From: a virus
DNA: 64,000 nucleotides
Virus record (IMG/VR): IMGVR_UViG_3300033145_000529
Span: 1-64,000 of that record
Reading direction: 5' to 3' (one strand)
Position numbers and translations under genes: made by a program. How positions within the stretch are numbered: position 1 is the stretch's first letter; every line of letters starts with the position of its first letter. Below the pieces are notes generated by a model, which was not told the origin of the DNA, ran no database searches, and saw only the letters and a program-made list of their open reading frames with translations. Positions 1 through 64,000 of this stretch are shown piece by piece.

Positions 1-46
<46 letters not shown>

Positions 47-86
47 AATCAAAACAGCTATCATACCTACATGGCAAGCCAATCTC

Positions 87-311
87 TCAGCTAGGTTGTT
101 CACTAAATACATTTTCTTCCTCTTGTATTATTAACCTTCTTAGTTTAAGGTCTCTGCAATGGATTTGGTAATTCTGCCCATTACTTATCACGATATAGAA
201 ACCATTTGGCTCCAAAAATTTAACTGTCCCATACATTGTCTTTTTCTCAAAAGCTCCTGCTTTGAACTCTACAGTGTCTCCAATTCTTAAGTTATAATGT
301 TTGTCCTGCAT
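87..311 (-). CDS. small protein, possible SH3-like beta barrel
   Basis: Unrecognised 74-aa protein. Its short strands (DTVEFKAG, YGTVKFLEPNGFYIVI, NYQIHCRDLKL) look like a KOW/SH3-type barrel, which is inference only. The ATG is preceded by GGAG and AAAGGAAA. It is the last complete gene of the minus-strand run before the window edge, so neighbours on one side are unknown. Confidence 0.7.
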   Translation of the reverse strand: MQDKHYNLRIGDTVEFKAGAFEKKTMYGTVKFLEPNGFYIVISNGQNYQIHCRDLKLRRLIIQEEENVFSEQPS

Positions 312-337
312 TTTTATTTCCTTTCAGCTCCAATTTA

Positions 338-595
338 CTATCTGCTATGAGTTTCTTGTGCCATAGGGTTTTCAAATACCTTTTCTATCTCTCCATTATT
401 TCGCTCTGCCCATTGTTTAAGTTTTTCCTCACACTGAAGGGCAAACGCTTCAACCAGAGACGGGTTGAGAGTGATGTCATAGTAAACAACCTGGATAGCA
501 TGGAGCACATCCCTTACAATGTTATCCAAATTACCAGTAAGGTGAAGTTCCCTATTTTCTGTGCTGCTTATAGTAAGTTTATATTTAATTACCAT
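338..595 (-). CDS. hypothetical protein, 85 aa
   Basis: No family recognised. An N-terminal beta-like stretch (KYKLTISSTENRELHLTG) is followed by helical sequence rich in Glu and Gln. A strong GGGAGG ribosome site lies eight bases before the ATG, and the gene sits in the same minus-strand run as its neighbours with a short gap, so it is very likely expressed. Confidence 0.7.
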   Translation of the reverse strand: MVIKYKLTISSTENRELHLTGNLDNIVRDVLHAIQVVYYDITLNPSLVEAFALQCEEKLKQWAERNNGEIEKVFENPMAQETHSR

Positions 596-617
596 TTCCT
601 TTTACCTCCCAGTCTTC

Positions 618-776
618 TTAATTTACTAATCTTTGCAAGGCTTTAGTATAAGCATCTAGTGTCTTTGTGAAAGCATCCCAAGCCTTGCTGTAATCAACAT
701 ACGCTTGGAAGCGTAAAATATTCCGTGCCTTAATGTAAGCATCTCGTTCCTTTTTAGCTCTGTCCTTATTTTTCAT
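618..776 (-). CDS. small basic helical protein, 52 aa
   Basis: A 52-aa ORF with AGGAGGG placed correctly before its ATG. The protein is Lys/Arg and Ala rich and predicted helical, with the repetitive pattern AFTKTLDAYTKALQRLVN near the end. It is the first gene downstream of the structured leader at 803-950, so that element would govern its translation. Function unknown. Confidence 0.6.
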   Translation of the reverse strand: MKNKDRAKKERDAYIKARNILRFQAYVDYSKAWDAFTKTLDAYTKALQRLVN

Positions 777-802
777 TCCCTTTTCCCTCCTGTTAGATTT
801 AT

Positions 803-950
803 GCTGGCTAGTAGCCTACTTTCGAAAGTGAGCTATGGATAGACCTACGCCCTAACTCACGCCGCCCCTTTCGGGTAGCCAGCTTGCTTAAAGTGCTTTC
901 GCACTAGAAACCATTCTGTATTTACCAACTCACCCGTAAACCTAGCTGGC
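803..950 (-). promoter_or_regulatory. structured leader with two mutually exclusive helices
   Basis: Read on the minus strand, GCCAGCT (950-944) can pair with AGCTGGC (884-878). The same middle strand, extended as GCTGGCTA (883-876), can instead pair with TAGCCAGC (810-803). Both cannot form at once. Inside are tight hairpins: GTGC-GAAA-GCAC, CCC-GAAA-GGG, GTGAGTTA/TAGCTCAC and CTTTCGAAAG. The element ends about 15 bases before the AGGAGGG of the 52-aa gene. This is riboswitch-like architecture but matches no class I know. A tRNA reading fails because there is no T-loop or anticodon arm. Confidence 0.5.
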
Positions 951-1023
951 AATCTTCATCTCCTAAAATAAGAGTAGGATTTGATGGTGATATTTATATT
1001 TCAGCATATCCTGTTGAGCTCCC

Positions 1024-1233
1024 TTATCTGACTTTTTGCCGCACACATTTATGGTTTACTTCACATTGCTCACAACTACATTGCGTTCCTAGATTACTCC
1101 AGCTTTTTACATGAAACCGTGCTCCTTCACAGATAATATGTCGTTCTAATTTCTTATTGCAGTCAGGACATTTATAATACTCCGCTTTGAATGTTAAAGT
1201 TTTGGGTTCTAAAATAGTGTGATGATATATCAT
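1024..1233 (-). CDS. zinc-ribbon protein with degenerate Cys module
   Basis: 69 aa with CPDC near residue 22 and a C-terminal CSCEQCEVNHKC. The second cluster has the C-x2-C-x5-C spacing of the recurring module in this phage but lacks the Phe and the Thr. Its ATG overlaps the stop of the 126-aa gene upstream (ATGA), so the two are translationally coupled. Probable metal-binding small protein, role unknown. Confidence 0.65.
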   Translation of the reverse strand: MIYHHTILEPKTLTFKAEYYKCPDCNKKLERHIICEGARFHVKSWSNLGTQCSCEQCEVNHKCVRQKVR

Positions 1234-1610
1234 TTCTCTTCTCCTACTACTTGGTGATAGTTATATGGTGGTTTGAGCATAGCCAGTTGAGACTCCTCCC
1301 AGATACTATCATTGCCTCCAAAATCCTTATATGCCTCATCAACTTCAGGCAATTCCCCCTTAGCCCATACTATCTCAAGAGACCTATCGGGTTTATCGGC
1401 TCTGATAGATAGTTTAATGAGTTCCTCTATGGTTAGTTTGCCGACTTTGAGATTGAGGATTTGCTTCCTAACATTCTCTGCGAGTTTTCGCTTAAACTCC
1501 TCTTCGTCTACTCTCTTAGAGGCTACTTGCCTAGCAGTTGTTTCATAAGCAATAATAATCTCAGCATCTATCTTCTCCCTAGCTTCGTTTAGGATTTCTT
1601 GGTCTGTCAT
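1230..1610 (-). CDS. hypothetical protein, 126 aa, helical
   Basis: No family recognised. The N-terminal two thirds is charged and helical (EEEFKRKLAENVRKQILNLK) and the C-terminal part is Trp/Tyr/Pro rich. GGGAGG lies before the ATG. Its first 30 bases are almost identical to the start of the gene just upstream (1579-1770), indicating a partial duplication of the gene start. Confidence 0.7.
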   Translation of the reverse strand: MTDQEILNEAREKIDAEIIIAYETTARQVASKRVDEEEFKRKLAENVRKQILNLKVGKLTIEELIKLSIRADKPDRSLEIVWAKGELPEVDEAYKDFGGNDSIWEESQLAMLKPPYNYHQVVGEEK

Positions 1611-1770
1611 TTTTACCTCCCAGAGCTATACGAAATATCTTTTCCGATAATCTGTGGAACTTACAGGGTTTATGCCAAGGACATCTGATTAAACAATCTT
1701 CCTCCATACATAGCTCGCATACTTTCTTTCGGAATAGTTTAGCTTTCTTTAGGATTTCTTGGTCTGTTAT
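1579..1770 (-). CDS. Cys-rich small protein, apparent ATA start
   Basis: An open frame of 63 codons with a GGAGGG site correctly spaced before ATA, and an in-frame TGA just upstream that rules out an earlier start. The first codons match those of the 126-aa gene downstream except that ATG is replaced by ATA. ATA overlaps the upstream stop as ATAA, mimicking the usual ATGA coupling. The body has CELCMEEDCLIRC and PCKFH, a likely metal site. It is either AUA-initiated or recently disabled at the start codon. Confidence 0.4.
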   Translation of the reverse strand: MTDQEILKKAKLFRKKVCELCMEEDCLIRCPWHKPCKFHRLSEKIFRIALGGKNDRPRNPKRS

Positions 1771-1943
1771 TTTTCACCCTCCTTAATAATCTGTCTTTTA
1801 GAGTAATCCTCTAGGATGGCAAACCCCACACAGGCAGGGAAAACTATTACCCACCATTGCCATTGCAAAACGCTGAAGAAATGCGCCATCACCACACCAA
1901 GCAACCCACACAAGAAACAATACATAATATCTATATACTTCAT
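1767..1943 (-). CDS. small membrane protein, 58 aa
   Basis: Start taken at the ATG after AAAGGAGGAATT rather than an upstream in-frame ATG without a ribosome site. Two hydrophobic segments (about residues 5-22 and 27-44) separated by QWQWW suggest a two-pass inner-membrane miniprotein, with a charged tail. Function unknown; membrane miniproteins like this are common in phage accessory regions. Confidence 0.6.
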   Translation of the reverse strand: MKYIDIMYCFLCGLLGVVMAHFFSVLQWQWWVIVFPACVGFAILEDYSKRQIIKEGEK

Positions 1944-1960
1944 AATTCCTCCTTTAGAGC

Positions 1961-2224
1961 TTACCCGAAACACCTTTCGTCAAGTTCAGTCTCTAACTCT
2001 TTCAGAAATTTCTTCCACCCCATAGAAAGTATTCTCTGCCTCTCATCCTTCACCCTCTGCTGACATTCAGCCTTACCATCAATCTCATCTTGGTCTAGTT
2101 GAGCTTGAAGTAGAGGGAATACATCCCTTTTGAAATCTCTACCTAACGACCTAACATGAAAAATGCTTGCTGGTCTTAGCCTATTTAATATAGGCATTAT
2201 CTGTTTATCTGTTAATCTTTTCAT
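1961..2224 (-). CDS. hypothetical protein, 87 aa, one of two paralogues
   Basis: Helical, highly charged protein. It shares the block AQLDQDEIDGKAECQQRV, nearly base for base, with the ACG-start gene at 3572-3832, and the two leaders (GGAGTTGTT) are identical. One start is ATG and the other ACG. The duplication is recent at the DNA level in the shared block, while the flanks differ, which suggests gene conversion or modular exchange. Confidence 0.65.
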   Translation of the reverse strand: MKRLTDKQIMPILNRLRPASIFHVRSLGRDFKRDVFPLLQAQLDQDEIDGKAECQQRVKDERQRILSMGWKKFLKELETELDERCFG

Positions 2225-2266
2225 AACAACTCCTTTATATTTATTTATCAGTCAATCTACTTAGCA

Positions 2267-2362
2267 TTATTCCCACCTGTATCCTGATGTAGATTCTCTA
2301 AACACTACCTCTCTTCGCCAATCCAATGTGCTTTCATACCATTTTGTTGTTTCTTTAGTCAA
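2267..2362 (-). CDS. miniprotein with TTG start, 31 aa
   Basis: TTG is preceded by GGAGGTGATAGA, and that ribosome site overlaps the stop of the upstream membrane gene. The 31-aa product is Trp and Arg rich (WYESTLDWRREVVF). No family recognised; coupling and spacing are the only evidence that it is real. Confidence 0.45.
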   Translation of the reverse strand: MTKETTKWYESTLDWRREVVFRESTSGYRWE

Positions 2363-2366
2363 TCTA

Positions 2367-2594
2367 TCACCTCCTTAAAAACCTAATTGTGCAAAGTCCG
2401 CATAGAGATGCCACAGCCACGCAGATGAAAACGATAACAGAAATATCAGAATGTAAAACACCACGCTGCATCTCTCCTTGATAGTAGGTCGTAATATGGT
2501 CAAAATCAGGCAGGATACTACCGAGGCTGCCGCCAACCCCGACAACCAGTGCAGGAATAAACATCTTATTACCCAGCTTGCCTCTACACCGCAT
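2367..2594 (-). CDS. YdjM-like membrane protein (metal-dependent hydrolase-like)
   Basis: 75 aa with two hydrophobic segments. The motif SILPDFDHI followed by GVLHSD resembles the LPDxDH...HS signature of the YdjM/LexA-binding inner-membrane hydrolase family, but the protein is much shorter than that family, so only the core is present. The start overlaps the end of the preceding gene. An alternative frame over the same stretch (81 aa) has no family features. Confidence 0.5.
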   Translation of the reverse strand: MRCRGKLGNKMFIPALVVGVGGSLGSILPDFDHITTYYQGEMQRGVLHSDISVIVFICVAVASLCGLCTIRFLRR

Positions 2595-2595
2595 A

Positions 2596-3027
2596 TCAAT
2601 CTAGATACGCTCCTATCCAAATTCTATTATCCCTTGGCTCTATATACCAGAGTTCATTGCCTATCGCCGCATTGCAAATCAAGTGCAGACGACCCCCATA
2701 TATTGTTCTACCATAGTATTGTCTATATTCCGCCCTTGTTAGTGTCTCAAGTGATAGGATACAACCCTCCTCCAATGCCCTCTGTTGTAGTGACATAGCT
2801 CTATCGTCACAGTCAGTATCAAATTTAGTTACACCTTTGGTCTCTTCCTGTACCTTAGCTAGGAACTGTTCTAAGTCCTCAACTGAGTGGAAGTGGCTTG
2901 GTAGATTTAGCTGTTCTTCCCTGCTTAGTTCAGAGCCATATACCTGATTATAGGAATAGACGTTAACCCCTACGAATACAGCTAGGCAGATAATTATAGC
3001 TAGTATTATCTTTCTATTAGACGTCAT
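2596..3027 (-). CDS. membrane-anchored transglutaminase-like protein
   Basis: 143 aa counted from the ATG with GAGGAG before it. An N-terminal hydrophobic anchor (about residues 6-24) precedes a soluble domain with DCDDRAM followed by GGRLHLICNA and WYIEPRDN. This Cys...His...Asp order is that of phage transglutaminase-like (papain-fold) proteins, in which the GDCDD motif holds the active Cys. Likely role: a periplasmic or cell-surface cysteine peptidase-like protein. Assignment rests on motifs alone. Confidence 0.5.
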   Translation of the reverse strand: MTSNRKIILAIIICLAVFVGVNVYSYNQVYGSELSREEQLNLPSHFHSVEDLEQFLAKVQEETKGVTKFDTDCDDRAMSLQQRALEEGCILSLETLTRAEYRQYYGRTIYGGRLHLICNAAIGNELWYIEPRDNRIWIGAYLD

Positions 3028-3065
3028 TTCTTCTCCTCTACTATTTCGTGCCATCCCTCAAGCTC

Positions 3066-3225
3066 CTACCTTACTTCGGAGAGGATTAGAGGTTTGATTT
3101 CCTTGTAGATTACTTTGGCTATTTCAGTTAAATCAGCATAGAGAGCATCTCTCTCTATTATCAGAAACAGCACCAATCCAGTATACCAGCATTCGTTTAG
3201 CTATTATTTCTACTATCTCATCCAT
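3066..3225 (-). pseudogene. small gene with apparent frameshift
   Basis: ATG with a GGAGAGG site opens a frame (MDEIVEIIAKRMLVY) that hits a stop after 30 codons. Shifting one base near 3185 continues as a well-formed helical sequence (ERDALYADLTEIAKVIYKEI) to a TAG at 3066. Either a decayed small gene or a single-base sequencing error. Confidence 0.35.
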
Positions 3226-3246
3226 TATCCTCTCCTACTACTGGTT

Positions 3247-3381
3247 TCACTTCTTCCATTTAGGTGTATTTTGCCTAGCTTTTGCCACGCACTTTGGGCA
3301 AGCTGATTGGTCTGCCACCGAATAGGGATAAAAAGTATACGGCTCCCCACATATAGGACATTTAATTGTTTTAGTATCCAT
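3247..3381 (-). CDS. zinc-ribbon miniprotein, 44 aa
   Basis: A 44-aa ORF after AGGAGAAG, with CPIC and CPKC about 19 residues apart, a classic treble-clef or zinc-ribbon pair, and a basic tail. Similar to many phage miniproteins of unknown role. The next small gene begins about 20 bases beyond its stop. Confidence 0.6.
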   Translation of the reverse strand: MDTKTIKCPICGEPYTFYPYSVADQSACPKCVAKARQNTPKWKK

Positions 3382-3405
3382 TATCTTCTCCTATTACTAA
3401 TGTCT

Positions 3406-3591
3406 TCAGGCTTCTAATTCCTCGCACAGACTGCTAAGAATATCGGCTGGAACTGAGTCAAAAAATGTTTCAGGTAATTTAGGAACGACATCAACCACCC
3501 AAGCTAGTGTCTCGACAATAGTCCTGTGGATTTCCTCTCTCACATAGTCATCCATTGTTGCTTTTGGAGTTTTACTTGGAAATTCTCTCAT
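3406..3591 (-). CDS. hypothetical acidic protein, 61 aa
   Basis: No family recognised. AGGAGGCAAGTA precedes the ATG, which overlaps the last 20 bases of the ACG-start gene upstream. The protein is helical with a hydrophobic centre (ETLAWVVDVVPKLPETFF) and an acidic C terminus. Confidence 0.55.
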   Translation of the reverse strand: MREFPSKTPKATMDDYVREEIHRTIVETLAWVVDVVPKLPETFFDSVPADILSSLCEELEA

Positions 3592-3832
3592 TACTTGCCT
3601 CCTGTTTTAATATAGACTTTACCTTTTGGGCTAACTCAAATGAAAATAGCAGCATAAGTTTGTCCAATATCCTCTCAACCCTCTGCTGACATTCAGCCTT
3701 ACCATCAATCTCATCTTGGTCTAGTTGAGCTTGGGTTATTGCTCTTCTACCAGCACCTCGCTTATTAGAAGCTACAAATCTTTCACCATTAAAAACTGCA
3801 TCCTCTATCTGTCGCTCTGTTAGTATTTTCGT
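3572..3832 (-). CDS. paralogue of the 87-aa protein, apparent ACG start
   Basis: 86 codons with AGGAG five bases before ACG and an in-frame TGA directly upstream of that site, so no ATG, GTG or TTG is available nearby. The leader GGAGTTGTT is the same as in the paralogue at 1961-2224, which has ATG in this position. The shared block AQLDQDEIDGKAECQQRV confirms the frame. Initiation at ACG, or a recent start-codon loss, are the two readings. Confidence 0.5.
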   Translation of the reverse strand, partial: TKILTERQIEDAVFNGERFVASNKRGAGRRAITQAQLDQDEIDGKAECQQRVERILDKLMLLFSFELAQKVKSILKQEASNERISK

Positions 3833-3859
3833 AACAACTCCTTTTCAATTTTAATATAC

Positions 3860-4768
3860 CTATCGGCTATCTTCTCCAAACTCTCTCTCTTTCAGATAAT
3901 CCTTAAACATCAAAGCTGTTAAACGACCTATTTGTTTGCGTGCATCGGGTGAGTCAACTATTTCACCCTCAGCCTCCCGAAGAATGTCATCGGTCATCAA
4001 GGCAATTATTTTACCTGTGTTCTCTATTGTTGCCTCGACTACACCTTTTGTCAAAATGTGGTTTAATCTCTCCTGCGTTACCCATTCGTTAGCAATTACC
4101 TTTGCGTTCTCTATAACTTTTAATTTCTCTGGACTAATTTGACGTGGGGCTTTGGTTTCCTTATACTCATCCCTCTTATGTTTAGCAATTACTCTTTTGC
4201 CGCTGTTCAGCACAACTTCTTCAATCGGTCTGAGCACAATACCTTCACGATGATGCTCTCCCATCTCATTTCTGACTGCCTGCTCAGAGGGAGCATCCCT
4301 TTCGGCATCAATTGCTTCAAGAGTAGTAGGAATTCTCTTATAATGGACAAATTCAATACCGAGTTTATTACAAATATCTTCTGCATTTGGAACATTTAAC
4401 CAAGTGTCTCCAATCTTAACCTCAAATGCCACAAACTTCTGCTTGTCACCATAGACTTTCCTCATCCCCTGCATTTTTCCACCGTAGAACTCACCGTAGA
4501 CGTGGACTTTGTTGTTCGGTGGGGCTATTTCATCAAGTTTTGTTCTTATTGCTTCAGCATCGAAGAGTTCAATAAAAGTTTCATACTTTCCCCCACCAGC
4601 AAAGAATGCTAGTCGGCTACCGAGAGTAGTTTCCTTATCGGGTGTATAAGAAAGATGAGCAGAAGTGCCGTGAATTTTCTCTAAGGCATATACTTCCCTA
4701 AATAAAAGTATTTCTTGTTCCTTATATAGATTTGGTATGCTCATATAGGACACTGTTTCTACCCCCAT
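3860..4768 (-). CDS. RNA ligase, Rnl2-like
   Basis: Nucleotidyltransferase that would seal nicked or cut RNA through a ligase-AMP intermediate. Motif I is EKIHGT (Lys31), motif III/IIIa YGEFYGG (91-97), motif IV REGIVLR (174-180) and motif V IAKHK (194-198), in the order and spacing of the T4 Rnl2/RNA-editing ligase family; 302 aa fits. The start follows GGGGGAG; a second ATG eight codons in is possible. With RtcB further along the same arm, the phage has two unrelated RNA-sealing enzymes, which suits repair of tRNAs cut by host anticodon nucleases (inference). Confidence 0.85.
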   Translation of the reverse strand: MGVETVSYMSIPNLYKEQEILLFREVYALEKIHGTSAHLSYTPDKETTLGSRLAFFAGGGKYETFIELFDAEAIRTKLDEIAPPNNKVHVYGEFYGGKMQGMRKVYGDKQKFVAFEVKIGDTWLNVPNAEDICNKLGIEFVHYKRIPTTLEAIDAERDAPSEQAVRNEMGEHHREGIVLRPIEEVVLNSGKRVIAKHKRDEYKETKAPRQISPEKLKVIENAKVIANEWVTQERLNHILTKGVVEATIENTGKIIALMTDDILREAEGEIVDSPDARKQIGRLTALMFKDYLKEREFGEDSR

Positions 4769-4795
4769 CTTGCTCCCCCAACACCCATCTAGTAT

Positions 4796-5089
4796 CTAAA
4801 TACTGTTGTAATTGTGCTGAGGTAACTCCCCAATCAAAATTCCATATTTATCTGCTTCACATGAACCCCAATTATATCTGCCACACACTTTGCATAACTC
4901 CTTACATTCTTTTAATGCTAAGAAATAGGGTTGTATCAAATGAAACCGTTCTGGTGTTAATTTAGACATAATGAGGACTTCACATTTCGTTGTGTAACAT
5001 TGAAACTTAACCTCACAGTTATTACAATGTTCATCGCAATAACCATCACCAAGCTCCTCACCACCTAATATGTAACGCACTATTCGCAT
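4796..5089 (-). CDS. Cys-module protein, 97 aa
   Basis: Start chosen at the ATG after GGAGAGGTA, overlapping the previous stop (TAATG). Carries the recurring module as CNNCEVKFQCYT with a further Cys three residues before and one five after, plus CKELCKVCG downstream. Probable metal or Fe-S binding protein. Function unknown. It is co-transcribed with another module carrier just upstream. Confidence 0.7.
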   Translation of the reverse strand: MRIVRYILGGEELGDGYCDEHCNNCEVKFQCYTTKCEVLIMSKLTPERFHLIQPYFLALKECKELCKVCGRYNWGSCEADKYGILIGELPQHNYNSI

Positions 5090-5403
5090 TACCTCTCCGT
5101 AAAACACTTGAACCTGTTCACGCAAGTTTCGCACTCCTCGCCCTGTAAAACACCTTCACAAATCCTCTTAATAGGTTTGTAATAATCCGTGCCCCACTCA
5201 GCAATCAGTTCTCTATTACCACCACCGCTTCCACCTGTTTTGTAGACACGAACAATATCTTTGCCACTTTCATCATCGTGGTAGCACTCAATTTTAGCTC
5301 CTGTACGCCAGCCTCGGATATGACCAGCAATTCCGCTATCCTTACTTCCGCCCCTTGTAGCTTCACCACGATCGCCTTGAATATTCCCATAAAAATGTGA
5401 CAT
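5089..5403 (-). CDS. MSHFYG-type phage protein fused to Cys module
   Basis: 104 aa. The N terminus (MSHFYGNIQGDRGEATRGG) belongs to a small family I recognise from many unrelated phages (MSHFYGxxxGxRGEATRxG), of unknown function. The C terminus is the local module CETCVNRFKCFT ending in ER. Start is at the ATG following GGGGAGGTAAAACA. The fusion shows that the module behaves as a mobile tag-like domain. Confidence 0.7.
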   Translation of the reverse strand: MSHFYGNIQGDRGEATRGGSKDSGIAGHIRGWRTGAKIECYHDDESGKDIVRVYKTGGSGGGNRELIAEWGTDYYKPIKRICEGVLQGEECETCVNRFKCFTER

Positions 5404-5407
5404 TGTT

Positions 5408-5524
5408 TTACCTCCCCATAGTACACAACAATCTTTGCAATTCTGGTGACAGTCCATCTATCCACCAACATTCAAGTCTGCCGTATGGTTCAAATCTAAC
5501 ATAAATGACATTGCCAGCAGGGTG
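5408..5524 (-). pseudogene. open frame lacking a start codon
   Basis: A 38-codon frame (includes IYVRFEPYGRLECWWIDG) runs between the in-frame TGA at 5527-5525 and a TAA placed exactly inside the spacer of the next ribosome site, the normal arrangement of real genes here. No ATG, GTG or TTG lies in frame. Probably an N-terminally broken gene, or one with an ATT start. Confidence 0.3.
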
Positions 5525-5531
5525 TCACTCT

Positions 5532-5639
5532 TCAATAGTCTTTGCTGTTTTCTGTATTCTTTTCCTCCGCTTTGGCTTCCCTCTCCTCTTCTTTCTCTGC
5601 CTCAGTAATTGCAGTTTTGAACCTTTCTTCGTAATCCAT
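5532..5639 (-). CDS. charged miniprotein, 35 aa
   Basis: Starts eight bases after the upstream stop and is almost entirely Glu/Lys/Ala, so a short helix or coiled coil. No recognisable family and only a weak ribosome site (TTAAGG). Kept because it fills the gap in an otherwise contiguous block. Confidence 0.35.
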   Translation of the reverse strand: MDYEERFKTAITEAEKEEEREAKAEEKNTENSKDY

Positions 5640-5646
5640 CCTTAAC

Positions 5647-5841
5647 TCAATCAAACTCTCCCCTTGCTACACACTGACGCAGGTGCTTAACTAGCTCTAT
5701 GTGTGCTTTGGTAGGTATTTCGTGACAACCAGTAGCACAAGCACACCTGTCTTTGCAAGCATCGCAATCTGTGTCAAAGGTATTACCTTTAGTAGCACGA
5801 CAGTCCCTTACTTTCTTGGGTAGCAATTCATATCCTTCCAT
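5647..5841 (-). CDS. Cys-rich protein with variant Cys module
   Basis: 64 aa containing CDACKDRCACATGC, a variant of the recurrent module in which the aromatic positions are replaced by extra cysteines, giving five Cys in fourteen residues. It is the first gene after the promoter at 5862-5890. Metal or cluster binding is likely; role unknown. Confidence 0.6.
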   Translation of the reverse strand: MEGYELLPKKVRDCRATKGNTFDTDCDACKDRCACATGCHEIPTKAHIELVKHLRQCVARGEFD

Positions 5842-5861
5842 TCTTTCACCTCACTATAACC

Positions 5862-5890
5862 ATTGTATCATAAGCCCCAATTAAAGTCAA
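5862..5890 (-). promoter_or_regulatory. sigma-70-like promoter
   Basis: Minus strand TTGACT, 17-bp spacer, TACAAT, with extended TG. The spacer carries GGC at positions 9-11 followed by TTATG, as in the other promoters of this phage. It would drive the 5,841-to-87 block. Confidence 0.7.
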
Positions 5891-5991
5891 ACCTTATTTG
5901 TGGCTACACCAATCTCTCTGTGTCCATTATTTCGGGGAATAGCCTGCCTAACTACCCATCACAAATGATATAATCCCCCCTAACATCTTCT

Positions 5992-6141
5992 TTAATTTTC
6001 GTTTTCATGCAATTTTTTTTCGAGAAATTCAAGTCGCTCTTTATCGTATGGCGACATAGTGATAGCACCTAATTGCTCCACAATGCTAAAGTATTTTTTA
6101 TAGATTATCACCATTTCTAGCAAAATTTCTTCTTTATTCAT
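5992..6141 (-). CDS. hypothetical protein, 49 aa
   Basis: Helical protein (EEILLEMVIIYKKYFSIVEQL) with GGAAAGGGAAG before the ATG. The ATG overlaps the stop of the 30-aa gene upstream (TAATG), so it is coupled. No family recognised. Confidence 0.55.
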   Translation of the reverse strand: MNKEEILLEMVIIYKKYFSIVEQLGAITMSPYDKERLEFLEKKLHENEN

Positions 6142-6233
6142 TACCACTTCCCTTTCCTTAATTGCTTGTTTTCCAACCCAAGAAGTCTAATCAGCTCGTT
6201 GCCCCTTTTAATCTCATCTATTTCTCTTCTCAT
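6141..6233 (-). CDS. coupled miniprotein, 30 aa
   Basis: A 30-codon ORF whose ATG overlaps the preceding stop (ATGA) and whose own stop overlaps the next ATG (TAATG). The product is basic and helical (MRREIDEIKRGNELIRLLGL). The overlaps at both ends are the main argument that it is translated. Confidence 0.45.
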   Translation of the reverse strand: MRREIDEIKRGNELIRLLGLENKQLRKGKW

Positions 6234-6703
6234 CGCCAGAACCTCTTAGTTACCTTTGGATTTCTGTGAAGCCTTTGAGGGTCTTGTTGATACACTTGGC
6301 TTTCCGTTGCTATCTCATGCTGTGATGTATAGCACTTAAACCTATCTGGACAAGTTCCACAGATACTCGTAACTTCCAAGTTAAGTTTACTTCTTATCTC
6401 TGAGTGTGGCTTTTCTCTGCATTCCTTACAAAGCGGAACTATAAAATTACAGGTATTAACACCCTCAAAAGTTAGACGTTCTATTGTAGTAGGAAAGAGA
6501 TTTGTGCCTTTAACTAACCCACAACAAGCACACAATACTAGACGATTTTTTTCTCTTTCTTTTTTGCGACAAGAGGTACAGATAGGTTTTATTATAATAT
6601 GGTCACCTTCGGTCATTGTATATGGTCTTACTGTGTCATGTGTAAAACCGCAAAAACTACAATAACCTATTTTATGTTTAATAATATGAGGTTTAACTTC
6701 CAT
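6230..6703 (-). CDS. zinc-finger protein with Cys module,157 aa
   Basis: Start set at ATG 6703, where the protein begins with a CSFC...CTSC zinc site followed by CACC...CKEC and then the module CGTCPDRFKCYT. The upstream in-frame ATG at 6742 lies in what looks like nuclease debris in another frame. Three consecutive Cys pairs suggest a multi-zinc DNA- or RNA-binding protein. Function unknown. Confidence 0.65.
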   Translation of the reverse strand: MEVKPHIIKHKIGYCSFCGFTHDTVRPYTMTEGDHIIIKPICTSCRKKEREKNRLVLCACCGLVKGTNLFPTTIERLTFEGVNTCNFIVPLCKECREKPHSEIRSKLNLEVTSICGTCPDRFKCYTSQHEIATESQVYQQDPQRLHRNPKVTKRFWR

Positions 6704-6830
6704 GTTCCCACTTATAACCGCCTGCTGTCTTACGCTTGCCATTGCATACCATATAAAGATTATTTATTCTAGTTTGTCTACTTGCTTCCTTTCAAAGCCT
6801 CACTTATGTGTTTCCTATGCTCTCATTAGT
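6693..6830 (-). pseudogene. homing endonuclease debris (NUMOD fragments)
   Basis: Two frames here read as DNA-binding repeats of homing endonucleases. One is a NUMOD3-like helix (HISEALKGSK). The other is a NUMOD1-like piece with ASRQTRIN and, further on, GKRKTAGGYKWE. They are joined by a frame change and have no nuclease domain. Remnant of a lost HNH or GIY-YIG mobile gene. Confidence 0.5.
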
Positions 6831-6838
6831 CAGATGTT

Positions 6839-7318
6839 TCAACTTTTACACCTTGTGGTAAGGCAACGAAATCTATTATCGCATTTCGCACAGTTTTCGC
6901 TTTCCCCAAGTGGAATAGCCTCAATAGTTATTCTCAAAAATCTTTCAGTATTGTGCTTTAAGATTTCACTTACATCCCTAAATTCATCGTAAGCTATGCG
7001 AGACATGCCAGGATGTTTACTATTAAAATTTGGACAACCTAGATACTGAAAAATCTCACGAATAGTGCCGTGTTCATCACGGTCAACTGCATCACCAACA
7101 TCTTCCGCCAAAAATCCCTCAATTTCAATAGGAAGTGAAGCAACAAGTTGGCTTTCTACGCATAGCTTCTTTATCTTAATTTGCCTTAACTGCTCCCTCT
7201 CCTCAACATAGAGATTTTTAGCAGAACCATCCGAAATTTGCCCCTCAATCGCCTTTATCTCAATTTGCATTTCATTGCGTAGTTTGATAGTTTGCTCTCT
7301 GGTCTTATTCTCTTGCAT
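6839..7318 (-). CDS. coiled-coil protein ending in Cys module
   Basis: 159 aa. The first 55 residues are a charged coiled-coil-like helix, the middle is unrecognised, and the C terminus is the recurrent module CAKCDNRFRCLTT followed by another Cys. Module-at-the-end architecture is shared with the genes at 5089 and 15214. Function unknown. Confidence 0.65.
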   Translation of the reverse strand: MQENKTREQTIKLRNEMQIEIKAIEGQISDGSAKNLYVEEREQLRQIKIKKLCVESQLVASLPIEIEGFLAEDVGDAVDRDEHGTIREIFQYLGCPNFNSKHPGMSRIAYDEFRDVSEILKHNTERFLRITIEAIPLGESENCAKCDNRFRCLTTRCKS

Positions 7319-7401
7319 TGATATATCCCTTGCACTCTAAAAATATCTTGGGCGCGACCTCTTTTGAGTATAGGCAATTAGTCGTGTCCTTTATCTTTCA
7401 T
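7305..7401 (-). pseudogene. small gene interrupted by one extra base
   Basis: ATG overlaps the upstream stop (ATGA) and follows GGAGGAAGG, but the frame stops after seven codons. Dropping one G from AAAGGACACG restores a 31-residue protein (DTTNCLYSKEVAPKIF...) that ends just inside the next gene, the usual spacing. A single-base indel is the simplest explanation. Confidence 0.35.
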
Positions 7402-7649
7402 TTTCCTTCCTCCTTTTCAGGCAACGGACACCAAGATGGCATTATATGAATGTTTCTAATTATCCTTAACCCATGGGTTTTAAGGGGGCTTTTAAGACAC
7501 CTGTTAAGGGAGGTTATTGAATACAATCCTAGTATCTCTGTAGTTTTTGGTTCTAACCGCCAACCACATTCAATACATTTACTGACATCGTAAACTTCCT
7601 TCACATACTCACCATCAATGTGATGGTTTATGCTACAAATCTTAGTCAT
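7398..7649 (-). CDS. hypothetical protein, 83 aa, possible zinc site
   Basis: Contains CIECGW near residue 25 and a C-terminal WCPLPE, so it may bind a metal. Otherwise unrecognised. It lies just downstream of the VWA/metallopeptidase gene and may be in the same transcript. Confidence 0.55.
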   Translation of the reverse strand: MTKICSINHHIDGEYVKEVYDVSKCIECGWRLEPKTTEILGLYSITSLNRCLKSPLKTHGLRIIRNIHIMPSWCPLPEKEEGK

Positions 7650-7673
7650 TTTCCTCGTTTTGTTGTACCTAAT

Positions 7674-10427
7674 TCAATCATTTTCCATCACAATAATTTT
7701 GCCGAGCTTAGGTGACCATCCCCCAGTATAGTGCTCAGGCGTGACAACCCATATCGTGGGGCATGGTATTGAACGAGGATAAGTACCAGCACCATCCGTA
7801 CAGTATATGATACCATCCACTTTTTGCTTCAATTTGAAGCTCTCACCGTTACCATTCTTATAAACACCCTTTTTCACGAACTTAAACACAGGAGTAAAGT
7901 CAGTTCCACCATAGCCATACCTCTTAATACCTTGACCTGTTGGTGGTTTTCTCTTGTAGTCTTTAACATGAGTAATATCGGCATCGCATTCCACATGAGT
8001 TATACTAACACCTGCGGAGAACATTGCCCCAATTTCCTTCCAGAACATAGCAAATTCTTTATCGTCCACACTACCTGAGCTATCTGTTGCCACCACAAAG
8101 TGTGCTTTCCGCATAACTTTATAGCCTGGGAATACTACAGGGAAGCGTCTGTTCATTCTCTTGCGAGTGCTTACAAAGTGAGAGAACTGGCGAAAACCAT
8201 AGAACCTGCGTAATTCAGATTTCCAAGTTATAGTCTTGTGGGCAAGACACGCATCAACAAGACCTTTCAACCATGCTGGCATATACCCCTGAGACTTCTC
8301 ATTAACCTTATGAACAGCTTTCTTGACCATCTCCTTGATTTTCTCATGTGCCATTTCTTTGTTATCACTATCTGCCGCCCAAGCTTCGTGGTTATCCATA
8401 GGCATTGGTATCATTATTCCATTAACTTCTACACCGCAACCACTACCAGCTCTAGGAGACTCAGTTTTAGACTCAGCTTTCTGTTGACTCTTTCCGCCAG
8501 TGCTATCACCTTCATCTTCTTTTTGTTCGTAGCTCCCATCACCACCACCTTTGCCTTTTTGCTGGTTTTGCCCTTGACCTTCTTGATTGCCAAGACTATT
8601 CTGGTCTTTGGCTTGCCCTTGACCAGAACCTTGCTGTCCAGAGCCTTGCTGTCCTTGTTTACCTTGTCCACCTTGCCCACTTTGTTGACCCTGTTGACCA
8701 GCTTGCCCCTTACCCTTACCAGCCTGCCCCTCCTGACCTTCTCTCATTTGCTCTTTTGCTGCCTTCTCTTGTTGGTTAGTAATTTTACTCCCAATCTCTA
8801 TTACGTATTTTGGAATTTTACTCCATAAAATATCATAATAAACCTCAGAAGCTTTCTCACTTTGAAGGTCAACCTTTTTGTTATCAATCCTAAAATTATG
8901 AATGTCAAGGGGTTCAAAAACATTAACTTTCGGATTAAGTTTCATATTACACATCGGACACCAAGTGGGAAATTGCCCTGATGGTGTTTTCCTCACAAAT
9001 ATATTACACTCTGGACACATTCCACCATATGGCAATCCCTTAATATACTGATTTATGGCAAGGTCAGAATTGTGTGTAATAGCATTAGCTACCAAGAAAG
9101 TATGGTCAGGAGTAGTAATATTATATACTTTGCCAACATAATGTTCCTTCTTTGGTTTTTCTGTTAATAAAGAAGCAACATAATCACCCAAATCAACAAA
9201 ATTTCTTCCCCCGTTTTCGGTATCAATTAAAGTATAATACTTACCATAATCATGAATAGCAAAGTATTTGCCAATTTTAAACCCAAGAAGTTGTAATTGT
9301 AACGCTAAAATTTTGCTTACTGTTTTTACTTGCTTATTAGATTGGCAATAATCTCCTGCTTCATAACCTTCAAAGAAGCTAGAAATAATTTCTTTGTTTA
9401 CATTGTTCATTATAAAGTCAGGGATTTGTTTATTATGTGCTCCTTTACCACACCAACTATTGAAAGCTCTTGCTAAAATTGGAGAACGAGTATCAGCATG
9501 TTTCTTATTGTAATAAACTTTAGTTTTTATTCCACAGTTTCTCTCAACAATATCTGCCCATTTTTCTACTGGGGTAGCATCTTTAAAAGAGAATTCTGGA
9601 GTTCCCTCCCCTGAACCTTCAGCCACATAATATCCCAATGCCCAAGCAGTTTCTTTGTTGATTGGAAATTCTTTTATATGCCAGTTGTGAGCAGACTTGA
9701 TATTTTTAACATATTTTGTCATATCTAATGTAGGGCTATCAAAAGTTCCTTTAATTTTCGGAATAAGAACTGCTAATTTAGAATATTTACCACTTCTTAT
9801 TGTATGAGCTAATTTCCAGTAGGGAGCCGAGAATGTATCATCTCCTCTTGCCCTATTCTTATTCAATCGTTTAACAAGTAATATTGGGTGATTGTAAGTA
9901 GTTTCAATAGGTAACATCCCTCTTGGATTAAAGGAATAAATGTTACCATCATAATCATAATTAGCTATTGCTTTAATTGATTGTAAAACACCTTTGCCAA
10001 ACACAAAATCTCCGCCTTGTAAATCTTTGATAGGTTTATTATCTCCCAATAAGATAGTTTCTGGTTTTAGGCAAGCAATGTTCCACACATAATGATTACG
10101 ATTTTCTATTCGTAAAAGATGCTTATTAAGAATGTGCAAAATTTCATGTTCCAAAACAGCAATCTTTTCCTCTTGGGTTAACCCCCACGAATGTTGAGCA
10201 GGTTTACTCTTGTCGTAATCGCCACTATTATAAAACATATTATTGATAAACAAATGAGGTTGAAGTTCATTGCTTATCATAACGGCAAGCGTTCTAATTA
10301 CTTGACCTGCCCCCACATTAGTTTTATGGTCAACACTATGTCTACGGAATTGTTGGAGTAAATGTCCGTAGAAGTGCTTATGTTGAAGCAAAAGTTCTAT
10401 CACTTCAAGCTCTATAAGTTCCTTCAT
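7674..10427 (-). CDS. metallopeptidase-like/VWA protein with intein
   Basis: 917-aa precursor. The N-terminal domain has HEILH (residues 94-98), the HExxH zinc site of the DUF2201 metallopeptidase-like family. A 335-aa intein interrupts it at 119-453. The host part resumes with SDLAINQYI and a CPEC...CPMC pair, then a long Gly/Gln-rich linker and a C-terminal VWA-like domain with DSSGS (782-786), GGTDFTP and CTDG, the MIDAS elements. Without the intein it is 582 aa. It is followed on the strand by a MoxR ATPase gene, the classic partner: such pairs act as metal-dependent chaperone or remodelling machines. The target in this phage is unknown. Confidence 0.85.
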   Translation of the reverse strand: MKELIELEVIELLLQHKHFYGHLLQQFRRHSVDHKTNVGAGQVIRTLAVMISNELQPHLFINNMFYNSGDYDKSKPAQHSWGLTQEEKIAVLEHEILHILNKHLLRIENRNHYVWNIACLKPETILLGDNKPIKDLQGGDFVFGKGVLQSIKAIANYDYDGNIYSFNPRGMLPIETTYNHPILLVKRLNKNRARGDDTFSAPYWKLAHTIRSGKYSKLAVLIPKIKGTFDSPTLDMTKYVKNIKSAHNWHIKEFPINKETAWALGYYVAEGSGEGTPEFSFKDATPVEKWADIVERNCGIKTKVYYNKKHADTRSPILARAFNSWCGKGAHNKQIPDFIMNNVNKEIISSFFEGYEAGDYCQSNKQVKTVSKILALQLQLLGFKIGKYFAIHDYGKYYTLIDTENGGRNFVDLGDYVASLLTEKPKKEHYVGKVYNITTPDHTFLVANAITHNSDLAINQYIKGLPYGGMCPECNIFVRKTPSGQFPTWCPMCNMKLNPKVNVFEPLDIHNFRIDNKKVDLQSEKASEVYYDILWSKIPKYVIEIGSKITNQQEKAAKEQMREGQEGQAGKGKGQAGQQGQQSGQGGQGKQGQQGSGQQGSGQGQAKDQNSLGNQEGQGQNQQKGKGGGDGSYEQKEDEGDSTGGKSQQKAESKTESPRAGSGCGVEVNGIMIPMPMDNHEAWAADSDNKEMAHEKIKEMVKKAVHKVNEKSQGYMPAWLKGLVDACLAHKTITWKSELRRFYGFRQFSHFVSTRKRMNRRFPVVFPGYKVMRKAHFVVATDSSGSVDDKEFAMFWKEIGAMFSAGVSITHVECDADITHVKDYKRKPPTGQGIKRYGYGGTDFTPVFKFVKKGVYKNGNGESFKLKQKVDGIIYCTDGAGTYPRSIPCPTIWVVTPEHYTGGWSPKLGKIIVMEND
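9069..10073 (-). mobile_element. LAGLIDADG intein in the metallopeptidase domain
   Basis: Residues 119-453 of the 917-aa protein form an intein of 335 aa. It has Cys1 (CLKPETILLG, block A), TTYNHPILL (block B with the TxxH-type His), two LAGLIDADG-like helices (ALGYYVAEGSG and FFEGYEAGD), then YNITTPDHTFLV (block F) and the terminal ANAITHN before Ser+1. Splicing would rejoin VWNIA to SDLAIN, the conserved strand after HExxH. Insertion at a catalytic-site core is typical of inteins. The endonuclease looks intact. Confidence 0.92.
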
Positions 10428-10476
10428 ACTGTGCTCCTGTTCAGTTTACTGTTACAACTAATACTCCTACCCATTC

Positions 10477-11652
10477 TTAACCAATATCCCCTCTTGTCTG
10501 TTTCAAGATTGAGAACAAATCATCACGCTTGAGCAGTAGCCTATCGTTTATATCATTATTCAAAGCAAGGTCTTTCAACACTGAGAATGCCAAATCCTCT
10601 GGTAAAAGTATAAAGAAGTTACCGAGATTAGTAAGTTGCTTTTCATTATATTTACTTGACTTACCACTAGCAAGACACTGATTTATTTCATCAAGTGTAA
10701 CTCTGAGCAAGTCAAACCGAACATCCCCTTCACCAGCTTCCACTTGTGCCACAACTCTATCCCTAACTTTAGGGAAATGGTTGAAGATGTCAGCCGCTTT
10801 AATTGGTTTATCAAGGTCAGTTTTTAGAGACTGCGTAAAGGCAATTGCGGCAGTCGGTCCAATTACTGTCTCTGCAACTTCTGCCCAATATTTTCTTGGG
10901 ATAGTATCCCCACTTAGAAGTTTATGTAGAAACTCATAGGAACGTGGAGATGGGGTAATTTCAACAGGTATATCTATCGCATCGTTGCCGAGGAACTTCT
11001 CCTCTGTAGCAATAAAATCAATAATGTCCCCCATTACCCCATAATCACGTGCCCACCTTAACCAATTAGGTGTGGTCAAAGTGAATTTCATATTAACAAA
11101 CCTATCCAGCAAAGCGGGATCAATTTCTTCCACATTGTATTCTTGACCAGTGCCAGCATCGGTTGAGGGTGGATTACAAGCACACACAATCGCACAATCA
11201 TCAGGAATTTTGTGAGTATGTATTCTACGGTCAAGCACAATCTGGAATGCCGCTTGCTGTACATCAAGACGACCACGATTGAACTCATCAAAGAAAATAC
11301 AGCGTTTCTCACCATTTGACGGAAACCATGACGGTGCTAACCAGACCGTTCTACCGATGATAGGAATTTTAGCCTGTTCTTGCTGTTCACACATCGGACA
11401 GTAAGCAGTTTTTACCCCAAAACCATACTTGGTTTGGCACTTCGGACAGTAGTATTCCTGTGCTGGCATACCAATGAGGTCACCAACCTCAAGCTGTCCG
11501 AGTCTAAGGTCAATAACGTCATAATCTAGTGCCTCAAATACTTCTCTGGTAATCATGCTTTTACCAATACCATGACGCCCCCAAAGCATAGCTGTAAGAC
11601 CAACTTCTGAGCAACGCTTTAGGATTAACTGGATAAGCGTAATATTCTCCAT
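10477..11652 (-). CDS. MoxR-type AAA+ ATPase
   Basis: 391 aa with Walker A GRHGIGKS (25-32), Walker B CIFFDEFNR (118-126) and sensor-1 region VCACNPP (157-163), followed by an arginine-finger region (DRFVNMKF). A zinc knuckle CPKC...CPMC (69-88) is inserted between the Walker motifs. The MoxR family works with VWA-domain partners, and the VWA/metallopeptidase gene lies immediately downstream. It has its own consensus promoter 28 bases upstream. Confidence 0.9.
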   Translation of the reverse strand: MENITLIQLILKRCSEVGLTAMLWGRHGIGKSMITREVFEALDYDVIDLRLGQLEVGDLIGMPAQEYYCPKCQTKYGFGVKTAYCPMCEQQEQAKIPIIGRTVWLAPSWFPSNGEKRCIFFDEFNRGRLDVQQAAFQIVLDRRIHTHKIPDDCAIVCACNPPSTDAGTGQEYNVEEIDPALLDRFVNMKFTLTTPNWLRWARDYGVMGDIIDFIATEEKFLGNDAIDIPVEITPSPRSYEFLHKLLSGDTIPRKYWAEVAETVIGPTAAIAFTQSLKTDLDKPIKAADIFNHFPKVRDRVVAQVEAGEGDVRFDLLRVTLDEINQCLASGKSSKYNEKQLTNLGNFFILLPEDLAFSVLKDLALNNDINDRLLLKRDDLFSILKQTRGDIG

Positions 11653-11679
11653 AAATCAACCCTCTCCACTGTTTCTTTA

Positions 11680-11708
11680 ATTATATCACATGCCGTTAGC
11701 TTTGTCAA
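11680..11708 (-). promoter_or_regulatory. sigma-70-like promoter for the MoxR operon
   Basis: Minus strand TTGACA, 17-bp spacer, TATAAT: consensus at all twelve positions, with TG at the extended -10 and GGC at spacer positions 9-11. It lies just ahead of the MoxR gene. Confidence 0.85.
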
Positions 11709-11711
11709 CTG

Positions 11712-12251
11712 CTACTCTCGGCTACAAACATTAGCCTTTTCTTGGGTTGCTATTAAAAACCAACCATCAAATGTCTCGCCATCAACCAATTTCGGAATTT
11801 GGGTAAGTTTAACTCGTTGCCGTTTTGCTATATTATTGAGTGCTCTCATCTGCCCTAAACTAAATGGTCTAGTGTCAGTCTTATACATTACATCAATAAC
11901 AAAATTTCTTGCTCTCCCTAGCTCCAAGTCTAATAGCCGATATCCCACTTTTCTTGTCTCTACTTGCTCAAATAACCTATCATCACTCATAACACACATA
12001 TCAATGTAGAGACTTGTGGCAAAGCTTTTCTGCTTATCCGTGAGACTTCCCTTCCCTTCCACGAAAGCTTTTAAGCTATCAACTGTGCTCCGTGTCCAGG
12101 GCAAACGTTTTTTGGTTTCTTCCAACCTACTCCAAAGTGTTTGATATTCGGGAGTGGCGAGAAACTTATTTAGGTTATCTTCCTTGTCTTTACCAGTAAA
12201 CCCTTCACCGATTGGAACAACACGCCTTTTACGGTTGCTTATCTTTCTCAT
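11712..12251 (-). CDS. hypothetical protein, 179 aa
   Basis: Unrecognised basic, helical protein with no metal or nucleotide motif. Its C terminus reaches to within a few bases of the MoxR promoter. AGGAAA lies upstream of the ATG, which overlaps the end of the previous gene by 23 bases. Confidence 0.65.
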   Translation of the reverse strand: MRKISNRKRRVVPIGEGFTGKDKEDNLNKFLATPEYQTLWSRLEETKKRLPWTRSTVDSLKAFVEGKGSLTDKQKSFATSLYIDMCVMSDDRLFEQVETRKVGYRLLDLELGRARNFVIDVMYKTDTRPFSLGQMRALNNIAKRQRVKLTQIPKLVDGETFDGWFLIATQEKANVCSRE

Positions 12252-12621
12252 TATTGTTTTTTCCTATATCGTTCAATCCCTTCAAATCTTCATTCTTGAA
12301 CCAACATCCCATAATATCAGTGAATTGCTTTAATCCTACAGTACTACTAATTCCAGCATCCAAAATTCTAAGCAAAAGCATATATTCTAATGCCATTGAT
12401 ACAGAAATGGAATTTGGGTCACCTACCATTACTGCACCCATCGCTAATTTGTTTGCCCTCTCTACAATGTAATGAAAAAGAACGGGGTTTTTGTTGTGTA
12501 AGTTATGTAACTCCTCATTGAGCCAAGGCTTAATTTGACCTTGAACAATTTGTTGGTTAAGCATACCGAATTGCTCTTTAATCTGCTCTTCGGCAATCTT
12601 TGGTATGTGGTCTAATGTCAT
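12229..12621 (-). CDS. hypothetical protein, 130 aa
   Basis: Helical protein with a hydrophobic middle (MALEYMLLLRILDAGISSTVG) that is amphipathic rather than clearly transmembrane. The start overlaps the stop of the 39-aa membrane peptide upstream (ATGA). No family recognised. Confidence 0.6.
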   Translation of the reverse strand: MTLDHIPKIAEEQIKEQFGMLNQQIVQGQIKPWLNEELHNLHNKNPVLFHYIVERANKLAMGAVMVGDPNSISVSMALEYMLLLRILDAGISSTVGLKQFTDIMGCWFKNEDLKGLNDIGKNNNEKDKQP

Positions 12622-12737
12622 ATCATCATCCTCACTATCGTTATAATCCTCATCACTACTATCATCATTACGGCAAACTGAATATTAGGGTCAAACACCA
12701 TCCAAAACGGTGCGATTTTTAATAGTTCCTCACTCAT
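12618..12737 (-). CDS. single-pass membrane peptide, 39 aa
   Basis: ATG at 12737 follows GGAGGCAGTT. The product has a hydrophobic stretch rich in Met, Val and Ile through the last 20 residues and ends ATGA-coupled to the next gene. Likely membrane miniprotein of unknown role. Confidence 0.45.
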   Translation of the reverse strand: MSEELLKIAPFWMVFDPNIQFAVMMIVVMRIITIVRMMI

Positions 12738-12914
12738 AACTGCCTCCATTTTCCTGCTCTTACCGAGTCGGGTGAAGCGATGCCGCACCACTGTTTTGGT
12801 TGGTTACTTGTAATCCTGATTGCAACTTGTTACAATCTGGCGACTCACTCAATAGCTCGACTTTCGTGCTATATCCCCCATGAGTGGAATAGCACCACTT
12901 CACTCCGCAACTCC
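12738..12914 (-). other. short gap with possible mini-ORFs
   Basis: 177 bases between two membrane-protein genes. A 26-codon frame (12869-12949, contains DISAQVEELRSEVVLF) starts inside the upstream gene, and a 30-codon TTG frame follows it. Neither has a convincing ribosome site. No promoter or terminator seen. Confidence 0.3.
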
Positions 12915-13235
12915 TCAACTTGGGCGGAAATGTCGAAGAAGGTCGTCATCTTCTTGTGCCTTTTCTGCTTCCTTCTCTAATTTATACAACATCTTCATTT
13001 GGGCTTTCTGTATATAAACTTGCACCATTGAACGAATAATATTAACCAATACAACCACCCCACAGAAAATGGCAACACCTTTTAATGCTGTTAGAAATGA
13101 TAGTGGGGCTGCAATTGATAACGCCGCAACACCAACTATATTCCATGCAAGCATTAACAATCCTGCAAATGCACAAGCAAGTCCACTGAGCAACGCTATC
13201 CCACTCAAAATACTAGCCAGAGTAGAACGTTTCAT
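12915..13235 (-). CDS. integral membrane protein, 106 aa
   Basis: Three hydrophobic segments in the first 72 residues followed by a charged C-terminal helix (KAQMKMLYKLEKEAEKAQED). GGGGAA lies upstream of the ATG and two bases separate it from the Ku stop. It is probably an inner-membrane protein; no family recognised. Confidence 0.6.
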   Translation of the reverse strand: MKRSTLASILSGIALLSGLACAFAGLLMLAWNIVGVAALSIAAPLSFLTALKGVAIFCGVVVLVNIIRSMVQVYIQKAQMKMLYKLEKEAEKAQEDDDLLRHFRPS

Positions 13236-13236
13236 A

Positions 13237-13986
13237 TCAGTTCCCCTTCACTAGTGCCTTTAACACATCCTCAAGATTTTGCTGTGGTTTATCTTGTTCA
13301 GTAGTTACTTGAGCTACCTCACCAGCAAGCTTCTTCGTTGCCAGTACACTCAGAGCGTCAAGATACTTGTCTGAGTAATCGGTATAATTAAATACCCCCG
13401 AATACTTGCTAATAACCTGCGTTATCAGGTCGATCTGTTCATCAGTAACTTGATGTTTTGGCACTTGTGGAGATGGTTTTATCTCGTTGTTCCAGAACAT
13501 AGTAGAAAGCACCAACCCACCATTTGTGGGGTGAATAACACAGAGATTTTCTCGCTGTGATATTGCTACTTTACCGATTGCTACTTTGCCAAGCTTTTTC
13601 AGACCCTCCATAAAAAGGTTGAAAGCACTTTCCGCCCCGACTTCCTGCGGTGAAAGGTAATAACCAGTGTCAAATGTTAGCGAGTTAAGTTCCTTTGCCT
13701 CAACAAATCGGTCAATTTCAATGTTCTTCGTGGTAGATAATGGAAGCGTGGCGAGTTCCTCTTTAGTAAAGGTTACCACATTACCTTTACTCACTTCAAG
13801 ACCCTTGACAATATCGGCATCTGTAATATCCTTGCCGCAAGCTTTGCAGATTTTCTTTCTGCCACCAAGTCCCATATCATCTTTATGGTATTCGTGCAAG
13901 TTACTCTTGGCTCCTCTTGCTACATTGTCTAGTCTAACAGGAATGAGAAACCCCCCACCGATTGAGATAGACATTTTTCTTGCCAT
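13237..13986 (-). CDS. Ku-like DNA end-binding protein
   Basis: Bacterial-type Ku would form a homodimeric ring on double-strand ends for NHEJ. The 249-aa sequence has the family order: N-terminal ISIGGGFLIPVRL, a KYE-like region, CKACG, VVTFTKEELATLPL, IDRFVEAKEL, YYLSPQEVGAESAFNL, KVAISQRENLCVIHP and GGLVLSTMFW, which track the Ku core (IxFGLVxIPVxL ... YYLxP ... R.xLxVxxP). The CxxC near residue 47 sits where many Ku proteins have a metal site. It starts after AAGGAGAGG, 110 bases from a consensus promoter. A DNA ligase gene lies 1.5 kb away on the same strand. Confidence 0.82.
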   Translation of the reverse strand: MARKMSISIGGGFLIPVRLDNVARGAKSNLHEYHKDDMGLGGRKKICKACGKDITDADIVKGLEVSKGNVVTFTKEELATLPLSTTKNIEIDRFVEAKELNSLTFDTGYYLSPQEVGAESAFNLFMEGLKKLGKVAIGKVAISQRENLCVIHPTNGGLVLSTMFWNNEIKPSPQVPKHQVTDEQIDLITQVISKYSGVFNYTDYSDKYLDALSVLATKKLAGEVAQVTTEQDKPQQNLEDVLKALVKGN

Positions 13987-14102
13987 TTTTATCCTCTCCT
14001 TACTATTTGGGTAGAAATTAAGGTATTACGTGGGTTTTTAGTTACAAACTTAGGTAAGGAATTAAACACAGTAAAGCATTGAAACCTATCACCCCACCCT
14101 TT

Positions 14103-14131
14103 ATTATACCACGAGCCACATTAGTTGTCAA
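14103..14131 (-). promoter_or_regulatory. consensus sigma-70-like promoter upstream of Ku
   Basis: Minus strand TTGACA, 17-bp spacer, TATAAT, with GTGG before the -10 and GGC at spacer positions 9-11. It sits in the 220-base gap 13,987-14,207, which otherwise holds no gene, and gives Ku a leader of about 110 bases. Confidence 0.85.
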
Positions 14132-14207
14132 GCCCTATTCCTCCTCGCTTGTGCAAGCTAGTATGTTCACCATGTGCCAACGCATCTAAAGTAACCTAAC
14201 TCCTTTG

Positions 14208-14876
14208 CTAACTTAGCTTGCATACCAAATACCTTAAATATTTTGTATCAATCTTTTTATTATCTAATGACCTTTTAATCACAGATGTTTTAGCTGTTGC
14301 CCAACTATCGTCTCTTACTGATGCCAAATCTTCCGTGAGTAATTTCCAGATTGTTCCGCCCAATCTACAGTATCCAAATCCGTTTTTAGTTTCATAACTT
14401 AACCCAACTTTACCCATCTTCTCTCTCAGATTTTGAAGCTGTTCCAATTGCTCATCACGCTTTTTTACCACTACTTTTACTACAGCTTCTTCTTTTTTAG
14501 TTTCGGGGCTTTTCCCTATGGGAGGAATATGTTCACCATCATCTACATTACCAGTCCAACAATTGAAAACACATGGACACCCCTCACATACTACTTCATA
14601 GCCAGTATCCATGCTTCCTGACAATCTTGACCGACAATCTTGATGAAGGATAATGTTTGGTTGAGGGCGGTCTGCGTTCCATCCTGCATATCCTCTACTT
14701 AACCCTTTGTTTCTGCCTCTCTTTATCTTAGTTGGAAGCAAGTGGCAATTACTAGCATGACAGTAAGGACAAATCATTTTATCTAATATAAAATGTGTGA
14801 AGGCAAACTTCCTAAACTTATCACGCTCAGATAAGGTAGTAAAGTCTTTGCCACATTTCAAGCATCTAAATTTCGT
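14208..14876 (-). CDS. zinc-ribbon and Cys-module protein, apparent ACG start
   Basis: The frame opens with KFRCLKCGKDF, a zinc-knuckle that is cut in half if the TTG at 14861 is used. An ACG at 14876, eight bases after GGAG, gives a complete N terminus. Further Cys/His pairs (CPYCHASNC) and the module CEGCPCVFNCWT (variant with an extra Cys) follow, then a charged linker and a C-terminal domain. 222 aa from ACG. Function unknown; likely nucleic-acid binding. Confidence 0.6.
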   Translation of the reverse strand, partial: TKFRCLKCGKDFTTLSERDKFRKFAFTHFILDKMICPYCHASNCHLLPTKIKRGRNKGLSRGYAGWNADRPQPNIILHQDCRSRLSGSMDTGYEVVCEGCPCVFNCWTGNVDDGEHIPPIGKSPETKKEEAVVKVVVKKRDEQLEQLQNLREKMGKVGLSYETKNGFGYCRLGGTIWKLLTEDLASVRDDSWATAKTSVIKRSLDNKKIDTKYLRYLVCKLS

Positions 14877-15217
14877 AGCCTTTTCTCCTTTCCCTCTTTC
14901 TCAACATAAATCCCTGTCAAACTCTGGTCTACACCTTTACTTGCAAGATACCATTGGATTATCTCACCGAGAGTAGGTCTTTCCGATGGAAGTGACAATT
15001 TAAGCAAATCATCATTGAAGTTTATACGCAGAGCATCTCCAGTATAGCAACGGAATTTTAGTTTACACTTATCACAAGCTTTGGTACTCTGCCCCAAACA
15101 TCTATTATCTAAAAGTATTTCATACTTATCAAATACAAGAATTATTTCTTTTCCTGGCTTTTCTTTGAGTTCCCTAACCTTAATAGTAATGTTATCGCTA
15201 CTGTCTAATCGTATCAT
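14858..15217 (-). CDS. Cys-module protein, 119 aa
   Basis: Unrecognised apart from the central module CDKCKLKFRCYT. Its ATG overlaps the stop of the next Cys-module gene upstream (ATGA), so three module proteins in a row are translationally linked to the DNA ligase. Confidence 0.65.
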   Translation of the reverse strand: MIRLDSSDNITIKVRELKEKPGKEIILVFDKYEILLDNRCLGQSTKACDKCKLKFRCYTGDALRINFNDDLLKLSLPSERPTLGEIIQWYLASKGVDQSLTGIYVEKEGKEKRLRNLDA

Positions 15218-15453
15218 TGCTCTCTGCCCTCTTTATTCTCTCTCTCTGTCCAACACTTAAATCTAATTATACAATTATCACAGAATATTTGGTCTACTTT
15301 GCCAGCTATACCACTCCAATTACAAGTAAAAAACTTAGAAGTTTCACCGCATCTAGGACACCTATCAAAGTCATGTTCCGCTAGAGCAAACAAATGGTCA
15401 CAATCTGTGCATACAAATGCCGCAGGGTATTGACCATAACCATGCCGTATCAT
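15214..15453 (-). CDS. zinc ribbon fused to Cys module, 79 aa
   Basis: CTDC...CPRC zinc ribbon in the first half and CDNCIIRFKCWT near the end, twenty residues after CNW. The canonical form of the module appears here. ATG overlaps the stop of the DNA ligase gene (ATGA). Confidence 0.7.
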   Translation of the reverse strand: MIRHGYGQYPAAFVCTDCDHLFALAEHDFDRCPRCGETSKFFTCNWSGIAGKVDQIFCDNCIIRFKCWTERENKEGREQ

Positions 15454-16379
15454 TTTACTGTATCAACCCCATCAATACTCTTATCAAGACGAATACCTTT
15501 AAACTGAGGATGCCGTAGAGAATTAACACTGCCATCTTCATTACGTATTACGCCATTATATTTTACCTTAACTACAATTTTCTGGTCAACATATGTTTCA
15601 TCGCCTTTATGCCCTGTCACCATACCGTTTAATACGGTGAGCAAAGTTTCTTTCATTACCGTCTTAGAACCAAAGCCACCACCAACGTATGATAGTGGAA
15701 TTATTTCACCATCTACTCTATGACCAACTAGAATAGATAATGTTTTTGCCCTTCTAGTTCCAGATTGATAGCCAATAATAACAAAATCACCCTCAGTTTC
15801 AAATTTCCGCTTTGTCCATTCGTATGTTATGCCATTGATATACTTTGACTCTGGAGTTTTGGCAATAATTCCTTCGTATCCCCCATCAATTACTATCTGA
15901 TATAAGTCGTCTAGTTCTTGTTGGTCGGCAACAATAACACTAGGAATAAGCACAGCATTTGGAGTGTAGAATTTCAATTGCTCTAAGAAGTTTCTAGTTG
16001 CTGTATATGTTAGATTATTCCAAAGCTGGCGTCCAGCGTATTCGAGACAACTAAAGAAACCAAGACTACAATTAGGATCAAGTTTGTGCCTTGCAAAGTC
16101 ATAGAAATCTTTACCACCGCCCCAAACAAGTTCAGCTAGGAACACACTGTCATCTGGAATTTTATCCTCAATTTCGTTGAGAACTGGCATCTCCATCCGT
16201 ATCCTACCATGCTCAGGTTTGTTAGCAAGATAGAGTTTACCTTCTTGTTTGATAACATATTGCATCTCGCCGTCAAGTTTGATCTCAACTCGGCAGGGGT
16301 AAGTGAACGACTCCCCCTCTATCTCCATGAAGGGCAATCCATCATAAAGAGGACTATTCTTATCCTGGTATGTTTTCAT
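15450..16379 (-). CDS. ATP-dependent DNA ligase
   Basis: 309 aa from the ATG that follows GGGGGAAC and overlaps the upstream stop (ATGA). Adenylation motif I is EIKLDGE (Lys34), motif III FLAELVW with Glu83, motif IV EGIIAK (169-174) and motif V WTKRK (188-192), followed by an OB-fold-like tail. This is the small two-domain ligase type of many phages. Its closeness to Ku makes a phage NHEJ pair plausible, though it could equally serve replication. Confidence 0.88.
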   Translation of the reverse strand: MKTYQDKNSPLYDGLPFMEIEGESFTYPCRVEIKLDGEMQYVIKQEGKLYLANKPEHGRIRMEMPVLNEIEDKIPDDSVFLAELVWGGGKDFYDFARHKLDPNCSLGFFSCLEYAGRQLWNNLTYTATRNFLEQLKFYTPNAVLIPSVIVADQQELDDLYQIVIDGGYEGIIAKTPESKYINGITYEWTKRKFETEGDFVIIGYQSGTRRAKTLSILVGHRVDGEIIPLSYVGGGFGSKTVMKETLLTVLNGMVTGHKGDETYVDQKIVVKVKYNGVIRNEDGSVNSLRHPQFKGIRLDKSIDGVDTVK

Positions 16380-16660
16380 TGAAGTTCCCCCAGTATATTC
16401 GGAAAACATAGCACTTCTATTGCCACTAATCTGAAACTCCCAAAATCACCCTTGAACCAATTCCTACAGTTGCCACTATCCTCATTACCACATTCGCATT
16501 TTGGTGGTAATAACACACTATAAGGATAGAAGCACAACTTTCTGCCGCATTTGTTACACTTAACAGTAACGTAATCTTCGGGTATCAAATCCCTTGCTTT
16601 TAGTATTTTGCGGGCTTTTTGTGCTTTCGTGCTCAACTTCCACAATACTCGTTCCAGCAC
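16376..16660 (-). CDS. zinc-ribbon protein, 94 aa, GTG start
   Basis: Begins at GTG overlapping the RtcB stop. Contains CNKCGRKLCF and CECGNEDSGNC, a likely zinc ribbon. Unrecognised otherwise. Sits between RtcB and DNA ligase in a coupled chain. Confidence 0.6.
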   Translation of the reverse strand: MLERVLWKLSTKAQKARKILKARDLIPEDYVTVKCNKCGRKLCFYPYSVLLPPKCECGNEDSGNCRNWFKGDFGSFRLVAIEVLCFPNILGELQ

Positions 16661-17846
16661 TACTCTCCACCTGCCTTAAAGTTATATACTGATTTCATAA
16701 AGAACTCAACATCAACTGTCTCCCCGATAGCCTCAACAATTGTGTTCTTATCTTTGTATGCCATCGGTGCTTCATCTATGGTGTTAATTGTTGCGGTAGT
16801 GGTATAGATACCTTCCATTTGACTTTGGAACTCGTCAAGGTCTAGCTGTCTCTTGGCTTGACTTCTGGACAGTAATCTCCCTGCCCCATGCGGTGCAGAG
16901 CAGTTCCATTTATTACTGCCCTTACCAATACCTATCATAACTCCATCACGCATATTAAAGGGAATTACTAATCGTTCCCCATCGTGTGCCGAGACCGCAC
17001 CTTTGCGAATTATCTTGTCCTCAAAGTTTATGTAATTGTGAATTGTGTGGATACCACCTTCTGCCTTTACAAAAGGTGAAATAGCAGGGGAGATTTTTTC
17101 CTTGAAGAAGCTATACATTAAAAGCCCTGCCATTACATTTCTATTCAGGCTGGCATATTCTTGAGCAATCTTCATGTCTGCCAGATACTCCTCACCACCC
17201 ATATCCATAGGTAGATACTCTAAACCTTTGTAAGCATCTGCCCCATAAACATTCTCTTGAGTAGTTCTTTAGCTTTGTTTTGGTGGAAGTTAGCAACTCG
17301 TAACCCGAAATTCCTGCTACCAGAATGGATTAAGAGCCAATATTGACCATTATCATCTTGGTCAACCTCAATGAAGTGATTTCCACCACCGAGAGTGCCG
17401 ATTGAACCTATGACCTTGCTTTCCTCTTGATTTAAGTCCTGAGCAAGTGCCACAACCTTCTTACGGAATTTGCTGTCAAACACAAGATGTGGTTTTACAC
17501 CATTTGCCATTCTCTCACCGATACTTCTTATGTTAAAGCCACTTGGAATGTGTGTCTTTATAAAATGGTCTAGGTGTTCAAAATCAATGGTTGTTACCTC
17601 AAGAGGATAAGCATTTACGCCACAACCAATATCTACACCCACCACATTCGGTATGATGTAGTCATTCATCTTCATAGTGAAACCGATACAACTTCCAGCA
17701 CCAGCATGAGCATCTGCCATGATTGCTATGTGTGTCTTAGCAAACGCAGGATGATTGAGAAACGAGTAAATCTGGCTAATGGTTATCTCGTCAAGCTCAT
17801 CAATCATTACATTGGCTGAATTGTACTTACCTTTATATGTAATCAA
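16660..17846 (-). CDS. rtcB: RtcB RNA ligase, split by a -1 frameshift
   Basis: GTP- and Mn-dependent 3'-phosphate RNA ligase. The first half (TTG start at 17846) has MADAHAGAGSCIGF, VDIGCGVNAY and GTLGGGNHFIE; the second has HNYINFED, RKGAVSAHDGE and PHGAGRLLSRSQAK with the guanylated His. Together they give a full-length protein of about 395 aa. The two frames meet at a GGGG run (17241-17244, CCCC on the plus strand). One more G, or a -1 slip there, reads GADAYKGLEYLPMDMGG and restores the family sequence. It could be a sequencing error, a real mutation, or programmed slippage. Confidence 0.88.
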
Positions 17847-18121
17847 TCTATCACCTCAAGATAATCCTTGCCATATTTACGATATGTTCGGAACTTTGCC
17901 TTCTTGAGCAGTTTTAATATTTGTTCTGGTTTTATAAGACAATAAAGAGATAATTTAAGCTCACCATCAACCCACGCTGCCATATTGTTATAGCTAGTCC
18001 AGCAACCACCAATATTCTCACCAACCACTATTGGGCATATCAACTGTTTAGATGTAAAGCAATTAAATCGCTTTTCGCAGGTATCACAGTTGTTTCCCTC
18101 TAATGGTTTAGGTGCTTTCAT
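17843..18121 (-). CDS. Cys-module protein preceding rtcB
   Basis: 92 aa with CDTCEKRFNCFT near the N terminus and a basic helical C terminus. Its stop overlaps the TTG start of rtcB, so the two are coupled. The linkage of the module to an RNA repair gene is the best functional hint available. Confidence 0.65.
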   Translation of the reverse strand: MKAPKPLEGNNCDTCEKRFNCFTSKQLICPIVVGENIGGCWTSYNNMAAWVDGELKLSLYCLIKPEQILKLLKKAKFRTYRKYGKDYLEVID

Positions 18122-18179
18122 TTCCCCATTTCTCTACTTCAATATCGCCACCCTCACCATCGCTCTTTACTTCCCTCAT
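18108..18179 (-). CDS. possible miniprotein, 23 aa
   Basis: A short acidic frame (MREVKSDGEGGDIEVEKWG) that ends by overlapping the next start. No ribosome site is visible, only a TGTTATAAT box just upstream that could be a weak extended -10. The gap 18,180-18,361 contains no other convincing gene. Confidence 0.25.
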   Translation of the reverse strand: MREVKSDGEGGDIEVEKWGNEST

Positions 18180-18361
18180 TATAACATCATCACCTTATCA
18201 ATTTTGCACCATTAGCTTTGACTAAATTACCAAATGCCGTAATTTGCTTGCCTTTTCTTTGTTTTATTATGTTTTATTTTGCCTTCTGACCCACCTTCAA
18301 TCCTACTTTAGCTTCAAATTCTTGGCTTTTTGAGACATTTTTCCTCTGTTTTTTCAAAGTT

Positions 18362-18688
18362 TTATGGGGTATCAAACCATTTTTCCCTGTCAGCCTTCCT
18401 GTTCCTAATTTCTTGGCAAGAAGGACAAATGCTTTCTATACTCTCCAAGTGCATTTCTGATTGAATATCAGTATAAATCTCAACCAAATTACCCTCAACC
18501 TTTTCCTCATATGGCTTGCCACAATCCAAACAAGTGAGCTTAAATATCCTTCTTACCCCAAACTCCTCTAATACAGCATTATGAATATTCAGCTTGATAC
18601 CCCCTGGCAGGTCAATATATTTTACTTTGTATTCCTGTTCCGCTAGTTCGTCTTCTCGCTGTTCAATCTGTTCTCTCGTTGCCTTCAT
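18362..18688 (-). CDS. zinc-ribbon protein, 108 aa
   Basis: Start at the ATG after GAGGCTA. A charged N-terminal helix precedes a domain with CLDC and CPSC about 40 residues apart. Unrecognised. Overlaps the 56-aa gene upstream by 26 bases. Confidence 0.6.
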   Translation of the reverse strand: MKATREQIEQREDELAEQEYKVKYIDLPGGIKLNIHNAVLEEFGVRRIFKLTCLDCGKPYEEKVEGNLVEIYTDIQSEMHLESIESICPSCQEIRNRKADREKWFDTP

Positions 18689-18833
18689 TAGCCTCACTCA
18701 TTAGTTTTAATTGAGCATACTTTGTTGCTAAACCATAGAGAATATCATCACTGTAAATATGCCCCTCTGTTACTCCGATTTTATTAGCAAGTTCCGTTAT
18801 CTTTTCCATTAAATATTGCTTCATCATACCCAT
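18663..18833 (-). CDS. helical small protein, 56 aa
   Basis: ATG-start frame of 56 codons filling the gap between two larger genes; GGGTGAC is the only ribosome-site candidate. Product is helical (QYLMEKITELANKIGVTE...). No family recognised. Confidence 0.5.
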   Translation of the reverse strand: MGMMKQYLMEKITELANKIGVTEGHIYSDDILYGLATKYAQLKLMSEANEGNERTD

Positions 18834-18858
18834 TTTAGTCACCCATTTGCTTCTTCCT

Positions 18859-19191
18859 TTACCTCTTAAATAATTTCGCTAAGGCTTCATTACGCTTTAC
18901 CTCAGCACAAATATCTGTCGCTGTTAACCTGTTCACATACTGGAACTGGTAACCATCATTTATATCAAGGTGAACGAGTTCTACTGGTTTAAGGGACAGC
19001 ACCACATAACAAGCTCTACCATCGGCTACAGGAAAGTATATTTCTTTTCCAGCTTCGGGACACTTGCTGTTCCGTTTGGCATAGTCCTTAATCTTCTGGA
19101 CATATGCCTCCGCACGTTTTTCATACCCCTGCCAATCTAAGGTGATAGCAGGTTTACGAATACCTTGAACACCACTGTATATTTTAGCCAT
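18859..19191 (-). CDS. hypothetical protein, 110 aa
   Basis: Mixed alpha/beta protein without motif I recognise. It starts eight bases after the stop of the conserved 292-aa gene and probably shares its transcript from the promoter at 20,099-20,127. Confidence 0.6.
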   Translation of the reverse strand: MAKIYSGVQGIRKPAITLDWQGYEKRAEAYVQKIKDYAKRNSKCPEAGKEIYFPVADGRACYVVLSLKPVELVHLDINDGYQFQYVNRLTATDICAEVKRNEALAKLFKR

Positions 19192-19199
19192 TTTCGCTC

Positions 19200-20078
19200 C
19201 TATTTAGCGTGAATACATCGTGCATATCCCTGTTCTAAAGCCCGCAAGATTTTATTCATCTGCTCTTGGATTTTTGCTTGGTGGTTTCTTCCCTTCCCTT
19301 TGTTCCATTCTTCACCACCAATAGTAACCTCATAAGTCGGGGAGATAATACTCTCACGGATGCTTGCCCTGAATTGCATACCCTTAGTGACAAACGCATC
19401 TACTTTAGGGTAGTGCTTTTGCCTTCGCTTGCTATATTCACCACCAGTTAGAGCATCAGCTAGAGGTACTAACTCTTCATTGATTATCTTATCTATGATG
19501 CCCTTACATTCGCTGATTATCTCTGACGGTTCACCACTATACCCCCAACAGCTATCAGCATCTTCGCCATCAGCGTCCTCAATTCGGTATCCGTAGACCT
19601 GCCCAGTAAGGTATCGGTCATATTCCTCAACCTCAGACTCAAGGAGCTTGGTTGCCCTCTCTAGTGTTCCTCTCCAGATACGCTTGACACCATAATTATT
19701 CCTAATGTTCTGTCTGGTGGCGTAAATGAACCCAACCTGTCCACTGTCCCAGGGGCAACTGAATGGAGCAGTTCGTATTGTAATTCCTGAATGGTCATAG
19801 ACGTATAATGGTAGAGCTACTGCCGCATCAAGTTCCTTTATCAAATAACCCTCTAACTCCGACCACCCATCAAAGTTACTTGAGATTAAGCCGTGTTCAT
19901 CACCCAGATTATACCGCTTGTGAAAGCACACCATCGTGCCAAAGTTGTCTTGATGCCCACCGTCTCTAGGGTCAATCGGCTCAGGGTCTTTGTATATTTT
20001 TATTGTGTGCCCTTTATATTGTTCTTGTTTTGCCAAATATTCTTCCAGTTTGTTCACCCTTCTGAAGCCTAGCTTCAT
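19200..20078 (-). CDS. conserved phage protein of unknown function, 292 aa
   Basis: I recognise the pattern FGTMVCFHKRYNLGDEHG ... LPLYVYDHSGITI ... CPWDSGQVGFIYAT ... YLTGQVYGYRI ... SCWGYSG as a protein found in many unrelated phages and plasmids. Its function has not been established to my knowledge. The copy is full length and under its own consensus promoter 20 bases upstream. Confidence 0.8.
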   Translation of the reverse strand: MKLGFRRVNKLEEYLAKQEQYKGHTIKIYKDPEPIDPRDGGHQDNFGTMVCFHKRYNLGDEHGLISSNFDGWSELEGYLIKELDAAVALPLYVYDHSGITIRTAPFSCPWDSGQVGFIYATRQNIRNNYGVKRIWRGTLERATKLLESEVEEYDRYLTGQVYGYRIEDADGEDADSCWGYSGEPSEIISECKGIIDKIINEELVPLADALTGGEYSKRRQKHYPKVDAFVTKGMQFRASIRESIISPTYEVTIGGEEWNKGKGRNHQAKIQEQMNKILRALEQGYARCIHAK

Positions 20079-20098
20079 CCTTTTATTCCACTATCTTA

Positions 20099-20127
20099 AT
20101 TATAGCATAAGCCGCTTGAAATGTCAA
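20099..20127 (-). promoter_or_regulatory. consensus sigma-70-like promoter
   Basis: Minus strand TTGACA, 17-bp spacer containing GGCTTATG, TATAAT. It drives the 292-aa conserved gene and those after it. Confidence 0.85.
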
Positions 20128-20150
20128 GCACTCACCCACGAATAACCACC

Positions 20151-20435
20151 TTACGCATGTTCAATCAGCCATCGGTTATCACCAGATGGCTTCCATTCTA
20201 AATTACGCAGTCTAGCAATATACTTCATTGCCGACCACTTATCAAACACTTCTGGATGCTGTCCGTTAAGTTTAGTTATATCATCTGTACCCCAACCATC
20301 AAAGCAATGTGTTTGGTGGCAATTAGGACAAGGCAACCCAAACATATTGACTAAGCCACATATGTCCATATGTGGTTGATGGTCATAAGCCCAAACGACT
20401 GTGCTACAGGAATTACACCATACCATTTCAGCCAT
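20151..20435 (-). CDS. zinc-finger protein, 94 aa
   Basis: ATG at 20435 follows AAGGAGATT. Contains WCNSC, then CGLVNMFGLPCPNCHQTHC: a treble-clef zinc finger with His-rich loop. Such C...C...CPNC proteins are common phage nucleic-acid binders. Overlaps the preceding gene by eight bases. Confidence 0.6.
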   Translation of the reverse strand: MAEMVWCNSCSTVVWAYDHQPHMDICGLVNMFGLPCPNCHQTHCFDGWGTDDITKLNGQHPEVFDKWSAMKYIARLRNLEWKPSGDNRWLIEHA

Positions 20436-20583
20436 TTTTAATCTCCTTTGCGTTTTCGTAAGCCTCAAGAGCGTCAGTAAGTATCTCAAATTCACCAGCC
20501 ATAGACTCGTCAATGTCATTATCTCTTAACGCTTCGACAGCCATTTTCAAAGCTTCGTATAACTGTTCAGCCAGCTTTTCCAT
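20428..20583 (-). CDS. acidic helical protein, 51 aa
   Basis: ATG preceded by GGAACGGAG; the product is a predominantly helical acidic miniprotein. Coupled by overlap on both sides. Function unknown. Confidence 0.55.
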   Translation of the reverse strand: MEKLAEQLYEALKMAVEALRDNDIDESMAGEFEILTDALEAYENAKEIKNG

Positions 20584-20746
20584 AATACTCCGTTCCTACC
20601 CTATTTTGGTAATAGTCTGCCATTGCTCCATTAGATAGCGTAGCAACAAATGAGTTTTTACCACTACCTACAATAGCATACGTATACCACTCACCTAATG
20701 GATTACACGCTTGCCAGACTTTGTTAATTCTCCGCATATCTTTCAT
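20567..20746 (-). CDS. hypothetical protein, 59 aa
   Basis: Starts after GGGAGATTAAG with a short spacer. Contains WQACNPLGEWYTYAIVGSG, likely beta-hairpin forming. No family recognised. Ends inside the next gene. Confidence 0.55.
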   Translation of the reverse strand: MKDMRRINKVWQACNPLGEWYTYAIVGSGKNSFVATLSNGAMADYYQNRVGTEYYGKAG

Positions 20747-20752
20747 TGTTCA

Positions 20753-20908
20753 CTACTTAATCTCCCTTAGTTTATTGCGGCGTTCCGCTACATACTCCGC
20801 TGGAACTTCGCCATTGCAATACCTATCAAATGCTCTCAAGAACACAACCAAACGATGTTCCCGAATGATAGCCTTGCGACCACGCTTAACACCTCTTGCT
20901 AATGCCAC
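20753..20908 (-). CDS. basic small protein, 51 aa, GTG start
   Basis: GTG follows AAAGGAGAATATA. Strongly basic N terminus (ARGVKRGRKAIIREHR) and an AEYVAERRNKL tail suggest nucleic-acid binding, which is inference from composition only. Confidence 0.55.
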   Translation of the reverse strand: MALARGVKRGRKAIIREHRLVVFLRAFDRYCNGEVPAEYVAERRNKLREIK

Positions 20909-20965
20909 TATATTCTCCTTTCCTTATATTCAGCCCTCTCAACTTTATGCTTCATATATGCTTTT

Positions 20966-21271
20966 CTATCTAATATTAGTCTCTCGTTTATGTGCAATCG
21001 CTAACGAAGCTTGGACATTTATTCGGCTCACCAAACCAGATATTACCTCTCTTGAAGTTTTGCCTTTCTTTGTTTGTAGGATTAAATCCGTAAGCACATT
21101 AGCAACCCTATCTATACTACCCCTCACCCCATCTCCATTAACACTCTTTCCAGCCTCTCTTACCTTCTCAACCCACTCGTTTATCTGCTCATTGAGGATA
21201 GCATTACTAGCCCAATTTTCTGTGGGGCGAGACTTGCCTACTTCATACTTTCGCATTTTTGATTTAGACAC
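20966..21271 (-). CDS. hypothetical basic protein, 101 aa
   Basis: GTG start taken; an ATG five codons later is possible. Helical, basic sequence without recognised motif. It is the first gene downstream of the promoter at 21,336-21,364. Confidence 0.6.
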   Translation of the reverse strand: MSKSKMRKYEVGKSRPTENWASNAILNEQINEWVEKVREAGKSVNGDGVRGSIDRVANVLTDLILQTKKGKTSREVISGLVSRINVQASLAIAHKRETNIR

Positions 21272-21335
21272 AAGCCACTCTTTCTGTCAAGGTCTCATTT
21301 ACCTACTTTATCAACCTCAACATCCCATTGTCTTA

Positions 21336-21364
21336 ATTATACCATCCGCCGTTTATTTTGTCAA
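21336..21364 (-). promoter_or_regulatory. consensus sigma-70-like promoter
   Basis: Minus strand TTGACA, 17-bp spacer with GGCGGATGG, TATAAT. It overlaps the 3' end of the 76-aa gene, so a new transcript begins before the old one ends. Confidence 0.82.
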
Positions 21365-21583
21365 GCTCAGTCTCTTAGCCAACTGTTCATCATTCTCAAT
21401 CTGATAATGACCACTTGGCATCTCATAGACTTGTTTGCCTATATCACGTGGAAGAAGTTTGCCAACATTACTATATAACTTAAAGAAGTCAACTGTTCCG
21501 TTTGTCCTTTTAGTTATACTAAGCATACTCTTGACATCTTCTTCTGTAATGGTGTGTAAATACTTACCTTTATACCTTGCCAT
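21353..21583 (-). CDS. hypothetical protein, 76 aa
   Basis: Unrecognised helical protein (TEEDVKSMLSITKRTNGTVDFFKL). Its ATG overlaps the previous stop (TAATG). The promoter of the next block lies inside its last codons. Confidence 0.6.
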   Translation of the reverse strand: MARYKGKYLHTITEEDVKSMLSITKRTNGTVDFFKLYSNVGKLLPRDIGKQVYEMPSGHYQIENDEQLAKRLSLTK

Positions 21584-21756
21584 TACTGCATATCCCTTGC
21601 TATTTCATCCATCAAGTCAGCACAGTAGCCGAGAGCATTAGCATCTTTGGCTTGGCAATCGGTAGGGTCTGTCATTACTTTCCTCAGTGATTTTGCCTTA
21701 TCTCTAATGTTCTTCTTTGTGCAGTTGAATTCCAGTGTAACCGTATACTTAGCCAT
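21583..21756 (-). CDS. hypothetical protein, 57 aa
   Basis: ATG after GAGGTGAAAA. Begins with a beta strand (KYTVTLEFNC) and ends in an acidic helix; two further Cys. No family recognised. Confidence 0.55.
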   Translation of the reverse strand: MAKYTVTLEFNCTKKNIRDKAKSLRKVMTDPTDCQAKDANALGYCADLMDEIARDMQ

Positions 21757-21777
21757 TTTTCACCTCAAATCTTTTAC

Positions 21778-21822
21778 TTATATTCTCCGCCATTGTTTAT
21801 TATACGCTTTCTTATCAAACAC
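21778..21822 (-). pseudogene. fragment of an HNH gene start
   Basis: Fourteen codons (FDKKAYNKQWRRI) that match, at DNA level, the beginning of the intact HNH gene at 22,389 (KKAYDKQWQ). The rest of the gene is missing. Debris of a duplicated or lost HNH nuclease. Confidence 0.4.
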
Positions 21823-21979
21823 ACTTTTTTCTTAGCCGTTCCCTCTTATTTGTTTTGCGTATTGTATTTTTAGCCTCCTTCTGGATAGACTCTACTGTTC
21901 TACCAGAAGCTAATGATACCTTCCCCGCTATCTTACCAGTAACCTCACTCACAATTTGCCTCGCAGTATGTAATTTCAT
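21815..21979 (-). CDS. basic small protein, 54 aa
   Basis: ATG after GAGGTGAGAA, overlapping the HNH stop. Lys/Arg-rich C terminus (KNTIRKTNKRERLRKK). Possibly DNA binding by composition. No family recognised. Confidence 0.5.
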   Translation of the reverse strand: MKLHTARQIVSEVTGKIAGKVSLASGRTVESIQKEAKNTIRKTNKRERLRKKCV

Positions 21980-22389
21980 TTCTCACCTCGCCAATTTGGA
22001 TTATTCTCTTTTTTCTTATGTAATGACCTATGCTCACCGTATTGCCGTTCTTCCAAATTCTCTGGTCTATCATCATCCTTAATTTCGTTTATGTGATGAG
22101 AGTCATAGCCATTACGTATTGGTCTACCTAACTTCTCTTCCAATACGAGAATTGCTCTCTTAACATACCCACTTTTGCCTGAACGGGGATGGTCGTGTTT
22201 CAAAATGAAAACATAACCTTCGTGTTTTCTAATGCCCCCGTGCCAATTATAGTTTCGCTTACCACTAAAGTTAAACTTACAAGAACAACTGCGGCATCTC
22301 TTACTTCCGTATTTTATCTCCTTACCACAGTCAAGACAAATTCCCTTATGGTCTGCCTGCCATTGCTTATCATACGCTTTTTTGTTCAC
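21976..22389 (-). CDS. HNH homing-type endonuclease
   Basis: 137 aa, GTG start overlapping the preceding stop (GTGA). A zinc knuckle CLDCGKEIKYGSKRCRSC leads into NYNWHGG, GYVKRAILVLEEKLGRPI, then the HNH core DSHHINEIKDDDRPENLE. The same core occurs in the second HNH gene at 26,805, so they are paralogues. Such free-standing nucleases home into phage genes; there is no intron around it. Confidence 0.88.
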   Translation of the reverse strand: MNKKAYDKQWQADHKGICLDCGKEIKYGSKRCRSCSCKFNFSGKRNYNWHGGIRKHEGYVFILKHDHPRSGKSGYVKRAILVLEEKLGRPIRNGYDSHHINEIKDDDRPENLEERQYGEHRSLHKKKENNPNWRGEK

Positions 22390-22736
22390 ATTATTATCCC
22401 TACGAGATTAAACACGCAAATGCCAAGCATTAAGACAACTAGCAATTCAAACACTCGCCTCACAAGAAACCACCTAGTTAAGAGCTTGTGTTCTGCCAGC
22501 ACTTTGTCCAGTCCTAGTAGTGCCAGAGCTAGGACTGTGCTTCCACCTGCTTTGATAAGCCAGAATAGCACTGGTGTCTGAACTACTTCACGCATACAAG
22601 GATTTAGTTCTTTGCCAGTTCCGTTCCCCACAAAGTAAAGCGTCAATGCACAGTCTAGCACGTTTAACCCCACAAATGCTACTGCCAGCTTATTGACCGA
22701 GATTTCCTTTGCCTCTGACTTAATCAACATTCCCAT
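22386..22736 (-). CDS. DUF5658-like membrane protein
   Basis: Start set at ATG 22736. Contains LNVLDCALTLYFV...KELNPCM followed by two more hydrophobic segments, matching the DUF5658 pattern (N-x-D-x-x-x-T ... E-x-N-P). About 116 aa and four transmembrane segments. Function of the family is unknown. Overlaps the end of the upstream gene by 17 bases. Confidence 0.6.
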   Translation of the reverse strand: MGMLIKSEAKEISVNKLAVAFVGLNVLDCALTLYFVGNGTGKELNPCMREVVQTPVLFWLIKAGGSTVLALALLGLDKVLAEHKLLTRWFLVRRVFELLVVLMLGICVFNLVGIIM

Positions 22737-23619
22737 TGGCTGACCAAGAACCGAGTGCCCTGTTTTCAAACGCTTGAAATATCTTGATGTCGTCAAGAGT
22801 AGAAAGCCTTAACATTTTGTGCTCGCCCCGACCACCCCACCGAGTTTGATGCCGTATCTGACCACTGACGAAGATAGCATCGCCAAGCTGGATACCTCTA
22901 GTTGTGATGTGAAGGTTGCCGTTGGGGGTTGTATCAGGAAGCGTAAAGCCCTTTGTCATAGCCTTGTAAAAGAATTTTACCACTTTATCCCAAACATTAG
23001 GCTTCCCATCAGTCAGCAATGAGATTGGTAGCTCAGTTGCCTCAACAAAGAACCACTCACCCTGCCGCTGGAAGTTTTCGTCTTTTACTTCCTTTGGCTT
23101 CAATGACGCAAAAGCTTCCTCAACAGTCTCCACAGGCTCAGGAAGCTGACAGAGGAAGAAGTTGTAGCCCTCCATTGATGATAAGTAGTGCTTACCATCA
23201 TATCGGATTACGGCTGACTCAGGTCTGCGTTCAGCCCTCTTAGAGAAGGCTCTACGTCCCAGTTCAGTCATTGCTTCATATTCAGCCACGCTGATGTTCT
23301 TCTCATAATCAGTGTAACCGATAATATCCCACCTTTGGGCTTCGTAATCCACCAGTTCAATCGCTTTATGTGGGATGCCAGCAGAGTTCAATGCCGAGAA
23401 TGGTATTTGGATTTTGGCGTGACAGAAGCAAGAACTTTGATGACTTGAGGTCGTAGAGCTATACTTATCAGCGTTCAGAAGAAAGCCCCAATCCATCTTC
23501 ACCAGCAATGGGAAGTGTTTGCCATATGAGTAGAGAGTATCACCATCTATGGACATATTGCTTGCTGTCCCTCTGGTTGCCCCCTTCACAAATTTGTCAA
23601 TTAGTGCCTTGTGGTTCAT
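22720..23619 (-). CDS. conserved hypothetical protein, 299 aa
   Basis: I recognise the flow SNMSIDGDTLYSYGKHFPL ... SSTTSSHQSSC ... GDAIFVSGQIRH from conserved phage and mobile-element proteins without assigned function. ATG overlaps the stop of the 50-aa gene (ATGA). No enzymatic motif is evident. Confidence 0.65.
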   Translation of the reverse strand: MNHKALIDKFVKGATRGTASNMSIDGDTLYSYGKHFPLLVKMDWGFLLNADKYSSTTSSHQSSCFCHAKIQIPFSALNSAGIPHKAIELVDYEAQRWDIIGYTDYEKNISVAEYEAMTELGRRAFSKRAERRPESAVIRYDGKHYLSSMEGYNFFLCQLPEPVETVEEAFASLKPKEVKDENFQRQGEWFFVEATELPISLLTDGKPNVWDKVVKFFYKAMTKGFTLPDTTPNGNLHITTRGIQLGDAIFVSGQIRHQTRWGGRGEHKMLRLSTLDDIKIFQAFENRALGSWSANGNVD

Positions 23620-23768
23620 TTCGTTTCCTTTCTATAATTTATTGTAACCGTGATAACCTCACCCCCATCCCGTGCCTCATACTCGGTTATCCCATAGTTT
23701 AAGGCATCAGTTTCATCCCTGACTAGTTCAAAGCCGAGTTGTTCCATCGTCTTGTCCAGATTTTGCAT
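23616..23768 (-). CDS. hypothetical protein, 50 aa
   Basis: ATG after AAAAAGGAGGC. Alpha/beta miniprotein; no family recognised. Coupled (ATGA) to the 299-aa gene. Confidence 0.6.
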   Translation of the reverse strand: MQNLDKTMEQLGFELVRDETDALNYGITEYEARDGGEVITVTINYRKETK

Positions 23769-23780
23769 TTTGCCTCCTTT

Positions 23781-23981
23781 TTATAGAACTTGATACAGCC
23801 CTTCTAGGTCAAAGTATTCCTCATTAAAGTATCTGCCGAGTATATCTTCCGCCATAATACTCACTATTTCCGCATCCGTAAAATCTTTCAAGCCATCTTG
23901 GGAGTTGTCCCTATATCCCTTTATTTGGCTCTTGGATAGCCCTACCTTAACTTCTACCACCACATTATCAGTGTCACCCAT
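23781..23981 (-). CDS. hypothetical protein, 66 aa
   Basis: Start chosen at the ATG that follows AAGGAGGGC rather than six codons upstream. Strand-helix protein with acidic C terminus (DILGRYFNEEYFDLEGLY). No family recognised. Confidence 0.6.
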   Translation of the reverse strand: MGDTDNVVVEVKVGLSKSQIKGYRDNSQDGLKDFTDAEIVSIMAEDILGRYFNEEYFDLEGLYQVL

Positions 23982-24153
23982 CTTCTTGCCCTCCTTCAAT
24001 CTCCTCTACTTTGAGGAAGTCAAAACTATCCTCTATATAGCTACCTTCGTGTTGGCAATCCACATCCTCAATTTGCTCTTTGGCATCTTCCTCACTCTCC
24101 GCATCAACCGTAGCCTCTAAAGCTATCCGCCACAATACTCTATACTTCTTCAC
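23974..24153 (-). CDS. acidic protein, 59 aa, GTG start
   Basis: GTG placed six bases after GGAGG. The frame KKYRVLWRIALEATVDAESEE begins like a small phage beta-alpha protein and becomes strongly acidic. Overlaps the next gene start by eight bases. Confidence 0.5.
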   Translation of the reverse strand: MKKYRVLWRIALEATVDAESEEDAKEQIEDVDCQHEGSYIEDSFDFLKVEEIEGGQEDG

Positions 24154-24169
24154 TCTTTGCCTCCTGTTC

Positions 24170-24334
24170 TTAGAATGTATTTATCTTCGCTCTGGCTCTC
24201 GTTACTGCTTCACCCCTAGTGCTAACAGTTCCGTGCCACCAACCATCTATGAAGTATTGTAGTGCTCCGTTGCCATCAACATCTTCAATCTGATTGAATG
24301 AGATGTGATGCCCTTTATAAGTAATTCCGTTCAT
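24170..24334 (-). CDS. hypothetical protein, 54 aa
   Basis: ATG after AAGGAGAAAGCC. Contains ITYKGHHISFN and WHGTVSTRGEAVTRARAKI, a beta hairpin plus helix seen in several small phage proteins. Function unknown. First gene after the 24,378-24,406 promoter. Confidence 0.55.
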   Translation of the reverse strand: MNGITYKGHHISFNQIEDVDGNGALQYFIDGWWHGTVSTRGEAVTRARAKINTF

Positions 24335-24377
24335 CGGCTTTCTCCTTCCTATTTTCAAATAGTTTCCCACTGTCTAT

Positions 24378-24406
24378 AGTATACCATAAGCCACTTAGGA
24401 TATCAA
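24378..24406 (-). promoter_or_regulatory. sigma-70-like promoter
   Basis: Minus strand TTGATA, 17-bp spacer with GGCTTATGG, TATACT. One mismatch in each box. It lies between the 41-aa and 54-aa genes. Confidence 0.75.
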
Positions 24407-24414
24407 GTCTCTCC

Positions 24415-24540
24415 TTACCCTTTTATTCCTATTATTTTCTGCCCTAGTGACGCTTTGTGTTTCTCAGTATGCAACGCCAACCCCAACGAAGCTATCACAT
24501 CAGTCAAATCATTCTCAAATGCTCTGGTGAGGTTCTTCGT
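24415..24540 (-). CDS. small protein, apparent ACG start, 41 aa
   Basis: A 41-codon frame (KNLTRAFENDLTDVIASLGL...) opens with ACG immediately after an in-frame TGA and runs to a stop just ahead of a promoter. No ATG, GTG or TTG gives a complete protein. The ribosome site is weak (GGAGTGG well upstream), so this is less secure than the other ACG cases. Confidence 0.35.
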   Translation of the reverse strand, partial: TKNLTRAFENDLTDVIASLGLALHTEKHKASLGQKIIGIKG

Positions 24541-24549
24541 TCAGCCGTT

Positions 24550-25107
24550 CTAGTTCGTTCCACTCCATTCCCCGTGCCGTTCAACATCTATAACAAATGG
24601 AATGTTATATTCGTTTCTTGGCACTAAGAAATATCGTTCTTTGCCATCGCTCTCTCTCTTAGCAAGGACACCGACCATTCCTGTTGGAACTTTCTCGTGC
24701 CAGCTCCCCCACGCAGTCTTGACAACAAAATTGTTCACGTTCTGTTCATCAAACAACTGTTGCCCTTTTACGTGGGACTCCTCTGGTTTCAGTTCAATGC
24801 CGAAATACTTCTCGTATCTGTCTGGATACCAGTTTCGCATAGTATCCAATGCTTGTTTGTATTCATCTTTGAACATAAGAGGAAAAGCAACTGCCATCAA
24901 GCACCAATCGCAATCTTCTTCATACCAACCCGACTCAATCCGTAGTTCCTCTGGCATCATTCCCAATATTCTTGGAGTAACATGGATGCCACCATGACTC
25001 GGAGTTGAGTATGATACGATGCCTCTCGCTATCTTCTCTGAGTTATCTGCTGTGCCCCAAGGTGTTCGTACGTTCATATTATACTCCTCAGCTCTTTGTC
25101 TACCCAT
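24550..25107 (-). CDS. DUF7007-like protein
   Basis: 185 aa from ATG 25107. The signature TPWGTADNSEKIARGIVSY...TPSHGGIHVTP is the pattern I know from a widespread phage/plasmid domain (DUF7007) of unknown function. The middle has an EEDCDWC segment. Overlaps the preceding gene by eight bases. Confidence 0.7.
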   Translation of the reverse strand: MGRQRAEEYNMNVRTPWGTADNSEKIARGIVSYSTPSHGGIHVTPRILGMMPEELRIESGWYEEDCDWCLMAVAFPLMFKDEYKQALDTMRNWYPDRYEKYFGIELKPEESHVKGQQLFDEQNVNNFVVKTAWGSWHEKVPTGMVGVLAKRESDGKERYFLVPRNEYNIPFVIDVERHGEWSGTN

Positions 25108-25480
25108 AAACCACCTCGCCGAACAGACAACACTGGAGAAACACATCGCCAGTAATTGCATCATCGTTCTCAGCCATCCAGTCACCGAAATGTCTTGGGT
25201 ATTTCTCCGCCATTACCTTGAGTCCTTTCTCAATTGCCTCTCTGTTCAGTTCCTTATCTTCATCACCCTCAGCCTCAAAGTCACCAATGACAAGAGTACC
25301 GCCCTTGAGAGGTAACTCAATATGCTCAAATTCAATACCAAGACTCTCTTTAGTTTGCCCCTCTGGATAGCGTTTATCTTTGATAACATACCAATAATTA
25401 CTGCCACCCTCAAGGGCATTGCAAAGTAAATCCTGTATCCTCTGCTCTGGCATTTCTAATTCAACTTTCAACTTTGTCAC
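25100..25480 (-). CDS. conserved hypothetical protein, 126 aa
   Basis: Pattern RIQDLLCNALEGGSNYWY followed by LPLKGGTLVIGDFE and AITGDVFLQCCLFGEVVYG is familiar from phage proteins of unknown function. GGAGGTGAC precedes the ATG. Complete. Confidence 0.7.
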   Translation of the reverse strand: MTKLKVELEMPEQRIQDLLCNALEGGSNYWYVIKDKRYPEGQTKESLGIEFEHIELPLKGGTLVIGDFEAEGDEDKELNREAIEKGLKVMAEKYPRHFGDWMAENDDAITGDVFLQCCLFGEVVYG

Positions 25481-25653
25481 CTCCTTCTATTTTTCAATTC
25501 TAGTTTTGAACGGGCTAACCCATCAGGATTGCTAGTGGCAACCTCTGCTCCAAAGGGGTCATTCTCCTCATACCAATAATAAGGTTTCCTATCCCTGTCT
25601 TTAGCCACCCTCTCCCGATTTTTCTTCGCCTCATCTAAATCTATATCACTCAT
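25477..25653 (-). CDS. charged small protein, 58 aa
   Basis: ATG after GGGGGCAGTA. Highly charged, with YYWYEENDPFG in the middle and an RRR end. No family recognised; ATGA-type coupling with the next gene. Confidence 0.5.
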   Translation of the reverse strand: MSDIDLDEAKKNRERVAKDRDRKPYYWYEENDPFGAEVATSNPDGLARSKLELKNRRR

Positions 25654-25664
25654 TACTGCCCCCA

Positions 25665-25952
25665 CTAAAATAATAGGTGTGCGATTTCCTCGCTGTTTTC
25701 CTTGATATACTCACTTGCCGTTTTGATTGACTTACCAGTAAGAAAGTCTAAAGGCTCAGGAATTTCAAGGATACGCTGATAAGGTAACAAGATAGAAGAA
25801 AGACTGCCCTTGCTCCTGATGATTGCCTCTATTGGATAGAAGAACCATCTTGAACCCCCATCTGCCAGCTTCTCCCTGACTTCTTCTTTGCCCTCGCTCT
25901 CATAATCAGTAACCCAATCGCCGTCAAGTGCAAACAGTATTGCTTTATACAT
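25665..25952 (-). CDS. hypothetical protein, 95 aa
   Basis: Starts MYKAILFALDGDWVTDYESEG after AAAAAAGGAGGG. A mixed alpha/beta protein with no recognised family. Confidence 0.6.
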   Translation of the reverse strand: MYKAILFALDGDWVTDYESEGKEEVREKLADGGSRWFFYPIEAIIRSKGSLSSILLPYQRILEIPEPLDFLTGKSIKTASEYIKENSEEIAHLLF

Positions 25953-25969
25953 TTTGCCCTCCTTTTTTA

Positions 25970-26398
25970 TTAGCCATCTCCTTTCGTTACTCTTGAAGTA
26001 GTGATTTTTGTTGCGTGTCTGGTTACTTTGATACTGTAACCTCTATCAAACTCTGTAATTGGAATATACTTATGATTGTTAGAGCGATGCCGTTTGAAGA
26101 ACATATCCACCCTAAAGCGGACAGGCACTAACTGGTGTAGAGCATCCCTCCACTTCAAAACTTCGTCTAACCCTTTGGCTACATCACTACTGTCAATGTA
26201 AAAAACATCTTCGCCATTCTCAGTATGTTTGCAATCACACAACCAGATAATGCCATCCCGCTTGTCTACCACTAGAGTATCAATTTCTCTAGCAATTCTA
26301 TAAGCTACATTGCCCTTGTCCTTTTGGTTTTTAACCTCTGCCTGCTCTTGTCTCGTAGCCTCTTCATTTCTCTCAGCTTTTAATTCTGCCTCATCCAT
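25970..26398 (-). CDS. hypothetical protein, 142 aa, possible nuclease-like core
   Basis: A charged N-terminal helix, then IDTLVVDKRDGIIWLCDCKHTENG, which resembles the D...DxK layout of PD-(D/E)XK nucleases but lacks a clean (D/E)-x-K. The function is therefore uncertain. GAGGTAAGAT precedes the ATG. Confidence 0.5.
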   Translation of the reverse strand: MDEAELKAERNEEATRQEQAEVKNQKDKGNVAYRIAREIDTLVVDKRDGIIWLCDCKHTENGEDVFYIDSSDVAKGLDEVLKWRDALHQLVPVRFRVDMFFKRHRSNNHKYIPITEFDRGYSIKVTRHATKITTSRVTKGDG

Positions 26399-26406
26399 AT
26401 CTTACC

Positions 26407-26808
26407 TCATTTCGCCGCAGAGATAAGTCTCCCTGAGTTTATCTCCACACCATAAATTTCCTCTGGTTTCTCGGCTTTCTTTAGGAACTTCCTCACAGAT
26501 TTTGGTGTTTTGAAAGCTCTGATGGTGCGTGCTGTGCCTTCTTCTTTTACTTGATAAGGAGTTCGGCTGATAACTCTACCAGTCAGAACTTGAGGCTCAG
26601 TACGAAAGAAGTGCTTATACTCAATACAATGAGGACAGAAATTCCACTCTTTGAATGGGGAGAGCCCTCTAGTTTTACAAAAGCACCTGCATCTCCGTAG
26701 CCAACCTTCTTGGTCATAGCGAACATCGGCTGCGTCTTTTTCTCCCCGTGACGGGCAAACATTATCAAAATACCACATATCACAATGAAAAACTTTCTTA
26801 CCTTTCAC
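26407..26808 (-). CDS. Cys-rich hypothetical protein, 133 aa
   Basis: GTG at 26808 overlaps the HNH stop (GTGA) and has AGGAAG eight bases upstream, so it is preferred over a TTG 39 bases earlier. Contains CRCFCKTRG and NFCPHCIEYKH, a likely zinc site, and a basic C terminus. Function unknown. Confidence 0.55.
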   Translation of the reverse strand: MKGKKVFHCDMWYFDNVCPSRGEKDAADVRYDQEGWLRRCRCFCKTRGLSPFKEWNFCPHCIEYKHFFRTEPQVLTGRVISRTPYQVKEEGTARTIRAFKTPKSVRKFLKKAEKPEEIYGVEINSGRLISAAK

Positions 26809-27257
26809 TTCGCACTTCCTTTCTGGCAAGAAATCCCACCTTTCCAAGCGGGGTTTTTGTTGCCTACTCTTAATTTACTATGATATGCCTTATGCTCAAA
26901 ATGCTCTCGCTCTTCTAAGTTTTCGGCTTTATCATCATCTTTAACAAGGTTAATATGGTGTGTGTCATAACCATCTCTGATATGCCTACCAAGTTTAGCT
27001 TCCAACACTAAAATTGCTCGTTTAATATATCCTCTTTTATTTGCCTTTGGGTGGTCTGGTTGGTGTATATACCAGTAGCCAGTTGCTTTGTTAAATTGTT
27101 GCCCACCCCTCCATAGGGGATTATCTTCACCACGAATGCCCCACATAGGGTGTCTTTTACCCCTTTTGGCACAAGAAGCACACCTAGTAGCGTTTCTAGT
27201 TATGGCTTTGCCACAATCTGGGCAATGCTTTGAAGCAACTATCTGCTTCTTAGCCAT
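26805..27257 (-). CDS. HNH homing-type endonuclease, second copy
   Basis: 150 aa. Zinc knuckle CPDCGKAITRNATRCASC, then WRGG, GYIKRAILVLEAKLGRHI and the HNH core DTHHINLVKDDDKAENLE, with a C-terminal NUMOD-like NPAWKGG. Clearly paralogous to the gene at 21,976. First gene of the left arm after the outermost leftward promoter. Confidence 0.88.
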   Translation of the reverse strand: MAKKQIVASKHCPDCGKAITRNATRCASCAKRGKRHPMWGIRGEDNPLWRGGQQFNKATGYWYIHQPDHPKANKRGYIKRAILVLEAKLGRHIRDGYDTHHINLVKDDDKAENLEEREHFEHKAYHSKLRVGNKNPAWKGGISCQKGSAK

Positions 27258-27289
27258 TTCTAGCTCCTTCCCATATTCTCACTACCTAT

Positions 27290-27318
27290 AGTATATCATA
27301 TGCCGAACAGTGTGTCAA
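27290..27318 (-). promoter_or_regulatory. leftward promoter of the control region
   Basis: Minus strand TTGACA, 17-bp spacer with GGCATATGA, TATACT. It is the first leftward promoter and faces away from the rightward promoter at 27,855. Confidence 0.82.
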
Positions 27319-27511
27319 GTGTTTCTTATGGCGATGTTCCACAACACGGCATGGGCAAAACTTTGGTGCGTGTGCTTTGGTTTATGGTTTGTACTCTCCC
27401 TATTACCAATGACTACTAATGTAACCTACAAAGTGGTCGGGGGCATTGGTTATTGTGATACTTATATTAACTAGAGATAAGAACAGTAAGAAATGGCACG
27501 ATGGGCTGGAC

Positions 27512-27574
27512 GTAGAGCCGAACGTAGAGCTGTAGAGCTGTAGAGCTGGATGTAGAGCTGGATGTAGAGCTGGA
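27512..27574. repeat. 12/8-bp tandem repeat
   Basis: Six copies of GTAGAGC starting at 27512, 27524, 27532, 27540, 27552 and 27564, that is steps of 12, 8, 8, 12 and 12. The long unit is GTAGAGCTGGAT and the short one lacks its last four bases. A partial inverted copy (AGTTCTACGT) follows at about 27,580. Iteron-like, though the unit is short. Confidence 0.7.
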
Positions 27575-27714
27575 CGTCTAGTTCTACGTAGGCTTGTATA
27601 GTAGCGTTGTCCAACGGTGGAAGAAAGTTTTACAAAACGCCATTCTAACCGTTCTGTTCAGCTTCACGGCAAGCATAGTCAAGTAAAATATGCCACATAC
27701 GCTCTGTTCACTAT

Positions 27715-27825
27715 TATGGCGTTTTTGCCATACATAAATAATGGCATAATCGCCCACACACCTTTAAGTCCCGCAGTCGCAATAATGAAGGCTATTTTGC
27801 CATATGCTTCGAAGGCGTTTTTGCC
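27715..27825. repeat. cluster of GGC-N6-GCC inverted repeats
   Basis: Four sites: TATGGC-GTTTTT-GCCATA at 27715-27732, GGC-ATAATC-GCC at 27743-27754, GGC-TATTTT-GCC at 27790-27801 and GGC-GTTTTT-GCC at 27814-27825. The core spacer is always six bases and usually T-rich. They end 30 bases before the rightward promoter and look like binding sites for a dimeric regulator or replication protein. Confidence 0.7.
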
Positions 27826-27854
27826 ATATGTTAAGCTTGGCTAAAAGAAAACAC

Positions 27855-27883
27855 TTGACAAATTTTTGGCATTATGTTATGAT
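27855..27883 (+). promoter_or_regulatory. first rightward promoter
   Basis: TTGACA, 17-bp spacer containing TTGGCATTATG, TATGAT. The expected start of transcription is only a few bases before the ATG at 27893, so the mRNA would be nearly leaderless. Confidence 0.78.
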
Positions 27884-27892
27884 CTCAATAGA

Positions 27893-28213
27893 ATGAATAA
27901 GGTAAATAACAACAACACTCCGAGTGAAGTCTATATACTCCACTTTGATAAGCCTTACTGGAATAGGGCTCGTCATTATGTAGGATATACCACCATAGGG
28001 GCTGATAATAGAATTAAGAAGCACCGAAATGGTACTGGCTCACTTCTTGTCAATTACGCTCATAATAAGAAGGGCATAGAATTTCAAACAGGGCTTATTG
28101 AACAATTTGCTACTAGACCATTAGCACGATGGCGTGAAAGACAGCTAAAACGGGAGGGGCATCTCAGTCGTCATTGTGAGATATGTCAGAGAAGGCGAAA
28201 GGATAATGGCTAA
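27893..28213 (+). CDS. GIY-YIG-like endonuclease
   Basis: 106 aa from ATG 27893. VYILHFDKPYWN followed by HYVGYTTIGADNRIKKHRNG carries the GIY-YIG hallmark (V-Y-I and Y-V-G), the conserved His-Arg and, further on, a CEICQ pair. The short single-domain form resembles the predicted GIY-YIG nucleases found across phages and bacteria. No intron host gene is near, so it could be free-standing or have a regulatory or host-takeover use. Confidence 0.7.
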   Translation: MNKVNNNNTPSEVYILHFDKPYWNRARHYVGYTTIGADNRIKKHRNGTGSLLVNYAHNKKGIEFQTGLIEQFATRPLARWRERQLKREGHLSRHCEICQRRRKDNG

Positions 28214-28298
28214 ACAAACACGCTTCACTAAATCAAGAGCGTTTCTACGGCAATGTAGGGTCGCTAATCGTAAAAGAATTAAAGCCTTAATTAACTAA
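28206..28298 (+). CDS. very basic miniprotein, 30 aa
   Basis: AAAGGATA precedes the ATG, which overlaps the end of the GIY-YIG gene. Eleven Lys/Arg in 30 residues suggest nucleic-acid binding. No family recognised. Confidence 0.5.
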   Translation: MAKQTRFTKSRAFLRQCRVANRKRIKALIN

Positions 28299-28311
28299 AG
28301 AAAGGAGACTG

Positions 28312-28464
28312 ATGGAATTTGTGTATGAGATGAGCCAAGACAAAGTGACCAAAGGGGCTATTAGGTATGCTGATAATGCGGGGCACAGCATCTACCTCCG
28401 TAAAGAGGAAGCGGCTAAGCTTGGTAATCCTCAATCGGTTGAAGTTACAATAGCACCGAAGTAA
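28312..28464 (+). CDS. small conserved protein, 50 aa
   Basis: After AAAGGAGACTG. The pattern FVYEMSQDKVTKGAIRYADN...SIYLRKEEAAKLGNPQSVEV is familiar from small proteins in phages, plasmids and archaea (xVxYExxKxTKxTVRYxE...IYLRKEEL). No function is assigned. Confidence 0.6.
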   Translation: MEFVYEMSQDKVTKGAIRYADNAGHSIYLRKEEAAKLGNPQSVEVTIAPK

Positions 28465-28517
28465 GCCATAAGGGAGACTTGCTATCGGTGACTGTAATCT
28501 AATGAAAGGAGTTGGCT

Positions 28518-28736
28518 ATGAATAATGTGGATGGAGCTTGTGCTTGCTGTGGCAACAGTACCCCATATACGGGAAGGCTTCCTATTATCTGTCCAACATG
28601 TCGTGAGGCACGGAAGCAGATGGTAACTGGTGGCAATATGGCACACTTGGTTTCTGGTGGTAATTTCAATATACGGCTTCTACTTCCAGATAGTGAGTTG
28701 ATGCCGAAGCCAAAAACGGCAGCAGATTTTCGGTAA
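28518..28736 (+). CDS. zinc-ribbon small protein, 72 aa
   Basis: ATG at 28518 follows AAAGGAGTTGGCT. CACCGNS and CPTCREARK form one zinc knuckle; the rest is unstructured and basic. A hairpin 14 bases beyond the stop may end the transcript. Confidence 0.6.
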   Translation: MNNVDGACACCGNSTPYTGRLPIICPTCREARKQMVTGGNMAHLVSGGNFNIRLLLPDSELMPKPKTAADFR

Positions 28737-28749
28737 GTAGCCGAAACAA

Positions 28750-28780
28750 GGGGTGAAGTGTTAAGATGGCATTTCACCCC
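28750..28780 (+). terminator. hairpin after the first rightward operon
   Basis: GGGGTGAA (28750-28757) pairs with TTCACCCC (28773-28780) across a 15-base loop. There is no T run, so it is either a weak terminator or an mRNA end stabiliser. Confidence 0.5.
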
Positions 28781-28791
28781 TGTTCTAGTCT

Positions 28792-28894
28792 TGGCATTTT
28801 TGCCACCATAGAAAACCACATATTTTTAATTTTGGCAACGTCACGGCAATTTGGGCATTTTTGCCGTGTGTAAAATAATGGCATTTTTGCCATT
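28792..28894. repeat. second cluster of GGC-N6-GCC inverted repeats
   Basis: Three sites with the identical core GGC-ATTTTT-GCC at 28793-28804, 28854-28865 and 28880-28891; the last extends to AATGGCA/TGCCATT. Followed 75 bases later by a promoter whose spacer again holds TTGGCAT. Same element as upstream of the first rightward promoter. Confidence 0.7.
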
Positions 28895-28967
28895 TATTTT
28901 AGGGCTTGGCTTTTATTTATAGTTTGTGTTAGAAGAGCATTTAATGGAAGTATGCCCACGAAATAAC

Positions 28968-28996
28968 TTGACAAACCACTTGGCATGTGCTAAGAT
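28968..28996 (+). promoter_or_regulatory. rightward promoter
   Basis: TTGACA, 17-bp spacer with TTGGCATGTG, TAAGAT. Drives the 73-aa gene 40 bases downstream. Confidence 0.78.
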
Positions 28997-29036
28997 CAAG
29001 ACAGTGGAATAATAATAGAGAAAGGACAGATGAGCC

Positions 29037-29258
29037 ATGAGTAAACGGAAAGACCGAGAACGGGCAAAGTCTGGTAGTGTTTGGAGAGATGGTGGACTAG
29101 TCTCCAAAGAAGAGTATTACGCTAGCCACCCGACTCGTGAGATGCGGGCGGAACAGGAAGCTAAGGAAAAAGCTGAAATTTGGGCATCACGTAAACCTGT
29201 ACCTGATGAACTTGACCCAAAGGACACTGATGCTGTTATGGCTGAACGTAATCGCTAA
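29037..29258 (+). CDS. hypothetical charged protein, 73 aa
   Basis: After GAAAGGACAGATGAGCC. Highly charged, no recognised family (SKRKDRERAKSGSVWRDGG). Overlaps the following small gene. Confidence 0.55.
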   Translation: MSKRKDRERAKSGSVWRDGGLVSKEEYYASHPTREMRAEQEAKEKAEIWASRKPVPDELDPKDTDAVMAERNR

Positions 29259-29340
29259 CTGCACAGTCTGTCATAAGCATCATATCAGGACATCAAAGGT
29301 TGGCAGAGAACACACTAATTTTTACTTAGAGGAGGCATAA
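29230..29340 (+). CDS. small Cys/His protein, 36 aa
   Basis: ATG after AAAGGACACTG, out of frame with the 73-aa gene it overlaps. Contains NCTVCHKHH, a compact metal-binding motif. Function unknown. Confidence 0.45.
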   Translation: MLLWLNVIANCTVCHKHHIRTSKVGREHTNFYLEEA

Positions 29341-29390
29341 TATAATAAGGTAACGCTCCGCTTTCTCTGTGCCTTGTTCAGGTTAGTGGC

Positions 29391-29453
29391 TGCTGTTCAG
29401 CCTTGTGGCAAATGGCAAAGTTTTGCTGTTCAGCCTTGTGGCAATTTTGCCAC
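29391..29453. repeat. 21-bp direct repeat plus GGC-N6-GCC site
   Basis: The 21-bp sequence beginning TGCTGTTCAGCC and ending GTGGCAA occurs at 29391-29411 and 29424-29444. The second copy runs into TGGC-AATTTT-GCCA (core 29440-29451), another member of the inverted-repeat family. Confidence 0.7.
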
Positions 29454-29551
29454 TTTACATAACTAGCTTTATTACCAGTGGACGTTTGCAAGGGTATAGT
29501 ATAGGACTAAAGTATTTTATTAAAATAATGTAAAATAAACGCTACCAGACG

Positions 29552-29580
29552 TTGACAAAGCTGAAATAATCCTTTAAGAT
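29552..29580 (+). promoter_or_regulatory. rightward promoter without the GGC spacer element
   Basis: TTGACA, 17-bp spacer, TAAGAT, but no GGC and no extended -10. It would give the 204-aa gene a structured leader of about 180 bases. Confidence 0.65.
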
Positions 29581-29640
29581 CTAGGTAGATGATAAAAGAA
29601 TAAGCTACAGTGTAAAGCATAAAGAAGCACTACAAAGCTA

Positions 29641-29745
29641 TTAGCGGAAACGCTAAATTCAGTTTGCTATACTGATATTAAGCTAGTAAATCACTACTAG
29701 GTGAAAGCAATACAATGTAATAGGATAATACCGCTATAAGCGGTA
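29641..29745 (+). ncRNA. chain of four hairpins in a long leader
   Basis: TTAGCG-GAAA-CGCTAA (29641-29656), TCAGT-N7-ACTGA (29659-29675), CTAGTA-N6-TACTAG (29683-29700) and TACCGCT-ATA-AGCGGTA (29729-29745). The first has a stable GNRA tetraloop. It could be a regulatory leader or a separate small RNA; no known class recognised. Confidence 0.4.
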
Positions 29746-29770
29746 TAAAATAAAATTGTGAGGTTATACA

Positions 29771-30385
29771 GTGGTAGACAATAACACTAAAACTGGTATA
29801 TCACCTAGTACGCTAGGACGTGAGCGTAAACGCTATAGTGAGATGTCCGAACTTGATGGTGTGACCAAAAAGCAAGTAGACGCTCAAATGCGACTTGACG
29901 CTAAACGCTACGCTAAAAAACTAAATAAGGATATTAGTTTTGAGGACTATAAAACTGATATTGAGACACTACCACAGCGAAGCGGTACTGGTAAGCGTGA
30001 GGCGGACAAGGTAACAAGGGATGCATTGATTGTGGAAACTCAAGAAGTTAATGCGGTCAATAACCTAGCTATCCTATCACACAGGGGCGAGGTTGAACTG
30101 GTTGACGCTCAAAAGGTTGAAGCGTTTGACGCTATGGGAGAAAAAGCTGATGTTTTAGCATCCCACTTGCATACAGCTTTTGATGGTGTGAAAGCGTTAA
30201 CTATGATACACGCTCCAGATAACCTATTGTGTGTCCATATAGCAGGATGGGAAGACGGAAGTAAAAATCTACGCTTCCAATATGCACCCCGTAAAATACC
30301 TATCACTAAACGCTCAGGGTATAGGGATGATAGCTTTAATGCACCTATCTATCAATTACCGATTGCTACAAAGGATAAAAAGTGA
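29771..30385 (+). CDS. hypothetical protein, 204 aa
   Basis: GTG start with GAGG upstream. The first half is charged and helical (KKQVDAQMRLDAKRYAKKLN), the second alpha/beta (LTMIHAPDNLLCVHIAGWEDG). No family recognised. Its DNA uses CGCT codons unusually often, unlike its neighbours. Confidence 0.65.
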   Translation: MVDNNTKTGISPSTLGRERKRYSEMSELDGVTKKQVDAQMRLDAKRYAKKLNKDISFEDYKTDIETLPQRSGTGKREADKVTRDALIVETQEVNAVNNLAILSHRGEVELVDAQKVEAFDAMGEKADVLASHLHTAFDGVKALTMIHAPDNLLCVHIAGWEDGSKNLRFQYAPRKIPITKRSGYRDDSFNAPIYQLPIATKDKK

Positions 30386-30462
30386 TAATAGCATTGTGGG
30401 TAATACTAGGAGTGCTTAGTGGTGCAGTTATTAAGTTATTCTGTATCCTATACAATCGGTAG
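30382..30462 (+). CDS. single-pass membrane peptide, 26 aa
   Basis: GTG overlaps the stop of the 204-aa gene (GTGA). Almost wholly hydrophobic (ALWVILGVLSGAVIKLFCIL). Probably a membrane miniprotein; function unknown. Confidence 0.45.
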   Translation: MIIALWVILGVLSGAVIKLFCILYNR

Positions 30463-30478
30463 ACTACACTGATAGTCT

Positions 30479-30509
30479 GCTAGTCTTAACAGTATAAAAT
30501 AAGACTAGC
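30479..30509. terminator. perfect 10-bp inverted repeat
   Basis: GCTAGTCTTA and TAAGACTAGC flank an 11-base loop containing TATAAAA. Lies between two miniprotein genes. Terminator without a T run, or a regulator site. Confidence 0.5.
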
Positions 30510-30535
30510 ACCATTAAATCAAGTGAGGTAATATA

Positions 30536-30670
30536 ATGTTACTAACAGCTATTGAGTATACTGCACTATTGTGTGATTTATTGCTTGGTAAAAATACTTA
30601 TTACCTTAATGAGAAGGTATTATACCAAAACGCAAACTTAAAAGAACTATACGAAGAGAGGGTAAATTGA
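30536..30670 (+). CDS. small acidic/tyrosine-rich protein, 44 aa
   Basis: ATG after GTGAGGTAATATA. Helical with many Leu and Tyr (YTALLCDLLLG, YEERVN end). No family recognised. Confidence 0.5.
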   Translation: MLLTAIEYTALLCDLLLGKNTYYLNEKVLYQNANLKELYEERVN

Positions 30671-30671
30671 T

Positions 30672-30779
30672 ATGATAGATATAGCACTAACAGGATTATT
30701 CCTGTCATCATTGGCAGGGATTATTGCGGCTGGTATATGTATCAGCATTTTAGTTATTCTACATAGTCAAACAAGGTAA
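30672..30779 (+). CDS. single-pass membrane peptide, 35 aa
   Basis: GAGAGGG precedes the ATG. A hydrophobic stretch fills residues 4-29 and a short polar tail follows. Membrane miniprotein, role unknown. Confidence 0.5.
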   Translation: MIDIALTGLFLSSLAGIIAAGICISILVILHSQTR

Positions 30780-30785
30780 GCAGGC

Positions 30786-30821
30786 AGGGGTTGACACAGC
30801 GTTAACCCCTACCCCCCCCCC
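30786..30821 (+). terminator. hairpin followed by a C10 run
   Basis: AGGGGTT (30786-30792) pairs with AACCCCT (30804-30810) and is followed by ten C (30812-30821). It ends a block of miniprotein genes. The long C run is unusual and prone to slippage. The rest of 30,822-30,974 holds no gene. Confidence 0.45.
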
Positions 30822-30974
30822 TACTTTACATAAAAACACGCCCTTTCAGCATACTTCGCTAGAGTGTGTTGGATCTATTAGATTGGGCAAAATTTCAAAT
30901 TTGCCTGTTCAAAAATGTCGGGTTTATCTTTCATAACATTGTGCTAATTTCATTGAATTTGACCATGAAAAGGC

Positions 30975-31003
30975 TTGACAACTCCGTGTTCATGTGATAT
31001 AAT
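30975..31003 (+). promoter_or_regulatory. rightward promoter
   Basis: TTGACA, 17-bp spacer ending CATGTGA, TATAAT; full consensus with TG extended -10 but TTC instead of GGC in the spacer. Starts the Cys-module gene 19 bases on. Confidence 0.8.
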
Positions 31004-31021
31004 ATATATAGAGGTAGTTGA

Positions 31022-31210
31022 ATGATTAGGTTAGAGAAACCTCTAAGATTTATATGTGACAAGATTTGTGATAATTGCTTGATTCGGTTCAAGTGTTGGA
31101 CTCAACGTGGAACTAAACAGCTTTCTGTCGAAGAATTCCATAAGATTGCTGAGAAGAGTAAGTGTAATGGTTGCGTGGGGTCTGAGTTTTATCTAGGATG
31201 TGCAAATTGA
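31022..31210 (+). CDS. Cys-module protein, right-arm copy
   Basis: 62 aa following GAGGTAGTTGA. Holds the canonical module CDNCLIRFKCWT preceded by another Cys, and CNGCVG further on. It shows that the family is not limited to the left arm. Function unknown. Confidence 0.7.
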   Translation: MIRLEKPLRFICDKICDNCLIRFKCWTQRGTKQLSVEEFHKIAEKSKCNGCVGSEFYLGCAN

Positions 31211-31608
31211 AAACTATTTATAGTACTGGAGCATTTGGAGAACCATATCGTATTGAAGTAAGTGATGCCTTATTAATGGAGGTTATAACTGCTCAACGTC
31301 AGCTTAAAATGTTACCTTGGAACGGTGAGATGTTCTTGCCTGTTCCTATTATTCCTCTAAGCATAGATAAAGAGCTTAATGCTGAGATTGTGGTAGGTAA
31401 GACTTCGGTTTCTATTTGTATCGAAGGTCCAGTGGGAAGAGAAATTATGTTAGACGGAATTGATGATTTACTAACTGTCCCAGATATTTACGTGAGTAAA
31501 GACTTTGAACTCACTCTTTCTGAGCACATGTTCAGCTTAACACCACGTGACGTAGATATGATAGCTACTTGGAAGGGTCTTAAACAGAAAAAATTGGAAG
31601 ACATGTAA
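31198..31608 (+). CDS. hypothetical protein, 136 aa
   Basis: ATG overlaps the end of the Cys-module gene by 13 bases. Beta-rich sequence (EIVVGKTSVSICIEG) without recognised family. Confidence 0.6.
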   Translation: MCKLKTIYSTGAFGEPYRIEVSDALLMEVITAQRQLKMLPWNGEMFLPVPIIPLSIDKELNAEIVVGKTSVSICIEGPVGREIMLDGIDDLLTVPDIYVSKDFELTLSEHMFSLTPRDVDMIATWKGLKQKKLEDM

Positions 31609-31637
31609 AATATTTCGATTTCGTGCGTAGTTTAAAC

Positions 31638-31675
31638 GGTCTAATAAGCATAAATCATTAGTGATCGATCAGGGA
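31638..31675 (+). promoter_or_regulatory. two-block element, copy 1
   Basis: GGTCTAAT (31638-31645), twelve bases, then TTAGTGATCGATCAGGGA (31658-31675). Both blocks recur, with thirteen bases between, at 55,594-55,632. TGATCGATCA is a palindrome. Each copy lies shortly before a gene start, so a phage-specific late promoter is the favoured reading. Confidence 0.55.
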
Positions 31676-31688
31676 GTAAGTTTGCAAA

Positions 31689-32025
31689 ATGGACTTTTAT
31701 AAATTTCAAGGATACTTTTAAAGAGTATCAACAACGTTTCGGGCTTACTAGATATAAAGTGTATTTTAAGTTTGAACCCTTAGAGAACTCTTTTGCTGAC
31801 CTTACTGTTAACCAAAATGATATGGTAGCAACGGTTACACTAAATAGTCAGTTATCTGAGAAAAGTGAACCTTTTAAAGATGTCAAGAGAAGTGCTAAAC
31901 ATGAAGCTCTACATCTTTTATTGTCAAGACTAGAACACAGGGTACATTCCAAGTATGTAGCAAATGAAGAGATATATGAATCTGTTGAGGAGCTAGTATT
32001 TAAGCTTGAGGAACTAATAATGTAA
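31689..32025 (+). CDS. metallopeptidase-like small protein, frame broken near start
   Basis: The protein frame (FKDTFKEYQQRFGLTRYKVY...) is open from about 31,650 but has no ATG. An ATG at 31689 joins it if one T is removed from TTTT. From there it is about 111 aa with KHEALHLLL (HExxH), the mark of small zinc peptidase-like phage proteins. Either a one-base error or a non-ATG start (ATA). The stop lies two bases before the tmRNA. Confidence 0.55.
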
Positions 32026-32027
32026 TT

Positions 32028-32379
32028 GGGGGTGCGTGGTTTCGACAGGGTAATTACGCTATATATAAGCAGGTAGTCTTTGGTGAAAAGACTTAAACAG
32101 CACCGAAAAAATAACTGACGAAGTTAAATTATTTGTAGTCCTCGAAGAAGGATTACTCTTTCTCGATGAGAGCGTTGAGTCTCCCGTGAAAGACCGTTTC
32201 TCAACAGAACCAGTTGAAGCTCTAGCAACTGTCTAAGAAATTAGAAAGAATTTAGAGTTACGTTCCCTCCACCCTTCTCGGTTCAGTTCAGGAGAACGTA
32301 AGCTTAGGAACTGAGTAAACCTGTAGAAAGTATTTAGTAGGTTATTTTGGACAGGGAGTTCGACCCTCCCTCACCTCCA
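32028..32379 (+). ncRNA. ssrA: tmRNA (ribosome rescue)
   Basis: Starts GGGGGTG and contains GCGTGGTTTCGACAGGG, the conserved tmRNA 5' end. The 3' end has GGACAGGGAGTTCGACCCTCCC (T arm) and CACCTCC, which closes the 7-bp acceptor stem with GGGGGTG; CCA is not encoded. PK1 is AGTCTTT/AAAGACT with GGTG pairing to CACC (32,101). Twelve bases on, GAC at 32117 is the expected resume codon. No canonical ALAA tag follows: the frame is open for 39 codons to TAA at 32,234, ending VEALATV. 352 nt is normal length. Confidence 0.9.
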
Positions 32380-32451
32380 CAGTCAGTAGATGACAATAGA
32401 AAATTCTGTCGTTCACCTACAAATATTGACATGATGACGACTATATATATT

Positions 32452-32688
32452 ATGAAAAAATCAAGACAAATAATAATACAAGATGATTGTGAAGAACAGC
32501 ATGAGTCGTTCTGGTGTGACGCTACCAATTGCGATAACTGTATGCTGAGGTTTCAGTGCTTTACCTCTCGTTCTGAAACAATTATAGTAACTTTTCCACT
32601 AGAAGTTATAGATGACAAAATAAAAGAAGTTCACGCACAAAAATGGAGGTTAAGGGATGGGAGCTCTAGACCTAGAGCGAACCGATAA
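32452..32688 (+). CDS. Cys-module protein next to tmRNA
   Basis: 78 aa from ATG 32452 (ATG 32431 also possible). Module CDNCMLRFQCFT preceded by another Cys; the rest is unrecognised. Transcription probably continues from the tmRNA. Confidence 0.6.
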   Translation: MKKSRQIIIQDDCEEQHESFWCDATNCDNCMLRFQCFTSRSETIIVTFPLEVIDDKIKEVHAQKWRLRDGSSRPRANR

Positions 32689-32737
32689 GGTAGTTACTTT
32701 TCCACTGATGCTGGTTAGCCAGCGAGAAGGTGGGTGA
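32657..32737 (+). CDS. possible miniprotein, 26 aa
   Basis: ATG after GGAGGTTAAGG, overlapping the previous gene's end. Unrecognised 26-residue product (TDKVVTFPLMLVSQREGG). Good ribosome site is the main support. Confidence 0.4.
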   Translation: MGALDLERTDKVVTFPLMLVSQREGG

Positions 32738-32767
32738 AATATATGGACGGACCTAATTGGACCAACG

Positions 32768-32893
32768 ATGGAGCTGAAGCAGAGATATATTAATGCACCA
32801 ATCTGTCCTGAATGCCAAAGAGTTATGGTATATTTATACACTGATAAAGAGATGGAAGTCATCTTTGAAGAAGATGACGAAGGTGACCCCTAG
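32768..32893 (+). CDS. small protein with CPEC, 41 aa
   Basis: ATG frame of 41 codons with CPEC and an acidic tail (EEDDEGDP). Weak ribosome site. Half of a zinc knuckle suggests dimerisation or a truncated gene. Confidence 0.4.
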   Translation: MELKQRYINAPICPECQRVMVYLYTDKEMEVIFEEDDEGDP

Positions 32894-32911
32894 TAAACAA
32901 CTAATGATATT

Positions 32912-32931
32912 CGCAATCACCTTAGATTGCG
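32912..32931 (+). terminator. short perfect hairpin
   Basis: CGCAATC-ACCTTA-GATTGCG, seven base pairs with a six-base loop, between the CPEC gene and the TaqI-like gene. No T run follows. Confidence 0.4.
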
Positions 32932-32958
32932 AGTATATTGTTATGCCTGGAGATAACT

Positions 32959-33543
32959 ATGGAAATAGAGGAATTAGAGAAGATTATCTCAGGTTACAGG
33001 ATAAGCAAACCGAAATTTCGGGGAGAGGAAGTAGAGAACAAGTCTCTACCGTTTATGCTCTCCACATTTAGAGAGTTGATAAAAGATGAAATACCACCAA
33101 CACAAGAAATTTTTCTTAATACTTTCAAAACTAAATATCCTGACCTGAAGTTAAGAGGACTTGTATCAAGACTGAAGAGAGCTTATTTATCGTATGTTCG
33201 GGAGTACCATCTTGGGTATCTATTAAAAAAGCACTTTAAGAGAGTTATATATGATGAGAAATTAGATATTGGCGGTGTGGATTATGTAGTCTACTATCGT
33301 GGAATCAAGTTCAATATTCATGCCTATGTCAATACTGAGAATGGTAAGTATTGGAGAGAAGTCAAAAATGGAAGACACAAGTTTCGTGGTGAACACTTGG
33401 ATATTCCTATGGACTTAGATAAAGGAAAGCGTTGCGGCAAGATTATTCTTTATACCAATGACAATGTAAATAAATTAAAAATAGAGATGAGAAAGATTGC
33501 TGACAAAAGATATACTAAAAAGACGGAAAATAATGGTCTGTGA
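32959..33543 (+). CDS. TaqI-like restriction endonuclease
   Basis: 194 aa from ATG 32959 (GGAG seven bases upstream). The stretch LVSRLKRAYLSYVREYHL...DEKLDIGGVDYVVYYRG (107-115) followed by FNIHAYVNTENG and an R-x-V-K resembles, from memory, the catalytic part of R.TaqI (ELDALGVDLQVRYRG...NLHLFVDT). TaqI cuts TCGA. No methyltransferase lies beside it, so host DNA breakdown or competitor exclusion is more likely than classic restriction-modification. Assignment is by pattern only. Confidence 0.5.
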   Translation: MEIEELEKIISGYRISKPKFRGEEVENKSLPFMLSTFRELIKDEIPPTQEIFLNTFKTKYPDLKLRGLVSRLKRAYLSYVREYHLGYLLKKHFKRVIYDEKLDIGGVDYVVYYRGIKFNIHAYVNTENGKYWREVKNGRHKFRGEHLDIPMDLDKGKRCGKIILYTNDNVNKLKIEMRKIADKRYTKKTENNGL

Positions 33544-33614
33544 CATTTTCCGCAAAAATTGGCACTATGTTGATGCTAACTTTTTTTGCTTGGCAAAGTG
33601 ATCTTAATAAGGAC

Positions 33615-33657
33615 GTTAGATCAGATCTTAACATTATATATTAGATCTTTGATCTAA
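33615..33657. repeat. GATC palindrome pair
   Basis: GTTAGATC-A-GATCTTAAC (33615-33632) and perfect TTAGATC-TTT-GATCTAA (33641-33657) flank an AT-rich ACATTATATA. They lie just after the TaqI-like gene. Operator-like; five GATC sites in about 60 bases including one at 33,600. Confidence 0.55.
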
Positions 33658-33672
33658 GGAAATTATGAAAAA

Positions 33673-33849
33673 ATGTACGAAATGTGGCAGGATATGAAAC
33701 AACGTATTTTTAACACCAAATGTAATAACTACCCCAACTACGGGGTCGTGGCATTATTGTTTGTGATTCGTGATAATGATGGTAACTACGAGCCAAACAA
33801 TTGTCAGTGGTTAACTAAGTCAGAACATGGTAGGAAGAGCAATGGGTGA
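33673..33849 (+). pseudogene. HNH-type homing nuclease remnant
   Basis: Begins YEMWQDMKQRIFN...NNYPNYG and ends DNDGNYEPNNCQWLTKSEHGRKS, the two ends of a common phage HNH protein (W-x-x-M-K-Q-R ... Y-G-G-R-G-I ... DNDGxYEPxNCxW). The middle is deleted, and YGGRGIIVCDS is read in another frame, because a GGGG run is one G short. Non-functional remnant. Confidence 0.6.
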
Positions 33850-34063
33850 GGAAACCAATAAAAAAAGCATAATTAAAGCGTTGAGAAAGAATCGCAGGGA
33901 ACTTACCACTATTATTGATGGATTTAAAGCGTTGGATGAGACTGATGATGAGCGGTTGAACCGAGTACTCGCTCAAGGGATAGTATTAACCCTGTTTGAG
34001 TTTATTGACACTTTAGTAATAAATGAAATTGATATTCATAATTTTATAAAGAGGAGAGGATAA
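33842..34063 (+). CDS. hypothetical helical protein, 73 aa
   Basis: ATG after GTAGGAAGAGC, overlapping the end of the HNH remnant. Helical, basic N terminus, hydrophobic second half (VLTLFEFIDTLVI). No family recognised. Confidence 0.55.
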   Translation: MGEETNKKSIIKALRKNRRELTTIIDGFKALDETDDERLNRVLAQGIVLTLFEFIDTLVINEIDIHNFIKRRG

Positions 34064-34332
34064 TGGATTGTTTTTTGGAAAAACATTTAAAAGAAGAACA
34101 CGCAGCTATGAAAAACCCCAAATTGGGTGGTATTGTAATGACATGTCCTGTTTTGGGGTGCCAGATTTGTATGTGGTGTTGTTTACACATTCGTGACGTG
34201 GCGAATCCGCTTAGTAGAAATTATGCTACTGACCATCATCCAAATTATGCTATAAAAGTACCAGAACTTTCTGAAAGAAACCTTGATAGTATTTGGGAAA
34301 CTTGTGCTCGTTGCCATAATGTAACGACTTGA
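34063..34332 (+). CDS. Cys/His-rich protein, 89 aa
   Basis: ATG overlaps the previous stop (TAATG) after AGAGGAGAGG. CPVLGCQICMWCCLHIRD and a C-terminal CARCHN suggest two metal sites. It does not match the recurrent module. Confidence 0.6.
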   Translation: MDCFLEKHLKEEHAAMKNPKLGGIVMTCPVLGCQICMWCCLHIRDVANPLSRNYATDHHPNYAIKVPELSERNLDSIWETCARCHNVTT

Positions 34333-34357
34333 CAACTAAAGGTTTGTATGGTATAAT
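34329..34357 (+). promoter_or_regulatory. rightward promoter before the ClpP-like gene
   Basis: TTGACA, 17-bp spacer ending GTATGG, TATAAT. Consensus boxes with TG extended -10; no GGC. The -10 overlaps the ATG of the 69-aa gene, so it mainly serves the ClpP-like, dUTPase and RNR genes. Confidence 0.82.
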
Positions 34358-34565
34358 GGAAGTAGATAAGTTAAAGAAGGATGTAGATAAGTTACGTGAC
34401 AGGGTTGCTGAATTAATAGCACCTGGGTTTTCATACTACCAGCAAGAATTGATTAGGCGCATAATTAAGTCTGTTCTTCCTCAGATGAAAAATAAGTGTG
34501 ATATTAGTATTGCTAAAGAAATTTTGAGCATAACGGAGTGGTTAGATGAAAAAATCACAGCATGA
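34356..34565 (+). CDS. small helical protein, 69 aa
   Basis: ATG at 34356 lies within the -10 box of a promoter, so this gene must be read from an upstream transcript; a TTG at 34329 is an alternative. Coiled-coil-like N terminus (DKLKKDVDKLRDRVAEL). Overlaps the next gene by 20 bases. Confidence 0.5.
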   Translation: MEVDKLKKDVDKLRDRVAELIAPGFSYYQQELIRRIIKSVLPQMKNKCDISIAKEILSITEWLDEKITA

Positions 34566-35187
34566 GGTATGCGGTGGAATAACAATTGATGCTGAGTTTG
34601 AAAGGAGAACGCTTCGAGCTAATAGGGTGTTGGTCTTAACGGGTGACCTAGAAAGTGGTAGTGCTCGTGAATTTATAGAGGATATCAAGATGCTGTTGCT
34701 GGAGGATTCTACTGACCCAATTACTATAACTATCTCTTCACCTGGTGGAAATGTTTTTTGTGGGATTGCTGTTATAAGAGCAATCAGGTCGGTTCAGAGT
34801 AGAGGAATAAAGGTTTTTGGTGATGTTCATGGGCAGGCAATGTCAATGGCATTCTTCATTTTACAGTGTTGTGATGAGAGGAGGATGGGCAGTTTTTGTA
34901 CATTGATGGCTCATGGTATTACCACTGGCTTTATTGGTGATATGAGGAATGTTGAAGCGGAGCAAAAATTGCTTACCTTTTGGCAGAGGGAGATAGCTCA
35001 ATTAATTGCTAATCGCTGTACTGCTGAGGGAACTGAGTATGCGGAAATCGGATATTGGTTTGCCATTTTAAAAGATAATACTCCGCAATTTTATGATAGT
35101 CAGGAATCTAAGGAAATGGGGTTAATTGATACGGTCTATGACGATAATAAAAATCAAAAAAATACACCCAAAAGCGATAGTTCCTAA
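34546..35187 (+). CDS. ClpP-like serine protease
   Basis: 213 aa of the ClpP/crotonase fold. SSPGGNVFCGIAVIRAI (64-80), GQAMSMA with the nucleophile Ser100 and LMAHGI with His123 match ClpP's catalytic layout. Such proteins in phages act in prohead maturation or protein turnover. Here a separate prohead protease exists next to the capsid gene, so this one is more likely a turnover protease, possibly recruiting a host ClpX/ClpA. The tmRNA is only 2.2 kb upstream. Confidence 0.82.
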   Translation: MKKSQHEVCGGITIDAEFERRTLRANRVLVLTGDLESGSAREFIEDIKMLLLEDSTDPITITISSPGGNVFCGIAVIRAIRSVQSRGIKVFGDVHGQAMSMAFFILQCCDERRMGSFCTLMAHGITTGFIGDMRNVEAEQKLLTFWQREIAQLIANRCTAEGTEYAEIGYWFAILKDNTPQFYDSQESKEMGLIDTVYDDNKNQKNTPKSDSS

Positions 35188-35569
35188 AATTGCTACTAAA
35201 GGTTCAGCTTGCTTTGATTTTTGTGCTTGCGAGAATTTTGTTCTAGGCAATGGTCATTTTTATAAAGCTAGAACTGGTATCATCTTTGAAGTACCTAAAG
35301 GGTGGCACATTAAAGTATATAATAGAAGTGGCATGGCTGCTAGGGGTATTATAATTCCTAATGCACCTGGGATTATAGATTCTGATTACAGGGGGGAAGT
35401 TATTGTTCTGCTTTATGGTTTATTTATGAAGAAACAAGAAATCTTCCAAATTGGTAGTAGGATAGCACAGGGTGAATTGATGAGGGGAGTACCCATTGGG
35501 TTTAGAGTAGTTTCTAAATTATCGGACACTGAACGTGGTTCAGGAGGTTTTGGTTCGACTGGCAAGTAA
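35138..35569 (+). CDS. dut: dUTP diphosphatase (dUTPase)
   Basis: 143 aa from ATG 35138, overlapping the protease gene. Motifs in order: ATKGSACFDF (motif 1), NRSGMAARGI (motif 2), GIIDSDYRGEV (motif 3), RIAQGEL (motif 4) and ERGSGGFGSTG (motif 5). It hydrolyses dUTP to dUMP and PPi and keeps uracil out of phage DNA. The ribonucleotide reductase follows 700 bases later. Confidence 0.9.
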   Translation: MTIIKIKKIHPKAIVPKIATKGSACFDFCACENFVLGNGHFYKARTGIIFEVPKGWHIKVYNRSGMAARGIIIPNAPGIIDSDYRGEVIVLLYGLFMKKQEIFQIGSRIAQGELMRGVPIGFRVVSKLSDTERGSGGFGSTGK

Positions 35570-35579
35570 AGGAGAGGAA

Positions 35580-35660
35580 ACGAAGGAATATGAAGTCTAT
35601 TTAGCTGGTAGGATAGCTAATCTTAGTTACGATGAAGCTATGCTGCTCGTGATGAGATGA
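35580..35660 (+). pseudogene. nucleoside deoxyribosyltransferase-like remnant, ACG start
   Basis: AAAGGAGAGG precedes ACG, then KEYEVYLAGRIANLSYDEA, the start of the nucleoside 2-deoxyribosyltransferase/DUF4406 fold (VYLAGPI...). The frame stops after 26 codons, while another frame continues ARDEMIKN. So it combines an odd start codon with truncation or a frameshift. Confidence 0.45.
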
Positions 35661-35687
35661 TTAAAAACTAAACGCAGTCGGCATTAA

Positions 35688-35951
35688 GTGTCGGACTCCA
35701 ATGCGGGCAAAGAAAACCTTAAAAATATACAAAAAATTACTGCTGATGCTTTCAAAGATGGTCTTACTATAAATGAAGTAATTCAAAGAGACTTGAGCGA
35801 TATAGAGAAAGTTAATGTTGTGTTGATTCTAACTAGAGATACTCCTAGTTGGGGCACAACTAGAATAGTACCTGACTTTGACTCGGCTGTTCAGGTATTG
35901 TTGCATTGGAAGAAATACTGGAACGGCGAGGGAGTACATGATACGAGGTAG
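35688..35951 (+). CDS. hypothetical protein, 87 aa, GTG start
   Basis: Alpha/beta protein (KVNVVLILTRDTPSWGTTRIV) with no recognised family and no clear ribosome site. Lies in the nucleotide-metabolism block. Confidence 0.5.
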   Translation: MSDSNAGKENLKNIQKITADAFKDGLTINEVIQRDLSDIEKVNVVLILTRDTPSWGTTRIVPDFDSAVQVLLHWKKYWNGEGVHDTR

Positions 35952-35957
35952 AAAATA

Positions 35958-36269
35958 ATGGAAAATAGATTTGGATGGGGTTCAACACCCCTTATACACA
36001 TTTTATATGATACGGATATTGATGCTCCAGGTGAGGGTCAAAGACTTTGGATAACCGATATATTCATTGAATGTGGTGATAGTACCAGTATTGGACTTAG
36101 TGAGAGTGGTGGTGGTGAAGTCCTTGTTCCTAGTGTTAAGAACATGGACCATACATTTGCCGCACCGATAAAGCTGGCTGAGAACAAAGGAGTATCAATA
36201 GATATTACTGGTGTTGGCTCAACACGTATTTTGATTGGTTATTATATTGAGGGAGTGAGTCACAATTAA
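35958..36269 (+). CDS. hypothetical beta-rich protein, 103 aa
   Basis: Follows the previous gene closely and ends one base before the RNR start. Predicted beta-rich (LWITDIFIECGDSTSIGL). No family recognised; a small virion or jelly-roll protein is possible but unproven. Confidence 0.5.
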   Translation: MENRFGWGSTPLIHILYDTDIDAPGEGQRLWITDIFIECGDSTSIGLSESGGGEVLVPSVKNMDHTFAAPIKLAENKGVSIDITGVGSTRILIGYYIEGVSHN

Positions 36270-36270
36270 G

Positions 36271-38313
36271 ATGAGGGTTATAAAACGAGACGGCAGGATT
36301 GTCAAGTACAATTTCGAAAAAATAGTTCTTGCCGTTACCAAGGCTATGAAGTCTATTGGTAAGGTGGACGATGAGATTGCACAAAATATTGTCACTACAG
36401 TTACTAATACCTTGAACGGTAATGGAGAACTATCTGTAGAAGATATTCAAGACAAGGTTGAAGATGCCCTTATTAAATTAGGTGATGCTCAACTAGCGAA
36501 AACTTATATTTTATATAGGGCAAAGCGAGCCGAAGTTCGTGGGTTTAGAGAAGCTATTGGCGTTGAAGATACGCTTAAATTGGGGGTTAATGCCTTAGCT
36601 TTGTTAGATAAAAGATACCTTAAAAGTTTTGATGGCAAAAAGGAAACTCCGTCACAAATGTTTCATAGGGTTGCTAACCATGTAGCGTCAGTGGAGAAAT
36701 CCTTTGGTGGTAGTCCTGATTATTGGGGTAAAGTGTTCTATAATTTGATGGCTAATCAAATGTTCTTACCTAATACACCATGTTTAGCTAATTCTGGTAA
36801 TTCTGACTTAAACTACCTATTTGCTTGTTATGCGTTTGAAGTTGGTGATTCGATGGAAGAGATACTGCAAACAGCCAAAGATTGTGGTATGGTTCAGAAG
36901 ACAGGTGGTGGAGTTGGTCTCAATTTGTCCAAGTTAAGACCTGCTGGTGATAAGGTGAAGACTACTGAGGGTATAGCTAGTGGACCTATTGACTTTATGA
37001 GAATCTATGATACGGTAAGTGATGTTATTAAGCAGGGTGGTATTAGACGTGGTGGTAATCTAGGATTATTGTTAGTTAATCATCCAGATATAATTGAATT
37101 TATCAAATGTAAGAATGATGAAACAAGACTAAATAATTTTAATATTTCAGTCGCTATCACTGACGAGTTTATGCGTTGTGTGAAAAATGATAGCGATTTT
37201 TCTTTGGTCAATCCCAAAGATGGGAAGACCGTACGAAATGTTAATTCTAGGTATCTATTTCGCTTTATTGCTGAATCTGCTTGGCGAAATGGAGAACCAG
37301 GTTTTGTTTTTTGGGATAAAATTGAACAGGACAATCCTACACCAAAACAGGGACACTTGATAAAGAACTTATGTGGAGAACAAGATTTGTTACCTTATGA
37401 AGCTTGTGTTCTAGGTTCTATAAATCTAGTGAAGTTTGTTGAGGATGGGCAGATTGTATATAACTCCTTAAGAAAAGTTGTTCACCACTCTGTAAGATTT
37501 CTTGATGATGTTATTAGTGCCTCAAACTATCCATTGGAAGCTATCCATGATAAAGTTCTAGCAAATAGAAAGATAGGTTTGGGTATAATGGGATTTGCTA
37601 ATTTATTATTGATACTTGGTGTCCCATACGATTCTGAAGAAGCAGAAAAGATAGCTGAAGAGGTGATGGACTTTATAAATGTTGAAGCTCGGAGGGCTTC
37701 TGTACGTTTAGCTGAAGATCGTGGTGATTTCTTGAATATTGGTGACTCTACCGTGCCCCCACCACAAAGGAATGCTTCTTTAACTACTATAGCTCCTACA
37801 GGGAGTATAAGTATTATAGCGGAGACATCCAGTGGTATTGAACCTATTTTTGCTGTAGTGTATCAAAAAACTAATATCTTGGAGAATAATACATTCTTTC
37901 AAGTTAATCCTATTTTTGAGAGCATTGCTAAACAAGAGGGGTGGTATTCCCAAGCGTTGATTAATAAGATTATCAGAAATGGTGGTAAGGTGTCGGGGCT
38001 TCCCGAAGTACCAGAAAAGTGGCAAAAAGTTTTTAGAACGGCATTGGAAATTGCTCCTGAATGGCATGTAAGGATGCAAACCGCTTTCCAACGGCATGTT
38101 AATAGTTCAATATCAAAGACCATAAATTTATCATATGATGCTACGGTTGAAGATGTTGAGCGAGTTATTAAACTTGCATACGATACGAACCTCAAAGGGC
38201 TTACGGTGTTCCGTAACCAAAGTAGGACAAAACAAGTTCTTGAAACGCTCTGTACGGAGTGTGAAGATGGGGGTTGTCCTATTCCTCAAGAATTAGTTTC
38301 TAAGCTAGAGTAG
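36271..38313 (+). CDS. nrdJ: class II ribonucleotide reductase (B12-dependent type)
   Basis: 680 aa. N-terminal ATP-cone (MRVIKRDGRIVKYN), then TPCLANSG, TGGGVGLNLSKLRP, GGIRRGGNLGLL, the catalytic NLCGE (366-370: Cys368, Glu370; the usual Pro of NPCGE is Leu here), CVLGSINL, APTGSISIIAETSSGIEP and a C-terminal CTECEDGGC. This is the NrdJ layout; no small subunit or activase gene is near. It makes deoxynucleotides and depends on host adenosylcobalamin. Confidence 0.9.
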   Translation: MRVIKRDGRIVKYNFEKIVLAVTKAMKSIGKVDDEIAQNIVTTVTNTLNGNGELSVEDIQDKVEDALIKLGDAQLAKTYILYRAKRAEVRGFREAIGVEDTLKLGVNALALLDKRYLKSFDGKKETPSQMFHRVANHVASVEKSFGGSPDYWGKVFYNLMANQMFLPNTPCLANSGNSDLNYLFACYAFEVGDSMEEILQTAKDCGMVQKTGGGVGLNLSKLRPAGDKVKTTEGIASGPIDFMRIYDTVSDVIKQGGIRRGGNLGLLLVNHPDIIEFIKCKNDETRLNNFNISVAITDEFMRCVKNDSDFSLVNPKDGKTVRNVNSRYLFRFIAESAWRNGEPGFVFWDKIEQDNPTPKQGHLIKNLCGEQDLLPYEACVLGSINLVKFVEDGQIVYNSLRKVVHHSVRFLDDVISASNYPLEAIHDKVLANRKIGLGIMGFANLLLILGVPYDSEEAEKIAEEVMDFINVEARRASVRLAEDRGDFLNIGDSTVPPPQRNASLTTIAPTGSISIIAETSSGIEPIFAVVYQKTNILENNTFFQVNPIFESIAKQEGWYSQALINKIIRNGGKVSGLPEVPEKWQKVFRTALEIAPEWHVRMQTAFQRHVNSSISKTINLSYDATVEDVERVIKLAYDTNLKGLTVFRNQSRTKQVLETLCTECEDGGCPIPQELVSKLE

Positions 38314-38376
38314 CAATAAGGAAACGTTCTTTACTGTGTCCCCCATTCTCCATTATTTATTTTACCTAGTTTAGAA

Positions 38377-38670
38377 ATGGCAAAAATTCCACTAGTATTT
38401 GGTGTACTGAATATGACCTACAAATGTGCAATCTGTGAAACTATAATTCGCCCTAATCGTTATTTTTGCTGGCATTGTTATAATGAATTTAGAGATGATA
38501 TTCGTAATAAGAAAGAATGGACTAGATTTGTTGTTAGTGAAGAGTCGAAGAGACGAAGAGGAGAAAAAAGAGATAGAGATAAGTCTGTCATGTTGATTTA
38601 TTTGGGGGATAAGTGGGACATTGATACAGAAGGGAATCTAATCCGTAAGGAAGGTTTTCATTATGGGTAG
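38377..38670 (+). CDS. zinc-finger protein, 97 aa
   Basis: MAKIPLV... start used, with an internal ATG (38413) also possible. CAICETII...YFCWHCYNEF is a zinc knuckle and the rest is basic and charged. It overlaps the TerS-like gene by eight bases, so it may act in packaging or late transcription. No function assigned. Confidence 0.55.
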   Translation: MAKIPLVFGVLNMTYKCAICETIIRPNRYFCWHCYNEFRDDIRNKKEWTRFVVSEESKRRRGEKRDRDKSVMLIYLGDKWDIDTEGNLIRKEGFHYG

Positions 38671-39220
38671 GAAAAGAAAAGGACAAGACGTTCAAGAGAA
38701 GATTGAGAAGTACTTAGAAGAGTACGAACTTGATGAGTTGAATGCGGCTAATGATAAGGCAGCTTTAACTCAAATGTGCCAAATAGAAGTTAATATAGAG
38801 CAGATTCAAAAAGCTCTTAGCGACATAAAAAACCCACTTGAAAACTCTAAAAAAATTAGGGAGCTTCACAGTGCTCTACGAGACGCCAATCAAAATTGGG
38901 TTACTTTGCAAACAGAACTTGGTATTAATAGAAAAAAGAGAAAGAGTGAGAGTGATGAATCCCCATTACGATATGTTGAGCGGCTTCAAGAGATTGGCAA
39001 GAAGTTTGTAGATGGTAGATTAAAGAGTTTTGTATGTTCTAAGTGTGGGCAGGTTCTAGGCAAATATATTTTTTACATAACTGATAGGGGTGAGAAGGGG
39101 TCAATAGAAAGTGAAACTAAACCGATTGAGACATATAAATTTACTATTCGCCACGAGTGCTGGAAATGTGGTGAGATAGTTGAGGTTTCCAATGAGGATT
39201 TTGTGGTTGTTCAAAAATGA
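38663..39220 (+). CDS. terminase small subunit (probable)
   Basis: 185 aa directly before TerL and overlapping it by four bases. Helical, coiled-coil-rich middle and a C-terminal zinc ribbon (CSKCGQVLG...HECWKCGE). Position is the main argument; TerS proteins share little sequence. It would bind the packaging site and load TerL. Confidence 0.65.
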   Translation: MGRKRKGQDVQEKIEKYLEEYELDELNAANDKAALTQMCQIEVNIEQIQKALSDIKNPLENSKKIRELHSALRDANQNWVTLQTELGINRKKRKSESDESPLRYVERLQEIGKKFVDGRLKSFVCSKCGQVLGKYIFYITDRGEKGSIESETKPIETYKFTIRHECWKCGEIVEVSNEDFVVVQK

Positions 39221-40824
39221 AAGAGAAAGTAACACTCAGTGAAGGTGACTTAGCAGTATTGGAAATAATAGAAGACCCCGTTTTATTTAGTGAATTTATT
39301 AGATGTACTGATGAAGAAATAGAGCAGGGAACAGGCTGGCATTATGACAACTATCAAAGAAAAATGCTGATTGACAGCTCACCTTATATTAGTATAGCTA
39401 CTGGTAGAACTACTGGTAAAACTGCTAGTATGGAAACTAAAATTATTCATACTGCCGTTTCAAACAAGTATAAAAAAGCTAGTGCTAACGAGATATTATT
39501 GGTAGTTCAGAACAAGGCACAGCTAGAACCCGTATTTTTACGTCTTATTAATTTCTTTAGGAGACATCAACTATTGAAGCACTTTGTTGATAGGCTTGGT
39601 GTCAATATGTCAAGTCATGAAATAAGGTTGTTGAATGGTTGCTTGATAAGGTGTAGAATTGTTGGTTCTACGGCGGACAGTAATGTTATTGGTCTTCACG
39701 TTCCATGTATATACGTTGATGAAGGTCAAGTTTTTAATTATGTAGCTTGGAATTCACTGATGCAGTGCTTAACCACATGGGATACTGTGGAATCCTGTGG
39801 TGCAGATTTCTTTCTTTGGGTGAGCGGAGTTCCTAATGGTCTTCGTGAAAAAAATGTTCTCTATGAGTGTGACCAAATTAATGAGAAGTTCTCACGTCAT
39901 AATGTGTCGAGATTAAGCAGTATTAGATATACAAAGCAGCAACATAAAACGGACTTGAAGCAGTATGGTGGTGAGAGCGGTGATGATTATGTTCATTTGG
40001 TTCTTGGGGAACATGGTTCACCCGCTTTCTCAGTATTTGACAGAAAATTGATGAGAATAGAGGATTATCCTGTGTCGGTGTCTATTTTGAATAATATTTC
40101 TTTAGACCAACATGATGGACAGTTTAATGACCTTTTAAGAGCACCAGACCTTCCTGCTGATATTCAAAAGAAATATGATTTAATAATAGCTGGAATAGAT
40201 GCGGGTTTCTCTAATGACCCAACAATTATTACTGTATTGTGGAGGGAGAAGGAAACTTTAACATGGCGAGAATTCGTTCGAATTGAACTGAGGAGAATTA
40301 AGTATCCATTGCAAGCGAAAATAATTAATTGGTTAGACACTATTTATGGATTTAACATGATAGCCGTTGATGCGGGACATTCTGGTTTGGCATTATGTCA
40401 AATATTACAAGATGAAGACGGGGATTTTAAGAGTAGGAACTATATTAAAAGGTTAATTCCAGTTGATTTCCAAGCGAATGTTGTTACTGGGTATGATGAG
40501 GATGAGAAAGAAATAAAGGATAGGGTAAGAAAATTTACAATCCAAACACTACAAAAGTGGAGTCAGAATGACCAAATAATTGCATTTTCTACGCAGGATG
40601 ATGATGTTATTTCTGAACTTGAGAGAGTTGGATTTACTAGGGATATGCTTGGGCAACCAAAATTCTTTGTGTATTCATCCCAAGGTGGTCAAAGAGGTGA
40701 AGACCACATACTTGCTTCTCTTTTGACATGGGTATATGGGTATTACTATAAGTATTACTCTCCTGAGAAACCAACTAAGGGCAAATACAGTGATTTGGTT
40801 CGGGGTGGATGGTTGGCTCGGTAG
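39217..40824 (+). CDS. terminase large subunit (TerL)
   Basis: 535 aa. ATPase domain with the Walker A GRTTGKT (63-69) and Walker B IYVDEG (165-170), followed by the nuclease domain with GIDAG (326-330) and AVDAGHSG (Asp385). It packages DNA into proheads and cuts the concatemer. The order TerS-TerL-portal is standard for phages. Confidence 0.93.
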   Translation: MKEKVTLSEGDLAVLEIIEDPVLFSEFIRCTDEEIEQGTGWHYDNYQRKMLIDSSPYISIATGRTTGKTASMETKIIHTAVSNKYKKASANEILLVVQNKAQLEPVFLRLINFFRRHQLLKHFVDRLGVNMSSHEIRLLNGCLIRCRIVGSTADSNVIGLHVPCIYVDEGQVFNYVAWNSLMQCLTTWDTVESCGADFFLWVSGVPNGLREKNVLYECDQINEKFSRHNVSRLSSIRYTKQQHKTDLKQYGGESGDDYVHLVLGEHGSPAFSVFDRKLMRIEDYPVSVSILNNISLDQHDGQFNDLLRAPDLPADIQKKYDLIIAGIDAGFSNDPTIITVLWREKETLTWREFVRIELRRIKYPLQAKIINWLDTIYGFNMIAVDAGHSGLALCQILQDEDGDFKSRNYIKRLIPVDFQANVVTGYDEDEKEIKDRVRKFTIQTLQKWSQNDQIIAFSTQDDDVISELERVGFTRDMLGQPKFFVYSSQGGQRGEDHILASLLTWVYGYYYKYYSPEKPTKGKYSDLVRGGWLAR

Positions 40825-40838
40825 AGTGGAGATTTACG

Positions 40839-42341
40839 ATGGCAAATAAGGATAAAAAGAAAACTATAAGTAAAGTGATTACTGGAGAACTAAAACCAGG
40901 TAAACTAGTTAAAGCGGCAGTTAATATTTTGACAGACCCAACTCAAACTGGCTTGGTGTTCACTGAAGAAGTGGACAAGATGGCAATACCAAAAGATTAT
41001 CATAAATTGATAAAAACTTGTAGATTTTTTTACAAGCGTGACCCAATTGCTGGTACTGTTATGAACAAAATGGTTGATTGTGCCATTACTCCTCTGTCAA
41101 ACAAAAAGTCGGAGTGTAGTGATGAGGAGTACGAGGTTTACAATGCCCTAACTGAGATGCTTCAAGAATTCTTTAGAAATGTGTGCCTAGAATACCTACT
41201 CTCTGGTTTAGTTATTCCGCATTATGAGTGGGTGAGAATGAGGGGTAGCGAGCTTTCTCAGAAATTGAATTCTAGACGTAGAGTAACTGTTCCCAATAAT
41301 ATTTGGTTTAGAGACCCCGCAACGGTCACTGTTAAGAATTCAGTTATCCCAAATAAGAAATACTACTTTGTTGATGTTGATGCAAGAACTATATCTTTCA
41401 TTAAGAACAAGGGCAAATATCCTGATGGCACAGTTGATAAGGAGACATATAACGAGTTAGAAAAGAACTACCCCGCATTTGTAAAAGCGGTTCAAACTTT
41501 AAAAGGTACTAAGATGCAGATTAAACTAGAGGACATGAGACCCATTCTTGCTAAGACGCTTCCAGAGGAAGCATACCCAGTACCTTACATGGAAAATGCT
41601 TTGGAGTCCTTGATTCACAAGAGAAATTTGAGGAAAATGGATTATGCGATTGCGTCTAGGGTTGTTTCTGCTATTCAAATAATTAAGTTGGGTAGTGATG
41701 AGTTTCCATGTACAGATGAGACCGATTTTGACCACATTAAGAATCAAATGAATTATAGGACTTCTACAGGGTATCAAGAGAGAGTATATCAATTATTTGC
41801 TAATCATACTCTTAAAATTGAATGGGTATTTCCTGATACACAAGCTATGATAAACACTGAGAAGTATCGTGCTGTTGAGGATGACATAATTGCGGCATTC
41901 GGATTTCCTAGAACATTGATTACTGGTGAAACTTTAAGGTCTAATGTCCAAGGTGGTTCTGATTTTGCGGCATTCTCTCCTATTGCTACTATGGAAACTA
42001 TAAGAGATAGGTTACTTGAGTGGACTAAGGAATTGTACAAAGAAATTAGAGATAAGAATGAGTATATCAAAAATTATCCTATGCCTCAGTTTACACCAAT
42101 GAGACTTTACAGATTGATTGACCTTAACCTGATTGGTCAGTCTCTATACATGGAAGGCAATATTTCAAGGACATCAAGGCAAGAGCTTGTTGGTCTTGAC
42201 TTTGAAACTGAAATTGAGAGAAAGGTTCAAGAGGAGAAAGAGATGAAGGAGAAAGGCATTGACCCTGCTCCTGTATTACCGTTCTCTTCACCAAATATAC
42301 CAAATACTGGTAGAAATCCTCAACAAGATAAGGAGGAATAA
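40839..42341 (+). CDS. portal protein
   Basis: 500 aa from ATG 40839. Sits immediately after TerL. Has the features of portals: KTCRFFYKRDPIAGTVMNKMVD at the N terminus, a central stem region (LEDMRPILAKTLPEEAYPVPYMENAL), RSNVQGGSDFAAFSP, and a charged C-terminal tail. It forms the dodecameric DNA entry ring. Overlaps rfbA by one base. Confidence 0.82.
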   Translation: MANKDKKKTISKVITGELKPGKLVKAAVNILTDPTQTGLVFTEEVDKMAIPKDYHKLIKTCRFFYKRDPIAGTVMNKMVDCAITPLSNKKSECSDEEYEVYNALTEMLQEFFRNVCLEYLLSGLVIPHYEWVRMRGSELSQKLNSRRRVTVPNNIWFRDPATVTVKNSVIPNKKYYFVDVDARTISFIKNKGKYPDGTVDKETYNELEKNYPAFVKAVQTLKGTKMQIKLEDMRPILAKTLPEEAYPVPYMENALESLIHKRNLRKMDYAIASRVVSAIQIIKLGSDEFPCTDETDFDHIKNQMNYRTSTGYQERVYQLFANHTLKIEWVFPDTQAMINTEKYRAVEDDIIAAFGFPRTLITGETLRSNVQGGSDFAAFSPIATMETIRDRLLEWTKELYKEIRDKNEYIKNYPMPQFTPMRLYRLIDLNLIGQSLYMEGNISRTSRQELVGLDFETEIERKVQEEKEMKEKGIDPAPVLPFSSPNIPNTGRNPQQDKEE

Positions 42342-43021
42342 TGAGGGGAGTAGTTTTAGCGGGTGGTTTAGCTACTAGACTTAAACCGTTAAGTAATGTA
42401 CTTAATAAGCATTTGTTTCCAGTTTATGATTTACCAATGATTTATTACCCAATTAAAACATTGGCAGATGGTGGTATTAAAGATATTTTAGTGGTCATAG
42501 GAGAGAGGTCTGCTGGTGACATTGTTAGCCTATTACAAGATGGTTCTGAGTTAGGTGTTGATATAACATACAGATACCAAGGTGGTGGAGCACTAGGAAT
42601 AGCCCACGCACTAAACATAGCACGTGATTTTGTAGACGGTGATTTTACTCTTATTCTTGGTGACAACCTTTTCTTCGATACGCTTAATTTTACAGCGATG
42701 ACAGTACCTCATTTGTTTTTAACAAAATCAAATACACCAGAGAAGTTTGGTGTGGCAGAGATAGATGATGGCAAAATTATTCGTATTGTTGAAAAACCAA
42801 AAGAATTTGTATCGAATTTAATAGTTACAGGTCTTTATTTGTATCCTAGTAGCGTATTTGAGATTATTGATAGTTTAGAACCATCTACTAGGGGTGAATT
42901 TGAGATTACTGACCTTAATAATAAACTAGGAGGCTGTGACTATACTGTTATAGACAAGTGGTATGATGTCGGTGAGTACGACACTCTACTTGAAGCATCA
43001 AACCGTATAAAAGGAAGGTAA
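42341..43021 (+). CDS. rfbA: glucose-1-phosphate thymidylyltransferase (RfbA)
   Basis: First step of dTDP-rhamnose synthesis. VVLAGGLATRLKPLSNVLNKHLFPV is the nucleotidyltransferase loop, with GDNLFF the metal site and VEKPKEFVSNLIVTGLYLY the sugar site. 226 aa, slightly short for the family (about 290), lacking the C-terminal helices. Head of rfbACDB. Confidence 0.9.
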   Translation: MRGVVLAGGLATRLKPLSNVLNKHLFPVYDLPMIYYPIKTLADGGIKDILVVIGERSAGDIVSLLQDGSELGVDITYRYQGGGALGIAHALNIARDFVDGDFTLILGDNLFFDTLNFTAMTVPHLFLTKSNTPEKFGVAEIDDGKIIRIVEKPKEFVSNLIVTGLYLYPSSVFEIIDSLEPSTRGEFEITDLNNKLGGCDYTVIDKWYDVGEYDTLLEASNRIKGR

Positions 43022-43022
43022 T

Positions 43023-43487
43023 ATGATTTACGGAGTTAAAACTAAAAATCTTAAAATTATCCCAGATGAGCGTGGGTGGTTAATGGAGATTCTACGTAAA
43101 GATGATGATATATTTGAGAAGTTTGGGCAGGTGTACCTATCAGTAGCTTTTGCGGAGAGGGTAAAAGCTTGGCATTATCACAAGATTCAAACTGATAACT
43201 TTACTTGTGTACGTGGGATGATGAAGGTTGTTCTGTATGATGATAGGAAAGATTCTCCAACATTTGGTGAGTTGAATGAGTTTTTTATTGGTGATAAAAA
43301 CCCACTACTTATCAGCGTTCCACCGCTAGTGTGGCACGGGTTTAAAGCTGTTGATGAGTCGGCTTATTTTGTAAGTGTCCCAACATTACCTTATAATTAT
43401 GATGAACCAGACGAGTATAGGTTATCACCAGATACGGATACTATACCATACGATTGGGGGTTGGTAACTGGTTTAAAGCATGGGTAG
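43023..43487 (+). CDS. rfbC: dTDP-4-dehydrorhamnose 3,5-epimerase (RfbC-like)
   Basis: Cupin-fold epimerase. KIIPDERGWLMEIL, WHYHKIQTDNFTCVRGMMKV with the catalytic His, then LISVPPLVWHGFKA. 154 aa. Starts one base after rfbA ends. Confidence 0.85.
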   Translation: MIYGVKTKNLKIIPDERGWLMEILRKDDDIFEKFGQVYLSVAFAERVKAWHYHKIQTDNFTCVRGMMKVVLYDDRKDSPTFGELNEFFIGDKNPLLISVPPLVWHGFKAVDESAYFVSVPTLPYNYDEPDEYRLSPDTDTIPYDWGLVTGLKHG

Positions 43488-43494
43488 GTAAATT

Positions 43495-44376
43495 ATGAGT
43501 AAAATATTTGTGACTGGTGGAAGTGGATTGTTGGGTAGTAGAGTAGTAGAAGTGGCTAGGGAGTGTGGACACACTGTTATTTCTAGCTATTGTGATAACT
43601 ACCATAAAGGTGGTGTAAAACTTGATTTATTATTACCAGATGGTTTAGAACCAATATATTCTATAAAACCAGATGTTATAATACATACAGCAGGATTAAC
43701 AAATGTTGATAATTGTGAGGTAAACAAGGAACTGGCTTATAACATAAATGTTGAGGGTACTAGAAGAGTTGCATTTGCTGCTAGAAAATTAGATTGTTTT
43801 TTGGTAGGTATTTCTACTGACTATGTGTTTCCTGGACGAGACGGTGGTCTATACAAAGAAGAAGATAAGACACACCCAATAAACTATTATGGTTATACAA
43901 AGTTGGTCGGTGAGAATTTTTGTTCTAGTGTCGCAAGGTCTTGTGTAATATACGGGTCTATTCCGTCTAGTGGTAAAAAAGATAACTTTGTTCTGTGGAT
44001 TATAAACAATTTAACTGCTGGGAAAAAGATTAATCTTGCTATTGACCAATTTGTAACACCAGTACTAAACTATAATCTGGCTAGTATGCTACTAGAGGTA
44101 GTTAATAATAGAATAGAAGGTACAATTAACTTAGCTGGTGCTAATAGGATTTCTAGATATGACTTTGCAATAGCTATAGCAGAAAAATTTAAACTTAACA
44201 AGTGTTTACTACAACCAGTTACTATGGACGAGCTTCAATGGGTTGCTAAACGACCAAAAGACGCTTCGTTAGATACTACGAAGGCTTCTACTATACTAAA
44301 GGTGAAACCATACTATTTAGATGAGGCTCTAAGTAAATTAGAAAGCGACATGAGAGGTCAGATATGGAAAAAATAG
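43495..44376 (+). CDS. rfbD: dTDP-4-dehydrorhamnose reductase (RfbD)
   Basis: SDR family, 293 aa. FVTGGSGLLGSRV nucleotide loop, TAGLTNVDNCE, GISTDYVFPG with YGYTKLVGE giving the S-Y-x-x-x-K site. Last step to dTDP-L-rhamnose. Overlaps rfbB by 13 bases. Confidence 0.9.
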   Translation: MSKIFVTGGSGLLGSRVVEVARECGHTVISSYCDNYHKGGVKLDLLLPDGLEPIYSIKPDVIIHTAGLTNVDNCEVNKELAYNINVEGTRRVAFAARKLDCFLVGISTDYVFPGRDGGLYKEEDKTHPINYYGYTKLVGENFCSSVARSCVIYGSIPSSGKKDNFVLWIINNLTAGKKINLAIDQFVTPVLNYNLASMLLEVVNNRIEGTINLAGANRISRYDFAIAIAEKFKLNKCLLQPVTMDELQWVAKRPKDASLDTTKASTILKVKPYYLDEALSKLESDMRGQIWKK

Positions 44377-45296
44377 CCATTACTGGTGGTGCGGGATTTA
44401 TTGGCACAAACTTTGTTCATTATTTGTGTGAAAGGTATGATGCTAAGATTACTGTTTTTGATAAATTGACTTATGCTGGTAAGAGGGAAAACATTGCTGG
44501 ATTAGATATAAAGTTCGTCCATAAAGATATTTGTGATTTAATCGAAGATGATTTTGATGAGTACGATTGTCTTTACCACTTTGCGGCTGAGTCACACGTA
44601 GATAGGTCAATAACATCACCACATGATTTTCTGAATACTAATGTTTTAGGAACAGTAAACTTGCTAGAACTGTGTAAGAAGATTGGTGTTGGCAGGTTTA
44701 TATATATTAGTACAGATGAGGTATATGGTTCAGTTAGTGTTCCTAGTCGTGAGGTTGACATTCTTAGCCCATCATCTGCTTACTCTGCAAGTAAAGCATC
44801 TGCTGAGACGTTTTGTAATGCTTATTTAAAAACATTTAGAGTTCCTGTGATAATTACTAGAAGCTCTAATAATTATGGTCCTTATCAGCACGAAGAAAAG
44901 CTTATTCCTGTGGTTATTGGTAATGCTTTAAGGGATATGCAGATTCCAGTATATGGTACTGGTAATAATATTCGTGATTGGTTATTTGTAAAAGATAATT
45001 GTGAAGCTGTTGATTTTGTTTCTAGGAATGGTGGTGTAGGGGAGGTTTATAATATTGGGTCCAATAACCAAACTACAAACATTGAAATAATAACAGAAAT
45101 TTTAGGTGTTCTAGGGAAACCAACGAGTCTAATCTCATTTGTTGAGGATAGGTTGGGACACGATAGAGAGTACAGCCTTGATTGTTTTAAGATTAATAAA
45201 CTTGGTTGGAGAGCAAAGTATAATTTTAGAAAAGCCTTAAAGCAGACTTGTGAGTGGTATGAGCAAAGTTTCAGTAATAACACTAAGTTACAATAA
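44364..45296 (+). CDS. rfbB: dTDP-glucose 4,6-dehydratase (RfbB)
   Basis: 310 aa extended SDR. ITGGAGFIGTNFVHYL, FAAESHVDRSI, ISTDEVYGS and YSASKASAE carry the nucleotide loop and Y-x-x-x-K. Converts dTDP-glucose to the 4-keto-6-deoxy sugar, the branch point for rhamnose and for amino-deoxy sugars. Confidence 0.92.
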   Translation: MEKIAITGGAGFIGTNFVHYLCERYDAKITVFDKLTYAGKRENIAGLDIKFVHKDICDLIEDDFDEYDCLYHFAAESHVDRSITSPHDFLNTNVLGTVNLLELCKKIGVGRFIYISTDEVYGSVSVPSREVDILSPSSAYSASKASAETFCNAYLKTFRVPVIITRSSNNYGPYQHEEKLIPVVIGNALRDMQIPVYGTGNNIRDWLFVKDNCEAVDFVSRNGGVGEVYNIGSNNQTTNIEIITEILGVLGKPTSLISFVEDRLGHDREYSLDCFKINKLGWRAKYNFRKALKQTCEWYEQSFSNNTKLQ

Positions 45297-45972
45297 ACCT
45301 CATCTTATTGGTGAGACAATAGATAGTATCTTAGGTCAAACACTTCAAGATATTGATCTTATTCTTGTTGATAATAGCACAACTAGTAAAGAAGAAGTTA
45401 GGTCTATATTAAGGTCTTATGAAAAGAAAGATAGTAGAATTAGATTATTTTATGAGAATCCAACAGAAGATGAACGAAAATACCAGTATGTGGGTGCTTT
45501 GTATACGAATAAATATATGGATATTGCTGAAGGACAATACTTGTACTTATTGGCTGATGATGATATAATCCTTCCTACTTGTCTACAAGAGTTATATGCT
45601 TGTGCTGAAGCTACCGATAGTCACTGTGCTTACCTAGGTCAAGATTGGGTAGTACCAGGTGAGGTGACAGGTACATGGTCTGTGTGGCAGCATCGTGAGT
45701 ACAACTATATATATGGTACAGCAGCACATTTTCACTGTTCGGGTATTTTGGGACAAAGTAGTGTGATATTTAGAAAGGATTGTTTATCCAAAATTGATAA
45801 ACCATATTTTCCCGTTGAGTGGGAAACAGCAACCATGTGTGACGGGTTGTTTTTGGATAAAATGGCTAAAGAATTCAAAATTTACCCACTTGGTAAAACA
45901 TTATGTATTATTAGGTTCTTTCATGGGAGCAATTTTTCATTGTTATCCCAGAAAGATGTGGTAGGAGAATAG
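45259..45972 (+). CDS. family 2 glycosyltransferase
   Basis: 238-aa GT-A protein: VSVITLSYNKPHLIGETIDSI, LVDNSTTSKEE, YLLADDDIILP (DxD). Overlaps the rfbB end. Likely transfers an activated sugar made by this locus. Confidence 0.8.
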   Translation: MSKVSVITLSYNKPHLIGETIDSILGQTLQDIDLILVDNSTTSKEEVRSILRSYEKKDSRIRLFYENPTEDERKYQYVGALYTNKYMDIAEGQYLYLLADDDIILPTCLQELYACAEATDSHCAYLGQDWVVPGEVTGTWSVWQHREYNYIYGTAAHFHCSGILGQSSVIFRKDCLSKIDKPYFPVEWETATMCDGLFLDKMAKEFKIYPLGKTLCIIRFFHGSNFSLLSQKDVVGE

Positions 45973-45974
45973 GA

Positions 45975-46799
45975 ATGGAAGAGGTTATAATTGCTATCCC
46001 AACAATTAATAATTTGCAATATCTGAAGAAGTGTATAGAGTCAATTTGTTGCTCGTTTCCATATGAGTTATTGGTTGTGGATAATGGGTCTACAGATGAA
46101 ACGCTTAGTTGGCTTAAGGAAAATAAGATACCACATATCCATCATGACAAGAATTTTGGATGTTCTTATGCTAATAATGAGGCAATGGAGTATTCTTTTT
46201 CAAAAAATAAACTAGTTTTTATTATACATAATGATGTAATTTTGCATAAAAACTGTTTGGATAACCTATATCGTGGATTGACAGAGACAAGAGATTTTGA
46301 CTTGTTATTTGCATTGGAGCACCTAACTGGTAGAGTTAATCGAGAAGTGATGAAAGAGTTCAGATATAATTATATATTTGATAAAGACAATAAAGGGTTA
46401 CCAAATGAGAAAACTATTGAGTATACGGGGGCAAAAGCATCAAGGGGCATTAATTTCACCGTTAGAGCAATTAGGAAGACTGCCGTTGAAAAGGTTGGTT
46501 ATTTTGATGTTAATTACTTTCCCGCTTATTTTGAAGATAATGACTATGGTTTGAGATGTATTTTGGGCAAGGTTAATGTTGGTATTGTTCAAGCTGCTAG
46601 ATACTACCATTTTTGGAGTAGGAGTATACATGAGGGTGGGGTTGGTACATTGAATAGTAAATATTTTGGAGCAAACCAGACATTTTATAATAGAAAATGG
46701 GGTGGAGCTATTGGTAAAGAGACAATATTAGACCCGAATATTAAGCTTTTTAGGACTAGAGAGGAAGATTATGAGCTTATCAAAAACAAAGTCATTTGA
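45975..46799 (+). CDS. family 2 glycosyltransferase
   Basis: 274 aa. VIIAIPTINNLQYLKKCIES, VVDNGSTDETL and IIHNDVILH; the acidic metal site is HND instead of DxD. WGGAIGKE near the C terminus. Rhamnosyltransferase-like GT2. Confidence 0.78.
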   Translation: MEEVIIAIPTINNLQYLKKCIESICCSFPYELLVVDNGSTDETLSWLKENKIPHIHHDKNFGCSYANNEAMEYSFSKNKLVFIIHNDVILHKNCLDNLYRGLTETRDFDLLFALEHLTGRVNREVMKEFRYNYIFDKDNKGLPNEKTIEYTGAKASRGINFTVRAIRKTAVEKVGYFDVNYFPAYFEDNDYGLRCILGKVNVGIVQAARYYHFWSRSIHEGGVGTLNSKYFGANQTFYNRKWGGAIGKETILDPNIKLFRTREEDYELIKNKVI

Positions 46800-47682
46800 C
46801 ATAGTAATGGTGACACCAAATGATGTGTGTATGAAGGCACTTGATTATGTGTTTAAGAATTCTGTACTTGACCATGACATTTATCTTATAGATAATGGTG
46901 CTACTGTACTGGGTTATGACTTGGGAAAGTATAAAGGTTTGATTAAGCTCTCTATACCACATGATACATTAAAAATTCCAGAAATATACAATCAAGCGTG
47001 GAAGCTTACAAAAACTAACTATGTGGCTTTTATACACAATGATACTATAGTATTAGAGCATGGTTGGGACGTTAAAGTTGAGAAATATTTTAACGATAAG
47101 ACGGCAGTTCTTGGATTCTCTGGTGCTACTGGGTATGGTAATGAGAATATATATGTGAGACCATTTGAAAATGCTGATGTAGCAAGGATAGATTTTCGTT
47201 GGAACTTTAATAACAAAGAGGTTAGAGAGTATGCTCTTGAGTGTAGCACTGGGTATGATGATGGTTGGTTGAGGAGTCATGGTAAGAACCTTGATGACGA
47301 GCTGATGGTGGCTTCTGTGGTTGATGGTCTTATTATGATTATAAGGCGTGAAGTATTCGAGAGAATTGGTGGGTTTGATGAGAGGTTTATCTTCCAAGGT
47401 TTTGATGAGAACCTGTGCTTACATGCTATATCTTTGGGGTATGATAATTATATGGTAAATATCAAGTACTTCCACGAGGGTAGCGGTGGGGCTAGTAGTT
47501 ACTTAAACCTGCTAAAAGCACATAACATGAATGACGAGATTGCTGTTGGTAGTCTTGAGGTAAAGAATGGTGTACACAGGGAAGCTTGCTTGTTGTTGTA
47601 TAATAATTGGAAAGAATTGTTGCCAATACGGAAATTGGGTGATACTTTGTGGCAGAGGGTTAGAAATGAAGAAGTCGTTTGA
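46771..47682 (+). CDS. glycosyltransferase-like protein, tandem copy 1
   Basis: 303 aa. DIYLIDNGATVLGYD, FIHNDTIVLEHGWD, IIRREVFERIGGFDERFIFQGFDENLC, KYFHEGSGGA. Paralogous along its length to the next gene (shared DHDIYLIDNGA and HND...NGWD patterns). Overlaps the previous gene by 29 bases. Confidence 0.75.
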   Translation: MSLSKTKSFDIVMVTPNDVCMKALDYVFKNSVLDHDIYLIDNGATVLGYDLGKYKGLIKLSIPHDTLKIPEIYNQAWKLTKTNYVAFIHNDTIVLEHGWDVKVEKYFNDKTAVLGFSGATGYGNENIYVRPFENADVARIDFRWNFNNKEVREYALECSTGYDDGWLRSHGKNLDDELMVASVVDGLIMIIRREVFERIGGFDERFIFQGFDENLCLHAISLGYDNYMVNIKYFHEGSGGASSYLNLLKAHNMNDEIAVGSLEVKNGVHREACLLLYNNWKELLPIRKLGDTLWQRVRNEEVV

Positions 47683-48490
47683 TATTGTAATTGTTACCCC
47701 TAGTCTTAGTTATGTTAAGACTATTGATTCTATATTAGAGAATTCAACATTAGAGCACGATATTTACCTAATAGATAACGGTGCCAGTTACTTGGGAGTT
47801 GAGTTTGACAAGTATAAGGAATACGTCAAGTTGGTCATTCCTGATTGCAGTTTTTCGTTACCAACTGTTTATAATAGAGCTTGGAACATTACTAAAACCA
47901 ACTTTGTAGCCTTTTTACACAATGACATACTCGTTCTTGAGAATGGTTGGGACGAGAAAATTGAGAGGTATACAAAAGACCATATCGGTATTATCGGCTT
48001 TGCTGGAAGTACTGGTCTCGGAACTGCTGATATTTATAAAGCACCATTTAGGAATGACCAGTTAGTGAGAGTAGGATTTCATTGGAATTTTAACAGTCCA
48101 GACCTTAGAAAATTTGTCAATAAATTAGGTCCACCGTATTGTAATGAGTCATGGCTTAGGGTTCATGGTGTTTGTTTAACTAGAGAGTGGTTACAAGTTG
48201 CATCCGTTGATGGTTTAGCAATAATAGCTAATCGTAAACTGTTAGTATCTGGGGGGTTTGATGAGGAGTATTTATTTCACGGGTTTGATGATGATATGTG
48301 TATGAAATCATTAGACATCGGACTGGCAAATATAATTATCAATATTGGTTATTTTCATGGGGGTTGTGGTGGTAATTCTGGTCATATAGAAATGTTAAAA
48401 GTACACAACAAAGAAGAGTCGCAACTTCATGACGATGCTTGTTTAAGATTGTATAATAAATGGAGACATCTGCTACCAATTAGGTATTAG
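47666..48490 (+). CDS. glycosyltransferase-like protein, tandem copy 2
   Basis: 274 aa from ATG 47666, overlapping copy 1. HDIYLIDNGASYLG, FLHNDILVLENGWD, GGFDEEYLFHGFDDDMC, GYFHGGCGGN mirror copy 1. Tandem duplication with divergence; they probably add related sugars. Confidence 0.75.
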   Translation: MKKSFDIVIVTPSLSYVKTIDSILENSTLEHDIYLIDNGASYLGVEFDKYKEYVKLVIPDCSFSLPTVYNRAWNITKTNFVAFLHNDILVLENGWDEKIERYTKDHIGIIGFAGSTGLGTADIYKAPFRNDQLVRVGFHWNFNSPDLRKFVNKLGPPYCNESWLRVHGVCLTREWLQVASVDGLAIIANRKLLVSGGFDEEYLFHGFDDDMCMKSLDIGLANIIINIGYFHGGCGGNSGHIEMLKVHNKEESQLHDDACLRLYNKWRHLLPIRY

Positions 48491-48499
48491 GAGACGGTA

Positions 48500-49222
48500 A
48501 TGGACCTAGTGTCAATAATAGTACCAACTTATAATCTTGGTGAAGCGTTGGTTGCTTATTGTATACCATCAATATTACGGCAAACGTATCAAAATTTTGA
48601 GGTGGTAGTTGTTGGTGATGGTTGTACGGATAATACTGAAGACCTTTTACGTAAGTTCAATGATAAGCGTATCCGCTTTGATAATACAATAATACACAAA
48701 CCACCGAGAAGTAAGAATGTCACTAGCGTTGTACCAGGTAATAGGGCTTTAGAGCTGGCACGTGGAGATTGGGTAGCAAGACTTGACGATGATGATATTT
48801 GGACTAAAGACCATCTCGAATTGTTGATAAACTTTGCTCTGGACAACAGGTATAACTTTGTTTATGGAATTCAAGATTGGCGGGGTTCTTTGGTAGGTAA
48901 TGATGCTTTTGGATGTGGTGATGTTGGTAACAGTGCTACCATGTATGACCTTAGAGTATTTGATGAGTTTAGGTACAACATTAATTCTGGAATTCCAGCA
49001 GATTGCGATATACGTGGAAGGATGCTTAAAACTGGAAAAATGGAGCACGGATTCTTACCAACAATAATAACCTATACTGCACCGAGAATAGCTGCGTGGG
49101 AAAAAAGATATTTAACTTACACTGATAGTGGTATAACACCTGTGTTATGGTCAATGAACCAAGCAACTGTGGTAAGATTAAAAGAACTAGGAGATGTTAA
49201 TGAGCAGACCAGAAGGTTATAA
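48500..49222 (+). CDS. family 2 glycosyltransferase
   Basis: 240 aa with the full GT2 signature SIIVPTYNLGEALVAYCIPSI, VVGDGCTDNTEDLL and VARLDDDDIW (DxD). Complete. Confidence 0.85.
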   Translation: MDLVSIIVPTYNLGEALVAYCIPSILRQTYQNFEVVVVGDGCTDNTEDLLRKFNDKRIRFDNTIIHKPPRSKNVTSVVPGNRALELARGDWVARLDDDDIWTKDHLELLINFALDNRYNFVYGIQDWRGSLVGNDAFGCGDVGNSATMYDLRVFDEFRYNINSGIPADCDIRGRMLKTGKMEHGFLPTIITYTAPRIAAWEKRYLTYTDSGITPVLWSMNQATVVRLKELGDVNEQTRRL

Positions 49223-50336
49223 TTATTTGGAAATGTTAAAGGAGCATCTTGGTGGAAGTTTTGATTCTGTGTTCAACGGAAAACTTGTGTATCCAAGGCA
49301 ACTAGAAATACATCTACCTGGAGACCTTGTTAGACCATGTAATTTTAATTGTTATTACTGCCAAGGTGGCAAGATGGATAGGATACTATACCCATACGAG
49401 GAAGATGTGCTATGTTTGCTAGATAAGTTTGGTGATGATACTGTGGATAGTCTTGGTAGACACGCACCACCAGTACAGGCATATGGGGGTCAGTATAGTG
49501 AACCATTGCTTAACCCATATCTGTTGAAGCTTATGTTAAAGACAAAGGAGATAGGTTGTTCCTATGGTCTTCATACTAATGGTTCTTTGTTCTTGGACAG
49601 GGAAAATAAAGAAGGGTTTTTAACTAAGATAGTCGGGAATGCTAACTCCTCATTTGATTATATCACTATTAGTTTAGATGCGGGCAAACCAGAAAGTCAC
49701 CAAAGGATAAAAAACACCAAAATTAGTTGGTTTGAGACAATTATTGATGGAATTGCCAAAGCTTGTGAGATTAGGGGTAGTTCACCAACACCAGCAATAC
49801 GTATCGCTTACCTTATGACTGAAATTAATTCTTCATTTGAAGAACTGAGCGGAATGGTTGATATTGCTAAAAAGATAGGTGTTGACTCGTTACGTTTTTC
49901 TATACCGTATGATAACTATGGCAAAGAGTTTGGTAAGGTTCGTCAATATAAAGAAAAAGTTGAGTTACGGTGTAATGATGAATATAAGGAGTTAATTAAA
50001 CCGCTACTGTCGGGTGTTAAACCAGTTGTTTTCTATATTTCTCCAGAAAGTCAAGATGTTGATAGAATGATAATGTTTAAGCAGTGCATATATCCTTATT
50101 ATCAAACTAGTATTTCTTCGGATGGGTATATTTATAGGTGTTCTAGTACAGCGTCACCTAATTTTGCATTTAATCGTGTATCTGGTAGGGTTAGTGATGA
50201 TATGGATGATTTTCATGCAGCACTACTCCGTTCTCAGGACAAAGGTTGGAAACCAAGCACTTGTTTCAAGAACTGTGGACGTTGCAATAGATTAGCTGTT
50301 GAAATCAATAGTGAATGGATGAAATTAAATGACTAA
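49200..50336 (+). CDS. radical SAM enzyme
   Basis: 378 aa from ATG 49200. CNFNCYYC (Cys47, 51, 54) is the C-x3-C-x2-C [4Fe-4S] site, with AYGGQYSEPLLNP (GGE-like), LHTNGS and SLDAGKPESH. The C terminus has extra cysteines (CIYPYY, YRCSST, CFKNCGRC), which suggests a SPASM-like auxiliary cluster. Probably modifies a sugar or a peptide in the locus. Confidence 0.82.
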   Translation: MSRPEGYNYLEMLKEHLGGSFDSVFNGKLVYPRQLEIHLPGDLVRPCNFNCYYCQGGKMDRILYPYEEDVLCLLDKFGDDTVDSLGRHAPPVQAYGGQYSEPLLNPYLLKLMLKTKEIGCSYGLHTNGSLFLDRENKEGFLTKIVGNANSSFDYITISLDAGKPESHQRIKNTKISWFETIIDGIAKACEIRGSSPTPAIRIAYLMTEINSSFEELSGMVDIAKKIGVDSLRFSIPYDNYGKEFGKVRQYKEKVELRCNDEYKELIKPLLSGVKPVVFYISPESQDVDRMIMFKQCIYPYYQTSISSDGYIYRCSSTASPNFAFNRVSGRVSDDMDDFHAALLRSQDKGWKPSTCFKNCGRCNRLAVEINSEWMKLND

Positions 50337-50405
50337 ATTACATCGGTTGTGGTGCTCATACAGAGTTGTGTGTGTGAACTTTTCTCTGATAGTGGAGGCA
50401 ATAAA

Positions 50406-51035
50406 ATGAGAAGTGTACAAGATGTTTTAAGCAGCATACCAACGATTCATTCAATACAAGATTTGGAAGTATTGTGTGATAGTGTGGGGTTAATAGGGGA
50501 CAAAACTAAGGCTCTTATTAATGTTGGGTCTTACCGTGGAGGTTCGTCAGCGGCTTTATTAATTGGTATGGACTTGTATAGCGTAACAGGCGAATTATCT
50601 ATAGTAGGTCAATTCAGATACCATTCTCCTGGGGGTCCAGCGGCAGCTATACCAACACTAGATGCTACCTTTAGAGAGAGGAATATAGTGTGGACTGATT
50701 CTTTTCTTGGGGAGACTAAAGCAAACGTGGCTAAGTTCTCTGGTGATAGAAAAGTTAACTTTTTCCAAGGATTCTCTGATGACATTAATCTTGACCTTAT
50801 TGGGGGCACGTCTCTAATATTTTTGGATGCAGACCATTCAATACATGGCTGTTTACTAGATATATTGAAGTATACACAAAAACTAGTCGCTGGTGGTGTA
50901 CTGGTTCTTCATGATTGTGTACCAAGTTCATCGGTTGATAAAGCTTTACAAGTTTTTTTGACCATAAGACCAACCTTTAAGTCTGATGGACTTATTAAAG
51001 AAGGTAGTTCAATAGTAAGGGTGTGGAAAGGATGA
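50406..51035 (+). CDS. class I SAM-dependent methyltransferase
   Basis: 209 aa from ATG 50406 after GTGGAGGCAATAAA. INVGSYRGGSSAALL (motif I), LIFLDADHSIHGCLLDI and GGVLVLHDC fit the Methyltransf_24 family, which often methylates sugars. Confidence 0.75.
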   Translation: MRSVQDVLSSIPTIHSIQDLEVLCDSVGLIGDKTKALINVGSYRGGSSAALLIGMDLYSVTGELSIVGQFRYHSPGGPAAAIPTLDATFRERNIVWTDSFLGETKANVAKFSGDRKVNFFQGFSDDINLDLIGGTSLIFLDADHSIHGCLLDILKYTQKLVAGGVLVLHDCVPSSSVDKALQVFLTIRPTFKSDGLIKEGSSIVRVWKG

Positions 51036-51161
51036 TTTCACTACTTACACAACAAGTGGGAAAATATTAAGCAGAAAGGAGCAAGCAAATGAGTAGTTGT
51101 TACTAAACTTATTTCTGATGCTCCTATTGGGTATATATATTATTCAAAAGTAGGGGGAAGT

Positions 51162-52067
51162 ATGGTAAACATTGCTCTCATTGGTTACGGTTATTGGGGC
51201 AAACGTTTTTTGCGTTATATTGATGAAGAATTTAATGTAAAGTATATTTTTGGTCGTTCATTAGCCCCAGGAGGTAGGTTTATCAATGATTTAAATATAA
51301 TATGGGAAGACGATAGTGTTACATCTGTGGTAATTGCTACCCCCATTGACACACATTATGAAATAGTTAGAGAAGCAATACTTCATAACAAACATGTTCT
51401 TTGCGAAAAACCGCTATCACGCAGTAGCAAGCAAGTGTTAGAGCTTCTTGGTTTAGCTAGTGATAGGGGATTGAGACTAGTTACAGAGTTTACTTATACA
51501 TTTTCAAGAACTTTGCGTAAAGCACAACAACTCGTCAAGGATGGGTGTATCGGTGATTTAGAAGCAGTAGAGCTGTCACTAAAGTATTTAGCTGTTGGTG
51601 ATATAGCTAAAAATGATAAGTATACTAAGTTTAGTATAAATTGGTTACTGGCTTCACATCTGTTGGCTGTTCTTGACATGTTTACTCCACTGGGTGGGTT
51701 ACAGTTTAGTAAGATTCGTCTGATGAAGGAGACTAGTATCTTACCTTTTTATGGTGGGGCAAGGGGGTTTATTTATATTAGCTTCAATCATCCGAACAGA
51801 GAGGCTAGGGTGGTCATATACGGTAGCAACGGTACAATACTATGTGACCTCTTACAAAAACCAACATTGAAGGTTATTACATATGATAGAGTAGATGGTG
51901 GATTAACCAATGCGACAATTGTTGATGAAAAAGAATTCATATTCGATGAAACTAACAATTTGGAACAGGCTATTTGTTACTTTAAAGAGGCAATCACACA
52001 AAATCTTACTAATCTAAAATATAGAGATTTCTGGGTAACTAGTATTTTGGAGGGGCTTGATGGGTAA
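51162..52067 (+). CDS. Gfo/Idh/MocA sugar oxidoreductase
   Basis: 301 aa. IALIGYGYWGKRFL nucleotide loop, VVIATPIDTHYEIV and HVLCEKPLSRSS. Oxidises or reduces nucleotide sugars. In-frame codons upstream (VVTKLISDAPIGYIYYSK) without a start hint at a lost N-terminal extension. Confidence 0.83.
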   Translation: MVNIALIGYGYWGKRFLRYIDEEFNVKYIFGRSLAPGGRFINDLNIIWEDDSVTSVVIATPIDTHYEIVREAILHNKHVLCEKPLSRSSKQVLELLGLASDRGLRLVTEFTYTFSRTLRKAQQLVKDGCIGDLEAVELSLKYLAVGDIAKNDKYTKFSINWLLASHLLAVLDMFTPLGGLQFSKIRLMKETSILPFYGGARGFIYISFNHPNREARVVIYGSNGTILCDLLQKPTLKVITYDRVDGGLTNATIVDEKEFIFDETNNLEQAICYFKEAITQNLTNLKYRDFWVTSILEGLDG

Positions 52068-52611
52068 TATACGATTAGAGTTGGTAGATATTAAACATCT
52101 TGATAAGATGGTAGAGTGGAGAAATAAACCAAGAGTGTACTCTTCATTCTTTTCGGGGAAACCGTCCTCAATTGAGCAGCAGAAAGAGTGGTTTTATGGG
52201 CAAAGTGATAATGAAGAAAATTTTATCATTTGTTTTGATGACAAGATAAGTTTTTCTGTAGCACCTCCTGTGATAGCTACAAGATATATTGGAGCTATAA
52301 GTTTATATGACATTGATGATACCAATATGAGAGCAGAATTTGGAAGATTTTATATAGGTGATGATGATTATTTAGGTCGTGGTCTTGGTGAGGAAGCGTT
52401 GCTATTACTGCTTGATTATGGTTTTTATGACCTTATTCTTAATAAGATTTATGCTGATGTTTTTCCAACCAATGCTAAAATAATAAAATTATATCGCAAA
52501 GTTGGTTTTGTTGTTGAAACCATATTGATGCAGCACTATTTTAGTAGTGGTGAATTTATTGATGCTATTAGAATGACACTAACAAAGGAGAATTATTGTG
52601 GAGGAGATTAA
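52060..52611 (+). CDS. GNAT N-acetyltransferase
   Basis: 183 aa. GNIRLELVDIKHLDKMVEWRN, YIGAISLYDID, GRGLGEEALLLLLDYGF (acetyl-CoA loop), KVGFVVE. Likely acetylates an amino sugar made by the neighbouring aminotransferase. Confidence 0.78.
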   Translation: MGNIRLELVDIKHLDKMVEWRNKPRVYSSFFSGKPSSIEQQKEWFYGQSDNEENFIICFDDKISFSVAPPVIATRYIGAISLYDIDDTNMRAEFGRFYIGDDDYLGRGLGEEALLLLLDYGFYDLILNKIYADVFPTNAKIIKLYRKVGFVVETILMQHYFSSGEFIDAIRMTLTKENYCGGD

Positions 52612-53704
52612 CTTATTCAAACCTAATATTACAGAAGAGTCTGTTCAAGGTGTTTGTGATGTTCTTAGGTCTGGTTGGATAGGATTAGGTCCTAAGACTA
52701 AAGAGTTTGAGCAGAAGTTCGCTGATTTTGTTGGGGCAAAGTATTGTGTTGCTCTTAACTCGTGTACCTCTGCTTTACATCTTACAATTAAACTACTAGA
52801 TACGAGTAGTGGTGATGACATTATTACTACTCCAATGACTTTTGTATCTACAAATGCGGTTATCTTGTACGAAAACCTTGTCCCCAACTTTGTTGATGTT
52901 GAGTATGGAACGTTAAATATAGATGTTGGAGAGATAGAAAAGTCTATTACTGATAAGACTAAGGCTATAATGTGTGTTCATTATGGTGGACAACCGTGTG
53001 ACATGGATGAGATATACCAATTAGCGGACAAGTATAAATTGAAGGTTATCGAAGATGCCGCACATGCTGTTGGTTCTACCTATAAAGGGAGAAAATTGGG
53101 GTCTGCTGATATGGCTTGTTGGAGTTTTCACGCAGTAAAGAACCTACCGATGGGTGATGGTGGGGCAATTACTTTGAACAACAAAGAAGATTATGAGCGA
53201 CTGTTAAAGCTACGTTGGATGGGGATTACCAAAGATACTTGGGAAAGGTCTAGTGATACACCAGGGGTTTACTCTTGGTACTATAACGTGGACGAGCTTG
53301 GTTATAAATATCATATGAATGACATTACCGCTGCAATTGGTCTCGGACAGCTTGGGGTATTGGAGGAACACAATAAGATACGAAGGAGAATTGTAGATAC
53401 TTATTTGTCACGCATAAATAACAGTAAGGTCATGTTTCCAGTATACAAGCAGGACAGAATTAGTTCTAATCATACATTTCATATTAAAGTAACCAATCGT
53501 GACAAACTATTGAAAGTGTTGCGTGATAGTGGTATAAATTGTGGTGTACATTATATTCCAAACCATACATTTAAACTATTTAACTATCAAAAATCTTTAC
53601 CAGTAGCGGAGGAAGTTTATGAGCAGGTAATACTTCTCCCATTGCATACTCTACTATCTGATGATGATATTAACAGAGTGTGTAGTGTGATAAATAATTT
53701 TTAG
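52598..53704 (+). CDS. DegT/DnrJ/EryC1 sugar aminotransferase
   Basis: 368 aa, GTG start after AAAGGAG. Type I aminotransferase fold: SGWIGLGPKTKEFE, NSCTSALHL, VIEDAAHAVGS, CWSFHAVKNLPMGDGG with the PLP Lys. With rfbAB, the oxidoreductase and the GNAT it could make a dTDP-N-acetyl-amino-deoxyhexose. Confidence 0.88.
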   Translation: MEEINLFKPNITEESVQGVCDVLRSGWIGLGPKTKEFEQKFADFVGAKYCVALNSCTSALHLTIKLLDTSSGDDIITTPMTFVSTNAVILYENLVPNFVDVEYGTLNIDVGEIEKSITDKTKAIMCVHYGGQPCDMDEIYQLADKYKLKVIEDAAHAVGSTYKGRKLGSADMACWSFHAVKNLPMGDGGAITLNNKEDYERLLKLRWMGITKDTWERSSDTPGVYSWYYNVDELGYKYHMNDITAAIGLGQLGVLEEHNKIRRRIVDTYLSRINNSKVMFPVYKQDRISSNHTFHIKVTNRDKLLKVLRDSGINCGVHYIPNHTFKLFNYQKSLPVAEEVYEQVILLPLHTLLSDDDINRVCSVINNF

Positions 53705-53766
53705 ATTAGAACGAGGAAGTCTTGTGAGGTTGGTCAGGTTTGGGAGTTTAATTTCAAGGAGACCAA

Positions 53767-53868
53767 ATGAAAATATGTACAAAGTGCAATAAAGTTGAAA
53801 AGTGCGATTGTGGTTGCACAGAATTTCAATACTCCTTTTTTGGGAAGGAGAATAAAATAAAGAGGTGA
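53767..53868 (+). CDS. zinc miniprotein, 33 aa
   Basis: AAGGAGACC precedes the ATG. MKICTKCNKVEKCDCGC packs five Cys into 17 residues. Overlaps the ribosome site of the next gene. Confidence 0.5.
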   Translation: MKICTKCNKVEKCDCGCTEFQYSFFGKENKIKR

Positions 53869-53873
53869 ATGGA

Positions 53874-54383
53874 ATGCCATACGGCATAAAAAATGAAACG
53901 CCAGAACAAACTAAGTGGATGGAGAAATGTGTTGATAGTATAACTGGCACTAACAAGAGAACTGATAAACCCTACACCAAAGGTGAAAAGATAGCGATTT
54001 GTAAAGTGCAGTTAAAGAAGAGAGGTTCTTCTGAGGCTTATAGCGAAGAAAGTCTTAGGGAGCAGTTCTACGACTTTGAGGATAAAATAAGAGATGCTCT
54101 TTCTCCTTCGTTGATGCGTGAGACACCATCATATGGTCCTTATGTAGTGGACATTTTTGATGATTGTGTTATCGTGGACAAGGGCAACAAGATGTATAAG
54201 TTATCTTATACAATTAAAGGTGACGATGTTTCTTTTGATTGGGGTAGTGCAGTTGAAGTTAAAAGAAGAACTGTTTATGAACCAGTAGAGGAAGCGGAGA
54301 GACAAATCGTAACGAAAGTTCCCCGCATTCCACAGAGGAATGGTGGAAGAATCGTAACTTTTGGTGGAAGAACAGTAAGTTAA
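53874..54383 (+). CDS. phage head-associated protein (putative)
   Basis: 169 aa from ATG 53874. The N terminus (MPYGIKNETPEQTKWMEKCV...GEKIAICKVQLKK) is a short module seen ahead of phage capsid maturation genes; the rest is charged. Lies between the sugar locus and the protease. Function not established. Confidence 0.55.
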   Translation: MPYGIKNETPEQTKWMEKCVDSITGTNKRTDKPYTKGEKIAICKVQLKKRGSSEAYSEESLREQFYDFEDKIRDALSPSLMRETPSYGPYVVDIFDDCVIVDKGNKMYKLSYTIKGDDVSFDWGSAVEVKRRTVYEPVEEAERQIVTKVPRIPQRNGGRIVTFGGRTVS

Positions 54384-54395
54384 GGAGAGGTATAC

Positions 54396-55547
54396 ATGAA
54401 AGTTTTATGGATAGGTGATGCCCTCGTGCAGTCAGGGTTTAGCGTGGTGACGCATAGCATCTGTAATCAATTAGTTAATAAGTGTGATTTGGTCGTATAT
54501 GGTGTGCGTAATGATGGTAAATTGAGGCATAACGCTAATTATCACATATATCCAGGTCAACATTCTGAAGACATGTATGGTTTTGATTTTGCCGCACAAG
54601 TTGTGATGCAGGAAAATCCTGATATTGTCGTGCTGTTCAATGATGACCACATTGTTAATAGATACCTTGACGCTATTCGTAATGTGAGTAAGAAATATAA
54701 CAGTTCGGCTAGGATAGTTCCTTTGTTTCCTGTTAATCTGCTACCTGTTGGTAGAGATGTTATGCTTTACTTTACAGTGAAGGATATTGAGCAAGTTATG
54801 ACCTACACTAATTTCTCTAAACGTAAAATTGAAGAACTTAATCCGAACTTAAATGTTACTGCTATTTGTCACGGTGTGGATAGGAATTTATATTTTCCTA
54901 TACCCGATGCTAAAGAACAATTAGGAGTGGGAAAAGATTTTATTGTTGGCAATATCAATTCCAACACTTATAGAAAACGTCTTGATTTGTTACTAGAGGG
55001 ATTTGCCAAGTTTGCCAAGGGAAAATCTGATGTAAAATGTCTTATTCATGCTAATAATCCCGATATAGCATACGATTTACCAACTTTAGCAAAAGATTTT
55101 GGTATAATGGATAAAGTTATTCTTAGTACTGATAAACTAATTGTAGATAAGTTAAATGTTCTTTACAATGTAATGGATATTAACACTAATACAGCACTTG
55201 GAGAAGGATTTGGTTTATCACTTATTGAAGGAGCGGCTTGTGGTGTTCCCATCTTATGTACTGATAATGGTAATCTTAGAGATATTTGGGGCAAGAATGC
55301 TGATTACATTGAAATAGAACGCTCAGAGTATGTTGCTGGTTCTAAGTTTAAAGGTGATGTCATCAGTACTGATGATTTTGCTAAGAAGCTTAATAATTTC
55401 TATGAAGACCGTTCTTATCTATCAGAACGGAAAGAGAACATCTTTGAAGTTGGCAAAGACCCTAAATTTGATTGGTCAACTGTGGCAGATAAGGTTTTTA
55501 AGGTGATTACTACTGCGAACAGAGGAAAATTAGGTATTGTATCTTAA
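54396..55547 (+). CDS. family 4 (GT-B) glycosyltransferase, copy 1
   Basis: 383 aa. VLWIGDALVQSGFSVVTHS, ... VGNINSNTYRKRLDLLLEGF, LGEGFGLSLIEGAACGVPILC (acidic E-x7-E site). Paralogous to the gene at 60,996; the two flank the protease-capsid block, so virion glycosylation is plausible. Confidence 0.85.
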   Translation: MKVLWIGDALVQSGFSVVTHSICNQLVNKCDLVVYGVRNDGKLRHNANYHIYPGQHSEDMYGFDFAAQVVMQENPDIVVLFNDDHIVNRYLDAIRNVSKKYNSSARIVPLFPVNLLPVGRDVMLYFTVKDIEQVMTYTNFSKRKIEELNPNLNVTAICHGVDRNLYFPIPDAKEQLGVGKDFIVGNINSNTYRKRLDLLLEGFAKFAKGKSDVKCLIHANNPDIAYDLPTLAKDFGIMDKVILSTDKLIVDKLNVLYNVMDINTNTALGEGFGLSLIEGAACGVPILCTDNGNLRDIWGKNADYIEIERSEYVAGSKFKGDVISTDDFAKKLNNFYEDRSYLSERKENIFEVGKDPKFDWSTVADKVFKVITTANRGKLGIVS

Positions 55548-55593
55548 TTTTATGGTTTATTTAAATTATCTTTAAATTACTTGCCAAAAACGT

Positions 55594-55632
55594 GGTCTAA
55601 TGGTGTACTTTTCGTTAGTGATCGATCAGGGA
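55594..55632 (+). promoter_or_regulatory. two-block element, copy 2
   Basis: GGTCTAAT (55594-55601), thirteen bases, TTAGTGATCGATCAGGGA (55615-55632). Same as copy 1 at 31,638-31,675. It ends 49 bases before the protease ATG; a GCCCGTTTGGGC hairpin lies between. Confidence 0.55.
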
Positions 55633-55681
55633 AACCAAACGTGTTTTGTGCCCGTTTGGGCAAGTTAACGGAGTATTGAGT

Positions 55682-56278
55682 ATGACCGATAAAGAAACTA
55701 AATTTACGTTAAGTCTTGACCTCATCGAGGATAGCGAACTAGCCCAAGCTGGTATTCCTGATGAATATAAGAACCCTCTGTTGACGTGGGTAAGGTTTAT
55801 TTTTACAGATGACTTACCAAATGCGAATAACCAGGGGATTAGTCAAGATGAGTTTTTAAATCTCATCAAGTCTATGTCCTATATGCCAATCAAAGCTGAT
55901 TTTGATTCTGAATTTGGACTTGAGGGACACTCTGAAGCACACATAATTGGAGTTATTAAGGGAGGACAACAGCAAGCAAATAAGGTAGTTACTATTGGTG
56001 CAATATATCACGATGAGTTTCCTGATATTGTTGACTTCTTCAAGAGAGAGATGGCGGAAGGTGGAACTGTGGATTTTTCTTGGGAAATAAGATACAAGGA
56101 TTCAGAGGAAAAAGATGGTGTTGAGTGGCTAAAAGATGTGACTACTAAAGCTGTAACGGCTGTTCAGCATCCTGCTTACCAAGGTAGGACACCGTTAGTT
56201 TCTATCAGTGCGAAGGATTTGGTTCAATTGATAGATGAAGAATTAAAGGACAGAAAAGATACTGAGGTGATTAAATGA
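55682..56278 (+). CDS. prohead (capsid maturation) protease
   Basis: 198 aa from ATG 55682 after GGAG. FIFTDDLPNANNQGI, MPIKADFDSE, GHSEAHIIGVI, FSWEIRYKDSE, AVTAVQHPAYQGRTP. The order matches phage prohead protease-like proteins preceding scaffold and capsid genes; the catalytic His is likely that of GHSEAH. Confidence 0.7.
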   Translation: MTDKETKFTLSLDLIEDSELAQAGIPDEYKNPLLTWVRFIFTDDLPNANNQGISQDEFLNLIKSMSYMPIKADFDSEFGLEGHSEAHIIGVIKGGQQQANKVVTIGAIYHDEFPDIVDFFKREMAEGGTVDFSWEIRYKDSEEKDGVEWLKDVTTKAVTAVQHPAYQGRTPLVSISAKDLVQLIDEELKDRKDTEVIK

Positions 56279-57252
56279 AAAGATTATTAGACCTAGCTGG
56301 TGTGTCTACTCCTCAGTTATTAGAAATTAAGAAAGTGTTAACGGCTGGTGTTCCTGCTAGTGCAGAGGAGAATAATGATGGTGCTGTAGCTCAGTTGTGT
56401 CATAAGAGTCCTCCAAAGGGTTACCCCAAGGAGAGAGGACAATACGGTGATCCTGAGTGTTATAGATACCCACTTAACACTAAAGCTAGATGCCTAGCCG
56501 CTTGGAGATATGTTCACCAAAAGCAAAATAAATCTATCTTGGGTGGTAAGTTTAAGAAGGTAGAGAGCAAAATCAAAAGTTATGCTAAAAAGAACTATAA
56601 TTTGGATCTTCAGGTTGGTGACTCAGAGGAGTTTGATTGGGAACAAGTATTCATGGAATATTATGATGCTGAGACAATGGGTGAGCGTAGCGAGCTTATT
56701 GACCTTGAACCCGAAGATAGTGAGGTAAAAATGGAAGACAAAGAGAGAATTGAGGCTCTTGAACAGGAAAACAAAGATTTGAAGAGGGAAAAGGAGACTT
56801 GGAGCACTGAAAAATCTGCGTTGGAGATACAGGCTTTGAAGGACGAAAAGGGAACTTGGGTTACTGAAAAAGCTGACCTAGAGGGAAAGGCTTCTCAGGT
56901 TGAGACGCTCACAACTGAGCTTAACAGCCAGAAAGAAGAACTTGAGACTCTAAGAAAGTTCAAGGCTGATACTGATGAAGCCGCTGAAAGAGCGGAAAAA
57001 ATCAAGGGTATCAAAGCTAAGTTAGATGAAGCAGCAATTGAGGCTAATGTGGAAGCTGATGCCGATTACTGGTTGAGTATGACTGATGAGACCCTAGATA
57101 AGACAATTGCTAAGATGAGCGAACTGAAGAAGGGAGCAAAAGCTTCAGCAAGTATAAAAATTCCCCCTGTTGGTAGTGGAGATGAGTCTGACGCAAAAAT
57201 AGTTGTTTCAGATGGTTTGAAAGAGCTAAAACAGGCTAAGGGAGGTAGTTAA
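56275..57252 (+). CDS. scaffolding protein with DUF6582-like N terminus
   Basis: 325 aa. The N terminus KGYPKERGQYGDPECYRYPLN...CLAAWRYVHQ resembles the DUF6582 domain of phage head proteins, followed by a long coiled coil (about residues 145-265) rich in Glu/Lys. The position between protease and capsid is typical of scaffolds. Confidence 0.72.
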   Translation: MKRLLDLAGVSTPQLLEIKKVLTAGVPASAEENNDGAVAQLCHKSPPKGYPKERGQYGDPECYRYPLNTKARCLAAWRYVHQKQNKSILGGKFKKVESKIKSYAKKNYNLDLQVGDSEEFDWEQVFMEYYDAETMGERSELIDLEPEDSEVKMEDKERIEALEQENKDLKREKETWSTEKSALEIQALKDEKGTWVTEKADLEGKASQVETLTTELNSQKEELETLRKFKADTDEAAERAEKIKGIKAKLDEAAIEANVEADADYWLSMTDETLDKTIAKMSELKKGAKASASIKIPPVGSGDESDAKIVVSDGLKELKQAKGGS

Positions 57253-57254
57253 AA

Positions 57255-57869
57255 ATGGGAGTAGAAATTAGATTAAGAGGTACAGCAATTGGTTGTATAG
57301 CACAAGAAAGCATTAAAGCAGGACTTGCTGTTCAACTTGTTCCCGCAACAAATGCCCCACGTATTTTGGCTGGTAGTCCCGACCCTGACCCACGATTGCA
57401 AGATGGGATTTATAACACGTTGCAGGGAGCACAAAAACCTACAGGTGCGGGAGAGCTTGCGGCTCATTATGTAGCAGCGTTTCGTGTTTATAATGAGAAA
57501 CCACCGCTATATGAGACTCTTCCAGTGTTGGATGTTGGTGGTTCTACTGTACCTTATACAATGAGAGAATTTGTAGAAGGTGAAGAGAACCTACCTGCTG
57601 AGGATATTGACCTAAGAATGGTAGTTCCGAGATTAAAAGAAGATGCAACAATCCCTTCAGGTGCGTTGATGTTGGCTTATGATGACGGTATCTATACCGT
57701 AACAAGCGGATGCTTCGTTGCTGGTGCAACTTATGCTGTTGGTCAAAAACTTAAGGCGGGAGTTGGTGGTGTTTGGACAGAGACAGCTTTGGATGCCGAT
57801 TCGGTTGCTGTTGTTTTTGAAAGAAATAGTACCAAGAATACACTAACAATTAAGACTGAAAGGAACTAA
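57255..57869 (+). CDS. capsid decoration or head-stabilising protein (probable)
   Basis: 204 aa, beta-rich, Gly/Ala/Thr rich, located directly before the major capsid gene. Pattern AIGCIAQESIKAGLAVQLVP ... GCFVAGATYAVGQKLKAG resembles decoration/DUF2190-like proteins. Assignment mainly by position. Confidence 0.55.
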   Translation: MGVEIRLRGTAIGCIAQESIKAGLAVQLVPATNAPRILAGSPDPDPRLQDGIYNTLQGAQKPTGAGELAAHYVAAFRVYNEKPPLYETLPVLDVGGSTVPYTMREFVEGEENLPAEDIDLRMVVPRLKEDATIPSGALMLAYDDGIYTVTSGCFVAGATYAVGQKLKAGVGGVWTETALDADSVAVVFERNSTKNTLTIKTERN

Positions 57870-57894
57870 AATTAGTGTACTAGACTAAAATATT

Positions 57895-57917
57895 GGGGGA
57901 GGTTTATTTCCTCCCCC
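57895..57917 (+). terminator. GC-rich hairpin before the capsid gene
   Basis: GGGGGAGG-TTTATTT-CCTCCCCC, eight base pairs. It has no T run. It sits 16 bases before the capsid ATG and includes purine/pyrimidine stretches that could mask or frame the ribosome site. Confidence 0.55.
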
Positions 57918-57932
57918 TGAATAGGTGAAAAA

Positions 57933-58865
57933 ATGGACGAACAAAAGTTTAAAGAAGCTATGGCTCAAATAGCAAAAACTGATAAGAGAGCACTGGCTGA
58001 ACTTATTGTCGAATATGTTGACCCTAAGCACATTACTGCGGACATCGTAGGTATGTTCTTGAACACAAGATCATTAAATCCTGGTGATGCTTTGGTAAAG
58101 AAAGTGCGTAGAGGCATCGAAGTTCGTCAGTTAGTTCCTGGTCAGGATACGCTTGCTAGCCAAATCACAGTGAAAGAAGTTGTGACTTACAATTTGGATA
58201 CAGCTTACGCAGAAGTTGCCCACAATGAGTGGGAGGTAGAGTCAGGTGAAATTGGCACTGTTGACGAGATAAGACGTGAAATGATGGCTAAATTGTCAGA
58301 CTTTTATGTTGTTAAGGTTATGAATGCGTTATATACGCTGGCTACACTTGATGCTGCTAGTGGTGTCGGTGCTACAAACTTCTGGTATTTGACAAGTCTT
58401 ACTAGAAGTGCGTTGGAAGATGCCATTGATAGTATAGCGGATGTAGCTGGAAATGTAAGGGCTGTGGTTGGCAGAAGACCTACCTTAGCTCCTATTACAA
58501 AGTTTGCTGGATATAGGGTTGGTGTGGGAGCCACCGAAGCGGCTGGTTACCCCGTACCTGTTCCAAGCACTTTGGAGGAGATTAAGAGAACTGGTTGGTT
58601 TGGTATGTACTACGGCGCAAATTTTATCAGCTTAGAGCAAGTCTACGATAACCCATATGATAGAAATGGTTTAATCCAAGATGACTTAATTGTTGTTATT
58701 GGTGATAATTGTGGTGAGTTTATTACTTATGGAGACGTAAGAGAAGACCAGTGGACCGATATGGTTACTGCTCCCCCAACTTGGCACATTAGAATTTATC
58801 AGCAATTCGGTCTCCTATTTGACCGTATGGAAAATGTGGGCATCATAAGAACTGATAAAAGTTAA
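57933..58865 (+). CDS. major capsid protein
   Basis: 310 aa. RSLNPGDALVKKVRRGIEVRQLV, VTYNLDTAYAEVAHNEWEVESGE, MAKLSDFYVVKVMNAL and a C-terminal TWHIRIYQQFGLLFDRMENVGII. Length, position after protease and scaffold, and isolation by hairpins on both sides fit an HK97-fold capsid protein. The motif-level match is only general. Confidence 0.8.
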   Translation: MDEQKFKEAMAQIAKTDKRALAELIVEYVDPKHITADIVGMFLNTRSLNPGDALVKKVRRGIEVRQLVPGQDTLASQITVKEVVTYNLDTAYAEVAHNEWEVESGEIGTVDEIRREMMAKLSDFYVVKVMNALYTLATLDAASGVGATNFWYLTSLTRSALEDAIDSIADVAGNVRAVVGRRPTLAPITKFAGYRVGVGATEAAGYPVPVPSTLEEIKRTGWFGMYYGANFISLEQVYDNPYDRNGLIQDDLIVVIGDNCGEFITYGDVREDQWTDMVTAPPTWHIRIYQQFGLLFDRMENVGIIRTDKS

Positions 58866-58866
58866 A

Positions 58867-58893
58867 TAGTGGGGGGCTAAACCCCCCCTACTA
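58867..58893 (+). terminator. G6/C7 hairpin after the capsid gene
   Basis: TAGTGGGGGG pairs with CCCCCCCTACTA across a CTAAA loop, starting one base after the stop codon. Very stable, no T run. Likely an RNA end stabiliser or partial terminator. Confidence 0.6.
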
Positions 58894-58952
58894 AGAACTG
58901 GATGGAAGAGAGGTTCAGAAATTCAGTATAAAAAGCATAAAGGAGATATAGA

Positions 58953-59453
58953 ATGGAAGATAAGAAATATCCAAGAATTTTTAGGAAGGCTATAAGGGGT
59001 GCTGTTGGTGGTACGTTTATCAACACGAGGGGAGATATAGAAGAATTTCTATTAAAAGGTGACCCCCATACCAAAGATGTTGAACGGGTTGTTGTAGAGG
59101 TTCATGATGCGGAGGCTGAGAAATACTTCATTAAGCATAATAAACCTGCAATTGTCAAGGGCTATTTAGTCGAGATTAGTGAAGGTTATGAGATGACATT
59201 AGATGAGGTGAATGCGGTAAGTGATGGTTTCTTAAAAGATCTTCTAAAGCAACCGTTTATGAAGATGAAGAAGAGAGTAATAGAGTTTACGTCACCTGTT
59301 CCTGTGGATAGATTACTTACCTTTGCGTTGGAGAGTAATAAACCATTCAAGACTATTGAATTCTTGAAGGCAACTCTAAGTAGCTTCACTAAGAGGACAT
59401 TACCCAACGTAGCCGAGATAGGTGGTGTGAAGATTGGCGGTTCTACACAATAA
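58953..59453 (+). CDS. hypothetical virion-region protein, 166 aa
   Basis: AAAGGAGATATA before ATG. Alpha/beta, basic C-terminal part. No family recognised; position suggests head assembly. Confidence 0.6.
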   Translation: MEDKKYPRIFRKAIRGAVGGTFINTRGDIEEFLLKGDPHTKDVERVVVEVHDAEAEKYFIKHNKPAIVKGYLVEISEGYEMTLDEVNAVSDGFLKDLLKQPFMKMKKRVIEFTSPVPVDRLLTFALESNKPFKTIEFLKATLSSFTKRTLPNVAEIGGVKIGGSTQ

Positions 59454-59507
59454 GTAAACATCCCCGCTAATAAGGTTGTGTTAATCTTTCCCATTGGAGT
59501 AGAGTAA

Positions 59508-59996
59508 ATGCCACAGACGACAACATTAGCATATTTGATACCTCAGTTTAGGAGACATCTATCAGATTACACGTCTCCTTATACTTATGACGATGCCACC
59601 CTGTCTGGTTTCCTATTTGACTCTATTAAAGCTTTAGGACGCAGGTGGAATAACAAATATTTTGTTGCCACAGTGAGCAGTGTCCCTAATTTAATTATTA
59701 GGAATGAGAACTCTGATTTGTTTGAATTTTCCGAGCCTCCAGTTATCCAAGGTCAGGATGAACGTGCTATTATCTTACAGGCTTCTATTATTATAAAGAG
59801 TAGCACAAAGTGGAGTGAGTCTGGTAGTGCTGTTAATTGGAGGGATGAAGAGATTTCATATTCTAATGTTCAATCAGCAAGGCAGAGAAGCTCTACATTA
59901 GATGATGATATTAGAGAACTTAATGAGCTATTTCCTGTTAAGTTAGCCCAATCTCAATATGGAAGACAGTATGGTTGGACTAGAGATTGGGAATAA
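59508..59996 (+). CDS. head-tail adaptor-like protein, 162 aa
   Basis: Contains TLAYLIPQFRRHLSDYTSPYTYDDATLSGFLFDSIKAL, a helix pattern common in phage head-completion (adaptor) proteins. Position after the capsid gene supports this. Confidence 0.6.
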   Translation: MPQTTTLAYLIPQFRRHLSDYTSPYTYDDATLSGFLFDSIKALGRRWNNKYFVATVSSVPNLIIRNENSDLFEFSEPPVIQGQDERAIILQASIIIKSSTKWSESGSAVNWRDEEISYSNVQSARQRSSTLDDDIRELNELFPVKLAQSQYGRQYGWTRDWE

Positions 59997-60127
59997 ACTT
60001 GTTTAGAGTATTAAGTGAATGTTCTCAATACTAAGTTGTTGGATTAACTATTTGATTATGGTATCGAGTACTGACTCTGACACCATTTATTATAAAGATT
60101 AAATTGTATGATAAAGGAGAGGAAATT

Positions 60128-60841
60128 GTGGAAGAAAAGGATAGGAACAAAGTTGCTTTAAAAATTATCCAGATTTCAGACTTACATATTACTTCTTTCC
60201 GAAATCTATTATCCCCGATGATTGAGGCTATAAATCGTGAGCAAGTAGATTTAGTTGTGGTGACTGGAGATATTACTCACTATTCTGATGATAAAGACTT
60301 GTTTAAAGTGTCAGAAGCTTCTTTAAACAAGATTAGGCATAGGGTAGTTGTAATTCCTGGGGATTATGATGGGGGAGAATTGTGGAAGGATAGTTTTGGA
60401 GAGGGTCGCTTAAAGGCTTTCAATCTTAATGGTTTTTGTTTGGACTTTCTGGATACTTCATTCATGGGGCATAAATATGCTGTTGGTTGGGCGGACGTTC
60501 TGAAGGACGAAGACCCCGAACAATATGAATGGTTGAAGGAGCAGTTAAAAATTGACAAATACCATCTTGTATTTTCTCATCATCCATTTTGGACTCAACC
60601 AACAAAAGAGGGGGATGAGTACCTAAGCGATACTTTAAGGGCTGTATACTCAGGTCACTTACACGAACCAATAAAATTTTACTTTAAGTACGATAAACCT
60701 AAAGCCCACTTTCCACACGGGTTCACGTGTGTCCCAATGAAATTTCATGGTAATGCGTGTTATATGGTTATCTTGGTTAAATCTAATGGAGAGATGGTTA
60801 ATATTCCCAGGATGGTAAGTGCAAAACGAACAGCATGGTAA
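60128..60841 (+). CDS. calcineurin-like metallophosphoesterase
   Basis: 237 aa, GTG start after AAAGGAGAGGAAATT. Motifs SDLHI, VVTGDIT, PGDYDG (replacing GNHD), FSHHPFW and YSGHLHE. The altered third motif may change metal binding. An isolated enzyme within the virion block. Confidence 0.82.
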   Translation: MEEKDRNKVALKIIQISDLHITSFRNLLSPMIEAINREQVDLVVVTGDITHYSDDKDLFKVSEASLNKIRHRVVVIPGDYDGGELWKDSFGEGRLKAFNLNGFCLDFLDTSFMGHKYAVGWADVLKDEDPEQYEWLKEQLKIDKYHLVFSHHPFWTQPTKEGDEYLSDTLRAVYSGHLHEPIKFYFKYDKPKAHFPHGFTCVPMKFHGNACYMVILVKSNGEMVNIPRMVSAKRTAW

Positions 60842-60845
60842 TGAA

Positions 60846-60932
60846 ATGGGTAAAGTAACACTTATTTGTCAATATTGTGGTAAGAAAAAGACTCTTTATG
60901 ATACTCCAAATATAAAACTAAAGAATTTATGA
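60846..60932 (+). pseudogene. zinc-knuckle fragment of an HNH-type gene
   Basis: 28 codons, MGKVTLICQYCGKKKTLYD..., matching the N-terminal zinc knuckle of homing-type HNH proteins, then a stop. No nuclease part. Fragment. Confidence 0.45.
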
Positions 60933-60995
60933 CGAACCACAGCTTAGAATTACTGTTTAGAAAAGATTTGAATAAAATAAGGAGAGGGTTGGATT

Positions 60996-62306
60996 ATGAA
61001 TGGAAACAAGATTAAGTTGCTTTGGATTGGTGATAGCCCTGCTGTATCAACTGGATTCGGTCGTGTGTCGCAGGGAGTTTTAGAGGGATTATTTCAAAGT
61101 GGAAGATATGATATATCGGTTCTTGGTATTAACCATCCGATTGGTGACCCCCACCGTTATGAAGGTATATTTAGAGTTTACCCCGCCAGAGCGAGGGGGA
61201 ACATTTATGGGTTTAACAGAGTTAAAGAGATTATCACAAAAGAGAAACCTGACCTAATCATAATTAATAATGATTTATGGATAGTGTCGGAGTACGCTAA
61301 GGAAGTTCCTGAAAATAATAGGATTATTACTTATTCACCAGTGGATGCCTTACCTGTTCAGAAAGAGTGGATAGAAGTTCTGGAGAGGGTGAACGCTAGA
61401 GTTGCAACTTATACGGAGTTTGCTAAAGATGGTATACAAGTTGTAAGAGATATTCCTGTAGATGTTATTGGTCATGCTGTAGATACTGATGAATTCTATC
61501 CAATAGAGGATGCTAGAAAGTTTATGGCAAGCATGCCACCAGATGCTTTTATTGTACAGAACATAAATCGAAATCAACCAAGGAAGAGATTAGATTTGTT
61601 CTTGAAGTCAATGCAGGTGTGGTTAGGTCGTTTACCGAAGAGTGATAGAGAAAATATTAGTTTTTATTATCACGGTACTTTAAGAGATGTCGGTTGGAAC
61701 TTGGTTCAACTAGCTCAGAGATGGGGAGTTGATGATAGGTTTTTAATAACTGACCAGACGCACATTAGTCCAGCACAAGGTGTTTCTCTCTCAATGTTAT
61801 GTAAGATATATAATTGTGCTGATGTTCATGTTATGACCTCAATGGGAGAAGGCTTTGGATTGAGCCCATTTGAGAGTGCGGCTTGTGGAGTTGCTCAAGT
61901 TGTTCCGTCCCATTCAGCTTGTAAGGAGTTATGGGAAGGCAGGACACCATTAATTAACATTGACCGTTGGGAAGTCCTTACTGGTGGTGTTAATACCGAA
62001 GGCGGAGTGATTGATGTTGAACATTTAGTGAGTATCTTAGATGACTTGTATCATAATAGAGAGAAAACTAAGGAGTATGGAAGGGCAGCCTACAATTACG
62101 TTCAATGTGAGAAGTTCACTTGGGAGTATATCGCTAGGCAATTTGATGGAATGATTCAGGAAATTATGAAAGCTGGTGACTTGTCATTGTCTAAAAAGTT
62201 TTCTACAGAAGAGCAAAAGCTCATTGAAACCCCCGCATTAGAAGGCAAGGAAGCCACTGTAGCGGGAGAAAAAGAGAAAAAAGATGGTGACGTTTCCAGT
62301 AACTAA
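60996..62306 (+). CDS. family 4 (GT-B) glycosyltransferase, copy 2
   Basis: 436 aa. LLWIGDSPAVSTGFGRVSQGVLEGL, VQNINRNQPRKRLDLFLKS, MGEGFGLSPFESAACGVAQVV. Longer than copy 1 with a C-terminal charged tail. Overlaps the next gene by 23 bases. Confidence 0.87.
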   Translation: MNGNKIKLLWIGDSPAVSTGFGRVSQGVLEGLFQSGRYDISVLGINHPIGDPHRYEGIFRVYPARARGNIYGFNRVKEIITKEKPDLIIINNDLWIVSEYAKEVPENNRIITYSPVDALPVQKEWIEVLERVNARVATYTEFAKDGIQVVRDIPVDVIGHAVDTDEFYPIEDARKFMASMPPDAFIVQNINRNQPRKRLDLFLKSMQVWLGRLPKSDRENISFYYHGTLRDVGWNLVQLAQRWGVDDRFLITDQTHISPAQGVSLSMLCKIYNCADVHVMTSMGEGFGLSPFESAACGVAQVVPSHSACKELWEGRTPLINIDRWEVLTGGVNTEGGVIDVEHLVSILDDLYHNREKTKEYGRAAYNYVQCEKFTWEYIARQFDGMIQEIMKAGDLSLSKKFSTEEQKLIETPALEGKEATVAGEKEKKDGDVSSN

Positions 62307-62733
62307 ATCAACCAAAGATGCGATTAGGCAAGCAATCGGTCAAACGGTTATATTTGTGATTCGTGGTGACCCCACACCCTGTCTCGTATGTAGTGGGTTA
62401 AACCATTATGACGAGGTAAATGAGGTTAGTCTTAACCCGTACTGTACAACTTGTTCTGGTCAATATTGGTTGACTGTTGATACTCTTTCTGGTATTATCT
62501 CCCATGTCAGGTGGAGAACTCAAGACCAACCCGATATGGGGGTAGGTGGGAAAACTTTTGAAGGTGATTGTTTTGTCACCATTGATATAAATGCTATCTC
62601 AGCTTCTAATATTGTCAAAATAAAAGAAGTAAGAGTGGACTCAAGGAAACTACAAGTATATAGGGTTATACAAAGAGGTGTTCCTATAAGAGATAGGGTA
62701 CGCTTTGTGTGTAGAGAATTTGGTAAGGAATAG
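62284..62733 (+). CDS. head-closure/neck protein with zinc ribbon (probable)
   Basis: 149 aa. VIFVIRGDPTPCLVCSGLNHYD...CTTCSGQYW contains a zinc ribbon in a beta-rich protein of the kind found between capsid and tail genes. Function by position. Confidence 0.6.
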   Translation: MVTFPVTKSTKDAIRQAIGQTVIFVIRGDPTPCLVCSGLNHYDEVNEVSLNPYCTTCSGQYWLTVDTLSGIISHVRWRTQDQPDMGVGGKTFEGDCFVTIDINAISASNIVKIKEVRVDSRKLQVYRVIQRGVPIRDRVRFVCREFGKE

Positions 62734-62747
62734 AAGGGGAGGTAATG

Positions 62748-62969
62748 ATGGACAAATTTGAAGGGTTGACAGAACTGGAAATCGTAAAGCTTATTAATAA
62801 ACGTAAGAAAAGATATTGTGCAATAGCATTAAATGACCTTGAAGAAGAAATACAGGAAGAGGAGTTATTTAAGAAAGTAAGGAAAATTCTTCTCGATAAT
62901 ATGAATAGCTTTACGAGGAGCATTTTTACGGTGGTTGGAGTTAATGTAGAAGGGATTGAGGATGATTAG
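62748..62969 (+). CDS. small helical protein, 73 aa
   Basis: After GGGGAGGTAATG. Acidic helical segment ALNDLEEEIQEEELFKKV. No family recognised; virion-block position. Confidence 0.55.
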   Translation: MDKFEGLTELEIVKLINKRKKRYCAIALNDLEEEIQEEELFKKVRKILLDNMNSFTRSIFTVVGVNVEGIEDD

Positions 62970-62972
62970 TAA

Positions 62973-63845
62973 ATGGAATATCGCTTTACACATAGGATAT
63001 TCAACTTTAACCCTGTGGGGGTTCTGACAATATTAGGAATTACCCCCAAAGCATATCCACTTCGATATTATTCTCTTGTAAGTGAGGTTTATTACACAAT
63101 AGAGACTCAAGTAAGGGTTGCAGCACAGAAGCTAAATTTCTTGATAAGGGGAGAGTATAGGAAAGATATGCAGGACATTGAAGAGTATAGTAGGTTTCCT
63201 GGGTATCTCTCAGTAATGGAGCAAGCATTAAGCGACCCCGCTCACATAGGTACTTATTGGGATAAAAAGAATGTAATTCAAGCGAGATTTATTAATACTG
63301 AGAAATTAGGTGATGTTGGTGACCTTCAAGCAATACAACAACTTGCGTACCCAACAAGAGGTAGTTTGGACAGGTGGCGGGGTTTGTACATTGCTTGGGT
63401 ACAGGGAAGGAGTAACAAATATGCTGAGACAGTTGGGCAGAGATTGGACCTGATGAGGTCTTTTGGTCTAGCCCCATTTTGGGAATTAATTGAATTCGGA
63501 AATCAACAATACTCCGCATACCCTACCAATGGTCCAAAGAGAACTCTCTCTAACTTTAGAGGCGTATATAATCGAGAAATGCTTGTTGCTTATAACAAGG
63601 TGTTGGGGATTGTGCGACAGTTGAGAGGAGTACCTGACATTGCTCTTAGGGAATTTGACACTGTTACGGTTACGTACTTAAATCAACCCCAACTTGGATA
63701 TGCATGGAAATCAAGGATGGGTAATAATATATTTGTATTAGCAGGAACAGAAAGGGTTGTAAGTAATCGTCTTGTGGCTAAGGGGTTTATATTAAGCCCA
63801 CAAGGTGTAGTATTGAGAAAATGGAGTGGATGGTTGCCGAGGTAA
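62973..63845 (+). CDS. hypothetical virion-region protein, 290 aa
   Basis: No family recognised. Tyr/Arg-rich with QYSAYPTNGPKRTLSNF and a C-terminal WKSRMGNNIFVLAG...GWLPR. Position suggests a connector or tail component. Confidence 0.6.
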   Translation: MEYRFTHRIFNFNPVGVLTILGITPKAYPLRYYSLVSEVYYTIETQVRVAAQKLNFLIRGEYRKDMQDIEEYSRFPGYLSVMEQALSDPAHIGTYWDKKNVIQARFINTEKLGDVGDLQAIQQLAYPTRGSLDRWRGLYIAWVQGRSNKYAETVGQRLDLMRSFGLAPFWELIEFGNQQYSAYPTNGPKRTLSNFRGVYNREMLVAYNKVLGIVRQLRGVPDIALREFDTVTVTYLNQPQLGYAWKSRMGNNIFVLAGTERVVSNRLVAKGFILSPQGVVLRKWSGWLPR

Positions 63846-63856
63846 AGGAGTTTATG

Positions 63857-64000
63857 ATGGAAGATACAAAAAGAAATGGGCTATTGGAGGCTGCGATAAG
63901 GCAAGCTACTGAGAAGTTAGTAGAGAAAGGAGTTGAGGGTTGTACAACTAAAGATGTAATCTTAGCTTCCTTTGCTTCGTTGTATATAAATGATGGTGGT
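63857..64000 (+). CDS. partial CDS running off the window
   Basis: ATG after AAAGGAG. The first 48 codons are visible (EDTKRNGLLEAAIRQATEKL...), a helical start. Continues beyond the window; not classifiable. Confidence 0.6.
   Translation, partial: MEDTKRNGLLEAAIRQATEKLVEKGVEGCTTKDVILASFASLYINDGG

Follow-up and report, generated by a model that had tools for sequence, protein, structure and literature searches.

Genes carrying the tag

The window considered here (64,000 nucleotides, positions 1 to 64,000 of virus record IMGVR_UViG_3300033145_000529) contains a set of genes whose products share a stretch of 12 residues with the consensus C-x2-C-x2-[R/K]-[F/Y]-x-C-[aromatic]-[T/S], hereafter referred to as the tag (Table 1). 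An earlier note on this DNA had listed nine copies, all of which are found in frame in the genes named, as well as three variants. Those in the genes starting at 14208 and 5647 are both located inside open reading frames; the variant at 1024 (CEQCEVNHKC) has the C-x2-C-x5-C spacing alone, lacks R-F and T, and is excluded from the count. The aromatic-threonine ending described in the note is retained with respect to the aromatic residue, while position 12 can also be Ser.

Table 1. Tag-carrying genes of the window, with positions given in window coordinates.
Gene	Strand	Description	Tag	Tag position	Remarks
4796..5134	-	carrier	CNNCEVKFQCYT	4991-5026	family-fixed fourth Cys 4 residues ahead of tag
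5089..5403	-	carrier	CETCVNRFKCFT	5098-5133	phrog_5927 (MSHFYG) domain, residues 1-70; tag in C-terminal extension
5647..5841	-	variant carrier	CDACKDRCACAT	5731-5766	C in place of F8
6230..6742	-	zinc-ribbon-like carrier	CGTCPDRFKCYT	6326-6361	
6839..7318	-	carrier	CAKCDNRFRCLT	6857-6892	tag close to C-terminus
14208..14861	-	variant carrier	CEGCPCVFNCWT	14553-14588	
14858..15217	-	carrier	CDKCKLKFRCYT	15041-15076	
15214..15453	-	carrier	CDNCIIRFKCWT	15247-15282	N-terminal part zinc-ribbon-like
17843..18121	-	carrier	CDTCEKRFNCFT	18053-18088	tag close to N-terminus
31022..31210	+	carrier	CDNCLIRFKCWT	31067-31102	
32347..32688	+	carrier	CDNCMLRFQCFT	32530-32565	start uncertain, 32452 possible

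The site of the tag within the protein varies, and N-terminal, central and C-terminal placement, as proposed earlier, is borne out across the carriers. The attachment to an MSHFYG-family domain is likewise confirmed by the phrog_5927 carrier, whose mycobacteriophage homologues stop short of the tag. Beyond the window, further carriers include a UDG (134711-135442 of the record) and a SWIM-type protein; related phages add an L7/L12-type protein. For the UDG and the mycobacteriophage-type domain, the tag lies on a C-terminal extension that is absent from their relatives. The variant encoded at 14208..14861 has two full-length orthologues with degenerate tags. The note suggested that several carriers are coupled to rtcB, to DNA ligase or to the tmRNA. 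Such coupling is not a common theme: the carriers lie dispersed over the non-virion regions, and ARAGORN detects no tRNA or tmRNA within the window. The neighbouring rtcB is split into two open reading frames.

Distribution and origin

The tag occurs in 31 predicted proteins of the complete phage record (148 kb), compared to a mean expectation of 0.01 from 200 residue-shuffled proteomes searched with the full protein motif. The approximately ten carriers noticed initially are therefore real, but represent only about one third of the copies. The four other largest contigs of the clade encode 61, 46, 26 and 44 tagged proteins (shuffled expectation at most 0.005), always with the same spacing. 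In total, the terminase clade harbors about 280 carriers, which fall into about 170 families that exhibit no relatedness beyond the tag, 48 of them with more than one member; per genome of this lineage of uncultured phages, about 20-60 small and otherwise unrelated proteins bear it, corresponding to 9-24% of the genes. The description as a phage-wide tag, as opposed to a single enzyme, is thus supported. The block of virion genes is devoid of tags, as are almost all other phages, and across the roughly 85,000 prokaryote genomes scanned, matches occur at about chance level only. Two contigs from bacterial MAGs (L117 and L119) have convincing tags; both are short and phage-like in appearance.

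At the DNA level, a degenerate pattern that constrains only the three Cys and the Thr has 34 matches in the 148,197-base record, versus none for the reversed control pattern. The R/K-F/Y pair and the aromatic residue, which this pattern does not request, are present in nearly all 34 matches. Together with the shuffled proteomes, the reversed patterns rule out chance occurrence in Cys-rich proteins. Synonymous codons are freely used at the Cys, Arg and Thr positions of the tag, and third-base identity at its Cys codons (0.62) is at background (0.60). The tag is therefore a protein motif, and codon usage rules out a dispersed DNA repeat as its origin. A single divergent gene family is ruled out by a comparison with masked tags as well as by the different known domains of the carriers.

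We note that ancestry could in principle mimic such a distribution, if the carriers were old duplicates in which the tag alone is still recognisable, or if a DNA repeat coded for the tag by accident. Genome G001, with its runs of short adjacent carriers that have the tag at the extreme C-terminus and are in some cases mutually related, fits this explanation. As a general account it is already contradicted by the free codon choice, the diversity of known domains and the variable placement, and it is the least probable of the explanations considered here.

No model in Pfam or PHROGs matches the tag itself, a profile search with the tag against solved structures (PDB) yields nothing significant (best E 2.7), and literature searches by motif and by topic did not retrieve a description. 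The libraries and literature searched hence contain no counterpart to a portable 12-residue unit shared by dozens of unrelated proteins within one virus, although the chemistry itself, a centre of four cysteines spaced C-x2-C-x5-C, is conventional.

A fourth cysteine provided by the carrier

A fourth cysteine outside the tag is present in all 278 distinct carriers. The number of carriers expected to lack one is 50.5 based on the cysteine rate of noncarriers and 15.1 based on the carriers' own rate. Among the 31 families with at least three members, 13 have exactly one further invariant cysteine, and 23 have an odd number. For example, the family of 6839..7318 has its sole further invariant cysteine 48 residues (56 alignment columns) upstream of the tag, the carrier 14858..15217 has exactly one at 8 residues upstream, and the carrier 32347..32688 has one at 5 residues ahead of the tag in four phages. 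In the family of 6230..6742 the number is odd as well (nine). The position of the fourth cysteine is constant inside most families and different from family to family; in one family it is relocated by about 70 residues. In UDG orthologues and in one Cys-free paralogue, tag and fourth cysteine are both absent.

An invariable fourth cysteine at a family-specific site suggests that the tag provides three ligands of a four-cysteine site that the carrier completes. The carrier thus seems to supply the cysteine that completes a metal site, probably an iron-sulphur site. The idea of cluster binding raised in the earlier note thereby gains strong support from a feature that had gone unnoticed.

Comparison with known metal sites

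The four-cysteine site very probably binds a metal, and iron-sulphur is the more plausible choice over zinc. The closest resemblance is to Cas4/AddB [4Fe-4S] exonucleases, which likewise combine C-x2-C-x5-C on the C-terminal side with one remote cysteine; in Cas4, three C-terminal cysteines and one N-terminal cysteine hold the cluster (PMC3466216). Much like the tag, Cas4-type sites usually have R/K at position 7 and W/Y at position 11, and four Cas4-type phage exonucleases possess the complete C-x2-C-x2-R-F-x-C-W-T. The tag differs in that it occurs without a nuclease domain, has fixed residues at F8 and T/S12, and has a variable place for the fourth cysteine. No RecB-like nuclease domain is found in carriers among the Pfam and PHROGs matches listed. 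This phage also encodes a Cas4-like exonuclease of its own (92329-93072), as a separate protein; neither R-F nor T is present in its site.

WhiB-type proteins bind [4Fe-4S] via CxnCx2Cx5C and dock to sigma in a cluster-dependent manner (PMC7363131). WhiB-like (Wbl) proteins are small, and their spacing is also found in tag carriers; they represent one fold, whereas the carriers have unrelated domains. Only one of 33 carriers matches PF02467 (WhiB), weakly (E 0.035), and none does so above the Pfam cut-off. The Cys cluster of PF13751 (DDE_Tnp_1_6) transposases is a further near match: four carriers resemble this model weakly across the tag-containing stretch (E 0.0033-0.037), but remain below the curated cut-off (best 18.2 versus 25.1 bits) and lack the transposase domain. 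The C-x2-C-x5-C spacing is a known [4Fe-4S] spacing. Cas4- and WhiB-type sites are closer to the tag than the SPASM-type Fe-S sites proposed earlier, and a SPASM domain is absent among the carriers' matches listed.

A zinc site, that is, a C4 knuckle-type site for binding nucleic acid or protein, is unlikely. It would account for the four cysteines, for the loop residues R and F, and for the zinc-ribbon-like parts of several carriers; zinc ribbons and knuckles of the CPxCG type are also short CxxC-based units that are promiscuous across unrelated proteins. However, the tag contains a single CxxC that is not CPxCG-like, and its R-F..[ar]-T consensus is fixed. Within the same proteomes, Gly directly follows CxxC in 1.1% of the tags versus 31% of the remaining CxxC pairs; Pro is absent from position 2, so the zinc-knuckle reading of the earlier note finds its typical features missing. 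In addition, the count of missing cysteines gives no sign that His freely replaces the fourth Cys, and known [4Fe-4S] sites share the spacing.

A possible role as a common handle

As the best overall explanation, which we advance tentatively, the tag would be a portable metal half-site that gives non-virion proteins a common handle. Its three cysteines would, jointly with the carrier's own, hold what is most likely a Cas4/WhiB-type [4Fe-4S] cluster, loaded by the iron-sulphur machinery of the host, with R7, F8, the aromatic residue 11 and T12 shaping the turn and the helix around it. Every carrier would thereby gain an identical small cluster-locked knob, most likely fastening many non-virion proteins to one partner in the infected cell. 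Dozens of accessory proteins may in this way be recruited to, or controlled via, one partner that recognises the knob once the Fe-S cluster is completed; this part is the more speculative one. The proposal is based on the spread of the tag over about 170 unrelated families of one clade, in non-virion regions only, and on the obligatory fourth cysteine, which has a family-specific place and is lost together with the tag in relatives. The assignment of [4Fe-4S] is favoured by the match of spacing, R/K7 and aromatic 11 to the half-site of Cas4-type phage exonucleases.

Docking is a possible role, but the findings regarding a partner weigh against the proposal. Searches of these phages for a PF01521-type (SufA/IscA) Fe-S carrier and for sigma-70 region 4 as a phage-encoded partner found neither. 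With the exception of G001, similarity of tags inside one genome barely exceeds that between genomes, which gives no sign of a co-evolving receptor. In G001, W11 and C-terminal placement predominate, which is explained equally well by recent duplication as by a co-evolving receptor. Structure prediction gives no confident model for the family of 6839..7318 (pLDDT 54); for the L7/L12-type family the domain is confident and the tag weak, and in this model the Cys opening the first strand could reach the tag beyond the last strand.

As the main alternative, the tag might act as a structural staple, a promiscuous mini-fold with Fe-S or another metal by which each small protein has one of its loops or tails pinned to its main body. 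The consensus would then reflect the requirements of the fold without any common partner, and since a structural role would equally preserve R-F..[ar]-T, its conservation weakens the argument for a handle. The carrier body gives the fourth ligand, at times from far off as in the L7/L12-type family; the non-ligand consensus is partly shared by Cas4-type enzymes, whose site is integral to their own fold; and tags are inherited along with their families, which they track by descent. A staple leaves unexplained why one sequence is found on so large a share of the genes of one lineage while it is missing from the virion proteins and from nearly all other phages, and homologues of the UDG and of phrog_5927 manage without the tag. 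We consider the staple possible though rather doubtful, and a common handle, set against it, a reading that falls just short of even chances. It is improbable that the clusters are switches toggling many accessory proteins with the oxygen, iron or NO state of the cell. Clusters of the WhiB type are sensitive to NO and O2 and lose their partner in response (PMC7363131), and such a role would suit a site that is labile and has an exposed ligand, but the genomes contain no specific pointer to such a role. It is very improbable that the tag is the substrate of a modifying enzyme, such as a radical-SAM protein introducing thioether or other crosslinks that involve the four cysteines. Radical-SAM proteins, separate from the carriers, do occur in several of the phages, and four cooperating cysteines could give rise to two crosslinks. 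Genome G002, however, has 47 pattern matches without any radical-SAM match, which rejects radical-SAM modification as a general explanation.

The tag offers an entry to many phage proteins without functional annotation at once, as a single pull-down with tagged carriers, or a single metal assay, would be informative for about 170 families. It also constitutes a natural experiment on a metal site that is completed by a wandering fourth ligand, and on iron-sulphur centres as possible generic docking elements. If the common handle is true, one phage lineage would possess a virus-wide marking system that covers 9-24% of its genes and extends over proteins of unrelated folds.

Occurrence and novelty of the tag

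The tag, a 12-residue element of the form C-x2-C-x2-[R/K]-[F/Y]-x-C-[aromatic]-[T/S], matches 34 times in the 148,197-base phage record, of which the window forms bases 1-64000, if the DNA pattern fixes only the three Cys and the Thr; the reversed DNA pattern, used as a control, matches nowhere in the record. The protein pattern C-x2-C-x2-[RK]-[FYW]-x-C-x-[TS] occurs in 31 predicted proteins, compared to a mean of 0.01 with residues shuffled within each protein (genes were called greedily as the longest open frame; some starts are uncertain). The tag is far above chance level, and the nine instances listed in the earlier note, as well as its variants at 14208 and 5647, are all present. The Cys, Arg and Thr of the tag are encoded by freely varying codons. 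In the record and its four largest relatives the tag is scattered through the non-virion regions, with few or no copies in a single long block that, in the record, includes the terminase, the portal and other conserved late genes.

Two scans of viral contigs yielded a few large contigs that contain the motif many times. Eight of these contigs have 65, 47, 25, 41, 33, 20, 15 and 4 matches, respectively, and none to the reversed pattern; the tag, suggested earlier to be phage-wide, is also clade-wide. Where the gene set of a tag-rich contig includes a terminase, the latter is 70-88% identical to that of the record; no terminase was found in the partial contigs G005 and G007, which are outside this comparison. 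About 30 contigs in all encode a terminase with at least 65% identity, and an annotated phage collection holds a single match (24% identity). Small clade contigs found via the terminase mostly have 0 tags or one to three, as expected if mainly the late block is covered. Across prokaryote genomes (257 billion bases), a specific version of the pattern matched 33 times, by a hand estimate about the chance number, with most matches outside credible ORFs. Other single viral matches are mostly short open frames resembling chance, or Cas4-type exonucleases.

Neither Pfam nor PHROGs shows a model for the tag; a profile of the tag found no solved structure, and text searches of the literature with motif strings found no description. 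Membership in Cas4, WhiB, SPASM, PF13751 or the zinc knuckles fails on at least one tested feature in each case. We group the tag with promiscuous four-cysteine modules, as a new form, with a real chance that it is something more.

Carriers and the fourth cysteine

If the tag is masked, comparison sorts the 288 carriers (tag-bearing proteins) of nine contigs into 167-179 groups, the number varying with the threshold; 48 groups contain at least two members. The tag is an add-on, since orthologues of the uracil-DNA glycosylase (UDG) and homologues of the phrog_5927 carrier end without it: the UDG of three phages is extended at its C-terminus by about 42 residues, with the tag at their end, whereas three orthologues (46-60% identity) end before the tag, and the phrog_5927 homologues of two mycobacteriophages (70 and 84 residues) both lack it.

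All 278 distinct carriers have a cysteine outside the tag, whereas 50.5 would be expected to lack one at the Cys rate of noncarriers and 15.1 at the carriers' own higher rate; with the first ATG as start, one of 279, a short ORF, has none. In 207 of the 278 (67 expected), the tag is preceded by a Cys at a distance of 2-16 residues. In 13 of the 31 families of at least three members, precisely one Cys beyond the tag is invariant, and in 23 the number of such Cys is odd. The position of this Cys is constant inside a family and differs from one family to another (alignment columns -2, -4, -5, -8, -10, -12, -13, -44, -56 and +37). In the L7/L12-type family, the fourth Cys of three phages lies about 70 residues upstream of the tag; in two other phages this early Cys is absent and a new Cys is found four residues before the tag. 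In the AlphaFold model, the domain is predicted with confidence and has L7/L12 as its best PDB matches; the early Cys sits where its first strand begins, and the tag, itself of low confidence, directly follows the last strand. In the L7/L12 fold, the start of the first strand and the end of the last would adjoin. A Cys-free paralogue ends where the fourth Cys and the tag would start. The simplest reading of these sequences is that tag and carrier Cys would form a four-ligand metal site, built 3+1.

Carriers and other features, with coordinates
Feature	Position	Remarks
UDG carrier, family-4 type	record 134711-135442	tag variant CKNCKQRFYCFR
L7/L12 C-terminal-type carrier		PF00542, E 1.3e-11
phrog_5927 carrier		recognisable domain
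SWIM-type carrier (L013)	record 146192-147625	CxC..CxH pattern; Pfam SWIM only E 0.033; intein-like insert
Zinc-ribbon-like carriers		several proteins
Phage protein L149	contig G005 212-658	ribosomal L7/L12 C-terminal-type domain (PF00542); ClpS-like similarity also in Foldseek
Leader-bearing proteins (L012)	record 131101-132573	N-terminal leader
rtcB	window 16660-17846, minus	two adjacent ORFs
917-residue protein	window 7674-10427, minus	vWA/metallopeptidase-like C-terminal part
Ribonucleotide reductase	window 36271-38313	B12-dependent (class II); conserved across clade
Sugar-nucleotide and glycosyl-transfer-like ORFs	window 41-55 kb	function judged by eye; adjoins terminase and portal genes
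Radical-SAM protein	window 49194-50336	within the 41-55 kb block
Tag-poor block	record ~33 to 87 kb

Neighbouring genes and other elements

A second recurrent element, the N-terminal leader M-K-[IVT]-R-x-G-F-V-S-N-S-S-S-S-[SM]-[FY], is found on 17 small proteins of the record and contigs G001, G003, G004, G005 and G007, in one cluster per genome; two of the 17 also have the Cys tag. No mention of the leader string was found in papers. Taken together, the two rtcB ORFs match what is one intact ORF in each of G001, G004 and G006; the split is either genuine or an error of the assembly. Among the carriers, one matches Pfam LAGLIDADG_3 and Intein_splicing, in line with the intein-like insert of the SWIM-type carrier. 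SWIM-type orthologues in five related contigs are without the insert; the 917-residue protein resembles this insert (28% identity) and appears to hold an intein itself.

Probable metal and possible purpose of the tag

The identity of the metal and the purpose of the tag are separate questions, and confidences in the respective explanations therefore overlap. In WhiB-type proteins, C-x2-C-x5-C together with a remote Cys binds [4Fe-4S] (PMC7363131), and Cas4 combines three C-terminal Cys with one N-terminal (PMC3466216). The usual form of Cas4-type phage exonucleases, C-x-[FY]-C-x-[FY]-[KR]-x-x-C-[WY], fits tag positions 7 and 11, and four of these exonucleases share the full R-F-x-C-W-T. Zinc had been considered earlier on account of a possible fit to zinc knuckles. 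This fit is poor: 1.1% of tags have a Gly after CxxC, versus 31% of other CxxC pairs in the same proteomes, and position 2 is Asp, Glu or Asn in place of the usual Pro. The predicted centre is probably Fe-S, with zinc as the rival.

Besides the ligands, unrelated carriers have R/K7, F/Y8, T/S12 and an aromatic residue at position 11 (82%) in common. As positions 7, 8 and 12 are demanded by the search motif itself, a fairer figure is the full consensus in 30 of the 37 predicted proteins of this genome with plain C-x2-C-x5-C spacing. The shared residues may constitute a common surface, or merely be a requirement of the mini-fold. A structural staple explains well the ligand supplied by the carrier. 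The occurrence of the tag on dozens of proteins outside the virion, all in a single lineage, suggests that these are marked with a common handle for a shared partner; cluster-dependent docking has a precedent in WhiB, which docks to sigma (PMC7363131). The suggestion is tempered, as tags of one genome are hardly more similar than tags between genomes, and the partner is hypothetical.
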